Source of the DNA: Paraburkholderia edwinii
GTDB taxonomy: Bacteria > Pseudomonadota > Gammaproteobacteria > Burkholderiales > Burkholderiaceae
Assembly: GCF_019428685.1 (NCBI RefSeq)
Contig: NZ_CP080095.1
Coordinates: forward strand, 1,674,001 to 1,738,000
Length of the DNA: 64,000 nucleotides
Direction: 5' to 3'
Both the position numbers and the translations under genes were made by a program. Positions within the stretch are counted from its first letter, which is position 1, and every line of letters begins with the position of its first letter. Shown piece by piece: positions 1-64,000 of this stretch. The notes under the pieces are model-generated. The model was not told where the DNA came from. It searched no databases and saw only the letters and a list, made by a program, of their open reading frames with translations.

Positions 1-2
1 TT

Positions 3-767
3 CTCGTACTCGACATCGAAACGGCCCCGGTCCTTGCTTACGTGTGGCGCACGTTCAAGGAGAACGTGTCGTGGGATCAGATCAGCACCGACTGGTACAT
101 CCTGTCGTTCGCAGCGAAGTGGCTGGGCGATCCCCGTGTGATCTATTACGACCAGTCGAAGCGCAGGAACATCGAGGACGACCGCGTTCTCATGCGCAAG
201 CTGTGGAAGCTGCTCGACGAGGCAGACGTGGTGATCGCGCACAACGGCAAGAAGTTCGACATACGCAAGATCAAAGCGCGGTTCATCCTCAACGGATTCC
301 CGCCGCCGTCGCCGTTCCGTGTCATCGACACGCTGCTCGAAGCGCGCAAGGAGTTCGCGTTCACGTCGAACCGTCTCGTCGCGCTGACCGACATGCTCGT
401 GCCGGAAGACAAGAAGGACGACCACGCCGAGTTCCCCGGCTTCAGCCTGTGGGCTGAATGCCTGAAGGGCAACCCGCGTGCATGGGCCGTCATGGAGACC
501 TACAACAAGCAGGACGTGGTGAGCCTCGAAAAGCTCTACCTGAAGCTCCGCGCTTGGATGGAAGGCCACCCGAACGTCGGCGCATTCACGGACCCCGACG
601 AGCCTACCTGCCCGAAGTGCGGCAGCACGCACGTCATCAAGAAAGGTCATCGCTTCACGCAGACCGGCAAGTACATCCGCTACCAGTGCCAAGAGTGCGG
701 CGGCTGGTCACGTGGGCGCACGACGATCAATACGAAAGCGGTGCGCGACAACCTGCTCGTCCAGTAA
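3..767 (+). CDS. RNase H-like 3'-5' exonuclease with C-terminal zinc ribbon (5' end outside window)
   Basis: The reading frame is open to the left edge, so the N-terminus is missing; 254 residues are visible. It begins with L-V-L-D-I-E-T, the DxE motif I of DEDD exonucleases. Motif II appears as ADVVIAHNGKKFD and motif III as YNKQDVVSLEKLY (the DEDDy type). The family resemblance is to the YprB/RNase_H_2 group. The C-terminus carries CPKCG and CQECG pairs, a zinc ribbon that probably binds nucleic acid. It lies 7 bases before the dNMP kinase gene and belongs to the phage DNA-metabolism block. A role in degrading host DNA or processing replication ends is inferred. The GTG at 42 is internal and not the start. 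Confidence 0.75.
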   Translation, partial: LVLDIETAPVLAYVWRTFKENVSWDQISTDWYILSFAAKWLGDPRVIYYDQSKRRNIEDDRVLMRKLWKLLDEADVVIAHNGKKFDIRKIKARFILNGFPPPSPFRVIDTLLEARKEFAFTSNRLVALTDMLVPEDKKDDHAEFPGFSLWAECLKGNPRAWAVMETYNKQDVVSLEKLYLKLRAWMEGHPNVGAFTDPDEPTCPKCGSTHVIKKGHRFTQTGKYIRYQCQECGGWSRGRTTINTKAVRDNLLVQ

Positions 768-774
768 GGAACTC

Positions 775-1473
775 ATGACGAAGATCATTGGTATCACCGG
801 CCTCGCTGGGGCCGGTAAGGACTCGTTCGCCTCACAGCTTCAGCGTGCACTGACGATCAACGGGTTCGAGTCGCGTATCGACAGTTTCGCGGACCCGATC
901 CGCAAGATCAGTCAGCGCATGGGCCTCGAACCGTACGACCGCGAGCGTAAGGAAGTGAAGCACGCGATGGGGCCTGACGACTTCAACGACCGGTTGTACG
1001 AGGCAATCGAAGCAGTGCTCGCCGAACGGCTCGAAGACAACGATAGGGCGCTGCTCTACGCGTACACCGTCGAAGCGTGCGACAGATTCATCATCGACCG
1101 CGACGCCACGTACCCGACCATGCACATCAGCCCGCGTGAGTTCATGCAGGTACTCGGTACTGAAGGCGGGCAGCGCATTCGCAAAGGGCTGTGGGTTGAC
1201 TCGGCGCTGATGCGATGGCGTTCAATGCCCGGCTACACGCTCGTAGCTGACTGTCGGTTCGAATACGAGATTCGACAGATCGACCACCTGTTCGTCGTGG
1301 TGCGACCCGGCGTGGTGCGCGTTAACGAGCACGCGAGCGAAGACCTGCCCGACCGACTGACGAAGGGCCTGCGGCCCGCGTTCGTTCAACTCGACAAGCT
1401 GCACTACATCGAGAACGACGGAGGTCTCTCTGACCTCGCGACGTTGGCCTCGGATGCGGCTGTTCTGATCTAA
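775..1473 (+). CDS. Phage deoxynucleoside monophosphate kinase
   Basis: The 232-residue protein opens MTKIIGITGLAGAGKDSFA, a P-loop (GLAGAGKD) of the phage dNMP kinase type (NMP kinase fold). It would phosphorylate dNMPs, released from host DNA or made de novo, to dNDPs for phage replication. The ATG at 775 is chosen because the P-loop then starts at residue 9, as usual; the frame extends further upstream, but that part overlaps the exonuclease gene. The preceding stop and a weak GGAA ribosome site (TAAGGAACTC) lie just before the start. It sits between the exonuclease and ligase genes, as expected of a nucleotide-metabolism block. Substrate preference cannot be read from the sequence. Confidence 0.75.
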   Translation: MTKIIGITGLAGAGKDSFASQLQRALTINGFESRIDSFADPIRKISQRMGLEPYDRERKEVKHAMGPDDFNDRLYEAIEAVLAERLEDNDRALLYAYTVEACDRFIIDRDATYPTMHISPREFMQVLGTEGGQRIRKGLWVDSALMRWRSMPGYTLVADCRFEYEIRQIDHLFVVVRPGVVRVNEHASEDLPDRLTKGLRPAFVQLDKLHYIENDGGLSDLATLASDAAVLI

Positions 1474-1481
1474 GGAGTCGC

Positions 1482-2420
1482 ATGTCCGAGTACATCATTC
1501 ACAAGGCGGTCGAGTTCTCCAAGGTAAAGGTAGCAGTACGAAAGGAACTCGAAGCTGAATCGGTCGATGACCTCGCCAACAAGTTCTACGCGCAGCGCAA
1601 GTACGACGGCTGCAATGCGGCCGTGATCGTCACGCCGAGCGGCGATGGTGACAAGGTGCTGTCGCGCACCGGCGAAGTGGTTAAGTCGTGCAATCACATC
1701 ATCAAGGGTGTGCGCGGACGCCTGAAGGCGAAGCTCGAAAAGCTCGGCGCGTACGCGGTGCTCGGTGAAGTGTGGAGACCACGCACGACGCAGAACATCA
1801 TCAGTGGTGAGTTCCGTCGCCATGACCCTGCGCCTAAGTTGCAGTTCCAAGTCTTCGACATGCTGACGCTCACCGAGTTCGAGGCGGGCCACAGCGACTT
1901 CACGTTCGAGGTGCGGTACGAGCAACTGTTCCCGTACTTCCGTGGCGCGCATGCGACCGACACCGTGCAGCTTGCGGATACCTACACGCCGGGCAGCTAC
2001 GGCAACCCGACAACGCTGTGCGATTCGCTCGTCGAGCAGGGCGGCTATGACGGCCTGATCCTGCGCAACCCGTACGGCCTGTGGACAGCAGGCAGCGGTA
2101 CGGACGGCGAAATCATCAAGGTCAAGAAGGCCGAGACCTACGACCTACGCGTGGTCGGCGTCGAGGAAGGCAAGGGCAAGTACAAGGGCACGCTAGGCGC
2201 GCTCGTATGCCAAGGCCCGAAGGGGCATGTCAAGGTTAGCGGCATGACCGACGAGCAGCGCGACTCGTGGTGGAGCGGAGAGAAAGGGGCGGGCGGCGAC
2301 GAGCGCGTCGTCGGCGCAATCGTCGAGGTGGCCTGCCTCGGTCTCACTCCGCAAGGCTCCCTGCGCGAGCCACGATTCAAGGGCGTTCGCTTCGACAAAG
2401 AGAACGCCGACTTCGAGTAA
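1482..2420 (+). CDS. ATP-dependent DNA ligase
   Basis: The protein has 312 residues, close to the size of compact phage ligases (T7 ligase is about 360). Nucleotidyltransferase motif I is RKYDGC with the adenylated lysine at residue 40. Motif III-like VLGEVWRP, motif IV-like DGLILRNP and motif V GEIIKVKKAE follow in order. The C-terminal part (from about residue 220, LRVVGVEEGKGKYKG) fits the OB-fold. It seals nicks in phage DNA during replication and recombination. The stop codon of the kinase gene runs into the ribosome site (CTAAGGAGTCGCATG), so translation is probably coupled. Confidence 0.9.
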   Translation: MSEYIIHKAVEFSKVKVAVRKELEAESVDDLANKFYAQRKYDGCNAAVIVTPSGDGDKVLSRTGEVVKSCNHIIKGVRGRLKAKLEKLGAYAVLGEVWRPRTTQNIISGEFRRHDPAPKLQFQVFDMLTLTEFEAGHSDFTFEVRYEQLFPYFRGAHATDTVQLADTYTPGSYGNPTTLCDSLVEQGGYDGLILRNPYGLWTAGSGTDGEIIKVKKAETYDLRVVGVEEGKGKYKGTLGALVCQGPKGHVKVSGMTDEQRDSWWSGEKGAGGDERVVGAIVEVACLGLTPQGSLREPRFKGVRFDKENADFE

Positions 2421-2429
2421 CACCCGCTG

Positions 2430-4964
2430 ATGACGGGCTGGCTATCACAAGCAGCCCGAGGACACCCACGCAAGGAGGGGTCTATTAAGCCATACGAATT
2501 TGTTGGCCCGGTCGAACCGCCGCAGCGTAAGCTGGAAAGGGAAATCATCATAGAAGGCCGTCAGCGCGCCGTGCGCATGATGGAGAAGAACGAACAGGAG
2601 GGTCGTGCCGACAACAACCCGTATGCACGCCCGTTATACCGACGATACCTTCTTCCACTCGCCGACTTAATTGCTTCAGCGATAAAGGACGTAGGACGGC
2701 CCGGCAGGCGGGCCGCTCATGTTGCTCTACTCAAGCCACTTGATCCGGCCAGTGTAGCGTTCATGGCGGTCAGAAGTGTCATCGTGTACGCCGCGCTTAA
2801 CAGCGGAGTGTCTGCACGAGACGCAGCGAGACTTTTAGGGACTTCCTTATACCGTGAACTGGTTCTATCCTCGTTTGAGAACATGGAACCCGAGTTGTAT
2901 TGGGAAATATGCCACGACATAGACAGGCGCAAGTCAAAGGACGCTCGATACAAGTATCGGGTAATCCGTGACAGTGCGAACAACCGCGATATAGAGCTTC
3001 CTGAGTGGACGCCGGGTGAGCGTGAGCAGGTCGGATTGTGGCTGATTGAGGCGCTACGCACGGTAGGGATGATCGAGGTTAGTCGCGTCAAGAAGAACAA
3101 GATAGGAGGACAGGTAAAAGAGTATTTCGAGCTTTACCTGTCGCCAGATGCGCGTAGCACAGTTGATAGCATTAAAACCATCGTAGAAGAAACGATGCCG
3201 TGGGCAATGCCGTGTATTGAACCTCCGATACCGTGGACATCGTTCAACCGGGGCGGCTATCACACGAGCGAAATGCGGCGTTGGATTCCGTACTGTGTGA
3301 ACGTGTCGAGACAGGGTAAGCGGGAATCAATCAATCTGTACAGAAACGCGGACCTGTCGGTCATACGTAGTGCGATAAATAGTCTACAGGCCGTGCGTTG
3401 GCAAGTTAATCGAGAAATGCTCGACACGGTACGTACGGTCGCTAAGCACTTCGACATGGACGAGGTGCTTACTCAGGCAGAACTACCTCGTCCAGCAAAA
3501 CCCGAGTGGTTGTTGTCGAACATGAACAAGGAGGACATGACTGCGGACCAGTTGAACGAGTTCGCGGCATGGAAGCGGCGGGCCGCAGAGTGGTACACGC
3601 AGATGAAGCTACGCGGGCAAAAGTGGGGAAGGTTCTACGCAGCGACCCGCGTCGCCGATAAGTTCAAGGACTACGATGCGATTCACTTTGTGTACCAAGC
3701 CGACTTTCGCGGGCGTCTCTATGCGGTCACGACTGGTATCTCGCCTCAAGGCAGCGACCTCCAAAAGGCTCTCCTGCGGTTCGCTGATGGAAAGCCTCTC
3801 GCCACTGATGACGCAGTGCGCTGGTTCAAAGTCAACGGCGCGAATCGATTTGGGGTTGACAAGGTTCCGTTCGCCGACAGGATCAAGTGGGTTGACGATA
3901 ACGACCGACACATCATTGCGTTCGCCGATGATCCTGTCAGTAATGCCGGGTGGACTGAAGCTGACTCTCCGTTGCAGTTCCTCGCGTGGGCCAAGGAGTA
4001 CGCCGAGTGGAGACGGAATCCTTCAGGTTTCGTATCTCGTATCCCGGTCGGTCTTGATGGATCATGCAATGGACTTCAGCACTTTTCTGCAATGCTGCGT
4101 GACAGCGTTGGAGGCCGAGCTACAAACCTACTGCCAGCAGCCTCACCGAACGACATCTACCAGCAAGTCGCTGATGTCGTGAAGGCGAAACTCGCCGACC
4201 TGAAATTGGATCAGTTATCCGAGCGCGATCAAGAGTTGGCGCGTAAGTGGATTGCCCACGGCATGAACCGGAAACTGGTTAAGCGGTCGGTTATGACCTT
4301 ACCGTACGGCTCGACGCGGTACTCGTGTGCCGAGTTCATCGTCGCTGATTACCTGCGGCAAGGTGAGGCCCCGGAGTTCGAGCGAAGCCAGTACGTACCG
4401 GCTGCGAACTTCCTGTCGCACATCGTGTGGGATGCAATCGGTGAAGTAGTCATCGCAGCATCGCGGGCCATGTCGTGGCTTCAGAAGGCTGCAAGCACCC
4501 TTATTAAAAGCGGCCAGTCACAGATACGGTGGGTGACTCCCAGCGGCTTCCCGGTGGTGCAGGTCTACAACGAAGTTGAGATTGTCCGTATTAACTCTCT
4601 GCTGCTCGGTGGAGTGCGACTGAAGGTCGGCATGACAGGTGATAAGCCTGATGTGCACAAGCATAAGAACGGGCTGTCTCCAAATTTCGTTCACTCGATG
4701 GATGCGTCTCACCTTGCATTGACTGTGCAGGCTTGTGAGAAGGCTGGCATCGATTCACTCGCAATGATCCATGACGACTACGGCACGCACGCAGCGGATG
4801 CCCAGCAGTTGTTCGGGATTATCAGAGATACCTTCGTGAGGATGTATGAAACGAATGATCCGCTCAATTGGTTCCGTGCTCATTATGACGGCCTGCCTGC
4901 GGTTCCCGAATCTGGCGACCTCGACATCAGCCAAGTTCGGAACTCTCCGTACTTCTTTGCGTGA
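2430..4964 (+). CDS. Single-subunit T7-type DNA-directed RNA polymerase
   Basis: This is a phage RNA polymerase (844 residues from the ATG at 2430; T7 RNAP is 883). Motif A is DGSCNGLQH with the catalytic Asp at 543, motif B is KRSVMTLPYG with Lys618 and Tyr626, PNFVHSMDASH follows, and motif C is MIHDDYGTH with Asp782. It ends in FFA, like T7 RNAP. It should transcribe the late genes from phage-specific promoters. The ATG at 2430 has no ribosome site and its first codons lie in a perfect 7-bp hairpin (2434-2440/2452-2458). A strong AAGGAGGGG at 2472-2480 precedes an in-frame ATT at 2484, giving 826 residues, so the true start may be the rare AUU. The gene looks more AT-rich than its neighbours. 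Its place directly before the structural genes is phiKMV-like. Confidence 0.95.
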   Translation: MTGWLSQAARGHPRKEGSIKPYEFVGPVEPPQRKLEREIIIEGRQRAVRMMEKNEQEGRADNNPYARPLYRRYLLPLADLIASAIKDVGRPGRRAAHVALLKPLDPASVAFMAVRSVIVYAALNSGVSARDAARLLGTSLYRELVLSSFENMEPELYWEICHDIDRRKSKDARYKYRVIRDSANNRDIELPEWTPGEREQVGLWLIEALRTVGMIEVSRVKKNKIGGQVKEYFELYLSPDARSTVDSIKTIVEETMPWAMPCIEPPIPWTSFNRGGYHTSEMRRWIPYCVNVSRQGKRESINLYRNADLSVIRSAINSLQAVRWQVNREMLDTVRTVAKHFDMDEVLTQAELPRPAKPEWLLSNMNKEDMTADQLNEFAAWKRRAAEWYTQMKLRGQKWGRFYAATRVADKFKDYDAIHFVYQADFRGRLYAVTTGISPQGSDLQKALLRFADGKPLATDDAVRWFKVNGANRFGVDKVPFADRIKWVDDNDRHIIAFADDPVSNAGWTEADSPLQFLAWAKEYAEWRRNPSGFVSRIPVGLDGSCNGLQHFSAMLRDSVGGRATNLLPAASPNDIYQQVADVVKAKLADLKLDQLSERDQELARKWIAHGMNRKLVKRSVMTLPYGSTRYSCAEFIVADYLRQGEAPEFERSQYVPAANFLSHIVWDAIGEVVIAASRAMSWLQKAASTLIKSGQSQIRWVTPSGFPVVQVYNEVEIVRINSLLLGGVRLKVGMTGDKPDVHKHKNGLSPNFVHSMDASHLALTVQACEKAGIDSLAMIHDDYGTHAADAQQLFGIIRDTFVRMYETNDPLNWFRAHYDGLPAVPESGDLDISQVRNSPYFFA
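2434..2458 (+). other. Hairpin between ligase and RNA polymerase genes
   Basis: CGGGCTG (2434-2440) and CAGCCCG (2452-2458) form a perfect 7-bp stem with an 11-base loop. No T-run follows. It covers the first codons after the ATG at 2430 and ends 13 bases before the AAGGAGGGG ribosome site. It may be an intergenic processing or stability element. Confidence 0.45.
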
Positions 4965-4969
4965 ACTCT

Positions 4970-5018
4970 GTCGTGAAGGGTCCCGAAATGCGACGGGTAA
5001 ATCGGGTTCCTTCACGAC
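4970..5018. repeat. Inverted pair of the phage promoter-like motif after the RNA polymerase gene
   Basis: GTCGTGAAGGGTCCCGA (4970-4986) is the reverse complement of TCGGGTTCCTTCACGAC (5002-5018) except at two positions. The pair begins 5 bases after the polymerase stop codon. It could be two head-to-head phage promoters, or an RNA hairpin with a 17-bp stem and a 15-base loop. Confidence 0.6.
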
Positions 5019-5021
5019 GCA
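5003..5021 (+). promoter_or_regulatory. Candidate phage RNA polymerase promoter, copy 1
   Basis: The core GGTTCCTTCACGACGCA (5005-5021) matches the copies at 8503-8521 and 21229-21247 at 16 of 17 positions. It lies 16 bases before the start at 5038, in one of the few intergenic spaces of the late region. The TTCAC part resembles the CTCAC of T7-family promoters. The promoter role is inferred from position, repetition and the presence of the phage polymerase. Confidence 0.6.
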
Positions 5022-5037
5022 CACCGTGGAGGAACCT

Positions 5038-5205
5038 ATGAAAGAGCAGGTCGTGGTCCGTCTGGACCCGTTCACGTACCGGGAGTTGGAGCAGAAGCTC
5101 ACGCCTCCGGTCGTCACCACGCAGACCACTGAACTCCTCGCTGGCTATCAGCTGGGAGTGCAGTCGGTTCTGAAGCTGCTGCGCGAGGGCTACACAGTTG
5201 GCTGA
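5038..5205 (+). CDS. Small phage protein of unknown function (55 aa)
   Basis: A short ORF (MKEQVVVRLDPFTYRELEQ...) with a good ribosome site (GGAGG, 5 bases before ATG). It follows candidate promoter copy 1, so it would be the first gene of the late transcript. The protein is soluble, with predicted helical C-terminal half (ELLAGYQLGVQSVLKLLREGY), and has no motif I recognise. Its last codons overlap the start of the next gene by 8 bases. Small ORFs at this place are usual between the polymerase and head genes of phiKMV-type phages, but I cannot assign homology. Confidence 0.6.
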   Translation: MKEQVVVRLDPFTYRELEQKLTPPVVTTQTTELLAGYQLGVQSVLKLLREGYTVG

Positions 5206-5644
5206 TCTACCCAAGGAAGTTTGGCCGCGTCAGTGGCCTGAAATCTGGCGGGCCGGTTGCGAGCACGTCGCTCGCATCAAAGCCGACCCGTCGAAGCCTT
5301 GGGCGAAGCATGTGGATGCCGAGCACATCATGCAGCAGATCAAGAGCGGCGAGGTGCACGCGGTGATCTTTAACGACACCTACCTCGTCGTGTTCAACAT
5401 CGGCGTCCCGTGGACAAGCCCCGGCGTGACGATGTTCGAGGAACTGCTGCTGTTGCGTCTCTACCCCGAGCGCGAGAGCGTCAGCTATCGCACGGTCGTC
5501 AGAGGTATTGAGCAGCTTGCTCGTGCCAACGGCTGCGCGGGTGTGATGCTCGGTGCTGCGGGTGCGTACGACGACCGCCTCGGGCGGGTGATTGAACGGC
5601 TCGGCTACGTGAAGGCAGGCGGGTCTTATTACAAGGAGCTTTGA
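5198..5644 (+). CDS. GNAT-like acetyltransferase-fold phage protein
   Basis: The protein has 148 residues. The start is TTG at 5198 with GAGG nine bases upstream, overlapping the previous gene. The pattern is a short N-terminal helical part, then HAVIFNDTYLVVFNIG, LLLLRLYPE and a C-terminal stretch (IEQLARANGCAGVMLGAAG...RLGRVIERLGYVKAGGSYYKEL) that resembles the last strands of GNAT acetyltransferases, where GY/F near the C-terminus is typical. A clear acetyl-CoA loop (Q/RxxGxG/A) is not seen, so the protein may have lost activity. Proteins of this kind occur next to head genes in several podoviruses. A structural or host-modifying role is open. Confidence 0.55.
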   Translation: MADLPKEVWPRQWPEIWRAGCEHVARIKADPSKPWAKHVDAEHIMQQIKSGEVHAVIFNDTYLVVFNIGVPWTSPGVTMFEELLLLRLYPERESVSYRTVVRGIEQLARANGCAGVMLGAAGAYDDRLGRVIERLGYVKAGGSYYKEL

Positions 5645-6042
5645 TGGGCAAGGCACTCAGTTTTTTGAAGCCTGTGGGCAAGGTGTTCGGTATCGATCCG
5701 AGCGGCCAAGCGGATGCGATCCGCGACGCGGCGAACCAGCAGGCAGCAGCCGAGCGAGCAGCAGCGGACGCACAGGCACAGGCTACGCGTGACGCAGCGG
5801 CGGCGCAGTCGGCGCAAGTGAACCAGCAAGCGCAGGCCGTAGCGCAGGCACAGCAAGCGACGATCAACCAATCGACGATTGCGAATCAGATCGCTGCGCA
5901 GCAGTCGCAGCAACAGCCGCAGACGCAAATCGACCTGACGGCTAACACCGCAGACGACTCGTCCGACCCGCGACGCAAGTATCAGGGTGGAGCATCGAGC
6001 GTCGGCGGGACCAACGGAGGCGTCGGCATCCGTTTGACGTAA
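5644..6042 (+). CDS. Ala/Gln-rich coiled-coil phage protein before the portal gene
   Basis: The protein has 132 residues and starts at ATG 5644, which shares bases with the stop of the previous gene (TGATG). Residues about 20-95 are almost entirely Ala, Gln, Asp, Arg and Asn and should form a long helix or coiled coil. The tail (DPRRKYQGGASSVGGTNGG) is Gly/Ser-rich and flexible. No catalytic motif is present. Its place directly before the portal suggests a minor structural or assembly protein. The low-complexity composition makes homology assignment unreliable. Confidence 0.6.
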   Translation: MGKALSFLKPVGKVFGIDPSGQADAIRDAANQQAAAERAAADAQAQATRDAAAAQSAQVNQQAQAVAQAQQATINQSTIANQIAAQQSQQQPQTQIDLTANTADDSSDPRRKYQGGASSVGGTNGGVGIRLT

Positions 6043-6051
6043 GGAGGACAA

Positions 6052-7614
6052 ATGACCGTCCAGAAGAAGTGGTCAGCAATGGACGGTCAGCGCAAAGCGC
6101 TGCTCCTCCGTTGCCAGAAGTACGCGGGATTCACCCTCCCGACTATCTGCACCCCGGACGGGTACAACGAGAATCTTGAGGAGTTACAGACCGATTACCA
6201 GTCGGTCGGCGCGCAAGGCGTCAACAACCTCACGAACAAGCTGATGCTGGCCCTGTTCGCACCGTCTCGCCCGTTCTTTCGCCTCGATGTCCCCAGCGAT
6301 CTACTGAAGAAGCTGATGGGGCAGGAGGGCTTCGATGCAACGCAATTCCAGTCGATCCTATCCGTAGCAGAGCAGAACTGCATTCGCTCGTTGGACCAGA
6401 TGAAGGTGCGTCCGAAGCTGTACGAGGCAGTGAAGCATTTGATCATCACCGGCAACGTCCTGATGGTGCTCGGCAAGAACACGGACGATTCGCCCATTCG
6501 TGCCATCGGCTTGAAGAAGTACGTCGTGAAGCGTTCGCAGTCAGGCCGAGTCATCGACCTGATCGTTCGTGAGGAAGTGCTGTTCGACGAACTGGCAGAG
6601 AAGGCGCAGGAGCAGCTTCGTCAGAAGGCCGACCGATTCCGCGAAATCAAGGTGGACGACGAGAAGGGATGTCCGACCGTCGCGCACTACACGCGGGTCT
6701 GCTGGAAGGACGGCAGCTACATCGAGACGCAGCACGTCGATGAGTACGACCTCGACGGTACCGAGTTCAACGGCAAGTACACCGACGAGACCCTACCGTA
6801 TCGAGTCTTGACGTGGGAACTCCACGACGAGAACAACTACGGCACCGGCCTCGTCGAGCAGAACGCTGGCGACTTCGCTGCGCTGTCTGCGCTGTCCGAA
6901 GCAGAACTCGAAGCCGCGATCCTCGCGTCGCAGTTCCGCTGGCTCGTGAACCCGGCAGGGCAGACCAAACCGGAAGACCTCGAAAAGAGCAAGAACGGTG
7001 CGGCAGTCCCCGGCGTGCAGAACGACATCATCCCGCTCATGACGGGAACCGGGCAGACGCTCAACCAGATCGACGTTACCAACAGCAAGTACATCAATCG
7101 CATCGGGCAAGTGTTCCTGCTCGGCGCATCCGTGATCCGCAACGCGGAGCGGGTGACTGCCGAGGAGGTGCGCCTCGTTGCGAATGAGTTGGAGACCTCG
7201 CTGGGTGGCGTGTACTCGCGACTCGCAATCGACTTCCAGTTGCCTATGGCTTACTGGCTCGTTGCGATGAACGGCGTGAAGCTGCAAGGCACTTCGATCA
7301 CGCCGACGATCATCACCGGCCTCGATGCCCTGTCACGTAACGGCGACCTCGACAACCTGAAGCTGTGCATTCAGGACATGGCCGCTGTCAGCGGACTACC
7401 ACCGCAGATGCAGTTCGTCCTCAAGCTCGACGCTATCGCGAACGCGATCTTCTCGGGTCGCGGCGTCGATCCAACGATGTACATCAAGTCACCTGACCAG
7501 CAAGCAACGGACCTCAAGAATCAGCAGTTGATGGCCTTGCAGCAGCAGGTAGCCCGCCCCGTCGCCTCGGCAGTTGCCGGGAACATGGCGGCTCAATCTC
7601 AAGGAGCGCAGTAA
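6052..7614 (+). CDS. Portal (head-tail connector) protein
   Basis: The protein has 520 residues, the usual length of T7-type connectors (T7 gp8 is 536). The opening region (RKALLLRCQKYAGFTLPTI... then GAQGVNNLTNKLMLALFAPSRPFFRLD) is characteristic of T7-like head-tail connectors, as is the ERVTAEEVR segment that precedes the C-terminal barrel. Twelve copies would form the DNA entry ring at one capsid vertex and bind the tail tubular proteins and terminase. The ribosome site overlaps the stop of the preceding gene (TAAGGAGG). The scaffold gene begins 3 bases after the stop. Confidence 0.92.
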   Translation: MTVQKKWSAMDGQRKALLLRCQKYAGFTLPTICTPDGYNENLEELQTDYQSVGAQGVNNLTNKLMLALFAPSRPFFRLDVPSDLLKKLMGQEGFDATQFQSILSVAEQNCIRSLDQMKVRPKLYEAVKHLIITGNVLMVLGKNTDDSPIRAIGLKKYVVKRSQSGRVIDLIVREEVLFDELAEKAQEQLRQKADRFREIKVDDEKGCPTVAHYTRVCWKDGSYIETQHVDEYDLDGTEFNGKYTDETLPYRVLTWELHDENNYGTGLVEQNAGDFAALSALSEAELEAAILASQFRWLVNPAGQTKPEDLEKSKNGAAVPGVQNDIIPLMTGTGQTLNQIDVTNSKYINRIGQVFLLGASVIRNAERVTAEEVRLVANELETSLGGVYSRLAIDFQLPMAYWLVAMNGVKLQGTSITPTIITGLDALSRNGDLDNLKLCIQDMAAVSGLPPQMQFVLKLDAIANAIFSGRGVDPTMYIKSPDQQATDLKNQQLMALQQQVARPVASAVAGNMAAQSQGAQ

Positions 7615-7617
7615 TCC

Positions 7618-8418
7618 ATGACGACCGAAGCTAACGCAACCGCAGCAGCCCAAGGTAACGCGGCAGCAGCCGCAGCACAGCCCGCACAGGCGGCTGGAAC
7701 GGTGGCGACAGCCGTTGGTACTCCCGCAGCCGCCGCAGCCGCCCCTGCGGCCTCTACGACCCCGGTAACGCCCGAGGCCAAGACAGAGGCCGGTACGTTC
7801 GGCGAGGTGGTGTCGTATCAGCCGACCGGTAACTCGAACCTCGACCTCGCGCTCGGCTTCGCAGGCAAGCACGGCCTGTCGCCCGAGCACCCGGCGATGT
7901 TGGAGGCGAGCAAGGGCAACTTCGGCCCGGTGAAGGCGCTGTTCGCAGAGAAGGGCGTGCAGGGCTGGGAAGCGTACATCGCGCTTGCCGAGGAAGGCTA
8001 CAAGGCCCATACGGAGACCGAGGCGCAGAAGACGCTGGCGATCCAGAACATTTGCGTCAGTGCGGCGGGCGGCGAACAGGAATGGGCCGATGTGCTCGGC
8101 TGGGCGTCACAGAACGCGGAGCCTGCCGAGAAGGAAGCCGTGAACTCGGCACTCGCGCAGGGCGGCGTAGTCGCCGAGGCGGTGGCGGCGTATCTAGTGG
8201 GCCTGTATCGCGGCGCACCGGGTACGACGTACTCGCCGACGCAGAGCGCTGTAAAGCCTGACGCGGGCCGTGGCGCGGGATCGTCGGTGAATACGCCGCT
8301 GTCGCCCCGCCAGTTCGCGCAGGAATCGCAGAAGCTCCGTGCGACGTTGGGTGTGGAATTCGAGAACACGCCCGAGTACAAGCAACTCGTTCAACGGCGC
8401 ACCGCGTATCGCGGCTAA
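7618..8418 (+). CDS. Capsid assembly scaffolding protein
   Basis: The protein has 266 residues. The first 60 or so are Ala/Thr/Pro-rich and disordered (MTTEANATAAAQGNAAAAAA...). The middle and C-terminal parts are acidic and helical. The last segment (LSPRQFAQESQKLRATLGVEFENTPEYKQLVQRRTAYRG) is basic and typical of the coat-binding end of T7 gp9-like scaffolds. It lies between portal and capsid genes, exactly where the scaffold is found in T7-type phages. It guides procapsid assembly and leaves before DNA packaging. A terminator hairpin follows the gene. Confidence 0.88.
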   Translation: MTTEANATAAAQGNAAAAAAQPAQAAGTVATAVGTPAAAAAAPAASTTPVTPEAKTEAGTFGEVVSYQPTGNSNLDLALGFAGKHGLSPEHPAMLEASKGNFGPVKALFAEKGVQGWEAYIALAEEGYKAHTETEAQKTLAIQNICVSAAGGEQEWADVLGWASQNAEPAEKEAVNSALAQGGVVAEAVAAYLVGLYRGAPGTTYSPTQSAVKPDAGRGAGSSVNTPLSPRQFAQESQKLRATLGVEFENTPEYKQLVQRRTAYRG

Positions 8419-8444
8419 GCAGTAGCCACAGCTACCACCACAGA

Positions 8445-8477
8445 GGGCCAGTTCGGAGCAATCCGGCTGGCCCTTTT
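8445..8477 (+). terminator. Terminator after scaffold gene
   Basis: GGGCCAG (8445-8451) pairs with CTGGCCC (8467-8473), extended by CGGA/TCCG inside, and is followed by TTTT. It would stop transcription just before candidate promoter copy 2, isolating the capsid transcript. Confidence 0.7.
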
Positions 8478-8502
8478 GCATTTCAGGGCCGGAATTTCAA
8501 TT

Positions 8503-8521
8503 CAGGTTCCTTCACGACACA
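8503..8521 (+). promoter_or_regulatory. Candidate phage RNA polymerase promoter, copy 2 (capsid)
   Basis: CAGGTTCCTTCACGACACA at 8503-8521 is identical over all 19 positions to the copy at 21229-21247. It lies between a terminator and the major capsid gene, 73 bases before its ATG, the arrangement of the strong T7 phi10 promoter. Function is inferred. Confidence 0.65.
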
Positions 8522-8531
8522 CAGAACATCG

Positions 8532-8571
8532 GTGTCATTCCTAGAGACCTAAGCGTGGCGAGAAATGACAC
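8532..8571 (+). other. Hairpin in the capsid 5' leader
   Basis: GTGTCATT (8532-8539) and AATGACAC (8564-8571) are perfect reverse complements with a 24-base loop. The hairpin lies inside the expected leader of the capsid mRNA, between the candidate promoter and the ATG at 8595. It could be an RNase III or stability element. Confidence 0.45.
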
Positions 8572-8594
8572 GCGCATTGCGATAAGGAGTCCTC

Positions 8595-9608
8595 ATGGGC
8601 TTGGCAGTTTCCGCACTGAACCGACCGGGTGCAAACCTTCAGGTCGGTGACAACAAGCAGATCGGTAGCGCCCCGGCAGCAACGAACCCGATGGCGCTGC
8701 ACATCGAGCAGTACACCGGCATGGTCGAGGGCACGATTGCCCGCAAGTCGGTGATGAACGGCTATATCCCCGTTCGCCCGGTTCGCGGCACGTCCACGAT
8801 CACCGGCTTCCGCGTCGGCGAAGCAACGCTGCAAAAGCTGACGCCGGGCGTCTCGCCTGACGGTACGGTTGTGCAGGCGTCGAAGAACAAGCTGACGGTC
8901 GATACCGTCGTGATCGCCCGCAACGTGACGCCGATGATCGACGACTTCCAGAACAGCTACGACGCTCGTGCTGAAGTCGGCAACGAACACGGGAAGAAGA
9001 TTTCCAAGTTCTACGACCAGTCGTTCCTGATCCAAGCGATCAAGGCTGCGCAGATCAGCGACATGACCGGCTATCCGAGCGGCTGGCAACCGGGCACGGT
9101 GAAGTCCTTCGATACCGTGGGTCAAGAGAAGGACCCGGCTGCGCTCGAAGACATGTTCGGCAACCTGTTCTCGGACATGGAAGACAAGGACGTGGACCCC
9201 ATCGGCGATGACCTGATCATCGTCGCGAAGCCGTGGGTGTACTACACGCTTCTGAAGAACGACCGCCTCGTGGATCGTTCGTTCGTCACGTCGGATGGTA
9301 CGACGATCAAGACGAAGGAAATCGAAGCGTATGGCGTTCGTATCGTCCGCAGCAACAACCTTCCGAGCACCAACGTGGTCGGCCACTACCTGTCGAACGA
9401 CGGTAACGGCAACGCCTACGACGGCGACTTCACCAAGACGATTGCCGTGGCGTTCTCGCCGCGTGCACTGCTCGCCGGTGAAACGATCCCGCTCACGACC
9501 GACGTGTTTTGGGAGCCGCAATCGAAGTCGTGGTTCATCGACGCGTACCTGTCGTTCGGTGTTACGCCTAACAACCCGGCCTTCGCCGGTCTGATTAAGT
9601 CCGCTTAA
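8595..9608 (+). CDS. Major capsid protein
   Basis: The protein has 337 residues, matching T7-type major capsid proteins (T7 gp10A is 345). Landmarks are the N-terminal arm (GDNKQIGSAPAATNPMALHIEQYTGMVEG), the E-loop region (IPVRPVRGTSTITGFRVGEATLQKLTPG) and the HK97-fold segments LIIVAKPWVYYTLLKNDRLVDRSF and AVAFSPRALLAGETIPLTTDVFWEPQ. It forms the icosahedral shell. It has its own candidate phage promoter, a leader with a hairpin, an AAGGAG ribosome site and a terminator directly behind, so it can be expressed at high level as a separate unit. Codon use is strongly GC-rich, consistent with high expression. Confidence 0.95.
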   Translation: MGLAVSALNRPGANLQVGDNKQIGSAPAATNPMALHIEQYTGMVEGTIARKSVMNGYIPVRPVRGTSTITGFRVGEATLQKLTPGVSPDGTVVQASKNKLTVDTVVIARNVTPMIDDFQNSYDARAEVGNEHGKKISKFYDQSFLIQAIKAAQISDMTGYPSGWQPGTVKSFDTVGQEKDPAALEDMFGNLFSDMEDKDVDPIGDDLIIVAKPWVYYTLLKNDRLVDRSFVTSDGTTIKTKEIEAYGVRIVRSNNLPSTNVVGHYLSNDGNGNAYDGDFTKTIAVAFSPRALLAGETIPLTTDVFWEPQSKSWFIDAYLSFGVTPNNPAFAGLIKSA

Positions 9609-9615
9609 TCGCCCA

Positions 9616-9648
9616 AGCCCCGATGCCCACAAGGTGTCGGGGCTTTTT
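9616..9648 (+). terminator. Terminator after major capsid gene
   Basis: AGCCCCGA (9616-9623) pairs with TCGGGGCT (9637-9644), followed by TTTTT. It lies 8 bases after the capsid stop, the position of the T-phi terminator in T7. Read-through would supply the tail genes. Confidence 0.85.
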
Positions 9649-9666
9649 CGCTTTAAGGAGGCATCA

Positions 9667-10254
9667 ATGCGCCTTACGCAACTCGATGTCGTGAATCAGT
9701 GCTTGGCCTCGATGGGCGAAACGCCGTTGAACTCCATCGACTCCGATCACCCCTTCGTCGCAGCGGCACTGCTGAAGATGAAGACGACGAATACTCAGGA
9801 GCAAGCGAAGGGTTGGTGGTTCAACACCGACTACATCACGCTCACTCCCGACCCGAACACGAAGTTCATCTACGTCCCTGCGGACGCCATCAACGTGAAC
9901 CCCGACGACGACGGTAACGCGTTGGTGATCCGAGGCAGACGCCTGTACGACCGCTTCCGGTCCTCGTATGAATTCACCGCACCCGTCTCGGTGTCGCTCG
10001 TGCGCGAGCTTCCATTCGATGACCTGCCGATGCTCGCGAATCACATGATCGCAGCGCGCACGGTGCTCGACTTCCAGAACGACTACGACGGCGACGCGGA
10101 GAAGTACAACAAGCTCGGCGGTGCATATCAGCAAGTGTTCACGACCCTTCGTGCGGAGCACATCCGGCAGATGAAGTCGAACATGCTGAACAACCCGTCC
10201 GTCATGAAGACCCTGCGCCAAATCCGCCCGATGTCGCGGTACACGCGCTACTAA
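9667..10254 (+). CDS. Tail tubular protein A (gatekeeper)
   Basis: The protein has 195 residues, the size of T7 gp11 (196). The opening MRLTQLDVVNQCLASMGETPLNSID is the typical start of T7-type tail tubular protein A. Later features are KGWWFNTDYITLTPD and RRLYDRFRSSYEF. Twelve copies would form the ring between portal and nozzle that keeps packaged DNA in. The ATG at 9667 follows a full AAGGAGG site six bases upstream and is preferred over an upstream in-frame start that would lie inside the terminator. It is followed by tail tubular protein B. Confidence 0.92.
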   Translation: MRLTQLDVVNQCLASMGETPLNSIDSDHPFVAAALLKMKTTNTQEQAKGWWFNTDYITLTPDPNTKFIYVPADAINVNPDDDGNALVIRGRRLYDRFRSSYEFTAPVSVSLVRELPFDDLPMLANHMIAARTVLDFQNDYDGDAEKYNKLGGAYQQVFTTLRAEHIRQMKSNMLNNPSVMKTLRQIRPMSRYTRY

Positions 10255-10263
10255 GGAGGCGCG

Positions 10264-12846
10264 ATGGGGAAGGTAACAGGAAGCTACGCCAGTATCACGC
10301 GAGGCGTCAGCGAGCAAGTTCCTCAAGACCGGCATCCCGGTCAGCATTACGAACAAATCAACATGGTCTCGGACCCGGTGAACGGGTTGGTGCGTAGGCA
10401 CGGCTCGATCACGATGGACGAGAAGAATCTCAACCTCGGCCCACTGACGGCAGACCAGCAAGCGTACGCACGGAACTACCGCGAGTACAGCTTCTTCATC
10501 AACGGCACCGAGTACAGCCTGATCTACATGAGCGAGGAACGGTCGAGCAGCGATACGCTCCCGTTCTGCTTCGTGCTCAACAAGACGACCGGCAAGTTCC
10601 TCGACGTGCAATTGGGCAACCTGTCGGCGGGCTTGTCGGATTGGGTGTTCGGTGGCGTGAGTGCCGTGACCACGGTCGGCAAGTACCTCGTGCTCGCATC
10701 GAATCGCATCGGCCCCGGCTACTCGGTCAATGACAAGTACGCAGCCACAGGTACCCGTGCGGTCGCCGAGGTTCGTGGCGGTGCATACTCGCGCACGTTC
10801 AAACTGAAGATCACGCGTGCCGACAACGGCGCGGTAGTCACTGCCTCGTACACGACGATGACGCAGAGCTATCCGAACCTGCTCGACACAAGCGATATTC
10901 CGCTTACGCTGCCTGATGGCTCGACGAACAGGGATTATCAGAAGCAAGTCAACGACCGCGTGAACGCCTATAACTCTGCGGTCAACAAATGGATCGGCGA
11001 CGCGGCGAAGTCCGTACAGCCTGAGACCATCGCTGCAAATCTGGCGTCGCAACTTGCAGCAGCCGGATTCACTTCCATGTTCGCGCTTGGCGGCACGGTT
11101 GTGTTGGCGGGCGTCAGTGCGGTATCTGCGGACGACAGCGGTGACGGTACGTTATTCCGCGCATGCTTCAACGTCGTCGATGACGTGAGCAAGCTCTCGG
11201 CGGTGCACTTCCCCGGCAAGGTGGTGAAGGTGCAGCCGAAGGGTGTGGCTGACCCGTACTACATGACCGCTGTAGGCGATAACGCCGCGCTCGCTGATTA
11301 CCAGACAGTCACATGGACAGAGGGCGCGGCACAGGTAGTCACGCCCGGTCAGGTGTTTGCCATCGGCGCGGTGTCCACGGACGGCACGAAGTTCTATCTC
11401 GCGAACAACGCGGCAGAACTCAACACGATGGCAGGCACTACCGCTCCGGGTTTCTCCGCGAGCGTGTGCGGTGACCTGAAGGCGACCGGCGCAGTGCCTT
11501 ACTTCTTCGGCAAGCGTGTCACGTTGTTGACTGTATTCATGGACCGCTTGGTGGTCGTGTCGAACGGCGTGATCTTCATGTCACGCGTCGGCGACTACTT
11601 CAACTTCTTCCGCAAGTCGATGCTGACGGTGCAGGACGATGACCCGATTGAGGAATACGCCCTCGGTGCTGAGGACGACATCATCAGCAAGTGCGTCACC
11701 TATAACAAGGACCTGTTCATGTTCGGCCAACGGAAGCAGTACACCGTTAGCGGACGTGTGGTGCTGACGCCGAAGGGGACCAACGTATCCGTCACCGCGA
11801 ACGAGCAGGACGCGATGTACGCGCAGCCGGTCGTGGTAGGCAACCTGCTCTACTACGGAAAGTACGAGGATGCACGGAACCAGACTGGACCGTCGCCATA
11901 CGCGGGCCACATCAACCAGTTCCAACTCGGCCTGTTCCAAGACACGCCCGAGACGTTCAACGTGTCGCAGCAGTTGAGCCGGTACATCAAGGGCCGACCG
12001 ACTGAATTCGCGGTACTGTCCGCGCCGTCATGCTTGCTCGTGCGGACTGACGGTTACGACAACGGTGTGTACGTCTACAGCTTTATCGATCAGCCCGGCA
12101 CGCAGTCACGCGCATTCGATTCGTGGTCGCGATGGTTGTGGTCCACGAACGTCGGCCAGATCATCGGCCTCACGACGTACGAAGCCTCGATCTTCGTGTA
12201 CTTGCTGCGGCACGACGGCACGCACACATGGGTCGCGTGTGAGCAGTTCGTGATGGACTCAGACTTGTCGGTGAACCCGTACCTCGACGCCCAACGCCCG
12301 GCGAGTTCTTACTCGGCTGGTGGGGGCTTCATGACTGGCTCGAACACGGCGACGGTGAGCGACGGTGCAGTAGCCATCGCGAACACTGTGGATCGTGCGT
12401 GGTTGGGCGATAGGACGACACGCTTCAGCGACTTCATGGCTCGCCTCAACACGGACGAGCAGGCAGCGGCGTGGGTCGGGATCGAGTTCGAATCATCGGT
12501 CGAGCCTACGCCGCCATTCGTGCGGGACCAGAACGACAAGGTGATCGTCAATGGTCGTCTCGTGGTCGGTCGCTACACGGTCTCGGTGAATAACACTGGT
12601 GGCCTCGATGCGTACTTGAACACTGCGACCGGCAGCACGAACGTCTATCGCTTCAATGGTCGTCGGGTCGGCATCAGCAACAACCGGGTCGGCATGCAGC
12701 CGATTACAACAACGGCGCTGCAAGTTCCCGCTGGTCGGGCGAACACCGAGCACACGATGCGATTCGTGTCGAGGACATGGCTTCCCATGTCTCTGACGGC
12801 AATCGAGTGGGTCGGGCAGTTGTTCCTTAACTCTCGACGTGTGTAA
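10264..12846 (+). CDS. Tail tubular protein B (nozzle)
   Basis: The protein has 860 residues; T7 gp12 has 794. The N-terminus (YASITRGVSEQVPQDRHPGQHYEQINMVSDPVNGLVRR) is the signature start of this family. The long beta-rich body includes RLVVVSNGVIFMSRVGDYFNFFRKS and QRKQYTVSGRVVLTPKGTNVSVTANEQD, both conserved in T7-type nozzles. Six copies build the tail tip through which DNA leaves, and the tail fibres attach at its junction with protein A. The ribosome site overlaps the previous stop (TAAGGAGG). Confidence 0.93.
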   Translation: MGKVTGSYASITRGVSEQVPQDRHPGQHYEQINMVSDPVNGLVRRHGSITMDEKNLNLGPLTADQQAYARNYREYSFFINGTEYSLIYMSEERSSSDTLPFCFVLNKTTGKFLDVQLGNLSAGLSDWVFGGVSAVTTVGKYLVLASNRIGPGYSVNDKYAATGTRAVAEVRGGAYSRTFKLKITRADNGAVVTASYTTMTQSYPNLLDTSDIPLTLPDGSTNRDYQKQVNDRVNAYNSAVNKWIGDAAKSVQPETIAANLASQLAAAGFTSMFALGGTVVLAGVSAVSADDSGDGTLFRACFNVVDDVSKLSAVHFPGKVVKVQPKGVADPYYMTAVGDNAALADYQTVTWTEGAAQVVTPGQVFAIGAVSTDGTKFYLANNAAELNTMAGTTAPGFSASVCGDLKATGAVPYFFGKRVTLLTVFMDRLVVVSNGVIFMSRVGDYFNFFRKSMLTVQDDDPIEEYALGAEDDIISKCVTYNKDLFMFGQRKQYTVSGRVVLTPKGTNVSVTANEQDAMYAQPVVVGNLLYYGKYEDARNQTGPSPYAGHINQFQLGLFQDTPETFNVSQQLSRYIKGRPTEFAVLSAPSCLLVRTDGYDNGVYVYSFIDQPGTQSRAFDSWSRWLWSTNVGQIIGLTTYEASIFVYLLRHDGTHTWVACEQFVMDSDLSVNPYLDAQRPASSYSAGGGFMTGSNTATVSDGAVAIANTVDRAWLGDRTTRFSDFMARLNTDEQAAAWVGIEFESSVEPTPPFVRDQNDKVIVNGRLVVGRYTVSVNNTGGLDAYLNTATGSTNVYRFNGRRVGISNNRVGMQPITTTALQVPAGRANTEHTMRFVSRTWLPMSLTAIEWVGQLFLNSRRV

Positions 12847-12857
12847 GGAGGTGCCCT

Positions 12858-13781
12858 ATGGGTTGGGCAGCATTTGCCGGTGCTATCGCCGGTTTCATGA
12901 ATACGTGGGGCACAGCGTACGTCAATAAGGCCGCAGGCGACGCGCAGAAGATGATCGACGATGCGAACACAGATTCGCAGAACTTGATCAACAACGCGAA
13001 CGCCGATTCGGCGAACCTGATGCGGAAGGCTAACAACGGATTCGCCGCCGCGCAGGCATCGTTGTCGAATCTGACGCGCAGCTTGCGCAACAACGACAAG
13101 CTGGACGCTGCTGCCTCACAAGCTGACGCAATCACGACCAACATCGCCCGTCTGACTGACGCGGCTGCGCAGGGAAGTCTCGATGCGCAGTTGCGCAGCG
13201 CAGAGCAGCTTGGCGCGGTTCGCGCCGCTGCGGCTGCGGCGGGTGTCGGTGGTACGACTGCGAGCATGCTCCAAAAGACGATGCAACTGACGGCTGCACG
13301 CGCACAGACGCAGGCCGATCAGCGAGTCGCGTATCAGACGTACGACATGCTCGCGCAACGTGCAGGTCTTCTGCGCAGCGCGGTCGCATCGCTCGATGAA
13401 GGTCAGACCTTCGCTCCTATCGACTACAACACGAACGTCGCTCCGCTTGTTCAGTCACCGCTGCGTGCATCGCAGTTCGGTATGAGCATCATGGCGCAGG
13501 CGTTGCTTGGTGCGGCGAACGGTGCAATGGGCCAGTTGAATCTCTCATCCAACGCGAAGCCGAGTAACGACATCAACAGCAACACGATTGGCAACACTCC
13601 GAACTACTCGTCGGGTGGCGTCATGTTCGGGCCGAACACCTTCCAGTATCCCGGTGCGACGGCTAACGATTACGGAGTGGGTAGCAATACGTACGGGTTC
13701 TCGTCCAACCTCGGCGGCGACACGAACGGGTTCTTCTCCACAGGGTCGAGCAGCAGCATCGCCGACTTCCAACTGAAGTAA
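12858..13781 (+). CDS. Internal virion protein (gp14-like)
   Basis: The protein has 307 residues. It begins MGWAAFAGAIAGFMNTWGTAYVNKAA, a hydrophobic Gly/Ala-rich segment followed by a helical, Asn/Ala-rich coiled-coil region to about residue 150. The motif AAAAGVGGTTASMLQ is typical of T7 gp14-like proteins. The C-terminal 90 residues are Gly/Ser/Asn-rich and flexible. It is the first of three ejection proteins in the usual order (gp14, gp15, gp16). After ejection it should sit in the outer membrane as part of the trans-envelope channel. It has a TAAGGAGG stop/ribosome-site overlap. Confidence 0.82.
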   Translation: MGWAAFAGAIAGFMNTWGTAYVNKAAGDAQKMIDDANTDSQNLINNANADSANLMRKANNGFAAAQASLSNLTRSLRNNDKLDAAASQADAITTNIARLTDAAAQGSLDAQLRSAEQLGAVRAAAAAAGVGGTTASMLQKTMQLTAARAQTQADQRVAYQTYDMLAQRAGLLRSAVASLDEGQTFAPIDYNTNVAPLVQSPLRASQFGMSIMAQALLGAANGAMGQLNLSSNAKPSNDINSNTIGNTPNYSSGGVMFGPNTFQYPGATANDYGVGSNTYGFSSNLGGDTNGFFSTGSSSSIADFQLK

Positions 13782-13790
13782 GGAGGCACT

Positions 13791-16184
13791 ATGGCAGGCT
13801 ACGGGCCTGATTCATTTGCGCTCAACGGTAACGGAAGCGTCGTCGTGCAGCAGCCGACACCGACACCGAGCGGGCCGCAGATCACGATTCAAGGTGGAGG
13901 TAGCGGTCAGGTCGCTCCGGGGCAGGCCTCTATTGCACCGGGCGGCGAGTTTGGTGGCGCAGCCGCTAACTCAGTTGCGTCGCTGAACGCACTGAACAAG
14001 TTGACGCAGGGCATGCTGCAACCGTACATTGCAGCCGAGCAGAAGCGCCTGTACTTCGACGGTATGTCGCAGGTCGTGCAAGGCCGCACGTTGCAGCAGG
14101 TCGAGAGCGAGCAGCCGTGGTACACGAAAATCTTCGGACCGTCCGCGACGGTGCGGGGCGCACAGGCGATGACTGCCATGACTGCGCTGACACAGGCGCA
14201 GAACGAGTTCATGGAGAACATGCCGAGTCTGCGGCAGCGAGACCCTGACACGGTGCGCAAGTACCTCGTGGATCAGGCGACGCGCATCGGAAACACCGGC
14301 GATCCGCTCGTCGATGGCCTCGTGCAGTCCAAGCTCGCGGAGCAGTGGGGCACGATGCTCGACACGCACATGAAGCAGCATATCGCGTGGCAGCAGGACG
14401 ACATGGGCCAGAAGTTCGTGAACAACACGGTGGCCTCGGGCAAGCTGTTGCAGTCCTCGCTGCATCAGGCGACTGGCTACGCAGTGTCGTCGGAGCAGGC
14501 CGAGCAGACGCGGCAAATGGAAACGGACAAGTTCACGGACTCCCTGCTTCGCCCATACGGGATGACCGACGAGGCGTACGGTAAGTACATGGCCTCGGCG
14601 GCTCGCGCCAACCTGAGCAACGGTAATTTCGAAGCGTACAACGCGCTCAAGAGCAAAGGCGACCTGTGGAATGCGATTCCGATGGATGCTCGTGTGCAGC
14701 TTGAGAACGAGGAGGAACTGTGGACGCAGAAGGCACTGAAGAAGGCTCCTGCACTCTCCGACATCGGCGGCGACCAGACCAAGCTCTCGATGTCGCTGAT
14801 TCAAGGTACGTTCCCCGGTGATGAGGCGTCGCTCAACAAGACCATCGACGGTATTAACGCGGACTGGAAGGCGCGCAGCGGCGCGTCCACGGATGTCATC
14901 GACAACCACGGGCGCGACCTGATGCTGAAGCAGTTCTACATGGGCCGCAACAAGGTCAACACGACCATTGCAAAGGCGCAGGCGGGGCTGGCGGATGATC
15001 AGCTTCAGCGTACGACAGCGTTGGCCGCACTCAATGGTGGCTCGGCGGCGATCATGCCGTCGAACGTGACCGAGCAGAATGCGCAGCTTGCAGTCGAGGA
15101 GTTCTGGCAGAACACGCAAGGCGATTCACAGGATAACCCGCAATCGCTCGACAACGGTGTTAGCAAGCTCGCGCTCGTGAGCGACGAGAAGAAGCTGCGC
15201 CCGGCATCGCTCGAATCACAACTGCGTCAGGACTCGGAAGCACTGTTCGTCACGGGCGGCACGATCACACCGCGTGCGCAGCAGTCGTTGCAGGTTATGC
15301 AGAAGTTGCTGACCGTACCGGGCGGCGGGCCGGGAGCCTTGTCGAACTACATCGGCACAGAGAACGCGAAGCGAGTCGCGGCGTTCATCGGTAGCGGCGT
15401 GGACATCAACGACCCGAAGCAGCTTGAGACCACGCGCTCGTGGTTGAAGAACGGCAGCGGTGCAGTGACGACGAAGGCCGACCGTGATGCAGCCGCGTCG
15501 TACGTAGGCAGTCAAGACCCCGGCTTCTTCAAGCGCATGCTGCCGATTTTCGGCGGGCCGGGTTCGTTGACCTCATACGACCTGAACGACGCTACGAAGG
15601 CAGGCATCGCTACTGACCTCGCGCCGTACATCGCCACGACGAAGAAGGCGTTCCCTTCGATGTCGGACGAGCAGGCTGCGCAGTTCGCGTACCAGCAGGT
15701 CTACGGCAACCTGAACAACACCGACTTCATCGACGGCACGATTGTCAAGCACAACCCGTACGTTCCCGGCGCGCAGTCCTTGTTCCAAGGCGTGCAGGCG
15801 ATCAGCAAGGGCGGCGTGAATCAAGCCAACGACGACTACCAGTGGTCGGTTAAGGAGGTCGCACGGGGCAACCTGAAAGACGCGGTGACGGCGGGCGTGT
15901 CGAAGCTCAACGACGCCCACGCGGGCGAGCCGCTGTACGTGAAGGCAGACATCGACAACTTCCGTCCGAACGACTTCCAAGCAGTCGGCGGCGAGCAACT
16001 GGCGCACGGCATCGTGACCGTGTACTACCAGAACTCGAAGAACGGTCAGGTGTATCCGGTCTTGATCCGTCCCGAGCAGGTACGTGACAAGTACCAAGAA
16101 CGGCTTAATGCAACACACAAGCCGACCGGCGACGAGCCGATTTCGGATGGCCCCTTCCCATCGGGAGGCGTAGGCCAGTTCTAA
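13791..16184 (+). CDS. Internal virion protein (gp15-like)
   Basis: The protein has 797 residues (T7 gp15 is 747). After a Pro/Gly/Gln-rich leader (about residues 1-60) it is mostly alpha-helical, with LTQGMLQPYIAAEQKRLYFDGMSQVVQGRTLQQVESEQPWYTKIFGP near the start, a segment typical of these proteins. The C-terminal region (VTVYYQNSKNGQVYPVLIRPEQVRDKY) is conserved in gp15-like proteins. Together with its neighbours it forms the internal core and the periplasmic tunnel for DNA entry. Position between gp14-like and the giant ejection protein supports the call. Confidence 0.85.
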   Translation: MAGYGPDSFALNGNGSVVVQQPTPTPSGPQITIQGGGSGQVAPGQASIAPGGEFGGAAANSVASLNALNKLTQGMLQPYIAAEQKRLYFDGMSQVVQGRTLQQVESEQPWYTKIFGPSATVRGAQAMTAMTALTQAQNEFMENMPSLRQRDPDTVRKYLVDQATRIGNTGDPLVDGLVQSKLAEQWGTMLDTHMKQHIAWQQDDMGQKFVNNTVASGKLLQSSLHQATGYAVSSEQAEQTRQMETDKFTDSLLRPYGMTDEAYGKYMASAARANLSNGNFEAYNALKSKGDLWNAIPMDARVQLENEEELWTQKALKKAPALSDIGGDQTKLSMSLIQGTFPGDEASLNKTIDGINADWKARSGASTDVIDNHGRDLMLKQFYMGRNKVNTTIAKAQAGLADDQLQRTTALAALNGGSAAIMPSNVTEQNAQLAVEEFWQNTQGDSQDNPQSLDNGVSKLALVSDEKKLRPASLESQLRQDSEALFVTGGTITPRAQQSLQVMQKLLTVPGGGPGALSNYIGTENAKRVAAFIGSGVDINDPKQLETTRSWLKNGSGAVTTKADRDAAASYVGSQDPGFFKRMLPIFGGPGSLTSYDLNDATKAGIATDLAPYIATTKKAFPSMSDEQAAQFAYQQVYGNLNNTDFIDGTIVKHNPYVPGAQSLFQGVQAISKGGVNQANDDYQWSVKEVARGNLKDAVTAGVSKLNDAHAGEPLYVKADIDNFRPNDFQAVGGEQLAHGIVTVYYQNSKNGQVYPVLIRPEQVRDKYQERLNATHKPTGDEPISDGPFPSGGVGQF

Positions 16185-16200
16185 CCGAGTGTGCAGTGTG

Positions 16201-16223
16201 CGGCGGGTTCAACCAGCCCGCCG
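16201..16223 (+). other. Hairpin before the giant ejection-protein gene
   Basis: CGGCGGG (16201-16207) pairs with CCCGCCG (16217-16223) with a 9-base loop and no T-run. It may limit read-through or protect mRNA ends. It also shows that the true start of the next gene is at 16255 rather than upstream. Confidence 0.45.
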
Positions 16224-16254
16224 TGCAATGCGTACTCTCTACTTAGGAGTGTTT

Positions 16255-19200
16255 ATGACAGCACCTATTGGCGTCCGCAATAACAACCCCGGCAACCTCG
16301 TCTACGGCGCAGGCTTTGACGGCGAGGAGGAAGGAGAAGGTGGGTTTGGTTCGTACCCGACTCCGGTTGCGGGTGGCTCGGCCTTGATCAAGAACCTAGT
16401 GGCCTACAGCACGAAGCACGGCTTGAATACGGTCGAAGGGATCGTCGGTCGCTGGGCACCGCCGAACGAGAACGATACGAACGCTTACGCAGCGAATGTT
16501 GCTAACTCGCTAGGCGTTGGCGCGACGGACACGTTGAACATGCAGGACCCCGGAACCCTCGCGAAGCTCGCGACAGCTATCTCGAAGCAAGAGGGCAACG
16601 GTGCGGTGTACAACGCGGAGTTCTACTCGGCGCTCACCGGCAACAACCCCGAGCTTGCTGCCTACATCGCGTCGGCGAAGCTGCCCGCGTTCAGTAAGTC
16701 GATGGCTCGTGCGAACGCGTACCGCAGCAATCCTAACGCGTCGGGTGAGCCTGCAATGAATGTCGATGACACGTCGGCAATCGATGCGGTGTGGAATCAA
16801 GGCCCGGTGATCGAGCAGGCAGCAGCGTTGCAAGCGGGGCAGGAACTCGCAGCACAGACGCGCTGGGCAGGTATGGGTGAGTCGTTCGTCGATGCGCTGG
16901 TGAACGGTACGGTCACAGGTGCGCTCGTGGACATCACGCAGCGTGGCGAAGCCGACCCGAACTTCAAGATCACGCCGGAACTGTTCGATCAGATGACGCA
17001 GAACGGCGTGTTGCAGAACAAGGAACTGTCCGACTACGTGTCGGGTGCGATCAACACCGACGACTTCAACCGTCGCATGGAACTCGCGCAAGAGCGTGCC
17101 GACTTCTTTCAACGCGCAGCCAACACGAGCGGACTGCAAGCGATGGGTAACGGTGCGTCGCAATTGCTCGGAGGCATGGCCGACCCCGTGGCCGTAATCG
17201 CGACGATGGGCGCGGGCTGGGCAGCGTCGGCGGCGAGGGCTGGATTCACGACGACAGCACTGTCGCGTGCTGTCAGTGGCGCGGCGGGCGGTGCAGTTGG
17301 TAACGTCGCAGTCGGCGCATTCGTCGGCGGCGCGCAGAATCAAACGCTCGGCTGGTCGGACATTCTCTCGCAGGGCATCCAAGGTGCAGCGCTCGGTGCG
17401 TTAGGGCATGCGGCATCGGCTTACCACGACCCGGTGATGGCTGGCGTAGGTGAGAACTTACAGGAGACGATGAAGCGCGGTCTCGACAACGACTGGAATA
17501 AGGGTCGGCAGAACCTCACGAATCCGCTGAATGAATTCGACAATGGACTGAGCACGTCGATGTCGGACTACAGGACGGCGCGGCATGTGAACGCCACGAA
17601 CGAGCCTGACTTCGCACCGCGTGCGAATCGTGCGTCCATCGCTGAATCACTTGGCTATGCTCCCGAGCCAACCCTTCCTGATGCACGATACCAAGCCCTG
17701 CACGACAGCGGCGTGGTCATGGAGTTGCGCTCCGCTGACGACCTGAAGCGTGTGTCGGCATTCCAAGCCAAGTACGGGACTGATATCCCGGAGGACGCGA
17801 AGGCGTTCTACAGCCCGCAGGACGACCGCGTGTACGTCTTCCGTGATCGACTCACACCGGAGGAAGCAGCGGACCCACAGGGCTTGCTGATGCACGAGGT
17901 AGGCGTCCACTACGGCCTCGAACGATCGGTTGGCACGGAGCGGTATAACACCCTGCTTGAATCTCTCGATACATCGACGGACCCGAAGGTCCTTGAAGCT
18001 AAGGCACGCATCCCGGCTGATACGCCTGCGTACCTGCGCGGCGAGGAGACGCTGGGTTATCTCGTCGAGAAGCACCCGACACTCGGTGTCGTGCAGAGCA
18101 TCGTCAGCAACGTGAAGAACTGGCTGCGCGAGAACATCCCGGCCTTCCGTCGCATGTCGCTCACCACGAACGATGTGATCCAGTACATCAAGGGTTCGCT
18201 GAAGAACGTGCAGCGCGAGGGTCGCCTGTCTTCGGACCTGACGCTCCCGTACGTATGGCACGGTTCCCCTGTGGCTGGTATCGATAAGCTCGACCTCGCG
18301 TACGCGGGGACCGGTGAGGGTAACGCCGCGTTCGGTTTCGGTCACTATGTCACGACCGAGAAGGGCACGGCCATCGACTACCGCAACAAGGAATCAGCAC
18401 GACGCGGACTCGACGGTAACGAGGGTGGGCTGTATCAATTGAAGATGCTCGCGGACCCGGAACAGATGCTTGCGTGGGATCGACCGGTATCGGAGCAGCC
18501 GCAGCTACACGAGGCGCTGCAACGCGCTGGTGTGCGCGACCTGTCAGGCACAGGTGGTGACGCGTACGACCGCTTGACGAAGAAGCTCGGAAGTCAGCAG
18601 TCCGCGTCGGACGCACTGAACGCGGTAGGCATCCCCGGCGTGAAGTACGCGACGGGCCGCTCGCGTAGCAGCGAAGTCGTGAACCACAACTTCGTCCTGT
18701 TCTCGAACGACCACCTCGACATCACGAATCGCTACTCGCGCAACGTGAAGCCGATGTACCCGAGCAACGCAGGCCCGGTACAGCTTCGTCTGTCGAAGGC
18801 CGCACAGGACGTTACGGATGCAGCGCGTGCGTGGGATGACACCCCGACGCCCGAGAGCAAGCTGCAACGCGAGCGACTGTCTAACTGGTACAACGAGCAG
18901 CGCGTGAAGCTGGGCGCTGACAAGGTATCGACTTGGATCGACTCGCCGGGTCTTATCGTGCAGCGCTCGGCATCGAAGGTCGCACGCTTCATCGGTGCGC
19001 ACCTGTTCGAGGACGGCACCGGGATCGGTAAGCGAGAATCGACGGTGGCCTTGCAGTACGAAATGATGCAAGCGGGCTACAAGCACGCTGCACTCCCGAC
19101 GATTCAAGAGAACCTGACCAAGGGCTTTACGGCGGCAGAGAAGTTGCAGTACATGCTCGGCTTCGGCAAGGCCGCAGAGGACCGCGTACATCGCGAGGTG

Positions 19201-21192
19201 GCAGTCGAGAGGTTGGCGCATCGCGCAGCGAACGAGGCCGGTGTGAAGTTCCAATCGACCGCGCCCGCGCACATTCAAGCGATGGCGAAGGCACTCGACG
19301 ACTTCTACGACAACGTGACCTCGGACGGCAAGCTCGCAGGCAACCCGTACGCCGAGGCGGTACGTGGCGGCGGCTTCGTAGGCTTCATGCCGTACGCGTG
19401 GGATTGGGAGACTATCTCTCGCGCCTACGGCGGCGACCAGCCGCGCTTTGCCGCGTTCCATGAGAACCTGACGCAGCAGTACACGGAGCGCGTCGTCGAT
19501 CCGGCTGTGACTGACCTGCTGAAGAAGAACCCGCAGGCCACGCCTGCCGAGGTGGACGCACTGCGTAACAAGCTGAAGGCGAAGGTCGCGGACCTCGTGG
19601 ACAACAAGGTCTCGATGTTGATGGCCGACCCGCAGTCGCGCATCGAGCACTTCGACAATGCGTTCGAGACCATCGCCGGCGACCTGCTGAAGGAGAACTT
19701 CGACGGGCAGGTAATCGACCCGACGTTGTTGCAGCAGTTCAAGGAGCAGCTTGCAGACATCCGCAAGGATCGCTCGCGCACTGAGCTTGACCTGACGCGT
19801 GAAGTAAACGGCGTGTCGCTGCTCGACTTCATGGACTACAACGGCGAGCGCATGGTCACGCAGGGTGCTCACAGGTTCGCTGGTCTGAACGCGCTGGCTC
19901 GCAAGGGCTACATCGACATCGCCGACAAGGACGGCGCAATCGAGGCAGCACGTAAGGACGGCGCGACCCCTGAAGAACTGCAAGCGCTCGACTTCGGCTT
20001 CCGTGCGTTCGGCATGGGGCAGCTTCGCAATTCGGAGCGAGCAGGCTTCGCCACGCTGCGCAACTTCACGTACGCGGCGACGATGGGCAAGCTCGGATTG
20101 TCCGTGCTGGCTGATGCGTCGAATGTGGTGGCCGCGAGCGGCATGACCGGGTTCTTCCGTGCGATGGGCAATGCGTTCAGCAAGGACAGCGAGTTCCTGA
20201 AGCAGATGGCGATTGATGCACCGTCACTGCTGGGACAGGACTACCGGTTGCATAGCTTGACGCCTGACATGCACGCTGAAGGTCGGGTGATGATCGGCGA
20301 AGGCTCGAACCTCAACCGGGTCTCGCAGCGCGCCGCGCAACTCACGTCGTACCTCAACGGTTCGAACCTGATTGGCAAGATGCTGCATCGGGGCTTCCTG
20401 CCCGTGTTCGCGGAGGACATGCTGCGCACGATCAACGGCGAGGCCGGTGGCATGACTACGCGTCGCTTGGCCGATGTTGGCCTCGACAGCGGAATGCTCG
20501 CCCGCATCAAGGGGCAGCTGGACCAGTTCGACGCAGGCCGCGAGCGCGGTGGGCGTATCAATTGGGACAAGTGGGACGACCAAGAGGCGGCAGACATGCT
20601 GGTCGAGGCGATGCACCGAGGGACGTTCCAAACGTTCCAACGTGCGATGGTTGGCGAGGCCCCGATGTGGCTGTCGGAGTCGAAGGCCGGTGCGCTGTTC
20701 GGTCAGTTCCGTCGCTACGGCATCGTGTCCACAGAGAAGCAGCTTGCCCGCAACGTGTCCATCGGCGACACGAATTCGATGGCTGCATTCGCGTTCGGTA
20801 CGACGTGGGCCGCGATGCTGTACTACTCTCGGCTGCAACTCAACACGCTGGGCAAGACGGACGCGGAGAAGGCGAAGTACATCAAGGACAACACGGGCGG
20901 GTTCAAGCTTGCTGCGGGCGTCTTCACGCTGATGAACATGAGCGGCGTGTTACCTGACGCGATCAACCTCGGTGAACTGGTGTTCGGTGGCAACTCCTAC
21001 CAGCAGACCAGTGGCTCGCCGGTCGCGTCGATGGGCTACCTCGGTAACGTCGGCAAGGCCGCGCATTCGGTCGGCTCGCTCGTGACCGGACAGAGCACCA
21101 ACCACGGTACTGACTTCCGCAACATCCTGCGCATCGCCCCGCTGTCGAACTCCATCGTCGGCACGTACATCAGCAACTCCTCTCGCCACTGA
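16255..21192 (+). CDS. Giant internal virion/ejection protein with lysozyme-like, HEVGVH and ADP-ribosyltransferase-like regions
   Basis: The protein has 1645 residues (T7 gp16 is 1318). The start at 16255 has TAGGAG nine bases upstream. Residues 5-115 (GVRNNNPGNL... then TVEGIVGRWAPPNENDT) belong to a virion lysozyme-like family that locally opens peptidoglycan. About residues 300-370 are Gly/Ala-rich and could insert in membranes. HEVGVH at 547-552 resembles a metallopeptidase site, but with spacing HExxxH rather than HExxH. Residues about 665-830 (WHGSP at 668, GTGEGNAAFGFGHYVT, final NFVLF) match the pattern of ADP-ribosyltransferases of phage polyvalent proteins. The C-terminal half is helical and gp16-like. 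It probably extends the ejection channel and delivers enzymes with the DNA. Enzyme activities are inferred. Confidence 0.82.
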   Translation: MTAPIGVRNNNPGNLVYGAGFDGEEEGEGGFGSYPTPVAGGSALIKNLVAYSTKHGLNTVEGIVGRWAPPNENDTNAYAANVANSLGVGATDTLNMQDPGTLAKLATAISKQEGNGAVYNAEFYSALTGNNPELAAYIASAKLPAFSKSMARANAYRSNPNASGEPAMNVDDTSAIDAVWNQGPVIEQAAALQAGQELAAQTRWAGMGESFVDALVNGTVTGALVDITQRGEADPNFKITPELFDQMTQNGVLQNKELSDYVSGAINTDDFNRRMELAQERADFFQRAANTSGLQAMGNGASQLLGGMADPVAVIATMGAGWAASAARAGFTTTALSRAVSGAAGGAVGNVAVGAFVGGAQNQTLGWSDILSQGIQGAALGALGHAASAYHDPVMAGVGENLQETMKRGLDNDWNKGRQNLTNPLNEFDNGLSTSMSDYRTARHVNATNEPDFAPRANRASIAESLGYAPEPTLPDARYQALHDSGVVMELRSADDLKRVSAFQAKYGTDIPEDAKAFYSPQDDRVYVFRDRLTPEEAADPQGLLMHEVGVHYGLERSVGTERYNTLLESLDTSTDPKVLEAKARIPADTPAYLRGEETLGYLVEKHPTLGVVQSIVSNVKNWLRENIPAFRRMSLTTNDVIQYIKGSLKNVQREGRLSSDLTLPYVWHGSPVAGIDKLDLAYAGTGEGNAAFGFGHYVTTEKGTAIDYRNKESARRGLDGNEGGLYQLKMLADPEQMLAWDRPVSEQPQLHEALQRAGVRDLSGTGGDAYDRLTKKLGSQQSASDALNAVGIPGVKYATGRSRSSEVVNHNFVLFSNDHLDITNRYSRNVKPMYPSNAGPVQLRLSKAAQDVTDAARAWDDTPTPESKLQRERLSNWYNEQRVKLGADKVSTWIDSPGLIVQRSASKVARFIGAHLFEDGTGIGKRESTVALQYEMMQAGYKHAALPTIQENLTKGFTAAEKLQYMLGFGKAAEDRVHREVAVERLAHRAANEAGVKFQSTAPAHIQAMAKALDDFYDNVTSDGKLAGNPYAEAVRGGGFVGFMPYAWDWETISRAYGGDQPRFAAFHENLTQQYTERVVDPAVTDLLKKNPQATPAEVDALRNKLKAKVADLVDNKVSMLMADPQSRIEHFDNAFETIAGDLLKENFDGQVIDPTLLQQFKEQLADIRKDRSRTELDLTREVNGVSLLDFMDYNGERMVTQGAHRFAGLNALARKGYIDIADKDGAIEAARKDGATPEELQALDFGFRAFGMGQLRNSERAGFATLRNFTYAATMGKLGLSVLADASNVVAASGMTGFFRAMGNAFSKDSEFLKQMAIDAPSLLGQDYRLHSLTPDMHAEGRVMIGEGSNLNRVSQRAAQLTSYLNGSNLIGKMLHRGFLPVFAEDMLRTINGEAGGMTTRRLADVGLDSGMLARIKGQLDQFDAGRERGGRINWDKWDDQEAADMLVEAMHRGTFQTFQRAMVGEAPMWLSESKAGALFGQFRRYGIVSTEKQLARNVSIGDTNSMAAFAFGTTWAAMLYYSRLQLNTLGKTDAEKAKYIKDNTGGFKLAAGVFTLMNMSGVLPDAINLGELVFGGNSYQQTSGSPVASMGYLGNVGKAAHSVGSLVTGQSTNHGTDFRNILRIAPLSNSIVGTYISNSSRH

Positions 21193-21203
21193 TTCGTAGG
21201 AGG

Positions 21204-21219
21204 CCCGCCTGTCGGGCTT
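21204..21219 (+). terminator. Possible weak terminator after ejection-protein gene
   Basis: GCCCG and CGGGC flank CCTGT in the space after the ejection-protein stop, followed by only TT. It lies just upstream of candidate promoter copy 3, matching the terminator-promoter order before the capsid gene. Confidence 0.4.
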
Positions 21220-21228
21220 CCCGCGAAA

Positions 21229-21247
21229 CAGGTTCCTTCACGACACA
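21229..21247 (+). promoter_or_regulatory. Candidate phage RNA polymerase promoter, copy 3 (tail fibre)
   Basis: CAGGTTCCTTCACGACACA is identical over 19 bases to the copy before the capsid gene. It ends 15 bases before the tail-fibre ATG; the AAGGAG ribosome site lies between. T7 has promoters in comparable late positions (phi13, phi17). Confidence 0.65.
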
Positions 21248-21262
21248 ACCAAGGAGCTTTCA

Positions 21263-22690
21263 ATGGCTGCAAACGAACTCGGCCCGTGGATTAATTCTGC
21301 GGGCGAGGGCGGCGTGCGGAACTCCATGCAGGAGTTTCCGGGCGCGGGTACGAACGGTCCCTTCGAGTTCAACTTCGCAGGGGGCTACATCGACCAGTCG
21401 CACGTTAAGGCGTATCGGTACGACCCGATCAGCGCTCAACAGTTCGACCAGACCCTCACCTTTGTTGGACCCAATCAAGTAACGACCTCCGATGTGATCC
21501 CCGAAGGACAGTTTGTAATCGTCTATCGGGATACACCGAAGGACAAGCCTCTAGTCGATTACAGCGAAGGCGCTGTGATGGACGAGGCCAACCTCGACAA
21601 GAGCAACGATCAGGCGATCTTCGCTGCGGCTGAAATGGTGGATCGTTTCGATACGATCAACACGTCTAGCACCGACGCTATCAATCGCTCAGTCGAGGCA
21701 TTGAACAAAGCGAACACCGCGATTGCGGATTCGGCGACAGCGGTCTCGACGGCCAACAGCGCGAATACGACTGCGGGACAAGCGAACACGAAGGCCGACA
21801 CCGCAGTAGCAACTGCGAACGACGCACACGGCATCGCTACCGGTATCGACGGCAAGGCGCAGCAAGCACTCGACAATTCGGAAGAAGCAGTAACCACGGC
21901 CAACGAGGCGTCGGATACGGCTAACGGTATCGACGGCAAGGCTCAGACCGCGCTCGATAACTCGACGGCGGCAGTGGCTACAGCCAACGCAGCGAGCACT
22001 AAGGCCGATACGGCGCTGACCACGGCTAATGGATTCCAGACTCAGATCAACACCGCTAACTCTAACGCGAGTTCTGCGGTAACGACCGCTAACGCAGCAA
22101 ACGCAACCGCTAATGCGGCAATGCCGAAAGCGGGAGGCACATTTACGGGCGCTGTTGCCGGAACGTCGATGACCGTCACCAGCTTGACGGTAAACGGGCA
22201 AGCCGCCATCTCTGGTGGCTTGAGGATTAGCGGCAGAAGCTATCTAGCAAGTGATCCGACGCTAGGTCTTGGGTTCTTGAACTCGGCCAGTACGGCGTGG
22301 AATTTCTATGTGAATGACTCAAGTGGCGCGGGAACATTTCGTGGTTCACTGACCTGCGCCAGCGTTGCAGCTAATGGCAGCATCACGGCGCAAGGCAACT
22401 TGCTGGCTACGGGTGTCGTGTACTCAGGTAATGGTGCAGCCTATTTGGCAGCGAATGGCGACGTTGTTAGCGGAATCTACGTGGGCGGGTCGGTATGGCA
22501 AGCACTAGCTCAGAAGTCCCCAACTAACGTACAGATTCCTCATGCAGTCGGCGTCTCTGAAATCGGACCGTTGTCTAACGGTACGGTGGATGGTGGCAAC
22601 CCGTGGGTAGTGCAGGGCGGTAGGTCACTCGGTGGGTCGTCTACAGCCAATGCAATCTGGCTTCGCGTCGTATGGTTGCGCACACCCTAA
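21263..22690 (+). CDS. Tail fibre protein (T7 gp17-type N-terminus)
   Basis: The protein has 475 residues. Residues about 30-130 (FNFAGGYIDQSHVKAYRYD..., IPEGQFVIVYRDTPKDKPLVDYSEGAVMDEANLD) are the T7 tail-fibre N-terminal domain that binds the tail. Residues about 135-290 are an Ala/Asn/Thr-rich coiled-coil shaft with 28-residue repeats (GIDGKAQQALDN and GIDGKAQTALDN, 84 bases apart). The C-terminal part is beta-rich and ends with IWLRVVWLRTP; it should bind the host receptor. Codons in this last part are visibly more AT-rich than in the shaft, suggesting a swapped tip. The chaperone gene follows. Confidence 0.9.
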   Translation: MAANELGPWINSAGEGGVRNSMQEFPGAGTNGPFEFNFAGGYIDQSHVKAYRYDPISAQQFDQTLTFVGPNQVTTSDVIPEGQFVIVYRDTPKDKPLVDYSEGAVMDEANLDKSNDQAIFAAAEMVDRFDTINTSSTDAINRSVEALNKANTAIADSATAVSTANSANTTAGQANTKADTAVATANDAHGIATGIDGKAQQALDNSEEAVTTANEASDTANGIDGKAQTALDNSTAAVATANAASTKADTALTTANGFQTQINTANSNASSAVTTANAANATANAAMPKAGGTFTGAVAGTSMTVTSLTVNGQAAISGGLRISGRSYLASDPTLGLGFLNSASTAWNFYVNDSSGAGTFRGSLTCASVAANGSITAQGNLLATGVVYSGNGAAYLAANGDVVSGIYVGGSVWQALAQKSPTNVQIPHAVGVSEIGPLSNGTVDGGNPWVVQGGRSLGGSSTANAIWLRVVWLRTP

Positions 22691-22701
22691 CAGGAGCATT
22701 A

Positions 22702-23121
22702 ATGGATACGCCAATCATGACGAATGACGAACTGCTCGCGATGCTCCAGATGGAGTACCCCGACGCGGTTCCCGGTAAGGACTATCTGATCGTCGTCACG
22801 TATGAAGACGGTGTGAACCAATCGGCGCATGCGCGCCTGTGGCAATGGACGCATCCGACGATTCCGCGACCGACCGACGAGTTCTTGAACCAGAAGTGGG
22901 CTGACAACCATCCAAAGGTTCGGGAGTGGAAGGACGGCGACTACAAGCGCGCAGAGCGCAACCGTCGCCTGATCGCCGCCGACGCTCTCGTAGAGAGAGC
23001 GATTGACAAGCAGGACGCCGACGCAGAGCGCGCAGCGCGGACATACCGCCAAGCGCTTCGAGACGTACCGCAGCAGGATGGATTCCCAAACTCATTCGAG
23101 TGGCCTTCTGCGCCTAAATGA
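22702..23121 (+). CDS. Tail fibre assembly chaperone-like protein
   Basis: The protein has 139 residues. The C-terminal part (ERNRRLIAADALVERAIDKQDADAERAARTYRQALRDVPQQDGFPNSFEWPSAP) closely follows the pattern of the phage tail assembly chaperone family (Phage_tail_APC), where YRQALRDxPxQ and WP near the end are typical. The N-terminal half is less distinctive. ATG 22702 with AGGAG nine bases upstream is chosen over an upstream in-frame GTG that overlaps the tail-fibre gene. It probably helps fold or trimerise the fibre tip and may coevolve with it. Confidence 0.75.
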   Translation: MDTPIMTNDELLAMLQMEYPDAVPGKDYLIVVTYEDGVNQSAHARLWQWTHPTIPRPTDEFLNQKWADNHPKVREWKDGDYKRAERNRRLIAADALVERAIDKQDADAERAARTYRQALRDVPQQDGFPNSFEWPSAPK

Positions 23122-23134
23122 ATTAGGAGAACGT

Positions 23135-23353
23135 ATGGAAGCCGGTGACATCACCGAACTCTTTAAGACCGGTGGGAAGTGCGTCGCCGGTTTCACGATT
23201 GGTCACTTGACCGGGGAGCAGATCATCACAGCCCTTACGGTCGCGTATCTGGTCGGTCAGTGCATCGTGCTCGCGCCGAAGGTGTGGGCCACGGTCAAGA
23301 AGCTATTCAAGAGGACCAGCAATGTCGAAAGCAACACAGGAGGCTCTGAGTGA
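23135..23353 (+). CDS. Holin (small one-segment membrane protein)
   Basis: The protein has 72 residues with one clear membrane segment at about 27-50 (EQIITALTVAYLVGQCIVLAPKVWATV) and a positively charged tail (KKLFKR). An N-terminal weakly hydrophobic stretch (KCVAGFTIGHLTG) could be a second one. The place before the small terminase is that of T7 gp17.5, a class II holin. Since the endolysin of this phage has a signal-anchor (SAR) sequence, a pinholin that depolarises the membrane would suffice. The ATG at 23135 has AGGAG upstream. Its last 32 bases overlap the small terminase gene. Confidence 0.75.
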   Translation: MEAGDITELFKTGGKCVAGFTIGHLTGEQIITALTVAYLVGQCIVLAPKVWATVKKLFKRTSNVESNTGGSE

Positions 23354-23627
23354 GTTGCACGGCGTTGTAGCCAAGGAACTCACCCGACGCATTAATGAGA
23401 ACGAGGCGTCCGCTGCCGACATCGGCGCGGCGATCAAGTTCTTGAAGGATAACCACATCACCGCAGCAATCGAGGACAACTCGCACCTCAAGGACCTCAA
23501 GAAGAAGCTCGACGAGAAGATCGCGTCTCGAAGTGGCAAGGTAGTGCCACTGACCAAGCGTAATGCGCTGCCTGCCGAGACTGACCTCGACGAGATTCTT
23601 GAAGGCATCGAGAGGAGCGCTATGTAA
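23322..23627 (+). CDS. Terminase small subunit (T7 gp18-like)
   Basis: The protein has 101 residues (T7 gp18 is 89). The pattern of an N-terminal helical region, LTRRINENEASAADIGAAIKFLKDNHI and a charged helical C-terminus ending DLDEILEGIERSAM fits T7-type small terminases, which recognise the concatemer and stimulate the large subunit. It overlaps the holin gene at its start, and its stop overlaps the start of the large subunit gene (TAATG), so translation of all three is coupled. Confidence 0.85.
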   Translation: MSKATQEALSELHGVVAKELTRRINENEASAADIGAAIKFLKDNHITAAIEDNSHLKDLKKKLDEKIASRSGKVVPLTKRNALPAETDLDEILEGIERSAM

Positions 23628-25429
23628 TGTCTCAACGCGAGAGTCCCGAACAGGCACTCTTGCGATGGGAAATGTTGGAGTTAGTGCAGAAGGCGTACCC
23701 CACGTTCGAGCCTTTCCTCGAAGACGTGATGACGGAACTCGGCTTCAGCACTACTCGCATCCAAAAGGACATCGCAGAGTTCCTTGAACATGGCCCGCAC
23801 TACCTGATGATTCAGGCGCAACGCGGGCAGGCAAAGACCACTATCACCGCAGCCTACGCTGTCTGGTGTCTGATCCACGACCCGCGTGAGGTCGTGCTGA
23901 TTCTCTCGGCAGGCGGAACGCAGGCTAACGAAATCTCAACGCTTATCGTCCGTCTGATCATGACGATGGACGTGCTTGAATGTCTTCGCCCTGATCGCAA
24001 CGCAGGCGACCGCACCTCGGTCGAGGCATTCGATGTGCACCACTCGCTGAAGGGTATCGCCAAGTCGCCATCGGTGGCTTGCGTTGGTATCACCGGCAAC
24101 TTGCAAGGTAAGCGTGCGGGTCTGTTGATCGCAGACGACATCGAGTCGCAAAAGAATGCTCTGACCGAACATCAACGTCAGGTGCTCCTTAATCTGACTC
24201 GCGACTTCCCGTCTATCTGCCAAACCGGGCGAATCATCTACCTCGGTACACCGCAGTCGATCAACTCGATCTACAACACGCTACCCGGTCGCGGCTACGC
24301 AGTCCGTATCTGGACGGGTCGCTATCCGACTACTGAGCAACGCAAGAACTACGGCACGATGCTCGCGCCGATGCTCGTGCGAGACATGGAGTTGGACCCG
24401 TCGCTCACGCTTCCGAAGTGGGGGCCGTTGGGTGATCAAGGCGCACCGACTGACACCGAATTGCCTGCGGGTAACGAGGAGTACCTGTGCAAGAAGGAAG
24501 TTGACCAAGGCCCGAGCTACTTCCAGTTGCAGCACATGCTCAACACGAAGCTCTCGGACGCGGATCGCTTCCCGCTGAAGCTGCGCAAGATCATGGCGGT
24601 TCGTATCGTCGGCGAATTGTATCCGATGACGGTACAGCCGGGCCTGCTCGAACACGAGTGCATCGAGTACAGCATCAACGGCACGACGTACACGATGAAC
24701 GTACCGTCCACGCTCGGTGACGAACGCGTGCGAATGCAGGGCATCGTCATGCACGTTGACCCTGCGGGCGGCGGCAAGAACGGCGACGAGACCGGCTACG
24801 CAGTCGTGGGCTTCCTCAACGGGAACATTTGGGTGCTCGATGTCGGCGGCGTGCCGGGCGGGTACTCAGTCGATGGCTTCAAGAAGCTCGCGAACATCGC
24901 ACGAGATTGGAAGGTCAACCGCATCCGCATCGAGAAGAACTTCGGCTTCGGTGCGTACTTGCAAACGTGGTTACCGATCCTGCGCGGCGAGTACGTGGCC
25001 GTGAACAACGGCGACGGACCGACCGGGTGTGCGCTCGAAGAAGTGTACGAGACCGGGCAGAAAGAGCTTCGCATCATCGACACGCTTGAGCCAGTCATCG
25101 CACGCGGCTCGCTGATCTTCAACGATGCCATCGCTCGTAAAGAGGACGCGTCGCTTGCGGCGTACTCGCTTGAGAAGCGACCGACGTACAGCCTGTTCCA
25201 CCAGATCGAATACATCACCCGCGACAAGAAGGCCCTCGTCCATGACGACCGCCTCGACGCGCTCGCCGGTGCTGTCGCGTATTGGGTGGCTCAACTCGGC
25301 ATCGACCAGCAGAAGGCAGTCGAGAAGCAACGAGCAGAGGAGTTCGAAGCGTGGCGTAAGAACCCGCTTGGACGACCCATCACCACGCCTCCTCGCGGAG
25401 GTTCCCTAATGAATCGCTACAAGAGGTAA
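23627..25429 (+). CDS. Terminase large subunit (T7 gp19-like)
   Basis: The protein has 600 residues (T7 gp19 is 586). The ATPase Walker A-like segment is QAQRGQAKTTITAAYAVW, Walker B-like is RAGLLIADDIES, and the coupling motif region LGTPQSINSIYN follows. The nuclease domain begins around HVDPAGGGKNGDETGYAVVGF with its metal-binding Asp, continues IRIEKNFGFGAYLQ and ends in VHDDRLDALAGAVAYW. It cuts the concatemer and pumps DNA into the procapsid through the portal. T7-type large terminases generate genomes with terminal repeats; that repeat cannot be read from an integrated copy. Confidence 0.95.
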   Translation: MSQRESPEQALLRWEMLELVQKAYPTFEPFLEDVMTELGFSTTRIQKDIAEFLEHGPHYLMIQAQRGQAKTTITAAYAVWCLIHDPREVVLILSAGGTQANEISTLIVRLIMTMDVLECLRPDRNAGDRTSVEAFDVHHSLKGIAKSPSVACVGITGNLQGKRAGLLIADDIESQKNALTEHQRQVLLNLTRDFPSICQTGRIIYLGTPQSINSIYNTLPGRGYAVRIWTGRYPTTEQRKNYGTMLAPMLVRDMELDPSLTLPKWGPLGDQGAPTDTELPAGNEEYLCKKEVDQGPSYFQLQHMLNTKLSDADRFPLKLRKIMAVRIVGELYPMTVQPGLLEHECIEYSINGTTYTMNVPSTLGDERVRMQGIVMHVDPAGGGKNGDETGYAVVGFLNGNIWVLDVGGVPGGYSVDGFKKLANIARDWKVNRIRIEKNFGFGAYLQTWLPILRGEYVAVNNGDGPTGCALEEVYETGQKELRIIDTLEPVIARGSLIFNDAIARKEDASLAAYSLEKRPTYSLFHQIEYITRDKKALVHDDRLDALAGAVAYWVAQLGIDQQKAVEKQRAEEFEAWRKNPLGRPITTPPRGGSLMNRYKR

Positions 25430-25431
25430 CT

Positions 25432-25638
25432 ATGGACTTTGTGTCGCTTCCCGACCTGCGCCGTGTTGTGCGCGGCTTCGACCTTCGTATCGACGCGGCT
25501 CGCGCAATCTCGCACATCGAGCTTGCCAAGGCCAACGGCTCGACGGACCTGCAACCCGCGACTGATCTTCGCAACTTCTTCAACGCATGCGCTGCTGCGT
25601 GCGACGCAGTGATCGGCGACGAGGGTGGAGGCGCGTAA
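25432..25638 (+). CDS. Hypothetical phage protein between terminase and endolysin (68 aa)
   Basis: A small protein (MDFVSLPDLRRVVRGFDLRIDAARAISHIELAKANG...) that is helical, with no membrane segment, signal peptide or motif that I recognise. It begins 2 bases after the terminase stop with GAGGT seven bases before ATG, and its stop shares bases with the endolysin start (TAATG). This tight packing and the normal phage codon use argue that it is real. No function can be given. Confidence 0.6.
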   Translation: MDFVSLPDLRRVVRGFDLRIDAARAISHIELAKANGSTDLQPATDLRNFFNACAAACDAVIGDEGGGA

Positions 25639-26105
25639 TGGCTCGTGTCAGCCCGCGCATCATCGCTGCGGCGCTGGCGGTCGTCATCCCCTTCACCATC
25701 GGCTTCGAGGGCACCAAGCAGGTCGCCTATCGTGACCCGGTTGGAATCGCTACCGCATGCACCGGCCACACCGGACCGGACGTGCGGGTAGGGCAGGTCT
25801 ACACGACCGAGCAATGCACGCAGCTTCTCAACGCCGACGAGCGCGCCGCGATGGATGCGGTGCTCGCTCTCACTACCGGCCCGATCAACGCCAACGAACT
25901 AGCCGCACTCACTGACTTCACGTTCAACGTGGGGCGTGGCGCGCTGGCTGGCTCGACACTACGTCAGAAGTTCAACGCGGGCGATCATCGCGGCGCGTGT
26001 GAGGAACTGAAGAAGTGGGTGTACGCGAAGGTGAAGGGCAAGGCCGTGAAGATGAATGGCCTCGTCAAGCGACGGCAGGCCGAATACGAGGTATGCACCC
26101 GATGA
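25638..26105 (+). CDS. SAR endolysin (T4-type lysozyme, GH24)
   Basis: The protein has 155 residues. The N-terminal hydrophobic segment RIIAAALAVVIPFTIG is weakly hydrophobic and rich in Ala/Gly, as in signal-anchor-release endolysins, which are exported by Sec and refold when the membrane is depolarised. Directly behind it is the GH24 triad with exact spacing: Glu24, Asp33 and Thr39 (ExxxxxxxxDxxxxxT). LTDFTFNVGRGALAGSTL is the conserved second part of these lysozymes. It cleaves the sugar backbone of peptidoglycan. phiKMV also uses a SAR endolysin. The stop overlaps the Rz start (ATGA). Confidence 0.92.
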   Translation: MARVSPRIIAAALAVVIPFTIGFEGTKQVAYRDPVGIATACTGHTGPDVRVGQVYTTEQCTQLLNADERAAMDAVLALTTGPINANELAALTDFTFNVGRGALAGSTLRQKFNAGDHRGACEELKKWVYAKVKGKAVKMNGLVKRRQAEYEVCTR

Positions 26106-26470
26106 CCCCGACGCAGATTCTAGAACGCATCATCGCCGCGCTGTTGGGCCTGCTCGTTGTAGTGGGCCTCGGCTTCGCGGTGTACATCGAGCACGAGCGA
26201 GCAGACAAGGCCGAAGAAAAGGTCGTCTCACTGTCGGCTTCGCTCGCGGCATCACAGGCAGCACTCGACGCGTTCAAGACGGCCCAAGCCGCAACGCAAG
26301 CTCGTGCGGCCACGAACCAGAAGAAGGTGGACAATGCGCTCGCCGCGAACCCTGATTGGACTCGCACTCCTGTGCCTGACGACGTGTTTAACAGCCTGTT
26401 CGGCAACCGTCCCAATGCAGCCGCCGCAAGCGCTGCTTCAGACGTGCAAGGAACCGGGCCAACCAAGTGA
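26102..26470 (+). CDS. Rz-like i-spanin
   Basis: The protein has 122 residues with an N-terminal membrane anchor (RIIAALLGLLVVVGLGFAVYIE, about residues 9-30) followed by a coiled-coil periplasmic domain rich in Ala, Gln and Lys (EKVVSLSASLAASQAALDAF...). This is the usual layout of Rz inner-membrane spanins, which pair with Rz1 to fuse inner and outer membranes at the end of lysis. It starts by ATGA overlap with the endolysin gene and contains the start of Rz1 in another frame. Confidence 0.85.
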   Translation: MTPTQILERIIAALLGLLVVVGLGFAVYIEHERADKAEEKVVSLSASLAASQAALDAFKTAQAATQARAATNQKKVDNALAANPDWTRTPVPDDVFNSLFGNRPNAAAASAASDVQGTGPTK

Positions 26471-26582
26471 GCACACGCTGGGCGGATTGGTGCAGTCGAT
26501 CCATGACTACCAGACCGCGCTCGACAACTGCAACGATCAGCTAACCGGCCTCCGCGCTTTCTACAGCGAGGGGTCCAAATGA
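26334..26582 (+). CDS. Rz1-like o-spanin lipoprotein (overlaps Rz in another frame)
   Basis: The protein has 82 residues. It has a lipoprotein signal (TLIGLALLCLTTCLTAC) with lipobox LTAC and Cys22, then a Pro/Gln-containing mature part (SATVPMQPPQALLQTCKEPGQ). It begins inside the Rz gene in a different frame and continues 112 bases beyond it, a common embedded/overlapping Rz/Rz1 design. It is anchored in the outer membrane and binds Rz across the periplasm. An upstream in-frame ATG at 26304 exists, but would place ten charged residues before the signal peptide. Confidence 0.82.
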   Translation: MRSPRTLIGLALLCLTTCLTACSATVPMQPPQALLQTCKEPGQPSEHTLGGLVQSIHDYQTALDNCNDQLTGLRAFYSEGSK

Positions 26583-26914
26583 AGCGAACGATCACAGTTC
26601 CGCCGTACGGTGTGAAGGTGACGTTCACCGATAAACCTAAGACCTATGGCGTGCTCCGTGATACGGAGGCACCGGTCGGGGCGGCGGGGATGTGTGGTCA
26701 CGACGGCTACGGCAACTTCGTGGTCGGAGTGTTCGACCGCAAGCCATCGACACTGGTGCACGAGTGCGTGCACGCCAGCATCATGATTCTCGGGATGGTC
26801 GGTATCGACGTACGCAATGACAACGGCGAAGCAATGGCCTACCTGACCGATTGGCTATGGTCATCGGGCCAATGCCTCTGCGACGCGAATACAGAGCCTA
26901 CAGCGGGACAGTAG
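26579..26914 (+). CDS. Small HExxH (zincin-like) phage protein after the lysis genes
   Basis: The protein has 111 residues. It has HECVH at 61-65 and a Glu at position 84 in NDNGEAMAYLTDWLW, the arrangement of a minimal zinc metallopeptidase (HExxH plus a downstream Glu). There is no signal peptide. The start overlaps the Rz1 stop (ATGA), so it belongs to the lysis operon. It is the last rightward phage gene before the integrase. Small proteins of this type are seen near the lysis or tail genes of some proteobacterial phages, but I know of no established function. The substrate is unknown and activity unproven. Confidence 0.65.
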   Translation: MKRTITVPPYGVKVTFTDKPKTYGVLRDTEAPVGAAGMCGHDGYGNFVVGVFDRKPSTLVHECVHASIMILGMVGIDVRNDNGEAMAYLTDWLWSSGQCLCDANTEPTAGQ

Positions 26915-26962
26915 ACGGCAGGGTACACAACCCTATGCCCAATCTACGCAAGCCCGCTGTAG
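26898..26962. repeat. Inverted repeat and nested hairpin at the end of the late genes
   Basis: CTACAGCGGG (26898-26907) and CCCGCTGTAG (26953-26962) are perfect 10-bp inverted copies. The right arm also takes part in a smaller stem, AAGCCC/GGGCTT around GCTGTA, just after the last late gene and before the end of the convergent integrase gene. It probably acts as a bidirectional terminator. Confidence 0.5.
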
Positions 26963-26965
26963 GGC

Positions 26966-27988
26966 TTAATTAAGCTTCGCAGCCAGTTTCTCGGCGGCGC
27001 TGACGTGTACGTACCGTTCGAGAGAGGAAAGAGTCCTGTGCCCGGTGATCGATTTCACCTCGGCGATGGTCAGTCCCTTTTCGAACAGCCGCGACGTGGC
27101 CTCATGCCGCAGGTCGTGGAAGTGCAGGTCTTCGATGGCGGCGCGTTCGGTCGTACGGATGAACGCACGCTTCACTGCCTCGGTAGTGAGTTCGGGGAAC
27201 ACCCGGCCCTTGACGTGATTCTCTGCGCCTAGGTCCGCAAGCACCTGACACGCGACGTTGGACAGCGGGATCACCCGGTTCTGTCCGTTCTTGATGTGGT
27301 AGTCCTTTGACATGACGAGTTGGATTCGCCGTCTCTTGATGTCAACGTATTCCCATTTCAGATTCACTAGCTCGGCCTGCCGCATCGCGGTCTCAAGGGC
27401 GAGGATGATGATTTGCCTCATGTACCCGCCACGCGTTTGCTTGGCCGATTGCATCAGCCGCTCCTCCTCACCGGGCCGCAGTCGCCGCTCGCGGTGAGGT
27501 GCGCTCTTGGGTCGCTCAATGGCGTGCACCGGGTTCTCGATCAACTCGATGCCCCACTCGGCGCGGCCCTTCTCGATCACATGGCCGATCAGGTTCAGTT
27601 CGCGATTCACCGTCGAGCCTGAGACCTCTTTGAGCCGCTGGTCACGCCAATGCGCGATCACCGACTTCGTGAGGTTGATCGGGCTGTACTTTGCCAGTTC
27701 GGATTCGATCAGGACGTTGAGCCGTATGGACTCGATGTCACCGCCTTGCTTATTGGGCGACACCTTGTCGCGGTACGTCTCGAACAGTTCCTTCATCGTG
27801 ACGGCGGCGGCGAGCTTGGTCGAGCGGAAGTTGCCCTTGCGCATCGCTTCTTCGACGGCGTGCGCCCATTGCTCGGCTTCTTTCTTGGTGGGGAAGGTGC
27901 GTGATTGGGCCGGAAATCCGACCTTGCGAATCTTGGCCTGCCACGTAGGTTTGCCCTCGTGGTCGCTACGCTCTGCGATGGTAGCCAT
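26966..27988 (-). CDS. Tyrosine-type phage integrase
   Basis: The protein has 340 residues. An N-terminal arm/core-binding region (WQAKIRKVGFPAQSRTFPTKKEAEQWA, then the SAM-like domain) precedes the catalytic domain. The active-site residues are visible: Arg203 (ETAMRQAEL), His291 and Arg294 (HDLRH), His317 (TGHRT) and the nucleophile Tyr326 (LERYVH). It would catalyse integration and excision at the tRNA-Val next to it. It is transcribed against the late genes from its own promoter at 28025-28053. Presence of an integrase in a T7-type genome marks this as a temperate relative. Confidence 0.95.
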   Translation of the reverse strand: MATIAERSDHEGKPTWQAKIRKVGFPAQSRTFPTKKEAEQWAHAVEEAMRKGNFRSTKLAAAVTMKELFETYRDKVSPNKQGGDIESIRLNVLIESELAKYSPINLTKSVIAHWRDQRLKEVSGSTVNRELNLIGHVIEKGRAEWGIELIENPVHAIERPKSAPHRERRLRPGEEERLMQSAKQTRGGYMRQIIILALETAMRQAELVNLKWEYVDIKRRRIQLVMSKDYHIKNGQNRVIPLSNVACQVLADLGAENHVKGRVFPELTTEAVKRAFIRTTERAAIEDLHFHDLRHEATSRLFEKGLTIAEVKSITGHRTLSSLERYVHVSAAEKLAAKLN

Positions 27989-27994
27989 GTTGAA

Positions 27995-28069
27995 GTGTCC
28001 CGTAGTTGTCCCGTTGGAGTTTCCACACTAGCACGGGACAGGCTATGTGTCAACTTTCCAACGGGACAC
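27995..28069 (-). promoter_or_regulatory. Integrase promoter with four TGTCCCGT operator-like repeats
   Basis: Reading toward the integrase, TTGACA (28048-28053 complement), a 17-base spacer and TAGTGT (28025-28030 complement) form a good sigma70-type promoter. TGTCCCGT occurs four times: 27996-28003 and 28007-28014 on the plus strand, 28033-28040 and 28061-28068 on the minus strand. One copy lies in the spacer, one before the -35, two in the leader. GTCCCGTTGGA (28008-28018) and TCCAACGGGAC (28057-28067) are an 11-bp perfect inverted pair. Likely sites for a repressor, the integrase or an excisionase. Confidence 0.7.
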
Positions 28070-28095
28070 CGCCTTGCTGGGCGGGCCTACGAAAC

Positions 28096-28170
28096 TGGTG
28101 GGTGGTAAGGAGATCGAATCCCTGACCCCTGCCGTGTGAAGGCAGTGCTCTACCGCTGAGCTAACCACCC
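28096..28170 (-). tRNA. tRNA-Val (CAC), probable prophage attachment site
   Basis: Read on the minus strand, the sequence folds as a tRNA: acceptor stem GGGTGGT/ACCACCC, D-arm GCTCAGCGGTAGAGC, anticodon arm CTGCC-TTCACAC-GGCAG with anticodon CAC, variable loop, T-arm AGGGA-TTCGATC-TCCTT, discriminator A and encoded CCA. Its 3' end faces the integrase 107 bases away, the classical arrangement for tRNA-targeted integration. The gene is intact, so the phage copy of the 3' end must restore it. It lies downstream of dnaQ. Confidence 0.93.
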
Positions 28171-28218
28171 GAAGAGCTGTGCATTATGTCAGAGCTTCAT
28201 GGCTCCGTAAAGGGTTTT

Positions 28219-28980
28219 TTAAGCGCTCTGCGCGTCCGCATGCGCGGCAACAGCGGCGTCCGCGGGCGGCGCGGGTTCGATGCGCCAGACGCTCACACCC
28301 TTCATTGCTTTGTCGAGATCGTTCAGTACCGCTTCGTGCGCGGCCAGTTCGTCGTCGGTGGCCGCGAGCACCGGCAACTCGAGCGCCTCGAGCACGACGC
28401 CGGTCGTCAGCGCCGCGCCGGCTGCCGCCGTATCGCCGATCATGTCGATGACGAGGCTTTCCTGGCCGCGCGTCATCGCGAGATACACCTCGGCGAGCAA
28501 TTCCGAGTCGAGCAGGGCGCCGTGCAGCGTGCGGTGCGCATTGCTGATGCCGAAGCGGTCGCATAACGCGTCGAGCGAGTTGCGCTTGCCGGGGAACATC
28601 GTCTTCGCCTGCACGAGCGTATCGATGATGCCGGTGCCGCAGTGATCGCAGAAGCCCGGCAGTCCGAGCAGCGAAAACTCGGCATCGAGAAACGCGATGT
28701 CGAACGGCGCGTTGTGAATGATGAGCTCGGCGCCTTTGACGAAGTCGACGATCGCATCGGCCACTTCCGCGAACTTCGGCTTGTCGCTCAAAAACTCGGT
28801 CGTGAGGCCGTGCACCGCGAGCGCGCCCGGATCGCTATCGCGCTCAGGGTTGACGTAGAAGTGCAGATTGTTGCCGGTGAGCCGCCGGTTCAGCAGCTCG
28901 ACGCAGCCGATTTCGATGATGCGGTCGCCGCTCTTCGCATTGAGGCCGGTTGTTTCGGTATCGAGGATGATCTGACGCAT
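28219..28980 (-). CDS. dnaQ: DNA polymerase III epsilon subunit (proofreading exonuclease)
   Basis: The protein has 253 residues (E. coli DnaQ 243). Exo motif I is ILDTETTGL with Asp7 and Glu9; exo II is LIIHNAPFDIAFLD; exo III is HRTLHGALLDSELLAEVY, the DEDDh type. The C-terminal part, Ala-rich and disordered, corresponds to the segment that binds the polymerase subunit. It removes misincorporated nucleotides during replication. It is the last protein gene of a minus-strand group with rnhA and a methyltransferase and is followed by tRNA-Val. Confidence 0.95.
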   Translation of the reverse strand: MRQIILDTETTGLNAKSGDRIIEIGCVELLNRRLTGNNLHFYVNPERDSDPGALAVHGLTTEFLSDKPKFAEVADAIVDFVKGAELIIHNAPFDIAFLDAEFSLLGLPGFCDHCGTGIIDTLVQAKTMFPGKRNSLDALCDRFGISNAHRTLHGALLDSELLAEVYLAMTRGQESLVIDMIGDTAAAGAALTTGVVLEALELPVLAATDDELAAHEAVLNDLDKAMKGVSVWRIEPAPPADAAVAAHADAQSA

Positions 28981-29010
28981 GTCGGAATAGGCGGTGTAGG
29001 CGGTTGTTCT

Positions 29011-29457
29011 TTACAGGTCGGCGAGCGCGGCCACGCCGCGATTCGCCAGCGCATCGGCACGCTCGTTTTCCGGATGCCCCGCATGGCCCTTCACCCAGCG
29101 CCATTCGAGCTGGTGTTGCACGACGAGCGCATCGAGCCGTTTCCAGAGATCCGCGTTCTTCACAGGCGTCTTCGCGGCCGTCATCCAGTTCTTCTTCTTC
29201 CAGCCGTGAATCCATTCGCTGATGCCTTTCTGCACGTACTGCGAGTCGGTGTGCACGATCGCCTTGCATGGGCGCTTCAAGGCTTCGAGCGCGGCGATCA
29301 CCGCCATCAGTTCCATCCGGTTGTTGGTGGTGTTCGCTTCGCCGCCGAACAGTTCTTTTTCCTGTTCGCCGAAGCGCAGGATGGCGCCCCAGCCGCCGGG
29401 GCCCGGATTGCCCTTGCAGGCGCCGTCGGTGAAAATTTCGATCAGATCAGATGTCAT
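29011..29457 (-). CDS. rnhA: Ribonuclease HI
   Basis: The protein has 148 residues (E. coli 155). It begins with [21 protein letters not shown], the motif with the first catalytic Asp and the conserved GNPG loop. [15 protein letters not shown] holds the catalytic Glu, HTDSQYV the second Asp and ENERADALA the last Asp. The basic protrusion ([17 protein letters not shown]) is present. It degrades RNA in RNA-DNA hybrids. Its start overlaps the end of the upstream methyltransferase gene by 11 bases, and dnaQ follows, an order usual in beta-proteobacteria. Confidence 0.96.
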
Positions 29458-30265
29458 TGTTGTTGCGTGTATTGGGCGTGGCAGCCGGTGCGAGGCCGGG
29501 GGCGAGCACGGGTTTTTTGACCTTGACTGTGCCGACGAGGCGCATGGCGCGCACGCGCTTGATCGCCGTCACCATGTACGAGGCGCCGAAAATCGGCCAC
29601 CAGCGGTCGCCCGCGGCTTCCATGAACGCGTAGCGGTTGAGCCACACGTCGCTGACGAGGGGCGGACGATAGCAGCCGAAGCGTCCGCGATCAAGGTCGA
29701 AGCCTAACAGCTTGATCCAGTCCTTGAGGCGCGTGAAGGCAATCAGGTCGTGCGCGGCGGGCACGAAAGGGCGCCCCGTCATCTTGCCGACCGATTGCCG
29801 TGCGCCCCATAGCGACAACGAATTGAAGCCGAGAATGATGAGCTGGCCCTCGGGCATCAGCACGCGTTCGGCTTCACGCAGCAGCCGGTGCGGGTCGCTC
29901 GTGAATTCGAGCGTGTGCGGCATCACGATCAGGTCGACGCTTTGCGCTTCGAACGGCAGATCGAGCAGATCGCACCACACGGTGCTGCGTGCAGGCGGCG
30001 AGTGGCGGCCGGGCAAGCCGCCCGCCTGGCCGTCGGGCAGCAGATACGGCGCGCTCGAGCCGCTCGCCGCGTCGAGCACGAGACCGCGCCCCGGCATGCG
30101 GTTTTCACGCAGCGCGTCGAGTTGCGGCAGGCCGAGTTGCAGCGCGTGAAAGCCGAACACGTCCGACACGACCCGGTCGAGCTGCGCCTGCTCCCACTGC
30201 AGCACGTAGCGGCCGGGCGGCGAGTCCGTCCAGGCGGGCCAGTCTATAATCGATCGGTCAGACAT
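29447..30265 (-). CDS. Class I SAM-dependent methyltransferase
   Basis: The protein has 272 residues from the ATG at 30265, chosen because a further upstream start would lie inside the divergent gloB gene. A Rossmann-type SAM fold is indicated by [18 protein letters not shown] (motif I), [53 protein letters not shown] (Methyltransf_11 type). The C-terminus is basic ([22 protein letters not shown]). The substrate cannot be read. The gene stands directly before rnhA-dnaQ and diverges from gloB with only 18 bases between starts, so their promoters overlap. Confidence 0.88.
30245..30250 (+). promoter_or_regulatory. Possible -10 element for gloB
   Basis: TATAAT lies 34 bases before the gloB ATG, inside the 5' end of the divergent methyltransferase gene. 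No good -35 hexamer is seen at the proper spacing, so it is a weak call. Confidence 0.4.
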
Positions 30266-30283
30266 GTTAAAGATGCGTCGCCT

Positions 30284-31075
30284 ATGAATGCGCTTGAATA
30301 CGTACCCGTCCCGGCCTTCGAAGACAATTACATCTGGCTCGTATCGGACGGCCGCCATGCGGTGGCGGTCGATCCGGGTGAGGCTGCCCCGGTGCAGGCT
30401 TATCTCGCGAAGCGGGGCTGGCGGTTGAGCGCTATTTTACTCACGCACCATCATCGCGACCACGTCGGCGGGGTGGCCGATCTGCTGAAAGGCCAGGATA
30501 TACCCGTGTACGGTCCCGCGGGCGAATCGATCGAGCATCTGACCTACAGACTATCCCACGGCGACCGCGTCAGCATCGCCGAACCGGCACTCGAGTTCAA
30601 TGTGCTCGATGTACCCGGCCACACCAGCGGTCATATCGCGTATTTCCAGGCCGCGGACCCGCGCGGCACACCTCACGTGTTCTGCGGCGATACGCTGTTT
30701 GCCTGCGGCTGCGGACGCCTCTTCGAAGGCACGCCCGCGCAGATGCTCGATTCGCTCGATTCGCTTGCGGCGCTGCCCGGCGCGACCGAAGTGCATTGCG
30801 CGCACGAGTACACGCTGTCCAATATCCGTTTCGCACTCGCCTGCGAGCCCGGCAATGCCGAGCTGCAGGCCTGGCGCGACGAAGCGGCCGCGCGGCGCGC
30901 GCGCAACGTGCCGACCTTGCCCACGACGATCGCCCACGAACGCGCCGTGAATCCCTTTCTGCGCGCGGGCGAGCCGGCCGTTCAGGCCACCCTGGCCGAC
31001 GAGCTTCACGAAGCGGTGTCAGACCGTCTTACCGCGTTTACGCTAATGCGGGAATGGAAAAATCGATTCCGATAA
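30284..31075 (+). CDS. gloB: Hydroxyacylglutathione hydrolase (glyoxalase II)
   Basis: The protein has 263 residues, the standard length. It has the metallo-beta-lactamase motif LTHHHRDHVGG that binds two metal ions, then VPGHTSGHIAYF and HVFCGDTLFACGCGRLFEGTPAQML, and the C-terminal HAGH-type glutathione-binding region (CAHEYTLSNIRFALACEPGN...FLRAGEP). It hydrolyses S-lactoylglutathione to lactate and glutathione in methylglyoxal detoxification. The start MNALEYVPVPAFEDNYIWL is typical. A strong terminator follows. Confidence 0.95.
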   Translation: MNALEYVPVPAFEDNYIWLVSDGRHAVAVDPGEAAPVQAYLAKRGWRLSAILLTHHHRDHVGGVADLLKGQDIPVYGPAGESIEHLTYRLSHGDRVSIAEPALEFNVLDVPGHTSGHIAYFQAADPRGTPHVFCGDTLFACGCGRLFEGTPAQMLDSLDSLAALPGATEVHCAHEYTLSNIRFALACEPGNAELQAWRDEAAARRARNVPTLPTTIAHERAVNPFLRAGEPAVQATLADELHEAVSDRLTAFTLMREWKNRFR

Positions 31076-31135
31076 AGCACTTCGAAAAGTTCCCCTGACC
31101 CGAGCGCCTCTAAGGTAATCTTCATCTGAATCATC

Positions 31136-31172
31136 AAAAAGCCCGCCAAGTCTTAGATTTGGCGGGCTTTTT
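31136..31172 (+). terminator. Terminator after gloB
   Basis: AAAAAGCCCGCCAA pairs with TTGGCGGGCTTTTT around an 8-9 base loop. The flanking A-run and T-run allow function in both directions, but only rightward transcription reaches it here. Confidence 0.9.
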
Positions 31173-31369
31173 CACACATTTCCGATTGACGGAAACCGCG
31201 CTCTTTCGTACTATCGGCTGCAAATTCCAACCGCATTTCACTCTGCGGTTTTCAATCCGCCTTCTTAGCTCGCGTTCAGTGGGTCGTTCCGGTTGGCGGT
31301 GTTTTTCCAGCCATTCCAGCCAGCCGTTTCAGGTTGCAGTTCCAGCCTTTCCGGGAAGCCGAGACGTTC

Positions 31370-33064
31370 ATGAGATTTATCTTTAGCGCGTTGTTGGTTC
31401 TGATGCTCGCCGCGTGCGCGAGCCAGGGGCCAACGACCGTCAGTTCCAACCCCTCCAATCCCGCCACCCAGCAAGCCGTAGCCGATACCCTTCGCAAGAC
31501 CGCTTCCGCCAAAGAAACCATCAACGTCGATCAGGGGTCGGTCGATCAGCTGACGACCGCCGACAGCGATCTCTGGGGCCGCATTCGTCGCGGCTTCCAG
31601 ATGCCCGATCTGCAGAGCGATCTGGTCGACATGCAGGTCAACTGGTACGCGCAGCGTCCGGACTACGTCCAGCGCATGACCGAGCGCTCGCAGAAGTACC
31701 TCTATCACATCGTCGAAGAGCTCGAGGCGCGGCATATGCCGACCGAGCTTGCGCTGCTGCCGTTCATCGAATCGGCCTATAACCCGCAGGCGCTGTCGGT
31801 CGCGAAGGCCGCCGGCATGTGGCAGTTCGTGCCGGGCACGGGCCGCACGTACAACCTCAAGCAGAACATGTGGCAGGACGAGCGCCGCGACGTGCTCGCG
31901 TCGACGAGCGCCGCGCTTGACTACCTGTCCAAGCTGCACGATATGTTCGGCGACTGGTATCTCGCGCTCGCCGCGTATAACTGGGGCGAAGGCAATGTGC
32001 AGCGCGCGATCGCGCGCAACGAGGCGGCGGGCTTGCCAACCGACTATCAAAGCCTGCGCATGCCGATGGAAACGCGCAACTACGTGCCGAAGCTGCAGGC
32101 GGTGAAGAACATCATCGAAAACCCGCAGATGTACGGGCTCACGCTGCCGGAAATTCCGAACCACCCGTACTTCGTCACGGTCACGACGTCGCACGATATC
32201 GACGTCGATGTTGCTTCGAAACTCGCGAACATGACGCCGGAAGAGTTCCGTTCGCTGAACCCATCGTTCAAGAAGCCGGTTATTCTCGGCGCCACCCAGC
32301 CGCAGATTCTGTTGCCGTTCGACAACGCCAGCGCATTCGAACGCAATCTGAAGTCGTATAGCGGGTCGCTGTCGTCATGGACCACTTATACGGTGACCGA
32401 ACGCTCGCGTCCGGCTGCGATCGCGCAGAAAATCGGCGTCGACGCGGACACGCTGATGGAGGTCAACAAGATTCCGGCCGGCATGCGTCTGAAGCCGGGC
32501 TCGACGATCGTCGTGCCGCGTGGCGACGACGTTGATGAAGACATCAGCGCCGACGTTGCCGAAGGCGCGGTGCTCGCGATGGAGCCGGACGTTCCCGATA
32601 CGCGCAAGATGCTGATCCGCGTGCGCCGCTCGCAGTCGATGTCGTCGCTGGCGAGCCGCTATGGCGTATCGGTCGGTCAGTTGAAGGGCTGGAACCGCAC
32701 GCATCGCAACGAAGTGCGAGCCGGCCAGGTGATCGTGCTGCACGTGCCGGTCGGCAAGCGTGTGCCGACCGAGCCCGGTCCGGAGCGGCTTGCGACGGAC
32801 GTGCGCGGCGGCGGTGTGCAGAAGATCAGTGCGCGCGTCGGCGGCAACGACAGCGCCGATGACGACAAGTCGTCGAAGAACGAGAAAAGCAGCCAGAAGA
32901 CCCGCGGCAAGTCGGGCGTCGTCAAGGCATCCGGGCATGCGGGCAAGACGGGCGGCGTGAAAAAGGTTTCGACGGCGGCCGATTCGTCCGCCGCGAAGTC
33001 GCCGAAAGCCGCGGCGCCTAGCCGCCAGAAGACCGCGGCCAACGCGAAGAAGGCCAAGAAGTAA
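31370..33064 (+). CDS. mltD: Membrane-bound lytic murein transglycosylase D-type lipoprotein
   Basis: The protein has 564 residues. The signal peptide ends in lipobox LAAC (Cys16), so it is anchored in the outer membrane. The GH23 domain holds ELALLPFIESAYNPQA with the catalytic Glu, then KAAGMWQFVPGTGRTYNL and LALAAYNWGEGNVQRAI. Two LysM repeats follow (TYTVTERSRPAAIAQKIGVDADTLMEVNKI and LIRVRRSQSMSSLASRYGVSVGQLKGWN). The last 90 residues are Lys/Ser/Ala-rich and disordered, longer than in E. coli MltD, and may bind polyanions in the wall. It cleaves peptidoglycan forming anhydro-muramic ends. The ATG at 31370 gives the lipobox its normal position. Confidence 0.93.
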   Translation: MRFIFSALLVLMLAACASQGPTTVSSNPSNPATQQAVADTLRKTASAKETINVDQGSVDQLTTADSDLWGRIRRGFQMPDLQSDLVDMQVNWYAQRPDYVQRMTERSQKYLYHIVEELEARHMPTELALLPFIESAYNPQALSVAKAAGMWQFVPGTGRTYNLKQNMWQDERRDVLASTSAALDYLSKLHDMFGDWYLALAAYNWGEGNVQRAIARNEAAGLPTDYQSLRMPMETRNYVPKLQAVKNIIENPQMYGLTLPEIPNHPYFVTVTTSHDIDVDVASKLANMTPEEFRSLNPSFKKPVILGATQPQILLPFDNASAFERNLKSYSGSLSSWTTYTVTERSRPAAIAQKIGVDADTLMEVNKIPAGMRLKPGSTIVVPRGDDVDEDISADVAEGAVLAMEPDVPDTRKMLIRVRRSQSMSSLASRYGVSVGQLKGWNRTHRNEVRAGQVIVLHVPVGKRVPTEPGPERLATDVRGGGVQKISARVGGNDSADDDKSSKNEKSSQKTRGKSGVVKASGHAGKTGGVKKVSTAADSSAAKSPKAAAPSRQKTAANAKKAKK

Positions 33065-33151
33065 CCACAACAGGCGGTATGCCGAGGATGTCGAAACATG
33101 CGCTGCGGGGGCAGCGCATGCAGTGCGCTCCGATACGCCTCGTTTGTTTAG

Positions 33152-33183
33152 CGCCGCCACTTCTGTGGCGGCGTTTTCGTTTA
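33152..33183 (+). terminator. Terminator after mltD
   Basis: CGCCGCCAC (33152-33160) and GTGGCGGCG (33165-33173) form a 9-bp stem with a 4-base loop and are followed by TTTTCGTTT. Confidence 0.85.
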
Positions 33184-33278
33184 AGCGCGCTTTTCACAAA
33201 TCATTTAATGTTCTGGCTCCGGCCGCGGATGCCCCTTTTTAGGGCAAGGCCGCTTTGTCCATTGTTTGCATAGCGCCA

Positions 33279-34520
33279 ATGTTGTCGACTCCACTTCGCG
33301 TTTTCCTGCTGTTTTCCGCCGGCTACTTTGTCTCGTACGTGTTTCGCGGGGTCAATCTCGGTTTTGCGCCGCTCATCACGCACGAAATGGGGTTGTCCGC
33401 GACCGACCTCGGTCTGCTGACGAGCCTCTATTTCCTCGGCTTCGCCGGCGCGCAGATTCCGGCCGGCGTGTTGCTCGACCACTACGGTTCGCGCCGCACG
33501 ACCGCGGGCATGCTGCTGTTCGCAGCCGCGGGTATCTGGGTGTTCGGCGCCGCGCATGGCATTGGCGCAATGATGATCGGACGCCTCCTGATCGGCATCG
33601 GCGTGTCGGTGTGCCTGGGCGCCGCGTTCAAGGCGCTTGCGCAGCATTTTCCGGCGGCGCGCCTGCCGCTCGTCAATGGACTCACGATGGCCGTCGGCGG
33701 ACTCGGCGGTGTCGTGGTTGGCTCGCCGCTCACGTGGGTGCTCACGCTGACGACCTGGCGCACGGTTTGTGTCGGCCTCGGTGTGATGACCGTCGTCGTG
33801 GCCGTGATTTTGTGGGCCTGCGCGCCCGACACGAAGGACGCGCCGCGCCACATAACGCTGATGGGCCAGTTCAAGGGCACGGTCGATATTTTGCGCAGCG
33901 CGGCTTTCTGGAAAATCGCGTCGTTCCCCGTGATTACGCAAGGCGTGTTCTATGCGATGCAGTCGCTCTGGGTCGGCGCGTGGCTGCGCGACGTCAGCGA
34001 TTTCCAGCCGGGGCCGGCCGCGGCGCTCGTCTCGGTGCTCGGCTTCGCGATGATGGCCGGCTGCGTGGGCTTCGGTGCGGCCGCGCGCAGTCTCGAGCGG
34101 CGCGGCGTGTCGCTGTACGCGTTTTGCGGCATCGGCGGGGCGCTCTTCGTCGTCACGCAAGTGCTGATCATGGTCGACGCGCCGCTGCCGGCCGGACTGC
34201 TGTGGGCGGCGTACGGCTTCTTCGGCGGCACAGGCATTCTGAGTTATGCGCTGTTGCCGCGCTATTTCGAGGCGCACATGATCGGCCGCGCGAACACGAC
34301 GATGAACCTCGTGATCTTCATGCTGATTTTCGGCTTCCAGGTTGGTGTGGGCGCGGTGCTGTCGCACTGGCCGGCGGTTGCGGGGCACTATCCGGCGACC
34401 GCACACCTGACCACGTGGGCGATCCTGCTCGGCCTGCAGATCGCCGGGGCGATCTGGTACGTATTGCCGAGCCGGGTGCTACCGGATGCCGCGCAAATGC
34501 TCGCGAAGCAGCAGTCGTAG
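33279..34520 (+). CDS. Major facilitator superfamily transporter
   Basis: The protein has 413 residues with about 12 predicted membrane segments. It begins STPLRVFLLFSAGYFVSYVFRGVN; the first cytoplasmic loop GVLLDHYGSRRTTAGMLL is the MFS motif A (GxLxDrxGrrr). Between helices 6 and 7 lies a loop around PDTKDAPRHITLMGQFKGTVDIL. Substrate cannot be told; many relatives are sugar or organic-acid permeases. The gene stands alone between mltD and carA. ATG 33279 is used because an upstream TTG start only adds a short hydrophilic stretch. Confidence 0.88.
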   Translation: MLSTPLRVFLLFSAGYFVSYVFRGVNLGFAPLITHEMGLSATDLGLLTSLYFLGFAGAQIPAGVLLDHYGSRRTTAGMLLFAAAGIWVFGAAHGIGAMMIGRLLIGIGVSVCLGAAFKALAQHFPAARLPLVNGLTMAVGGLGGVVVGSPLTWVLTLTTWRTVCVGLGVMTVVVAVILWACAPDTKDAPRHITLMGQFKGTVDILRSAAFWKIASFPVITQGVFYAMQSLWVGAWLRDVSDFQPGPAAALVSVLGFAMMAGCVGFGAAARSLERRGVSLYAFCGIGGALFVVTQVLIMVDAPLPAGLLWAAYGFFGGTGILSYALLPRYFEAHMIGRANTTMNLVIFMLIFGFQVGVGAVLSHWPAVAGHYPATAHLTTWAILLGLQIAGAIWYVLPSRVLPDAAQMLAKQQS

Positions 34521-34896
34521 GCCTCAGTCGCAAGCTCCGTGGAGCGGTTCGCGCGCCGGCGCAGCTATCTCGGATTTGAAGGGAAGGGCGCTTTCGGGCT
34601 ATAATTCCAAGGTTTGAGCTTATCAACCCGCACCCTAGCGCCTACCTCTTTTAAACCGTTCATCCGCCGCCGCGCCCGCTGTTTCGCTTCCGGCTTTGCT
34701 CTCGTCGCGCCGCTGTTTCCGCCTCCGTCGCGGACTGGCCGCGCAAGATGCGAACCCTGCGAACTCAAAGCGATCCGGCCGCGCCACGCGAGCGGGCTCA
34801 CGCCTGCATCGGCCGGCACGCTGTCGCACAACGCGCACGCATCGGCACGAGCGGATGAACAGGTCGGCAACAGGGTGTTCCGCCAAGGAGTCCCCC
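34521..34896 (+). promoter_or_regulatory. carAB promoter and long leader
   Basis: This 376-base space has no gene. TTGAAG (34576-34581) and TATAAT (34600-34605) with an 18-base spacer form a good sigma70 promoter, giving a leader of about 285 bases before carA. The leader is GC-rich. I do not recognise a PyrR-type or other riboswitch in it. E. coli carAB is regulated by pyrimidines and arginine; whether this leader does so is unknown. Confidence 0.6.
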
Positions 34897-36063
34897 GTGT
34901 TGCCGTCATTTTCTCCCGCTCTGCTCGCGCTTGCCGACGGCACGGTCTTTCGTGGTTACTCGATCGGCGCCGCCGGTCATACGATCGGTGAAGTCGTGTT
35001 CAACACGGCGATCACCGGCTATCAGGAAATCCTGACCGACCCGAGCTACGCGCAGCAGATCGTCACGCTGACGTATCCGCATATCGGCAATGTCGGCGTC
35101 AATGCAGAAGACGTAGAAGCCACGAAAGTCCATGCCGCCGGCCTGATCATCCGCGATCTGCCGGTTCTCGCGTCGAACTTCCGCATGGAGCGTACGCTGT
35201 CCGACTATCTGCGCGACGAAGGCGTCGTTGCGATCGCCGGTCTCGATACGCGCAAGCTCACGCGCATTCTGCGCGACGAGGGCGCGCAGAACGGCGCCAT
35301 TCTCGCCGGCTCCGATGACGAAACGAAGGCAATCGAGCTCGCGCGTTCGTTCCCCGGCCTCGCGGGCATGGACCTCGCGAAGGTCGTATCGACGAAAAGC
35401 CAGTACGAGTGGAAGCAGACCGAGTGGCGCCTCGGCAGCGGCTTCGGCCTGCAGAACACGCCGAAGTATCGTGTGGTCGCCTTCGACTACGGCGTCAAGC
35501 ACAACATCCTGCGCATGCTCGCGGAGCGCGGCTGCCAGGTGACCGTGCTGCCCGCTGAAGCCACCGCGGCCGACGCGTTCGCGCTCAACCCGGACGGCGT
35601 GTTCCTGTCGAACGGTCCCGGCGACCCGGAGCCGTGCGACTACGCGATCGAAGCGACGCGCGAATTTATCGCGCGCGGCATTCCGACCTTCGGCATCTGC
35701 CTCGGCCATCAGATCATGGGCCTCGCGGTCGGCGCGAAGACCATGAAGATGAAAACCGGCCACCACGGCGCGAACCATCCGGTCAAGGATCTCGCAGACG
35801 GCCGTGTCGTGATCACGTCGCAGAATCACGGCTTCGCGGTCGATGCGGCCACGCTGCCCGCGAACGCGAAGGTCACGCACGTGTCGCTGTTCGACGGCAC
35901 GCTGCAGGGCTTCGCGCTGACCGACAAGCCCGCGTTCTGCTTCCAGGGTCACCCGGAAGCGTCGCCGGGTCCGCATGACATCGGCTATCTGTTCGACCGC
36001 TTCACCGCGCTGATGGATGCCCGCAAGCACAGCAGCGCCAATAGCCATACCGCGGCGGCATAA
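34897..36063 (+). CDS. carA: Carbamoyl-phosphate synthase small subunit
   Basis: The protein has 388 residues (E. coli CarA 382). It starts at GTG 34897 with AAGGAG six bases upstream (TTG at 34900 is the alternative). The N-terminal domain has [31 protein letters not shown]. The class I glutamine amidotransferase domain carries the catalytic Cys in [13 protein letters not shown] and the His/Glu in [14 protein letters not shown]. It supplies ammonia from glutamine to CarB for carbamoyl phosphate, the precursor of arginine and pyrimidines. carB follows after 173 bases. Confidence 0.96.
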
Positions 36064-36236
36064 GCATCTCGCTCGCGTACGCGAAATAGAACTGGGCGCG
36101 CGTAGCGGGGCGGTCATACCGGCCCCGCGACTTCAGTGCGCCACCGGAAAGAACCGCAGTAACCCTGCATGGGACCGGAGTAAGCGCTCAAGCGCCCACT
36201 CCAGTCGACACTGCATCAAAGATTAGCGAGAGCGTT

Positions 36237-39491
<3,255 letters not shown>

Positions 39492-39521
39492 GGCTTCGAA
39501 TCTGAGTCGAAGCTGTATGTG

Positions 39522-39626
39522 CCGCGGTTAAGCGGCGTCCCTGAAGGTACCGGATCGGGCTCTTGTACGAGCGCCCCGGGATCGGGTACCTCTTTGGGGA
39601 TGCACTTAACCGCGGTTGATTTTTTT
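39522..39626 (+). terminator. Large nested hairpin with T-run between carB and greA
   Basis: CCGCGGTTAAG (39522-39532) and CTTAACCGCGG (39605-39615) are perfect 11-bp inverted arms. Between them AGGTACC (39545-39551) pairs with GGTACCT (39585-39591) and further GC-rich stems fill the middle. TTGATTTTTTT follows. It resembles a very long terminator or attenuator ahead of greA. Confidence 0.6.
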
Positions 39627-39656
39627 GAAGGCCGTTTTTTTGCCAAAGAGTTGTTT

Positions 39657-40133
39657 ATGAGCACTATTCCATTGACGAAACGCGGCGCTGACCAATTGCG
39701 CGATGAATTGCAGCGCCTGAAATCGGTTGAACGTCCTGCGGTCATCAATTCGATCGCGGAAGCGCGTGCCCAGGGCGATCTGTCGGAAAACGCCGAATAC
39801 GACGCAGCAAAAGAGAAGCAGGGTTTTATCGAAGGGCGTATCGCCGACATCGAATCGAAGCTGGCTGCCGCGCAGATCATCGACCCCGCCGCACTCGATG
39901 CGGAAGGGCGCGTCGTGTTTGCGGCTACGGTCGAGCTCGAAGATCTCAACAGCGGCGACACCGTGACCTATCAGATCGTCGGTGACGACGAAGCGGATCT
40001 CGCGCACGGCCTGATCTCGGTGAGCTCGCCGATCGCGCGCGCACTGATCGGCAAGTCCGAAGGCGATGTCGCATCGGTGCAGGCGCCGAGCGGTGTGCGC
40101 GAATACGAGATCATCTCGGTTCGTTACGTTTAA
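39657..40133 (+). CDS. greA: Transcription elongation factor GreA
   Basis: The protein has 158 residues, the same length as E. coli GreA. It begins [22 protein letters not shown]; the coiled-coil tip has [20 protein letters not shown] with the acidic residues that bring a metal ion to the RNA polymerase active site. The C-terminal FKBP-like domain ends [18 protein letters not shown]. It rescues backtracked RNA polymerase by stimulating transcript cleavage. It stands 165 bases after carB, behind a large hairpin, so its expression could depend on read-through or on its own promoter. Confidence 0.97.
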
Positions 40134-40158
40134 CTCCGATACGCGCCCGGTGATCTCG

Positions 40159-40674
40159 ATGCCGCATCGAATCTTCCGCCTGTTGACGGTCGTGTGGGTC
40201 GGCAGTCTGCTGACGATCGGCTATGCGGTCGTGCCCGTGCTGTTCGCGTCGCTCGATCGCATCACGGCGGGTTCCGTTGCTGCGCAGCTGTTTCGCATCG
40301 AAGGCGTGATCGGCGTCGTGTGCGGCGTGTTGCTGCTTGCGCTGTGCAACGTGCTGATTCGCCGCGACGAGATCGCGTATAAACGGCTGCGCTGGCTCGT
40401 GGCCGGCATGCTCGTCTGCGTGCTGGTCGGATATTTCGCGCTGCAGCCGTTTATGAACGCACTGCGCATCGCGGCGCAGGAAGCAGGCACGGATGTCGGC
40501 CATTCGGTTTATGCGAGCCGCTTCGGTATGCTGCACGGCGTGTCGAGTCTGTTCTATCTGATTGAGAGTCTGCTGGCGCTCGTGCTCGTTTGGAAATTGC
40601 CGACTGCCACAGCGGCGGCAATGTCAGGGACGCACACGGGATCGGCTGCCGGTCGCCCTGAAGCGGCCGGCTGA
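40159..40674 (+). CDS. DUF4149 family membrane protein
   Basis: The protein has 171 residues and four membrane segments (LLTVVWVGSLLTIGYAVVPVLFASL; GVIGVVCGVLLLALCNVLI; LRWLVAGMLVCVLVGYFAL; MLHGVSSLFYLIESLLALVLVWKL). FASLD followed by AAQLFRIEGVIG and RFGMLHGVSS are the typical marks of DUF4149. Function is unknown. It follows greA by 25 bases and may be cotranscribed, an association common in beta-proteobacteria. GTG at 40150 is an alternative start three codons upstream. Confidence 0.85.
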   Translation: MPHRIFRLLTVVWVGSLLTIGYAVVPVLFASLDRITAGSVAAQLFRIEGVIGVVCGVLLLALCNVLIRRDEIAYKRLRWLVAGMLVCVLVGYFALQPFMNALRIAAQEAGTDVGHSVYASRFGMLHGVSSLFYLIESLLALVLVWKLPTATAAAMSGTHTGSAAGRPEAAG

Positions 40675-40696
40675 CTGTCGGCGTTTGTCGGCGTTC

Positions 40697-40719
40697 AAGC
40701 CGCACGTTGTGCGGCTTCT
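40697..40719. terminator. Terminator between DUF4149 gene and yhbY
   Basis: AAGCCGCAC (40697-40705) and GTGCGGCTT (40709-40717) form a 9-bp stem with a 3-base loop between two convergent genes. The T-run is short (CTT). Confidence 0.6.
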
Positions 40720-40900
40720 TCCGCGCGATGTAAAGACGAATCCTGGCTGGGTACGGAAGGGCGGTTAAGCTACCGCCTGCGACCTCATGTCGCACGTCGC
40801 AAGCACGGTGCCGTTGCATGTGGCGGCCTTGCCTGCACCGCCTCTTCGCTTGAGTTTCGTTGTGACGTTTCGCCGCATGCGGCGTGCGGCGTCCTAGCGG

Positions 40901-41437
40901 TTATTTGCTCGATTGATGTTGCCGCTTCGCGCTGGTCTGCCGTTTCTTTGCGCGCTTGATATTGCCGCCCGCGGTCACGCGTTCGTTGCCGCGTACCAGA
41001 ACCTTCTGCGGCTTCGGCCGGCGCATCGGGTTATCGGTGGAAGTCTTGACGACCTTGACGACGCGCGGTGCCCGGCCCCGCGCGGATTCTTTTTCGGCGG
41101 CAGCGGCTTCGCCCGCGCTCGGCAAGGCATTGCGACGCGACGACCGGGTTGCGGGACGCGCGGCTTCGGGCTTCCAGATCACGAGCAGCTTACCGATATG
41201 CTGGATCGGCGCGGCGCCGAGGCGATCGCAGATTTCGTCGTAGATCGCGACACGTTCGTCGCGCTCGTCGCCGAATACGCGAATCTTGATCAGTTCGTGG
41301 GCGACCAGGTGGACTTCGATTTCTGCCAGCACGGCATCGGTCAAGCCCTCGGCGCCTACGAGCACGACGGGTTTGAGCGCATGAGCCTGCGAGCGCAGCG
41401 AGGCGCGTTGTTCGGAGGAGACTTTGAGGGCTGGCAT
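40901..41437 (-). CDS. yhbY: YhbY-type CRM-domain RNA-binding protein with basic tail
   Basis: The protein has 178 residues. The first 95 form the CRS1-YhbY (CRM) domain: LRSQAHALKPVVLVGAEGLTDAVLAEIEVHLVAHELIKIRVFGDERDERVAIYDEICDRLGAAPIQHIGKLLVIWKP. E. coli YhbY is only 97 residues and binds the large ribosomal subunit precursor. Here the additional 80 residues are basic and low in complexity (GNIKRAKKRQTSAKRQHQSSK at the end), probably an extra rRNA-binding tail. It is divergent from rlmE, whose enzyme acts on the same ribosomal subunit. Confidence 0.88.
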   Translation of the reverse strand: MPALKVSSEQRASLRSQAHALKPVVLVGAEGLTDAVLAEIEVHLVAHELIKIRVFGDERDERVAIYDEICDRLGAAPIQHIGKLLVIWKPEAARPATRSSRRNALPSAGEAAAAEKESARGRAPRVVKVVKTSTDNPMRRPKPQKVLVRGNERVTAGGNIKRAKKRQTSAKRQHQSSK

Positions 41438-41757
41438 GGAAGGTGAGGGACTCGACTAAAATGGCACCGCTGCGACCGCGGTCTGCACGCGGCGGCATAC
41501 GTAGAGTGTGCATCTGATACGACCGCGGCGCGAACGCGCAGCGGCAGGCAGGTGCGGGCTATAGGTGCTGGCTGTTTTGCTGGCGGTTGAGTTGGCTATA
41601 GGTGCGGGCGAAAAAACGACCGGAAAAAACGGCCAGGAACAAACAACCCGGTACGGATCAGAATGCGGACCCAAAAGCGGCGCGCCCGCAGCCGCACAGA
41701 TTAAACGCGTATTATCCGCTAAAAGTGCGGCATCACGCAGCAAAAGTTCAACGATTA
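41438..41757. other. Divergent yhbY-rlmE intergenic region with direct repeat
   Basis: This 320-base region has no gene I can support. GGCTATAGGTGC occurs at 41557-41568 and 41594-41605, 37 bases apart, and GGTGCGGGC at 41551-41559 and 41601-41609. It must hold both promoters; I cannot place them with confidence. Confidence 0.45.
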
Positions 41758-42420
41758 ATGGCAAAAAACCGCTTTAACCAGTCGTGGCTGCACGACCACA
41801 TCAACGATCCGTACGTGAAAATGGCGCAACGGGAGGGCTATCGCGCCCGTGCCGCCTACAAGCTCAAAGAGATCGATGAGCAGGACAAGCTGATCCGCCC
41901 GGGCCAGGTCATCGTCGACCTCGGCGCTGCGCCCGGCAGCTGGAGCCAGTACGCGCGCAACAAGCTCGCCCAGAGTCCGCGGCGCGATGCGGCGCGCGAA
42001 GGCGGCATCGACGGCACGATCATCGCGCTCGATCTGCTGCCGATGGAGCCGATCGCGGATGTGCACTTCATCCAGGGCGACTTCCGCGAAGACAGCGTGC
42101 TCGAACAGCTGGAAGAAGTGGTCGGCGAACGCCTTGTCGACCTTGTAATTTCTGATATGGCGCCCAACCTGTCCGGAGTGGCGGTGGCGGATGCCGCGCG
42201 AATCGAGCATGTTTGCGACCTCGCGCTGGAGTTTTCGCAGAACCACCTGAAGCCGGATGGTGCCCTTTTAGTCAAATGTTTTCACGGCAGCGGTTACAGT
42301 CAGATCGTCGAAAAGTTCAAGCAGCAGTTTAAGACGGTGGCAGCCCGCAAACCGAAAGCATCGCGGGACAAATCGTCTGAGACGTTTATTTTGGGCAAAC
42401 ATTTGAAGCGTCCCCGTTGA
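41758..42420 (+). CDS. rlmE: 23S rRNA (uridine-2'-O)-methyltransferase
   Basis: The protein has 220 residues (E. coli RlmE/FtsJ 209). The N-terminal basic part ([35 protein letters not shown]) carries the first catalytic Lys. The SAM-binding motif is [16 protein letters not shown], the catalytic Asp lies in [12 protein letters not shown], the second Lys in [10 protein letters not shown] and the Glu in SSETFILGK. It methylates U2552 of 23S rRNA late in 50S assembly. It precedes ftsH, as in most gamma- and beta-proteobacteria. ATG 41758 gives the usual N-terminus. Confidence 0.95.
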
Positions 42421-42603
42421 AAAACGCGATTCAAATGCCAGTTTGTTATTTTCAATGTGCCGGAAAACGGCGCCGGCGTTGTGCGGCTCGCTATATATGC
42501 GCTAGCGAATGCTTATGGCAGGGGTCTGCGGTCTGGATTAGAATGCCTGAGTGGTGCCGCAAGGCAAATGTAGGCGCTTGTCTATGAGTGAAGGAGTGGT
42601 GCT

Positions 42604-44493
42604 TTGAACAACAACATGTTTTCGAAGGCGGCAGTGTGGCTGGTTATCGCACTGGTGCTGTTTACGGTGTTCAAGCAGTTCGACAAGCCCCGTGTCCAGG
42701 AAGGCGTTTCCTATTCGCAGTTCATGGACGATGCGAAAAGCGGCAAGGTCAAGAGCGTCATCGTCCAGGGCCGCAATCTGACGGTGACCCCGGCGGACGG
42801 CCAGAAATACCAGATCGTGTCGCCGGGCGACATCTGGATGGTCGGCGACCTCATGAAGTATGGCGTTCAGGTCAGCGGCAAGGCTGACGACGAACCGAAC
42901 GCACTCGTTTCCGCGTTGTACTACCTCGGTCCGACGATCCTCATTATCGGCTTCTGGTTCTACATGATGAGGCAGATGCAGGGGGGCGGCAAAGGCGGGG
43001 CCTTCTCGTTCGGGAAATCCCGGGCGCGCCTGATCGACGAGAACAACAACGCAATCAATTTCTCCGACGTCGCCGGCTGCGACGAAGCGAAGGAAGAAGT
43101 GTCCGAACTGGTCGACTTCCTGCGCGATCCACAAAAGTTCCAGAAGCTGGGCGGGCGCATTCCGCGCGGCGTACTGCTTGTCGGCCCGCCGGGAACCGGT
43201 AAGACGCTGCTCGCGCGCGCCATTGCCGGTGAAGCGAAAGTGCCGTTCTTCAGCATCTCGGGTTCGGACTTCGTCGAAATGTTCGTCGGTGTCGGTGCCG
43301 CACGTGTGCGCGACATGTTCGAGCAGGCGAAGAAGCACGCGCCCTGTATCGTGTTCATCGACGAAATCGACGCGGTTGGCCGCCATCGTGGCGCCGGCAT
43401 GGGCGGCGGCAACGACGAACGCGAGCAGACGTTGAACCAGATGCTCGTCGAGATGGACGGCTTTGAGGCGAATTCCGGTGTGATCGTGATCGCCGCGACG
43501 AACCGTTCGGACGTGCTCGACAAGGCGCTGCTGCGCCCGGGCCGTTTCGACCGCCAGGTCTATGTCGGCTTGCCTGATATCCGCGGTCGTGAGCACATCA
43601 TGAAGGTGCATCTGCGCAAGGTGCCGATTGCGAACGACGTCGATGCGGCAGTGATCGCGCGCGGCACGCCGGGCTTTTCGGGCGCCGATCTCGCGAACCT
43701 CGTGAACGAAGCGGCGCTGTTCGCCGCACGTCGTGGCAAGCGCATCGTCGAGATGCAGGACTTTGAAGACGCGAAAGACAAGATCTTCATGGGTCCGGAG
43801 CGCAAGTCGGCGGTGATCCGCGAGGACGCGAAGCGCGCAACGGCTTATCACGAGTCCGGTCACGCGGTGATTGCGAAGCTGCTGCCGAAGGCGGACCCGG
43901 TGCACAAGGTCACGATCATTCCGCGCGGCCGTGCACTCGGTGTGACGTGGCAGCTGCCGGAGCACGACAACGAGACGTACTCGAAGGAATACCTGCTGGA
44001 TCGCCTCGCGATCCTGTTCGGCGGCCGGGTTGCCGAAGAGCTGTTCCTGAACCTGATCAGCACCGGCGCGTCGGACGACTTCAACAAGGCGACGGCGACC
44101 GCCCGCGCAATGGTCGCGCGCTTCGGCATGACGGACGCGTTGGGGCCGATGGTCTATGTCGACGACGAAAACGATGCATCGCCGTTTGGCCGCGGTTTCA
44201 CACGCACCATTTCGGAAGCGACGCAGCAGAAGGTCGACGCGGAAATCCGCAGCGTGCTGGATCAGCAGTACAACCTCGCGAAGCGTCTGCTGGACGAGAA
44301 CCGCGACAAGGTTGAAGCCATGACTGCGGCGCTGATGGAATGGGAAACGATCGACGCCGACCAGATCAACGACATCATGGCTGGTCGTCCGCCGCGCTCG
44401 CCGAAGAGTTCGCCGTCGCCGGGCGATGCGCCGTCGGGCGGCAGCAGCCCGGGCGCTGAAGTCAAGCCGGGTAGCGCCACGGCGCCGGCCTGA
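42604..44493 (+). CDS. ftsH: ATP-dependent membrane zinc protease FtsH
   Basis: The protein has 629 residues. It starts at TTG 42604 (GAAGGAG upstream) with [20 protein letters not shown], the first membrane segment; a periplasmic part follows, and the second segment is [19 protein letters not shown]. The AAA domain has Walker [11 protein letters not shown], Walker [13 protein letters not shown] and the SRH region [20 protein letters not shown]. The zinc site is [12 protein letters not shown] (HESGH). It degrades membrane and regulatory proteins such as LpxC and sigma32. The C-terminus is Pro/Ser/Gly-rich. folP and glmM follow, an order also found in E. coli. Confidence 0.97.
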
Positions 44494-44514
44494 TCGAGGC
44501 CTTACTCAGTACAC

Positions 44515-44550
44515 GGGCCGGTGTCCATCGCACCGGCCCGTTTTGTATTT
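44515..44550 (+). terminator. Terminator after ftsH
   Basis: GGGCCGGTG (44515-44523) and CACCGGCCC (44531-44539) form a 9-bp stem with a 7-base loop, followed by GTTTTGTATTTT. It separates ftsH from folP, which must then have its own promoter or use read-through. Confidence 0.85.
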
Positions 44551-44686
44551 TGTGGACTCATGTAGTCGGATTAGCGCCGAACAAGTTCTAACAAGCGGGG
44601 GCTTGTCCAAAAAAGGGATTCGCGTCACCGGTTCCATCAAGCCGGTTGCCAAAACCGGATTCACTCAACTTCACGCTCTCTCATCC

Positions 44687-45571
44687 GTGTCTACTGACGC
44701 ATCTCCGAGGCAACATGACGAGCCGCTGCAATGTGGCCGCTTCACCCTGTCGTTCGAGCGCCCGCTCGTCATGGGCATCCTCAACGTCACGCCCGATTCG
44801 TTTTCGGACGGCGGCAGCTACATCGCGCAAGGCGATGCGCTGCGCCAGGCAGAACGGATGCTGCTCGACGGCGCGGACATCATCGATATCGGCGGCGAGT
44901 CGACGCGGCCCGGTGCGCCGCCCGTCGCGCTCGATGACGAGCTGGCGCGCGTCATCCCGCTGATCGAACAGTTGCGCGGTGCGAACCTGCCGTTGTCAAT
45001 CGACACGTATAAGCCGGAAGTCATGCGCGCCGCGCTTGCAGCCGGAGCCGACATGATTAACGATATCTGGGCTTTCCGGATGCCCGGCGCGATCGACGCG
45101 GTGCGCGACAGCGCCTGTGCCTTGTGCGCGATGCATATGCTCGGCGAGCCCCGCACGATGCAGGTCGGCGAGCCCGCGTATCGCGACGTCGTCGCGGATG
45201 TTCGGGCGTTCCTTGTCGAGCGAACGGAAGCGCTGCTACAAGCGGGGGTCGCGCGGCAGCGTCTCGTCGTCGATCCGGGATTTGGTTTCGGCAAGACAGT
45301 CGAGCACAATTACACTTTGCTTGCGCACCTGCCTGAGACGGCACCGGGCGGCACTGCGCCGCTTCCGGTACTCGCCGGCATATCGCGCAAGTCGATGCTC
45401 GGCGCGGTGACCGGCCGCACGGTAGCAAGCGAACGGGTAGCAGCAAGCATTGCAGCCGCGGTGTGTGCGGCTGAGCGCGGCGCGTCGATCATTCGTGTAC
45501 ACGACGTCGCGCAAACGGTCGATGCACTGAAGATATGGTCGGCAACGCGTGCCGCGGCACGCCGCAGCTGA
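44687..45571 (+). CDS. folP: Dihydropteroate synthase
   Basis: The protein has 294 residues from the GTG at 44687 (E. coli FolP 282). Both signature regions are present: VMGILNVTPDSFSDGGSY near the start and ADIIDIGGESTRPGA. Later motifs are NDIWAFRMPGA, VVDPGFGFGKTVEHN and the C-terminal SIIRVHDVAQTVDALKIW. It joins p-aminobenzoate to the pterin pyrophosphate in folate synthesis and is the target of sulfonamides. The start is uncertain because no clear ribosome site is seen; the first 25 residues are poorly conserved. Confidence 0.93.
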   Translation: MSTDASPRQHDEPLQCGRFTLSFERPLVMGILNVTPDSFSDGGSYIAQGDALRQAERMLLDGADIIDIGGESTRPGAPPVALDDELARVIPLIEQLRGANLPLSIDTYKPEVMRAALAAGADMINDIWAFRMPGAIDAVRDSACALCAMHMLGEPRTMQVGEPAYRDVVADVRAFLVERTEALLQAGVARQRLVVDPGFGFGKTVEHNYTLLAHLPETAPGGTAPLPVLAGISRKSMLGAVTGRTVASERVAASIAAAVCAAERGASIIRVHDVAQTVDALKIWSATRAAARRS

Positions 45572-45595
45572 CTCCACAAAGAGGAAAACCCAACA

Positions 45596-46954
45596 ATGAC
45601 ACGGCGCTACTTCGGTACAGATGGCATTCGGGGCAAAGTCGGCGACGCGCCGATCACGCCGGACTTCGTATTGCGGCTCGGCTATGCGGCCGGCAAGGTG
45701 CTGGCGGGTGCGGATCGCTGGACGAAGAGCGGCACGCGCCCGACGGTTCTGATCGGCAAGGACACGCGAGTGTCGGGCTACATGCTCGAAGCGGCGCTCG
45801 AATCGGGCTTTTCGGCCGCGGGCGTCGACGTGATGCTTGCCGGCCCGATGCCGACGCCCGGCGTCGCGTATCTGACGCGCGCGCTGCGTCTCGCGGCCGG
45901 CGTCGTGATCAGCGCATCGCACAACCCGTACTACGACAACGGCATCAAGTTCTTTTCCGCGGACGGCAACAAGCTACCCGACGAAGTCGAAGCCCAAATC
46001 GAGCAGCGACTCGAACAGCCGCTCGATTGCGCGCCGTCCGAGCAGCTCGGCAAGGCGCGACGTCTTGACGATGCTGCCGGCCGCTACATCGAGTTCTGCA
46101 AGAGCACGTTCCCTGCGAACTACGACCTGCACGGCATGAAGCTCGTCGTCGATTGCGCGCATGGCGCTGCCTACGATGTCGCGCCGCACGTATTCCACGA
46201 GCTCGGCGCGGACGTGGTGCCGATCGGCGTCGCGCCGAACGGCTTCAACATCAACGACGGCGTTGGTGCGACCGCGCCCGATGCGCTGATGCGCGCGGTG
46301 CGGGCCAACAATGCGGACCTCGGCATCGCGCTCGACGGCGATGCGGACCGCCTTCAGATCGTCGATTCTACCGGCCGGCTCTTCAACGGCGACGAACTGC
46401 TGTACGTGCTCGTCAAGGATCGCATCTCGACCGACGGCAAGGTCGACGGCGCGGTCGGGACGTTGATGACCAACATGGCAGTCGAAGTCGCGCTGCAGCG
46501 CGAGGGCGTGGAATTCGTGCGCGCGGCGGTCGGCGACCGCTATGTGCTCGAGAAATTGCGCGAGCGCGGCTGGCAGCTCGGCGCCGAGGGTTCGGGGCAT
46601 ATCCTGTCGCTGGACCGCCATTCGACCGGCGATGGCATCGTATCGGCGTTGCTGGTGCTCGCGGCGATGCAGCGCAGCGGCAAGTCGCTCGCGCAGTTGC
46701 TCGAAGGCGTGACGCTGTTCCCGCAGAAACTGATCAACGTACGCATGCAGCCGGGTGCCGACTGGAAGGGCAGCGATGCGATCCGGAGCGCGATCAGCGC
46801 GGCCCAGGGCGCGCTCGACGGCAGCGGACGCGTACTGATTCGCGCCTCGGGCACCGAGCCGGTCTTGCGTGTCATGGTCGAGGCCGCGCGCGAACAGGAC
46901 GCGCTCGAACACGCGGAAACCATCGCGGAAGTCGTCCGCCGGGCAACAAGCTGA
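45596..46954 (+). CDS. glmM: Phosphoglucosamine mutase
   Basis: The protein has 452 residues (E. coli 445). It starts [24 protein letters not shown]. The phosphoserine loop is [19 protein letters not shown], the metal-binding loop is [14 protein letters not shown], the sugar-binding loop is [17 protein letters not shown] and the phosphate-binding loop is [19 protein letters not shown]. It turns glucosamine-6-phosphate into glucosamine-1-phosphate for peptidoglycan and LPS. It follows folP by 24 bases with a GAGG ribosome site, so the two are cotranscribed. Confidence 0.97.
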
Positions 46955-47367
46955 GCAAGCCGTTCGTCCCAGTCGCAAATCCGTAGCGCGCCACGGCATC
47001 AACCGCCTGGCGCGCATCGCGACTGTCACCGTCGACTGTCACCTCTTTCGTCAGATAATTTTCGAGCCGCGGCGGCCTGTCACAGGTAGGCTCGTGGCCG
47101 CGCCATGGCGTGCCCCATTTTGAGGCCGCCCGGGCTTGTCAGCTTCGGCGCAAGCCGCATGAAACCGAACTTTTGTAGCGGCAGGCGCGCATTCTTCAGT
47201 TCAAACGCATAGCGAAACCGCACGCTTACGAGTACGATCGGTTCGCCTGCGCCTTTCGATTGTGTAATGGATTTGTCACGTCAGCTTCACGGACAGTCAC
47301 ATTACTGTCACAGGGAGACCCTATTCTTCGCGGTGTCGTGTCATCCGCTCACACCACTGGAGGTCTC
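46955..47367 (+). promoter_or_regulatory. pstS control region with Pho boxes
   Basis: This 413-base region has no gene. The proximal part holds TTGTCAC (47273), GCTTCAC (47284), CAGTCAC (47294) and CTGTCAC (47305), spaced 11, 10 and 11 bases as PhoB repeats require. TATTCT (47322-47327) follows by 10 bases as the -10. Further upstream, CTGTCAC recurs at 47023, 47036 and 47077. The promoter is therefore expected to need PhoB, encoded downstream, and to respond to phosphate starvation. Confidence 0.82.
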
Positions 47368-48405
47368 ATGAAATTGATGCAAACCGCGTTCGCTGGCATC
47401 GCTGGCGCGCTCTTCGCGATCGCAGCGCATGCAGCAACTGATATTACCGGCGCGGGCAGCACCTTTGCGGCACCGATTTACACGAAATGGGCAGACGCCT
47501 ATCAGAAGAACGGCGGCGGCAAGGTCAACTACCAGGGCATCGGCTCCTCCGGTGGTATCAAGCAGATCATTGCAAAGACGGTCGATTTTGCCGGTTCGGA
47601 CGCTCCGCTCAAGGATGACGAACTCGCGAAAGACGGTCTTTTCCAGTTTCCGACGGTCGTCGGCGGCGTGGTGCCCGTCGTCAACCTGCCCGGCGTGAAG
47701 GCCGGCGAAATTGTGCTGTCGGGCGAAGTGCTCGGCGACATCTACCTCGGCAAGATCAAGAAGTGGAACGACCCGGCGATCGCCGCACTGAACCCGAAGG
47801 CAAAGCTGCCGGATACGGATATCGCAGTGGTGCGCCGCGCTGACGGTTCGGGCACCAGCTTCATCTGGACGAATTACCTGTCGAAGGTCAACGGCGAGTG
47901 GAAGTCGAAGGTCGGCGAAGGCACGACCGTCAACTGGCCGACCGGCACGGGCGGTAAGGGTAACGACGGCGTCGCGGCCTTCGTGCAGCGTCTGCCGGGC
48001 GCGATCGGCTATGTCGAGTGGGCGTACGCGAAGCAGAACCACATGACGTACACGGCAATGAAGAACACGACGGGCGCAGTGGTTGAGCCGAAGACGGAAA
48101 CCTTCAAGGCAGCGGCTGCTGGCGCTGACTGGTCGAAGACGTTCTACCAGATCCTGACGGACGAGCCGGGCAAGGACGCATGGCCGGTCGTCGGCGCGAC
48201 GTTCGTGCTGCTGCACACGACGCAGGACAAGCCGGCTGAAGGCGCGGAAACGCTGAAGTTCTTCGACTGGGCGTTCAAGAACGGCAACCAGGCTGCGACG
48301 GATCTGGACTACATCTCGCTGCCGCCTTCGGTGGTCGAGCAGATCAAGTCGCAGTGGAAGACGAAGGTGAAGGACGCTTCGGGCAAGTCGATCGCAGCGG
48401 AGTAA
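47368..48405 (+). CDS. pstS: Phosphate-binding periplasmic protein
   Basis: The protein has 345 residues. The signal peptide is [22 protein letters not shown], cleaved before [19 protein letters not shown], the typical mature start. Phosphate-contacting loops are visible in [26 protein letters not shown] and [11 protein letters not shown]. It captures phosphate in the periplasm for the PstCAB transporter. It has its own Pho-box promoter and is separated from pstC by 359 bases with strong hairpins, so its mRNA can be kept at higher level than the rest. Confidence 0.96.
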
Positions 48406-48764
48406 GCTGAATCGTTGTAGCAAAGCCGGAATGCAGAAAGCGCGTTCCAGCTGAAAAACACGCCGCGGGGCCACCCCCGCGGTCGACTGCGCGGCTCCCG
48501 GCGGAGCCGCGCAGTGTCGTGTAAGTTGGCAAGAAAAGCAGGAAAAAAGCAGCAAAGAAGCAGCAAAGAAAAGCAAGCAAGCAGGCAGGCGAGGCAGGCA
48601 ACAAAACGGTTGAGGTCGAGGTTGACAGTCAGTCGACCGTTAGTACGTTAGCCCGTCAGCAGCATCGCACCACGCGCGGGCATGCAGTAACCCGCAGAAC
48701 ACCGCAGTACACGCTGTCCGGCATCCTGCCGCGCGGCATCCGGAAACAGTTTCGACAGGCTCCC
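48406..48764 (+). other. pstS-pstC intergenic region: two hairpins and purine-rich run
   Basis: This 359-base region has no gene. CCGCGGGG/CCCCGCGG (48463-48470/48475-48482) and CTGCGCGGCTC/GAGCCGCGCAG (48487-48497/48504-48514) form two perfect stems in tandem. Neither has a T-run. A run of about 75 bases of A and G with AAGCAGCAAAGA-like repeats (about 48531-48605) follows. The hairpins may stabilise the pstS mRNA 3' end. Confidence 0.6.
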
Positions 48765-49754
48765 ATGTCCGACATTCCAATTGTGTCGAACCCGCCAGGC
48801 AGCGCAGCGCAGCAGAAGGCACCCAGCCGCTCCGGCGACGTTATCTTCGGCGGCCTTGCGCGGCTTGCCGCTATCGTTACCTTATTGTTGCTCGGTGGCA
48901 TTATTGTGTCGCTGATCATCGCGTCACTGCCGACCATCGAGAAGTTCGGTTTTAGCTTCCTCTGGACGGCCGACTGGGATCCACCCTCGGAGCAGTTCGG
49001 CGCGCTGGTGCCGATTTACGGCACGATCGCGACGTCGATCATTGCGCTCATCATCGCTGTGCCGGTTAGCTTCGGCATTGCGCTGTTTCTCACTGAATTG
49101 TCGCCCGCGTGGTTGCGCCGGCCGCTCGGCATCGCGATCGAACTGCTCGCCGCGATTCCGTCGATCGTCTACGGCATGTGGGGTCTGCTGGTTTTCGCGC
49201 CGATTTTCGCGGAGTGGTTCGAAAAGCCGCTCGGCACGCTGCTCTCGGGTGTGCCGATTGTCGGCGCGCTGTTCAAGGGCGCGCCGATCGGCATCGGTAT
49301 CCTGTGCGCCGGTGTGATTCTCGCGATCATGATCATCCCGTACATCGCCTCGGTGATGCGCGACGTGTTCGAAGTCACGCCTGTGCTGCTGAAGGAATCG
49401 GCATACGGCATCGGCTGCACGACGTGGGAAGTGATGTGGAAGATCGTGCTGCCGTTCACGAAGAACGGCGTGATCGGTGGCGTCATGCTCGGTCTTGGTC
49501 GCGCGCTCGGCGAGACGATGGCGGTGACGTTCGTGATCGGTAACACGAACCTGCTCGACAACGTGTCGCTGTTCTCGCCTGGCAACAGCATCACGTCGGC
49601 GCTCGCCAACGAGTTCGCCGAAGCCGGGCCGGGCCTGCATACGGCGGCGCTGATGGAACTCGGTCTGATCCTGTTCGTGATCACGTTCATCGTGCTCGCG
49701 ATTTCCAAACTGATGCTGCTGCGTCTCGAGAAAGGGGAGGGCACCAAGCGATGA
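48765..49754 (+). CDS. pstC: Phosphate ABC transporter permease PstC
   Basis: The protein has 329 residues (E. coli 319) with six membrane segments. After a short cytoplasmic N-terminus, [22 protein letters not shown] is the first. The permease core begins [29 protein letters not shown], and the EAA-like loop that contacts PstB is [24 protein letters not shown]. It forms the inner-membrane channel with PstA. The stop overlaps the pstA start (ATGA, 4 bases). Confidence 0.95.
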
Positions 49755-50644
49755 GCCAGCCTCTGAACATGCCGGGCATGGCCGACGCGGCCACGCTCGA
49801 AAAAACCCGCAACAGGCTGCAGAAGCGCCGCCGGGTCACCAACGCGGTCGCGCTCACGCTGTCGCTCGCGGCGATGGCGTTCGGCCTGCTGTGGCTGGTC
49901 TGGATTCTCTACACGACGCTGCGTCTCGGCGTCGGTGGCCTCTCGATCGAACTCTTCACGCAGTCCACGCCACCGCCGAACACCGATGGCGGCGGTCTCG
50001 CGAACGCGATCGTCGGCAGCCTGCTGCTGTGCGTGCTGGCCACCGTGATCGGCACGCCGATCGGCATCATGGCCGGCGTCTATCTCGCCGAATACGGCCA
50101 GAAGGGTCCGCTTGCAAGCATCACGCGATTTATCAACGACATCCTGCTGTCGGCGCCGTCGATCGTGGTCGGTCTGTTCGTCTATGCGCTCGTCGTCGCG
50201 AAGATGGGCCACTTCAGCGGCTGGGCCGGCGTCGTCTCGCTCGGCCTGCTGCAGATTCCGATCGTGATCCGCACGACCGAGAACATGCTGAAGCTCGTGC
50301 CGAACGCATTGCGTGAAGCGGCTTTCGCGCTCGGTACGCCGAAGTGGAAGATGGTGCTGTCGATCACGCTGAAAGCGTCGCTCGCGGGCATCGTGACCGG
50401 CGTGCTGCTCGCGGTTGCGAGGATTGCCGGCGAAACCGCGCCGCTGCTCTTCACGGCGCTGTCGAATCAGTTCTTCACGTGGGACATGAACCAGCCGATG
50501 GCGAACCTGCCCGTCACGATCTTCAAGTTCGCGATGAGCCCGTTCGCGCAGTGGCAGTCGCTCGCATGGGCGGGTGTGTTCCTCATTACGCTCGGTGTGC
50601 TTGGATTGAATATCCTCGCGCGTACGATCTTCTCGAATAAGTAA
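49751..50644 (+). CDS. pstA: Phosphate ABC transporter permease PstA
   Basis: The protein has 297 residues (E. coli 296) with six membrane segments. The core has [33 protein letters not shown] and the EAA-like loop [28 protein letters not shown], which couples to the ATPase. [31 protein letters not shown] is typical of PstA. It pairs with PstC and is cotranslated with it. pstB follows after 15 bases. Confidence 0.95.
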
Positions 50645-50659
50645 GGGCGGAGCGATCCG

Positions 50660-51508
50660 ATGAACATGGCAGAAAGTCACCTGAATCCCGTCGAACGTCC
50701 GGCCGCGCCGGCAGGTTTCGATCCCGCCCAGAACGGCCAGGCACATGCGCCTTCGCGGCCCAAGATCGAAGTCAACAATCTGAACTTCTTCTACGGCAAG
50801 TATCACGCGCTGAAGAACATCAACCTGCATATTCCCGAAGGCAAGGTGACCGCGTTCATCGGCCCGTCGGGTTGCGGCAAGTCGACGCTGTTGCGCACGT
50901 TCAACAAGATGTATGCGCTCTATCCCGAGCAGCGCGCCGAAGGCGAAATCCTGATGGACGGCGAGAATCTGCTCACGACGAAGCGCGATATTTCGCTGCT
51001 GCGCGCGCGTATCGGCATGGTGTTCCAGAAGCCGACGCCGTTCCCGATGTCGATCTACGACAACATCGCGTTCGGTGTGAAGATGTTCGAGACGCTCACG
51101 CGCTCGGAAATGGACGACCGTGTTGAATGGGCGCTCACGAAAGCGGCGCTGTGGAACGAAGTGAAAGATAAACTCGGCCAGAGCGGTTACGGCCTGTCCG
51201 GTGGTCAGCAGCAGCGTCTGTGCATCGCGCGCGGCATTGCGATCCGTCCGGAAGTGCTGCTGCTCGACGAGCCGTGCTCGGCGCTCGACCCGATTTCGAC
51301 GGGCCGTATCGAAGAACTGATCGCCGAGCTGAAGAGCGATTACACGGTGGTCATCGTGACGCACAACATGCAGCAGGCCGCGCGTTGTTCGGACTACACT
51401 GCTTATATGTACCTGGGTGAATTGATCGAGTTCGGCGACACCGAAAAGATCTTTATCAAGCCGGTGCGTAAGGAAACCGAAGACTACATCACCGGCCGTT
51501 TCGGTTGA
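50660..51508 (+). CDS. pstB: Phosphate ABC transporter ATP-binding protein
   Basis: The protein has 282 residues; the first 35 are an extra Pro/Ala-rich leader compared with E. coli PstB (257). Walker A is [10 protein letters not shown], the signature [15 protein letters not shown], Walker [14 protein letters not shown] and the switch His lies in [21 protein letters not shown]. It drives phosphate import and takes part in signalling to PhoR through PhoU. ATG 50660 and ATG 50666 are both possible starts. Confidence 0.96.
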
Positions 51509-51542
51509 TTGATGGCAACGAGGCTAGCGAAGGGAGTACGTC

Positions 51543-52247
51543 ATGTCCGATAAACACCTGTCCAGTCAGTTCGACGCCGACCTGAACCTGCTTTCGTCGA
51601 AGGTGCTCGAAATGGGCGGCCTCGTCGAAGCGCAGATCGTCGACGCGATGAACGCGCTCAACAACTTCGACCTCGAGGTCGCCGAAAAGGTGATCGCGGC
51701 CGAAGACCGTCTGAACGTGATGGAAGTCGAAATCGACGAAGAGTGCAGCAACATCATCGCGCGCCGCCAGCCGGCCGCACGCGACCTGCGCCTGCTGCTC
51801 GCGATTTCGAAGACCATCACGAATCTCGAGCGCGCCGGCGACGAAGCTGAGAAGATCGCGAAGCGCACCAAGCGCCTGATGGAAGACGGCGCATCGCGCA
51901 CGATCAATATCGCCGAGATCAAGCTGTCGGGCGAAATGGCCGTCTCGATCCTGCGCCGCGCACTCGATGCGTTCGCGCGTCTCGATACGGTGGCGGCCGC
52001 GCAGATCGTGCGCGACGACAAGGCGATCGACGAGGAATTCCGCGCCTTTGTGCGCAAGCTGATCTCGTACATGACCGAAGATCCGCGTTCGATTTCGGTG
52101 GGCCTCGACTTCCTGTTCATCGCGAAGGCGATCGAACGGATCGGCGACCACGCGAAGAACATCGCGGAATTCATCATTTACATCGTGAAGGGCACGGATG
52201 TGCGGCACAAGTCGCGCGACGCGCTCGAGCGAGAGGCGCTCAGCTGA
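51543..52247 (+). CDS. phoU: Phosphate signalling regulator PhoU
   Basis: The protein has 234 residues (E. coli 241), all helical, built of two three-helix bundles. The metal-binding segments are AEDRLNVMEVEIDEECSNIIARRQPAARDLRLLLAISKTITNLERAGDEAEKIA and the matching half ITYMTEDPRSISVGLDFLFIAKAIERIGDHAKNIAEFIIY-like end. It links the Pst transporter to PhoR and keeps PhoR in phosphatase mode when phosphate is plentiful. It follows pstB by 34 bases. Confidence 0.95.
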   Translation: MSDKHLSSQFDADLNLLSSKVLEMGGLVEAQIVDAMNALNNFDLEVAEKVIAAEDRLNVMEVEIDEECSNIIARRQPAARDLRLLLAISKTITNLERAGDEAEKIAKRTKRLMEDGASRTINIAEIKLSGEMAVSILRRALDAFARLDTVAAAQIVRDDKAIDEEFRAFVRKLISYMTEDPRSISVGLDFLFIAKAIERIGDHAKNIAEFIIYIVKGTDVRHKSRDALEREALS

Positions 52248-52322
52248 ACACCCTAGCCACCGTGCTAGCGTGGTCGGTCACCGCCCCTGATCGAATTTCT
52301 GTTAAGAGCTCACGAGGCACAG

Positions 52323-53024
52323 ATGCCCAGCAGTATTCTTATCATCGAAGACGAACCCGCGATTTCCGAACTGATTTCGGTGAATCTTCAACACGCAGGA
52401 CACTGCCCGATCCGCGCCTATAACGCGGAACAGGCGCAAAACCTGATTAGCGACGTACTGCCCGACCTCGTCCTGCTCGACTGGATGCTGCCGGGCAAAT
52501 CGGGCATTGCATTCGCCCGCGACCTGCGCAACAACGAACGCACGAAGCATATTCCGATCATCATGCTGACCGCGCGCGGCGATGAGCAGGACAAGGTGCT
52601 CGGCCTCGAAATCGGCGCCGACGACTATGTAACGAAGCCGTTTTCGCCGAAGGAACTGATGGCGCGCATCAAGGCGGTGTTGCGCCGCCGCGCGCCGCAG
52701 CTGACCGAGGATGTCGTCGCGATCAATGGTTTGAAGCTCGATCCGTCCACGCATCGCGTCGCCGCGCATGCGCAGGGCAGCGAGATCAAGCTCGATCTCG
52801 GACCGACCGAATTCCGTCTGCTGCATTTCTTCATGACGCATCCGGAGCGCGTGCACAGCCGCACGCAACTGCTCGACCAGGTGTGGGGCGACCACGTGTT
52901 CGTCGAAGAGCGGACCGTCGACGTGCATATCAAGCGTCTGCGCGCCGCCCTTAAACCGGCCGGTTGCGATGCTATGATTGAAACCGTTCGCGGCAGCGGT
53001 TATCGGCTCGCGAAAAGCGCTTAA
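52323..53024 (+). CDS. phoB: Phosphate response regulator PhoB
   Basis: The protein has 233 residues (E. coli 229). The receiver domain starts SSILIIEDEPAISELI and has its phospho-acceptor Asp in LVLLDWMLPGKSG. The conserved Thr and Lys lie in IIMLTAR and DYVTKPFSPKEL. The C-terminal winged-helix DNA-binding domain has LDLGPTEFRLLHFFMTHPERVHSR and RTVDVHIKRLRAAL. Phosphorylated PhoB binds Pho boxes such as those before pstS. It lies 75 bases after phoU in the same direction. Confidence 0.96.
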   Translation: MPSSILIIEDEPAISELISVNLQHAGHCPIRAYNAEQAQNLISDVLPDLVLLDWMLPGKSGIAFARDLRNNERTKHIPIIMLTARGDEQDKVLGLEIGADDYVTKPFSPKELMARIKAVLRRRAPQLTEDVVAINGLKLDPSTHRVAAHAQGSEIKLDLGPTEFRLLHFFMTHPERVHSRTQLLDQVWGDHVFVEERTVDVHIKRLRAALKPAGCDAMIETVRGSGYRLAKSA

Positions 53025-53145
53025 GCGTTTCCAATATCCAACGGCACAAGCTGCAACAAGCGGCTAAAGCGGCGAAAGACGCACAGAACGCGCAGGCTGC
53101 GCGCGCCTTAAGCGCAGCTCCCGGTTACTTCTTCGATCGCTGAAC

Positions 53146-54459
53146 ATGAACACCATCTGGGCGCGCTCCCTTGTTTCGCTCGTGCTGCTCGCTGTTCTAT
53201 GTGCGGCGGTCGGGGCGATTGCAGGCGTCAAGGCCGCGCTGATTCTCGCGATCGTCGTGCTGCTCGCGCAGGGCATCTTCAGCACATTTCACAAGCAGCA
53301 GCTCTGGCGTCTGCTCGACGCGCCCGTGTACGGTGAAGTGCCGAGCGCGCCCGGCATCTGGGGCGAAATCTACTACCGGCTGCATAAGCTCGCGAAGCGC
53401 TGGCACGCGCAGGTGCGCCAGGTCGAGCAGCAGCACTCGCGTTTTATTCAGGCCATCCAGGCATCGCCAAACGGCGTCGCCATGCTTGACGATCACGACC
53501 AGATCGAATGGTGTAACGCGATCTCCGAGCAGCATTTCGGACTCGATGCGAAACGCGATCTGCGTCAGCACATCACGCATCTCGTGCGTCAGCCCGACTT
53601 CGTCCGCTACCTGAACTCGCACCACTACGAAGAGATGCTGATCATGCGCGGCATGGGCGAGCGGCGGCAGAACGTGCTGTCGGTGCAGGTGTTCCCCTAC
53701 GGCGAAAATCGCAAGCTCGTGCTGTCGCAGGACATCACCGAGCTCGAGCGCACAGACTCGATGCGCCGCGATTTCGTCGCGAACGTATCGCACGAGCTGA
53801 AGACGCCGCTCACGGTGCTGTCCGGCTTTCTCGAAACGATGCGCGAGCTGCCGCTTAACGACGCCGAACGTGCGCGCTATCTCGAACTGATGGAGCAGCA
53901 GGCGTCGCGCATGCAGCACATCGTGCGCGACCTGCTCGTGCTTGCCACACTGGAAGGCGACGGCAAGCCGCCGAGCGAGCAGATGGTCGATATGCGCGCG
54001 GTGTTGCGGCATCTGAAGGATGACGCCGAAACGCTGTCGGCCGGCCGGCATCGTGTTTCGTTCGATATCGATGAAGGTTTGACGGTGACCGGCGTCGAGA
54101 CCGAAATACTGAGCGCGCTCGGCAATCTGGTGACGAACGCGATCCGCTATACGCCCGACGGCGGATCGATACACGTGAACTGGAACATTCACGGCGCGCA
54201 GGCAACGTTCTCGGTGATCGATAGCGGCCTGGGCATTCCCGCGGCCGATATTCCGCGCCTGACCGAGCGCTTCTATCGCGTCGACCGCAGCCGTTCGCGC
54301 GACACGGGCGGCACGGGCCTTGGGCTCGCCATCGTGAAGCACGTGCTGCAGCGTCACGATGCGCAACTCGAAGTGAAGAGCGAAGAAGGGCGCGGCAGCA
54401 CGTTTACCGCGCGCTTCCCCGCGTTCCGCACGGCGCGGCGGCAGCCGGCGCCGGTCTAA
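53146..54459 (+). CDS. phoR: Phosphate sensor histidine kinase PhoR
   Basis: The protein has 437 residues (E. coli 431). Two membrane segments near the start (ARSLVSLVLLAVLCAAVGAIAG and KAALILAIVVLLAQGIF) lack a periplasmic sensing domain, as usual for PhoR. A charged region and PAS domain follow (RFIQAIQASPNGVAMLDDHDQIEWCN). The H-box is RRDFVANVSHELKTPLTVLSG, then come the N box LVTNAIRYTPDGG and the G boxes DSGLGIP and GTGLGLAIVK. It phosphorylates PhoB at low phosphate, under control of Pst/PhoU. A bidirectional terminator follows. Confidence 0.95.
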   Translation: MNTIWARSLVSLVLLAVLCAAVGAIAGVKAALILAIVVLLAQGIFSTFHKQQLWRLLDAPVYGEVPSAPGIWGEIYYRLHKLAKRWHAQVRQVEQQHSRFIQAIQASPNGVAMLDDHDQIEWCNAISEQHFGLDAKRDLRQHITHLVRQPDFVRYLNSHHYEEMLIMRGMGERRQNVLSVQVFPYGENRKLVLSQDITELERTDSMRRDFVANVSHELKTPLTVLSGFLETMRELPLNDAERARYLELMEQQASRMQHIVRDLLVLATLEGDGKPPSEQMVDMRAVLRHLKDDAETLSAGRHRVSFDIDEGLTVTGVETEILSALGNLVTNAIRYTPDGGSIHVNWNIHGAQATFSVIDSGLGIPAADIPRLTERFYRVDRSRSRDTGGTGLGLAIVKHVLQRHDAQLEVKSEEGRGSTFTARFPAFRTARRQPAPV

Positions 54460-54488
54460 GCGAATTGCGCGAGATCGTCGCTTGCACA

Positions 54489-54526
54489 GAAAAGCCCGCT
54501 TGCATCGATGCACAGCGGGCTTTTTT
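54489..54526. terminator. Bidirectional terminator between phoR and ppk
   Basis: AAAAGCCCGCT and AGCGGGCTTTTTT flank a 13-base loop. It stands between the convergent phoR and ppk genes and has A and T runs on both sides, so it can end both transcripts. Confidence 0.9.
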
Positions 54527-54573
54527 CCATCTGATCGCATGCAACCGCTCACCTGAGCCGTTGCCGCGCCGTC

Positions 54574-56637
54574 TTACGAACAGAACTTCGTCAACAGGCT
54601 CATCTGCGCATTGCGCGACGACTTGCCCGGCCGGCGCCGGCGATAGTGGCCGTCGCTTTGCATGAGCCATGCAGCCTGGTTATCGCCGAGGAAAGCCGAC
54701 AGGCCTTCCGCGATTACGCGCCGCTTCAGCCGCCGGTTATTGATCGGGAACGCGACTTCGACACGGCGGAAGAAATTGCGGTCCATCCAGTCGGCGCTCG
54801 ACAGATAGACCTGTTCCTTGCCGCCATCGTAGAAATAGAAGATGCGGTGATGCTCGAGAAAGCGTCCGACGATCGAGCGCACCGTAATGTTCTCCGACAG
54901 CCCTGGTACGCCGGGCTGCAACGCACACACGCCGCGCACGATCAGATCGATCTTCACGCCCGCCTGCGACGCCTCATACAACTCGGTGATCACGGTCGGC
55001 TCGAGTAGCGCATTCATCTTCGCGACGATGCGTGCGCGCTTGCCGGCGCGCGCATGCTCGGCCTCGTTGCGAATCGCTTCGACAAGACGCGGATGCAGCG
55101 TGAACGGCGACTGCCACAGTTCGTGCAACGCCAACTCGCCGCCGATGCCGGTCAGTTGCTGGAACACGTGATGCACGTCTTCGCAGATCTTCTGATCGGC
55201 CGTCATCAAGCCGAAGTCGGTGTAAAGACGCGCGGTGCGCGGATGGTAATTGCCGGTGCCGAGGTGCACGTAGCGCTTGAGCATCGACTTGCCGGCCTCG
55301 GACACGCGCCGCACGATCAGCATCATCTTCGCGTGGCACTTGTGGCCGACCACGCCATACACGACGTGCGCGCCGACCGCTTCGAGCTGCGACGCCCAGT
55401 TGATGTTGGTTTCCTCGTCGAAGCGCGCGAGCAGTTCGACGACGACCGTCACTTCCTTGCCGTTACGCGCCGCCTGCATCAGCGCATCCATCAGCGGCGA
55501 GTCGGTGCCGGTGCGATAGATGGTCTGCTTGATCGCGACGACGTTCGGGTCCTTCGCGGCCTGCAGCAGCAACTCGAGCACCGGCTGGAAGCTTTCGTAC
55601 GGATGATGGAGCAGCACGTCGCCCTGGTCGATCACGTCGAACAGGTTCGCGCTCGTCGCGATTTGCGACGGCGTCGCCGGAATATGTGGGACGAACTTGA
55701 GGTCCGGACGGTCGACCATCTCGGGCAACTGCATCAGCCGCACAAGATTCACGGGGCCGTCGACGCGGTAGCAGTCCTTCTCCGACAGGCCGCTTTCGTC
55801 GAGGAGGCGCTGCACCATATGCGCGGGCGTATCGGCCGATACTTCGAGCCGCACCGCGTTGCCCAGATGCCGTGCCGGCAGTTCGCCCTGCAGCGCGACG
55901 CGCAGGTTCGTGATTTCGTCCTCGTCGACGAACAACTCACTGTTGCGCGTGATCCGAAACTGGTTGCAGCTGCGCACCATCAGATTCGGGAACAGCTCGT
56001 TGACGAAGCGCTGCATCAGCGAGCTCAGCAGCACGAAGCCGTGCGGATAGCCGGACAGCTCCTGCGGCATGCGCACGAGTCGCGGCAGCGCGCGCGGCGC
56101 CTGCACGATGCCCATCACCGCCTGGCGGCCGAACGCATCCTTGCCCTCGAGTTCGACGACGAAGTTCAGGCTCTTGTTCAGCACGCGCGGAAAAGGGTGC
56201 GCGGGATCGAGCCCGATCGGCGTGAGTACCGGCAGCAGTTCGTCGACGAAATAGCTGCGCGCCCATTCCGTCTGGGCTTCGCTCCACGCTTCGGTGCCGT
56301 GGAAATAGATGCCTTCGTCTTCGAGCGCGGGCAGGACCGTCTCATGCAGCATGGCGTACTGGCGGTGCACGAGTTTTTGCGCGCGTTCGGCCACGAGATC
56401 GTAGGCATGCTGTAACGACATGCCGTCCGGCGACAGCGCGCCGGGATTGTCGCGCATCTGCTCCTGCAATCCGGCCATGCGGATTTCAAAGAACTCGTCG
56501 AGGTTGCTGCTGGTAATGCAGATAAAGCGTAGACGTTCGAGCAATGGGACGGCCGGATCGGCGGCCTGCGCGAGTACGCGCTCGTTGAAACCCAGAATGC
56601 CCAGCTCGCGATTCAGAAGAGGGTAGCGGATGGACAT
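54574..56637 (-). CDS. ppk: Polyphosphate kinase 1
   Basis: The protein has 687 residues (E. coli 688). The start MSIRYPLLNRELGILGFNERVLAQA is typical; an upstream in-frame ATG at 56691 is unlikely. The two catalytic domains have PLD-like histidine motifs: the phosphorylated His in HKCHAKMMLIVRR and the second His in LEHHRIFYFYDGGKEQVYLSSADWMDRN. RYVHLGTGNYHPRTARLYTDFG is the other hallmark. It polymerises the terminal phosphate of ATP into polyphosphate, reversibly. It diverges from ppx, the degrading enzyme, so both share a 269-base control region. Confidence 0.96.
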   Translation of the reverse strand: MSIRYPLLNRELGILGFNERVLAQAADPAVPLLERLRFICITSSNLDEFFEIRMAGLQEQMRDNPGALSPDGMSLQHAYDLVAERAQKLVHRQYAMLHETVLPALEDEGIYFHGTEAWSEAQTEWARSYFVDELLPVLTPIGLDPAHPFPRVLNKSLNFVVELEGKDAFGRQAVMGIVQAPRALPRLVRMPQELSGYPHGFVLLSSLMQRFVNELFPNLMVRSCNQFRITRNSELFVDEDEITNLRVALQGELPARHLGNAVRLEVSADTPAHMVQRLLDESGLSEKDCYRVDGPVNLVRLMQLPEMVDRPDLKFVPHIPATPSQIATSANLFDVIDQGDVLLHHPYESFQPVLELLLQAAKDPNVVAIKQTIYRTGTDSPLMDALMQAARNGKEVTVVVELLARFDEETNINWASQLEAVGAHVVYGVVGHKCHAKMMLIVRRVSEAGKSMLKRYVHLGTGNYHPRTARLYTDFGLMTADQKICEDVHHVFQQLTGIGGELALHELWQSPFTLHPRLVEAIRNEAEHARAGKRARIVAKMNALLEPTVITELYEASQAGVKIDLIVRGVCALQPGVPGLSENITVRSIVGRFLEHHRIFYFYDGGKEQVYLSSADWMDRNFFRRVEVAFPINNRRLKRRVIAEGLSAFLGDNQAAWLMQSDGHYRRRRPGKSSRNAQMSLLTKFCS

Positions 56638-56755
56638 CGGCAGAGGCGATGATGCGCAATAGGATTCGAAAGGACGCTCGGAAATTCTCACAGATTGATG
56701 GTATTTTTGTGACGTTTACACATCTCTCAAATTTTATCGCTAACTGACCCACGTG

Positions 56756-56782
56756 TCGCAAATATGACGCAGGTATTTGCGA
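56756..56782. promoter_or_regulatory. Perfect dyad in the ppk-ppx divergent promoter region
   Basis: TCGCAAATA (56756-56764) and TATTTGCGA (56774-56782) form a perfect 9-bp inverted repeat with a 9-base spacer. It lies in the middle of the space between the two divergent starts and looks like a dimeric regulator site. Confidence 0.55.
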
Positions 56783-56906
56783 ACATGTCCCGGACGACCG
56801 TCCGTGAGGTGACATGATGGGAACCAGTATGCTTAAAATGGCGCCTTTCAACAGGGCGAGCGCGAGTTTGAGCGTCTCGTCCGCGCGCATGGAGTCCTCA
56901 CAATCG

Positions 56907-58418
56907 ATGGCTAACAATCCGCCATTGCTCGCATCGGTCGATCTCGGTTCGAACAGCTTCCGCCTGATCGTGGGGCGCGTCGAGGAAACCGACGCGGGCA
57001 GCCAGATCTACCAGGTCGACGCGCTGCGTGAACCAGTGCGGCTCGCCGCCGGCCTCTCGCGCGACAAGATGCTCGATCGCGCATCGCAGGTGCGTGGCTG
57101 GGATGCGCTGCGGCGCTTCGGCGAACGGTTGCGCGATTTTCATCCCGATCACGTGCGGGCCGTGGCCACAAACACGCTGCGCGTCGCGAAGAACGCGGGC
57201 GAATTTCTTGCAGAAGCGGAAGCGGCGCTCGGATTTCCGATCGAAGTGATCGCGGGCCGCGAGGAAGCGCGGCTCATCTATGCGGGTGCTGCACACTCGG
57301 TACCGGCGAGCGCGGGCAAACGGCTGGTGGTCGATATCGGCGGCGGCTCGACGGAATTCATCATCGGCTCGCATTACACACCGATCAAGATGGAAAGCCT
57401 CTATATCGGCTGCGTGAGCCATAGCCGTGCGTTCTTCCCGGCCGGCAACGTCGACGAATACACGATGCGCCAGGCGGAGCTCGCCGCGTCGCGCGAAATC
57501 CAGATCATCTCCTCGGACTATAAAAAGACCGGCTGGGAACAGGCGATCGGTTCGTCCGGCACCGCGCGGGCGCTCGCGGAACTGGTCGAGGCCAATGGCT
57601 TCAACGATGCGGGCATCACGCATGGTATTTCGCGCATCGGTCTCGAGCGCCTGAAGCGCGCGCTGATCAAGGCGGAAAACGTCAACCGGCTGAAGCTGAT
57701 TGCGCTCAAGCCCGATCGCATCCCGGTGCTCGCGGGCGGCCTGTCGATCATGCTGGCCGTGTTCGAAGAGCTCGACGTCGACTATGTGGACACGACCGAC
57801 GGCGCGCTGCGCCTCGGCGTGCTGTACGACCTGCTCGGGCGCTCGCAGCATCAGGACATGCGCACGGTCACGGTCGAAGGGTTTATGCGGCGCTATGGCG
57901 TCGATCGCGCGCAGGCGGGGCGGATCGGCGAACTGGCCATTCGCTTCTACGATCAGCTCGACGAGCCGGACCCGGAACACCGCGAGGAAAACCGGATGTT
58001 CCTCGGCTGGGCCGCTGCGCTGCACGAAATCGGGTTGTCGATTTCGCATAGCGCGTATCACAAGCATTCCGCCTATATCGCGAGCAACGCGGATATGCCA
58101 GGTTTCTCGCGCACCGATCAGGCGCGCGTCGCGGCGCTCGTGCTCGGCCATGCGGGCAAACTCGGCAAGCTCGCGCAGACACGCGACGTGGAGTGGCCGC
58201 TGCTGTTCTGTCTGCGCCTCGCGGCGCTGCTGTGCCGGCGGCGCGCCGATGTCGGACTGCCCGAAATCGTGGTTGCTCAGGCGAATGGCGGTTACGAAGT
58301 GCGTCTGCCGAATGCGTGGGTCGCGAATAATCCGTTGACCGACTACAGCCTGAGCCAGGAAGCGGCGGAGTGGGAGAAGATCCGCACGCCGTATCGGGTT
58401 GTTTATACGGATGACTAA
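56907..58418 (+). CDS. ppx: Exopolyphosphatase (Ppx/GppA family)
   Basis: The protein has 503 residues from ATG 56907 (E. coli Ppx 513); ATGs at 56889 and 56814 are alternatives. Actin-like phosphatase motifs are LASVDLGSNSFRLIVGRV, VEVIAGREEARLIY-like region (PIEVIAGREEARLIYAG), LVVDIGGGSTEFIIG and GSSGTARALAELVE. The C-terminal HD-like part has ENRMFLGWAAALHEIGLSISHSAYHKHSAYIASNADMPGFSRTDQARVAALVLGHAGK. It releases phosphate from polyphosphate ends. With ppk it sets the polyphosphate level. Confidence 0.93.
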   Translation: MANNPPLLASVDLGSNSFRLIVGRVEETDAGSQIYQVDALREPVRLAAGLSRDKMLDRASQVRGWDALRRFGERLRDFHPDHVRAVATNTLRVAKNAGEFLAEAEAALGFPIEVIAGREEARLIYAGAAHSVPASAGKRLVVDIGGGSTEFIIGSHYTPIKMESLYIGCVSHSRAFFPAGNVDEYTMRQAELAASREIQIISSDYKKTGWEQAIGSSGTARALAELVEANGFNDAGITHGISRIGLERLKRALIKAENVNRLKLIALKPDRIPVLAGGLSIMLAVFEELDVDYVDTTDGALRLGVLYDLLGRSQHQDMRTVTVEGFMRRYGVDRAQAGRIGELAIRFYDQLDEPDPEHREENRMFLGWAAALHEIGLSISHSAYHKHSAYIASNADMPGFSRTDQARVAALVLGHAGKLGKLAQTRDVEWPLLFCLRLAALLCRRRADVGLPEIVVAQANGGYEVRLPNAWVANNPLTDYSLSQEAAEWEKIRTPYRVVYTDD

Positions 58419-58515
58419 GGGACCGGCGAACGAGACTAAAACGCGCGACTAAAAAAGCGCGACGACCAGACGAATGATCGAGCGATCGCCATGCGCAGTC
58501 ACTCGCTCAGATAGC

Positions 58516-58556
58516 AAAATGGCCCGGCAAAAATTAATTTGCCGGGCCATTTTTTT
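58516..58556. terminator. Bidirectional terminator between ppx and olsB
   Basis: AAAATGGCCCGGCAAA and TTTGCCGGGCCATTTTTTT form a stem of about 14 bp with a short AT-rich loop between convergent genes. Confidence 0.92.
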
Positions 58557-58644
58557 CGCAGACACCTGGGCGTCTGCAAGGCGCGATGTTAGCGCTTGCT
58601 TGCCGCGAATACGCGACAAGCAACGGCGCTTCGGTCAATCAGCA

Positions 58645-59463
58645 TCAGCGTGGCAGTGCGTCGCCGAGGAAGTGGCGTGCATAGCGCGCGTTGATTTCCG
58701 ACAGACGGAACAGCGTCAGGAAGTCGGCTGCGTTGAAGTCGGGATCCCAGGCCGGTGCGCCGCAAATTTTGGCGCCAAGACGCAGGTAACCCTTGATCAG
58801 CGGCGGCGGTGCGACCTTCGCGCCCGTTTGCAGATCGTCGTAGGGCAGCGGCGTATGCGGGAATGCGCGGTATTCGGGCGCGGTCAGTTCCGAGTCGCGC
58901 AGCGACTTGTACAGGTTCGCCGCGTAGTGACCGCCATCGCCCATCGGCACGCTCGCGCAGCCGAGCATCGTTTCGTAGCCATTCTGCTGCATGTACGAGG
59001 CGAGGCCCGCCCACAACGACATGATCACCGAACCGCTGCGGTAGTCGGCATGCACGCAGGAACGGCCGACTTCGACCATTTTCGAACGCAGATGCGTGAG
59101 GCGCGACACGTCGAATTCGCCTTCCGCGTAGAGGCGGCCGATACGCGCTGCCTGGTGCGGCGGCAGCACGCGGTAGGTGCCGACCACTTGCAGCGTGTCG
59201 AGATCGCGCACAGTCAGGTGATCGCAATAGGCATCGAATGCGTCAACATCAAGGCCGGCGGGTCCCGTCAGACGCGCACCCATTTCGTCGGCGAACACGC
59301 GGTAACGCAGACGCTGCGCTTCGCGAAGTTCCTCATCGGAGCGGACCCACGACACTTGCAGGCGGTGTTGCGGGGTAACGGTTTCCTCGGTGCGTGGGAG
59401 ACGGCGGCGCGGCTCAAGCGGGATCGAAGCGAAGGGCAGAGTAGGCGTCGGCAGTTCTCGCAT
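58645..59463 (-). CDS. olsB: OlsB-type GNAT N-acyltransferase (ornithine lipid synthesis, probable)
   Basis: The protein has 272 residues. It carries the pattern of the PF13444 acyltransferases: EAQRLRYRVFADEMGARL, DAYCDHLTVRD, VVGTYRVLPPHQA, EVGRSCVHADYRSGSVIMSLWAGLASYMQQNGYETMLGCASV and the final PPLIKGYLRLGAKICGAPAWDPDFNAADFLTLFRLSEINARYARHFLG. In this family OlsB attaches a 3-hydroxy fatty acid from ACP to ornithine, the first step of ornithine lipids, which replace phospholipids when phosphate is low. Its place next to pho and ppk genes agrees with this. The start at 59463 is chosen because homologous-looking sequence begins there. Confidence 0.82.
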   Translation of the reverse strand: MRELPTPTLPFASIPLEPRRRLPRTEETVTPQHRLQVSWVRSDEELREAQRLRYRVFADEMGARLTGPAGLDVDAFDAYCDHLTVRDLDTLQVVGTYRVLPPHQAARIGRLYAEGEFDVSRLTHLRSKMVEVGRSCVHADYRSGSVIMSLWAGLASYMQQNGYETMLGCASVPMGDGGHYAANLYKSLRDSELTAPEYRAFPHTPLPYDDLQTGAKVAPPPLIKGYLRLGAKICGAPAWDPDFNAADFLTLFRLSEINARYARHFLGDALPR

Positions 59464-59631
59464 TGTGGCGTTCCTGGTCGAAAAGGTGAGGATTGCGCTT
59501 TGCTCGCCAATGTAGTAACGAGCAGTGACGTTTGCGTGGCAATGCTGTGACGATTCGATGACTTCGCGTAAGGTTGACACACTCCTGTTCGTATGGTTCC
59601 GGGTAAGCGGAAGATCGGAATTCCATTCAGA

Positions 59632-60090
59632 TCAGATGAGATCGGGGCTGATCGCCGCGCGCAGCACGGCTTCGAGGTCGCCGCCGCGCGCGCGGCTCTC
59701 GATCCACCAGATGCCGCCTTTCCTGATTGCCCAGCTGTCGCCGCTCTTCGCGACGAGGCGGGCGGCGACATGGCCGAGCGTTGGCTGATGGCCGACCACG
59801 ATGACGGTCGGCGCGACGCCGTCGGGCCAGCCGGCCGCACCGAGCACGTCGGACGCGCTCGCGTCGGGCGCGATTTCGCGAACCACGCGATATTGGTCGG
59901 TCAGCGTCTCGACGGTCTGGATGGTGCGCGTGGCGGGGCTGACGAGAATCACCGCGTCGTGCTCGATGCGGGCGCGCAGCCATTTGGCGCCGGCCTGCGC
60001 CTGCTTGCGGCCGCGCGGTGTCAGTTGGCGGGCGAGATCGCTCGATGCGGTGTCTTCCGCTTCGGCGTGACGCCAGAGAATCAGGTTCAT
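59632..60090 (-). CDS. sixA: SixA-type histidine phosphatase
   Basis: The protein has 152 residues (E. coli SixA 161). The RHG-type motif at the start is LILWRHAEAED, with the phosphohistidine in RHAEA. The second arginine is in VSPATRTIQTVE, and VVGHQPTLGHVAARL holds the second histidine. SixA dephosphorylates phosphohistidines, for example in ArcB or the nitrogen PTS; the target here is unknown. The upstream ATG at 60165 is less likely. It is on the minus strand, divergent from the next locus. Confidence 0.88.
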   Translation of the reverse strand: MNLILWRHAEAEDTASSDLARQLTPRGRKQAQAGAKWLRARIEHDAVILVSPATRTIQTVETLTDQYRVVREIAPDASASDVLGAAGWPDGVAPTVIVVGHQPTLGHVAARLVAKSGDSWAIRKGGIWWIESRARGGDLEAVLRAAISPDLI

Positions 60091-60382
60091 TGCATGCCTC
60101 CATAAGCTTGAATGCGCTTCAGGGCGAACGTTCGATGCGACTCGGTCGACAGGGCAATGTCGCATGCGGAATGGCGGCCGTGCAAGGGAAGGGAGGCGGT
60201 GTTGCGGGAGGACGACGTGCGGCGGGTGGAGGTTCCGCAGATGCCTCTATGTATTTGTCGGGCATATAGATTGGCTATGCCCCGCACGAAACTTGTTCCA
60301 CTTATCGCAATGGCGTACAACTCGCCATATCGCAGCGCCGTCGCATGAGCGTGTGCGCAACCCCCGGAACGAGGTGGACAGA
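60091..60382. other. Intergenic region between sixA and the reductase gene
   Basis: The 292 bases lie between divergent genes and must hold both promoters. I see no repeat, RNA gene or convincing promoter hexamers. The small reading frames here are not supported. Confidence 0.4.
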
Positions 60383-61981
60383 GTGGAGTGGAACCCATCG
60401 CGCTGGAAGCTTCGACCGTCTGCCCAAGGCATGCGGTACAAACCGTTGGGAAACAGTGGCCTCAAGGTTAGCGCGGTCGGATTCGGCACTTGCCAGTTGC
60501 GTATGGTGCCGCAACGACAGGCAGTCGAGACCTTGAAGCGAGGCTTCGAACTGGGCGTCAATTTCGTCCACACGGCCCCCGACTACGAAGGCGCGGAGGA
60601 TCTCGTCGCGCAGGCCATCGAAGAGTCGGGGCGGCGCGTGATGGTCTTTACGCAGGGATACGGCAATCCTGCCCACTTCGAATGGCTGTTCGAGATGGCC
60701 TGCTTGCGGGCTAAAAAGAAAACGTTGGACGTGTTCGGGATCGCTTGCGTCGAAGACCGCGAAAGCCTGAACGAAAACGTCTGGGGTCCGGGTGGGATGA
60801 TCGAGTTCCTGCTGCGGAAAAAACGGGAAGGGCGGCTCCGCTCGATTTTTGCGGAGAGTCACGGCACGCCCGAATACATCAGGAGACTGATCGAGTCACG
60901 CGTATTCGACTCGATCCTGCTTGCCTACAACACGCTCGGATTCCACGCGCTGTCTTACTTTCCGGAGCCGCCCGCCACATTCGAAAATGTGCCGCGAAAC
61001 AAGCTCGAAATTTTCCCCCTCGCCCGCCAGCACAATGTTTCGATCTTGCTGATGAAGTCGCTCGGCGGCGGGCTTGCGTGCCCGGGCAAAGCGTTTCCGT
61101 CGCGCGTTCGTTTTAGCGCGGAACAGAACCCGCTTGCCGCCGGCGAGATCCTGCGATATCTGCTGGAGGACCCCGATGTCACGGCAGTCGTTCCTGGGAC
61201 GGCGTCGGTCGAAGAGGCCGAGGAGAATGCAAAAGCGGGTTTTGCGGAACCGCGGATCAATGCTGAACAGGAGAAGAAAGTCGAGTCGGCAAGTGCCGGG
61301 ATGGTGCAAAGCCTGTGCACCCGGTGCGGCTACTGCGATGCGTTGTGCAGCCGGAAACTCCCTGTTTCATGGCTGTTTCGCGATGCGTATATCTCGGGTA
61401 TCGGCGCCGAGACATTCGAAACGCTCGATCGGTTGCAGTATTTTCACTTGCACCCCGACGAGGCTTCGACGTGCGGCACGTGCGACAACGTGACCTGCGA
61501 ATGCCCGGCGGGACTCGACGTCAAGCGCGAACTGATGCACGTTCACGCCGCGATGGTCGAACTCAAGCAGGCAGGCAAGCTTCCGTTGACGCCGTCCGCC
61601 ATCGCGGAACAGCAACCGCGTGGCCCGTGGAGTGCGAAGTCCATTCTGGCCGAGATTCCGGCGACGTGGAGCCGCGGCGCGTCGCAGTTGTGCCGCGTGT
61701 GGTGGGAAAACGCCGGGGCCGTGAAATGGATTCCCGCGAACCACTGGACGAAATACACGGGACTCAACCTCGTGGCGAAAATAGGTCATGCGCAACAGGC
61801 GGTGGCGTTACGCCATGAAGTGGAACCGAATACCCGCACGCATTTTTCTTTTGAAATGACGGCGCCTCGCGAACCGGGTTGTTATAGCCTCCAGCTCTTT
61901 TTGAAATCGGTTGGAACCGACATCCAGCACGCTTCTGATGAGGATCTGGAAATATGCTCATTCCCAGTCCAGGTAGAGTAG
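60383..61981 (+). CDS. Aldo-keto reductase with ferredoxin-like centre and C-terminal Ig-like domain
   Basis: The protein has 532 residues from GTG 60383 (GAGG nine bases upstream); ATG 60431 is the alternative (516 residues). The AKR barrel begins MRYKPLGNSGLKVSAVGFGTCQLR; catalytic-like Asp and Tyr lie in VNFVHTAPDYEGAEDLV. DPDVTAVVPGTASVEEAEENAKAG is the conserved C-terminal AKR part. Then CTRCGYCDALC, CGTCDNVTCECP form a Cys-rich iron-sulfur region, as in the YgfF-like/4Fe-4S AKRs. The last 100 residues (RVWWENAGAVKWIPANHW...PREPGCYSLQLFLKS) look like an Ig-like (NBR1 FW-type) domain. It overlaps the aminotransferase gene by 28 bases. Its substrate is unknown. Confidence 0.75.
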   Translation: MEWNPSRWKLRPSAQGMRYKPLGNSGLKVSAVGFGTCQLRMVPQRQAVETLKRGFELGVNFVHTAPDYEGAEDLVAQAIEESGRRVMVFTQGYGNPAHFEWLFEMACLRAKKKTLDVFGIACVEDRESLNENVWGPGGMIEFLLRKKREGRLRSIFAESHGTPEYIRRLIESRVFDSILLAYNTLGFHALSYFPEPPATFENVPRNKLEIFPLARQHNVSILLMKSLGGGLACPGKAFPSRVRFSAEQNPLAAGEILRYLLEDPDVTAVVPGTASVEEAEENAKAGFAEPRINAEQEKKVESASAGMVQSLCTRCGYCDALCSRKLPVSWLFRDAYISGIGAETFETLDRLQYFHLHPDEASTCGTCDNVTCECPAGLDVKRELMHVHAAMVELKQAGKLPLTPSAIAEQQPRGPWSAKSILAEIPATWSRGASQLCRVWWENAGAVKWIPANHWTKYTGLNLVAKIGHAQQAVALRHEVEPNTRTHFSFEMTAPREPGCYSLQLFLKSVGTDIQHASDEDLEICSFPVQVE

Positions 61982-63651
61982 TTGCCCGCGTACTCAAACG
62001 GTCCGTGCGCACCTATGCGGCCGAGTATTTCGATGTCAATCTTCCGGCGGAAATAGCGGCCGGGATGATGTGGAGTTTGCGGGTCAGTGTTCGCAACACG
62101 TCGGATTGGATCTGGGTGCGCGAGGAGCCTGAAGGAAAAAACGTGGACCTGACCGTGTGGATCGACGGTCGAATCGCGGTAACCCACGCTTTACCCGCTG
62201 CGGAAATCCACCCGGGGCAACATGTGCATGTCCGGTTGCCCTTACAGATTCCGGACTCGGCCGGTACCCATGAAATCGTGATCGACATGATCGAACAGAA
62301 TGTCGCGCGATTCCAGGACAAAGGATCGGTTCCTCACAGGCAGGCCATCAAGGTTATCGCCGCGCCGGTCACAACAAGCGCCATGCTGCAAGAAAAGGTG
62401 AACCGCATCTGCCCGTGGAACTATCAACCGTCGGGCGGACTCCAGGTCGGCGCCGGCGATGCGCGATATCCGCTATTCGTGGCTCGCTCAAAAGGATGCC
62501 GTTTCTGGGATGCGGAAGACCGCTCCTATCTCGACTATGTGATGGGTTGGGGCAGTGCATTGCTCGGATACGCGGAGCCGCGCGTGCAGTCCGCCGTGCG
62601 TAACGTGCTCGATAGCGGCGCGGTCTTGCCTTTACCGCATGCGTTGGAAGTCGAAGTCGCCGAAATGCTCACCGAAGACATTCCATGCGCCGAACGCGTC
62701 GTGTTCGGCAAGAACGGCTCGGACGCCTGTACGGTCGCCGCGCGTCTTTCACGGGCTTATACCGGTCGCAAGATCATTTTGTATTCGGGCTATCACGGTT
62801 GGCAGGACTGGTGGGTCGAACAGGTCGGATTCGAAAATTGCGGTGTGCCGGACCGCGAGGCCCCGATTATTCATCGGTTCAAATTCAATGACCGCGCCGA
62901 CTTCCAGCGACTGTTCGATCTTTATAAGCACGACCTCGCGGCTGTCATGCTGGAGCCATCAGGACCGGCCGAAGGGCCGCAAGGCTCGCCTCAGGACGCG
63001 GACCCGAGTTTCCTCCGGTTGCTTGCCGATTCGGCTCATCGCGCTGGCGCACTACTCGTCTTCGACGAAATCATGACGGGTTTCAGATATCCAGGCGGGA
63101 GCGTTCAGAAGGCGACCGGCGTGATTCCGGACCTATGCTGCCTCGGCAAGGCGCTCGGCGGCGGCATGCCGCTATCGGCCCTCGTCGGCCGCGCAGGCAT
63201 TATGGAAAGTGCGATGCACAGGACGCACTACGGGCCAACCTTCAAGGGCGAAATCTACTCGCTCGCCGCAGCGAAGGCGGCGCTGGAAATATACCGCGCC
63301 GAGCCTGTGGCTGAGCACGTATGGGCCCATGGTCAGAAGCTGCGTGAAGGGATCAATCGATTAGCCGATGAAGTGGGCGTCAATGCACGATGCGTCGGAC
63401 CGGCATTTCGTTCCACCATCGTGTTTTCGGATGACGATGTGAGCCTTGTCCGGCTCAAAAGGACGCTCTATTTCCAGGAATTGTTGAAACGCGGAATCAT
63501 GACTTATAACGGCTTCATGTTGCCCTGCTACGCCCATGATGATCGTGCGCTGGACGAAGCGCTGCAGAGCGCCGGCGAGGCGTTTGAGTGTGTCGCGCAG
63601 GCTGTGCGAAGCGGGACGCTCGAGCGCGCTATCGAGATTCCGTTACTTTGA
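61954..63651 (+). CDS. Class III aminotransferase (glutamate-1-semialdehyde type) with N-terminal Ig-like domain
   Basis: The protein has 565 residues. Residues about 30-135 (MMWSLRVSVRNTSDWIWVREEP..., IHPGQHVHVRLPLQIPDSAGTHEIVIDMIEQN) form an Ig-like domain similar to the tail of the preceding protein. From about 160 the PLP fold of the GSA-aminomutase group follows: DYVMGWGSALLGYAEPRV, FGKNGSDACTVAARLSRAYTGRKIILYSGYHGWQDWW, LLVFDEIMTGFR with the cofactor Asp and LCCLGKALGGGMPLSALVG with the PLP lysine. True HemL has 430 residues and no extra domain, so this is a special aminotransferase. It is translated together with the reductase. Confidence 0.82.
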   Translation: MLIPSPGRVVARVLKRSVRTYAAEYFDVNLPAEIAAGMMWSLRVSVRNTSDWIWVREEPEGKNVDLTVWIDGRIAVTHALPAAEIHPGQHVHVRLPLQIPDSAGTHEIVIDMIEQNVARFQDKGSVPHRQAIKVIAAPVTTSAMLQEKVNRICPWNYQPSGGLQVGAGDARYPLFVARSKGCRFWDAEDRSYLDYVMGWGSALLGYAEPRVQSAVRNVLDSGAVLPLPHALEVEVAEMLTEDIPCAERVVFGKNGSDACTVAARLSRAYTGRKIILYSGYHGWQDWWVEQVGFENCGVPDREAPIIHRFKFNDRADFQRLFDLYKHDLAAVMLEPSGPAEGPQGSPQDADPSFLRLLADSAHRAGALLVFDEIMTGFRYPGGSVQKATGVIPDLCCLGKALGGGMPLSALVGRAGIMESAMHRTHYGPTFKGEIYSLAAAKAALEIYRAEPVAEHVWAHGQKLREGINRLADEVGVNARCVGPAFRSTIVFSDDDVSLVRLKRTLYFQELLKRGIMTYNGFMLPCYAHDDRALDEALQSAGEAFECVAQAVRSGTLERAIEIPLL

Positions 63652-64000
63652 GTGGGATGATCTTCGCGTTGCGTTGGTCCGGCGAGACTAACGCGTCCAT
63701 CTTGGAGGTGAACTCCGCCACCAGTTGTTCGAAAGCCGGGAAAGTCTCCGCATCGCGTGAATCGCTGCAACGGCATTTGTCGCAGACCGCGCAGATGCCG
63801 CGCTGTTTCTGGGCCGCGCGCAGGTGCGTGAAGACCGGGTTATTCCATAGCGCGGAGAATCCGTGTTCCGCGGGAAAGTCGAATGGGTTCGCCTCGGAGA
63901 GCTCGGCGCCCGCAAGCGGTCCGATACACGGGTACATATAGTTCGACGTGTGCTGGTTTCTGTTCCCTTTGTGTGTGCTGCCGATGCATCCGATGCGCCA
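63629..64000 (-). CDS. C-terminal part of a radical SAM/SPASM-type protein (N-terminus outside window)
   Basis: The frame is open at the right edge; the last 123 residues are visible. Cys residues in CIGSTHKGNRNQ, YPCIGPLAG and CAVCDKCRCSD, with NPFDFPAEHGFSALWNNPVFTHLRAAQ between, match the C-terminal auxiliary cluster region of radical SAM proteins of the SPASM kind (spacing and the NPVFTHLR segment are typical). The radical SAM CxxxCxxC core would lie to the right of the window. The stop overlaps the end of the convergent aminotransferase gene by 23 bases, so they are transcribed toward each other. The family call needs the missing part. Confidence 0.6.
   Translation of the reverse strand, partial: WRIGCIGSTHKGNRNQHTSNYMYPCIGPLAGAELSEANPFDFPAEHGFSALWNNPVFTHLRAAQKQRGICAVCDKCRCSDSRDAETFPAFEQLVAEFTSKMDALVSPDQRNAKIIPLKVTESR

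Follow-up and report, generated by a model that had tools for sequence, protein, structure and literature searches.

The promoters of phage JG068 (record NC_022916) were predicted in 2013 as a 16-mer by PHIRE, in a paper that describes the phage as obligately lytic (PMC3765740). A screen of 26 phage RNA polymerases reported in 2024 detected activity in eight and raised the suspicion that many of the others had been paired with the wrong promoter; the JG068 enzyme is listed with its 16-base promoter and is not named among the active ones in the sections covered (PMC11475235). The promoters of T7, T3 and SP6 are described as sharing the core CACTATAG at positions -7 to +1 (PMC13029058).

The locus that is compared here with these systems lies in a 64,000-nucleotide stretch of Paraburkholderia edwinii DNA (the window) and belongs to a prophage of 44,503 bases, bounded by a 22-base repeat at C1:1657642 and at window position 28123. 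The prophage carries the gene set of a T7-type podovirus, comprising ligase, RNA polymerase (RNAP), head-tail adaptor, scaffold, capsid, nozzle, internal virion proteins, tail fibre and a terminase domain, with a Toprim protein, a helicase and a DNA polymerase encoded to the left of these. Judged by RNAP, the nearest GenBank phages are Paku (60.7%) and JG068 (54.7%). The features on which the argument rests are as follows, in window coordinates unless prefixed.

2430..4964, plus strand: single-subunit RNA polymerase gene, 844 aa (PHROG 414, E 7.5e-297; Pfam RNA_pol; T7 RNAP in PDB)
4967..4989, minus strand: reversed copy of the candidate promoter, ATTTCGGGACCCTTCACGACAGA, directed leftwards into the RNAP gene from a predicted +1 at 4972
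4999..5021, plus strand: forward copy after the RNAP gene, 23 bases in T7 register, predicted +1 at 5016, start GACGCA
8445..8477, plus strand: terminator-like hairpin with T-run between the scaffold gene and the predicted pre-capsid promoter, read from the sequence
8499..8521, plus strand: pre-capsid forward copy, AATTCAGGTTCCTTCACGACACA, with +1 predicted at 8516
8595..9608, plus strand: major capsid protein gene (PHROG 267, Gp10A-like)
21225..21247, plus strand: forward copy ahead of the tail-fibre gene, with +1 predicted at 21242
21263..22690, plus strand: tail-fibre gene (PHROG 13481, Phage_T7_tail)
26966..27988, minus strand: tyrosine integrase gene at the right prophage end (PF00589, E 5.9e-29)
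28123..28144, no strand assigned: right-hand att site, one of the two copies of the 22-base repeat, within tRNA-Val(CAC)
L007:2642 (C1:1657642), outside the window: left copy of the 22-base att repeat
L007:4101-4123, outside the window: fourth forward copy, at the left end of the prophage

The tRNA-Val(CAC) gene occupies 28096-28170, and no tRNA was found at the left prophage end (L007:2642). In a further prophage, G165 (the same prophage as L028 and not counted twice), a 49-base repeat includes 21 of the 22 att bases; the long repeats of two others, G409 and G437, differ. The hairpin at 8445..8477 is absent from our hairpin scan, whose loop limit was 8. A search of 4900-8700 against Rfam returned no family over threshold and one match under the gathering score, which we take as chance. 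Between the pre-capsid copy and the capsid start codon, at about 8533-8577, the leader holds CCTAAGCGTGGCRAG, an element conserved exactly or nearly so in an alignment of nine phages and flanked by complementary GTGTCA and TGACAC; it may possibly represent a structured leader or a regulator of capsid translation.

A search of the window placed GGTTCCTTCACGACRCA at 5005-5021, 8505-8521 and 21231-21247, always without mismatch and on the plus strand, just where the original prediction had put it, and reading of the sequence bore out the identity of the last two copies over 19 bases. With up to three mismatches allowed there are five matches in the window against 0.41 expected, a number reached in none of 100 shuffles. 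Two copies had been overlooked: an inverted one at 4967-4983 (minus strand) and a fourth exact one at C1:1659107-1659123 (L007:4107-4123), which lies 15 kb to the left of the window in the same prophage. The fourth copy, at the left end, stands outside the late region to which the original prediction had assigned the sites. The stretch that follows this left-end copy, L007:4107-5190, is about 1 kb without an obvious gene, and its start is rich in CAGCAG-like letters.

In the whole 8.3-Mb genome, exact GGTTCCTTCACGACRCA occurs four times, always on the plus strand and always within the prophage. The motif is short and free of gaps, and its four exact copies precede gene blocks. Abundant copies in host DNA would have spoken against a phage promoter and were not seen: no exact copy lies outside the prophage, and on this ground a host element was rejected. 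With up to two mismatches allowed, six places in the genome compare with seven for a control in which the letters were reversed (and which has no copy without mismatch), so that the exact copies alone stand out. None of 58 other genomes searched contains exact GGTTCCTTCACGACRCA. Three exact matches are present in viral contigs (L008, L009 and L010); those in L008 and L009 fall within open reading frames and were dismissed as promoter sites and attributed to chance, and the flanks of the L010 match are those of L009.

Relatives of the prophage keep the places and change the letters. Genome searches covered 398 and 399 genomes from larger groups, with an RNAP match in 6 and 2, respectively, our own included, and the set of related loci was limited to the best 80 of 178 relatives. 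Sixty loci contain an RNAP gene as well as a capsid gene; for each, the space that follows the RNAP stop codon was set against the one that precedes the capsid gene. Where RNAP identity is at least 54.6% (21 loci, representing 20 distinct phages, since L033 is the same genome as L012 and later counts use L012 only), every locus has a motif of its own common to both spaces, with scores of 10.5 to 25.5; of 179 mismatched phage pairs used as a null, 95% score 10 or less and the maximum is 12, the lowest real score (L060, 10.5) lying under that maximum. Below 54.6% identity, 11 of 39 loci exceed the 95% value of 10, and many show one forward copy after RNAP with no pre-capsid match detected in the space tested. 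The two spaces of phiKMV share no match of this type.

Across phages the motif follows a common plan, ATTTC, a variable middle and then GACACA, with letters that vary from phage to phage. In L016, an IMG/VR contig with 81% RNAP identity, the 17-base core is one base (T to A) away from the window motif; the change falls at predicted position -4 and is carried by the reverse copy of L016 as well. Forward copies are found at the left end, after RNAP, before the capsid gene and before the tail-fibre gene in our prophage, Paku, G409 and G437, which make up the complete genomes scanned from the temperate-type group. A scan of prophage and relatives, as had originally been proposed, gave a fourth exact copy in the one and other letters at the same places in the others; places, copy number and conservation can all be read directly from these sequences. 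The pre-capsid 23-25-mers used in the comparisons below were chosen by eye for matching the post-RNAP space, so that later agreement between forward and pre-capsid copies is partly by construction; the reverse copies were not used for the choice.

In T7, 17 bases lead up to the start site at +1. The distance from the A/T-rich beginning of the motif to GACACA is 17 bases in 15 of 25 phages, 18 in nine and 19 in one. Since 17 bases is the T7 distance, the +1 is most likely the G of GACACA, though the longer spacings mean that it may be off by a base or two. In this register the predicted promoter has 23 bases, AATTCAGGTTCCTTCAC followed by GACACA, with an A/T-rich segment at -17 to -13, phage-specific letters at -12 to -1 (G at -11 in the window motif) and a purine at the presumed +1. 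T7 RNAP residues R746, N748 and R756 align with R720, N722 and R730 here, and Q758 with K732. One element of the original prediction, the likening of TTCAC to the CTCAC of T7 promoters, fails on register: TTCAC stands at -5 to -1 and the T7 CTCAC at -9 to -5, and the relatives keep GACACA 17-19 bases past the A/T-rich start. Over -7 to +1 the window reads CCTTCACG in place of the T7 core.

If the copies are read by the RNAP encoded beside them, the motif letters should change with that enzyme. We scanned 208 segments of RNAP across 25 phages, controlling for overall RNAP distance by partial correlation; the RNAP-motif tests as a whole used 24 phages, 23 (L069, with a partial RNAP, being dropped) or 25, with subsets of 18 and 15. 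Covariation is observed among the 25 related phages: the segment that goes with the upstream half of the motif is T7 755-767, in the specificity loop (r 0.42, family-wise p 0.0002), and the one that goes with its last five bases is T7 770-783 (r 0.36, p 0.0006), a segment outside the loop, T7 293-303, also passing for the upstream half (p 0.012). In the 18 phages of less than 78% identity the top segments are T7 744-756 (family-wise p 0.34) and 770-783 (p 0.006). In the 15 phages below 70% they are T7 267-280 for the upstream half (p 0.87) and 766-779 for the last five bases (p 0.22), and in the 15 phages with 17-base spacing neither part of the motif gives a significant result. A pre-chosen test of loop 739-770 against the upstream half gives p <0.0001 with 25 phages, 0.03 with 18 and 0.41 with 15, whilst the loop proper shows no signal for the last five bases (p 0.43, 25 phages). 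As controls in the 25 phages, the palm is flat and the N-terminal region reaches p 0.04. Motif letters thus appear to track the specificity loop, an association that weakens as close relatives are removed and is significant only with them. Base-specific reading of the last five bases upstream of +1 by residues just behind the specificity loop is not known from T7.

Taken with the single-subunit RNAP gene at 2430-4964 of the same prophage, these comparisons make it very probable that the forward copies are promoters of the prophage's own polymerase, which is how the original prediction had read them. The support is comparative, lying in the conserved places, the changing letters and the JG068 prediction. 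The accompanying claim of a new promoter specificity also stands up: the letters differ from phage to phage, whilst the kind of promoter was known from JG068. As far as letters can tell, the specificity predicted for our prophage is new, its nearest counterpart among the best 80 of 178 relatives being that of L016.

The inverted copy needs a separate account. At 4967-4983 on the minus strand it has three mismatches in 17 to the motif and, over 4967..4989, five to the pre-capsid copy, and it is the best reverse match of the whole prophage; it follows the RNAP stop codon directly and stands back-to-back with its forward neighbour at 4999-5021. Among 21 phages a reverse copy is found at p <0.02 in 17, is not significant in L013 (p 0.068) and is absent from L023, L024 and L051. 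In the 17, the distance from the RNAP stop codon to the predicted reverse +1 is 3 to 18 bases, and the upstream ends of the divergent pair are 8-11 bases apart in 15. The two held-out prophages fetched after the pattern had been noticed, G409 and G437, both have the reverse copy. In 17 of 23 phages no other reverse-strand site of the locus matches as well as the reverse copy, which beats the reversed-letters control in 16 of 23, with ties in L012, L028 and L032 and worse scores in L013, L023, L024 and L051. Similar divergent pairs were noted by eye, unscored, in L020, L027, L059, L064, L069, L094 and L118/L123. After RNAP in L036, L047 and L072, the place of the divergent pair is taken by two tandem forward copies, one on either side of a short insert.

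A link between the reverse copy and lysogeny was considered, and no clear one emerged. Of 22 records searched, which include fragments and one whole genome (L013), 13 matched PF00589, and the reverse copy is also present without PF00589, in the near-full-length L073 and L044 and, by eye, in P14 (= L059) and L064. Found in phages that have an integrase as well as in others, it is more than a plain lysogeny device.

We favour the view that the reverse copy, too, is a promoter, and hold this to be somewhat more probable than not, with clearly less confidence than for the forward copies. The early region, the genes after RNAP, the capsid operon and the tail-fibre region would each be transcribed from one of the four forward copies. 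The fifth, back-to-back with the second, would read left from the RNAP stop codon and is, as our best guess, an antisense promoter for the same polymerase, such that abundant RNAP would transcribe against its own gene, perhaps to limit its own production. Antisense repression of the RNAP gene is accordingly the function that we would place first, and a divergent replication origin second.

The strongest competing explanation is that the reversed and forward copies together form an RNA hairpin behind RNAP, such as an RNase III site or a 3'-end stabiliser, and that the reverse copy is no promoter; in T7 an RNase III site follows gene 1. The two copies do make an inverted repeat, which folds into a stable stem, more stable than in shuffled sequences (z -2.9 to -5.0), in four of five cases, Paku giving -1.3, and over -6 to +3 they pair, G-U included, at 161 of 171 positions in 19 phages. 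Identity in the core is, however, to be expected of any two copies of one promoter, and outside it pairing drops to 81 of 114 positions at -12 to -7 and 29 of 57 at +4 to +6. Comparisons of the reverse copy used 17 and 19 phages; the four in which it is not significant (L013, L023, L024 and L051) were excluded. Summed over the 19, it differs at 93 positions from the pre-capsid copy and at 125 from its neighbour, being nearer to the pre-capsid copy in 16, equally near in two and farther in one. Where the neighbour departs from the pre-capsid copy (52 cases), the reverse copy keeps the pre-capsid base unpaired at 21 and as a wobble at 19, follows the neighbour with a Watson-Crick pair at 8 and does something else at 4; a one-sided sign test of 21 against 8 gives p 0.012, and the record falls short of the compensating change that a stem would call for. 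That the reverse copy resembles the distant pre-capsid copy more than the one beside it favours an antisense promoter over an RNA hairpin.

The predicted starts point the same way. The first six transcribed bases would be GACACA before the capsid gene in 17 of 19 phages and GACGCA after RNAP in 14 of 19, a site-specific difference that is kept while the rest of the motif changes; the reverse copy begins with GACAGA in 6 of 19 and never (0 of 19) with GACGCA. These start classes, together with the pattern of mismatches, speak for separately tuned promoters and not for a stem kept for pairing. We regard the hairpin as unlikely, though its folding in four of five cases leaves a processing role some probability.

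It is less likely still that the back-to-back pair serves mainly as a replication origin, with the polymerase priming in both directions. The T7 promoters phi1.1A and phi1.1B have an origin role, two promoters do lie directly behind the T7 RNAP gene, and most phages tested have the divergent pair at that place. Both of those T7 promoters point forward, however, and detrended GC skew, a weak test, showed no consistent turn at the RNAP stop codon in six genomes.

That the repeats are operators of a lysogeny repressor, and not promoters, is very improbable. The prophage has an integrase and att sites, and operators are likewise short, repeated and intergenic, but JG068, which is described as obligately lytic and in which PF00589 finds no match, has sites at the same places. 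In related phages the motif varies with the RNAP loop, and it has a T7-like spacing with a GACACA start. Chance or a recent duplication, to which the small number of copies (four) might lend itself, can be dismissed on the shuffles, on the searches of the 8.3-Mb genome and the 58 others and on the conservation of the places with other letters.

With the forward copies read as promoters and the reverse copy as a candidate antisense promoter, a wider picture may be sketched, to which we are only tentatively attached and which we would not yet call probable. In a clade of mostly integrase-bearing T7-like phages, a conserved reverse promoter at the 3' end of the RNAP gene would let the enzyme fire back through the gene that encodes it, this self-limiting antisense loop or divergent origin would be kept through turnover of specificity, and the polymerases would read the five bases before +1 base-specifically by way of T7 770-783. 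The analysis offers some two dozen predicted RNAP-promoter pairs (25 phages) in a field where promoter prediction has proved hard, and the conserved backward promoter, if active, would give the polymerase gene a brake of its own or a divergent origin.

How, then, does the locus compare with known systems? Like the class III promoter of T7, the motif has 17 bases upstream of +1 and an A/T-rich upstream end; unlike it, it lacks the CACTATAG core and starts with GACACA, not GGGAGA. T7 resembles our prophage in having promoters directly behind the RNAP gene (phi1.1A/B) and differs in the forward direction of both. The literature searched, some of it in excerpt, yielded no reverse phage promoter at the 3' end of an RNAP gene; Boeckman et al. 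2022, on temperate T7-like phages and outside that search, may already describe promoters of this group. LUZ100 is, like ours, a T7-like phage with an integrase and a conserved 17-bp motif of its own. Antisense RNA has been observed in LUZ100, where it lies downstream of the capsid gene; a phage promoter there lies upstream of RNAP, and the passages covered contain no reverse promoter at the RNAP 3' end (PMC10134795).

The nearest relatives are closer in plan. L016 shares the motif after RNAP and before the capsid gene as well as the reverse copy, with its single altered core base. Paku (MZ326863) matches our prophage at all five places, with a forward copy at four of them and a reverse copy at the other, and has an integrase at the right end, whereas its letters are ATTTCATGACCCTAAGCAGACACA and its record annotates no promoter. 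JG068 shares the general T7-like plan (RNAP 55% identical) and, like our prophage, has sites at the left end, after RNAP, before the capsid gene and before the tail-fibre gene; it differs in its letters, TCRGTAGACTATCTAG, and in two extra copies before the DNA polymerase gene. Placed in the present register, its 16-base promoter is without the first three bases and anything after +2. Forward copies alone are reported in the accessible part of the JG068 paper, although a weak reverse copy, with 8 mismatches in 23, is present in the genome. Promoters had thus been predicted at the same places in JG068, so that the kind is known and the specificity predicted here is new.
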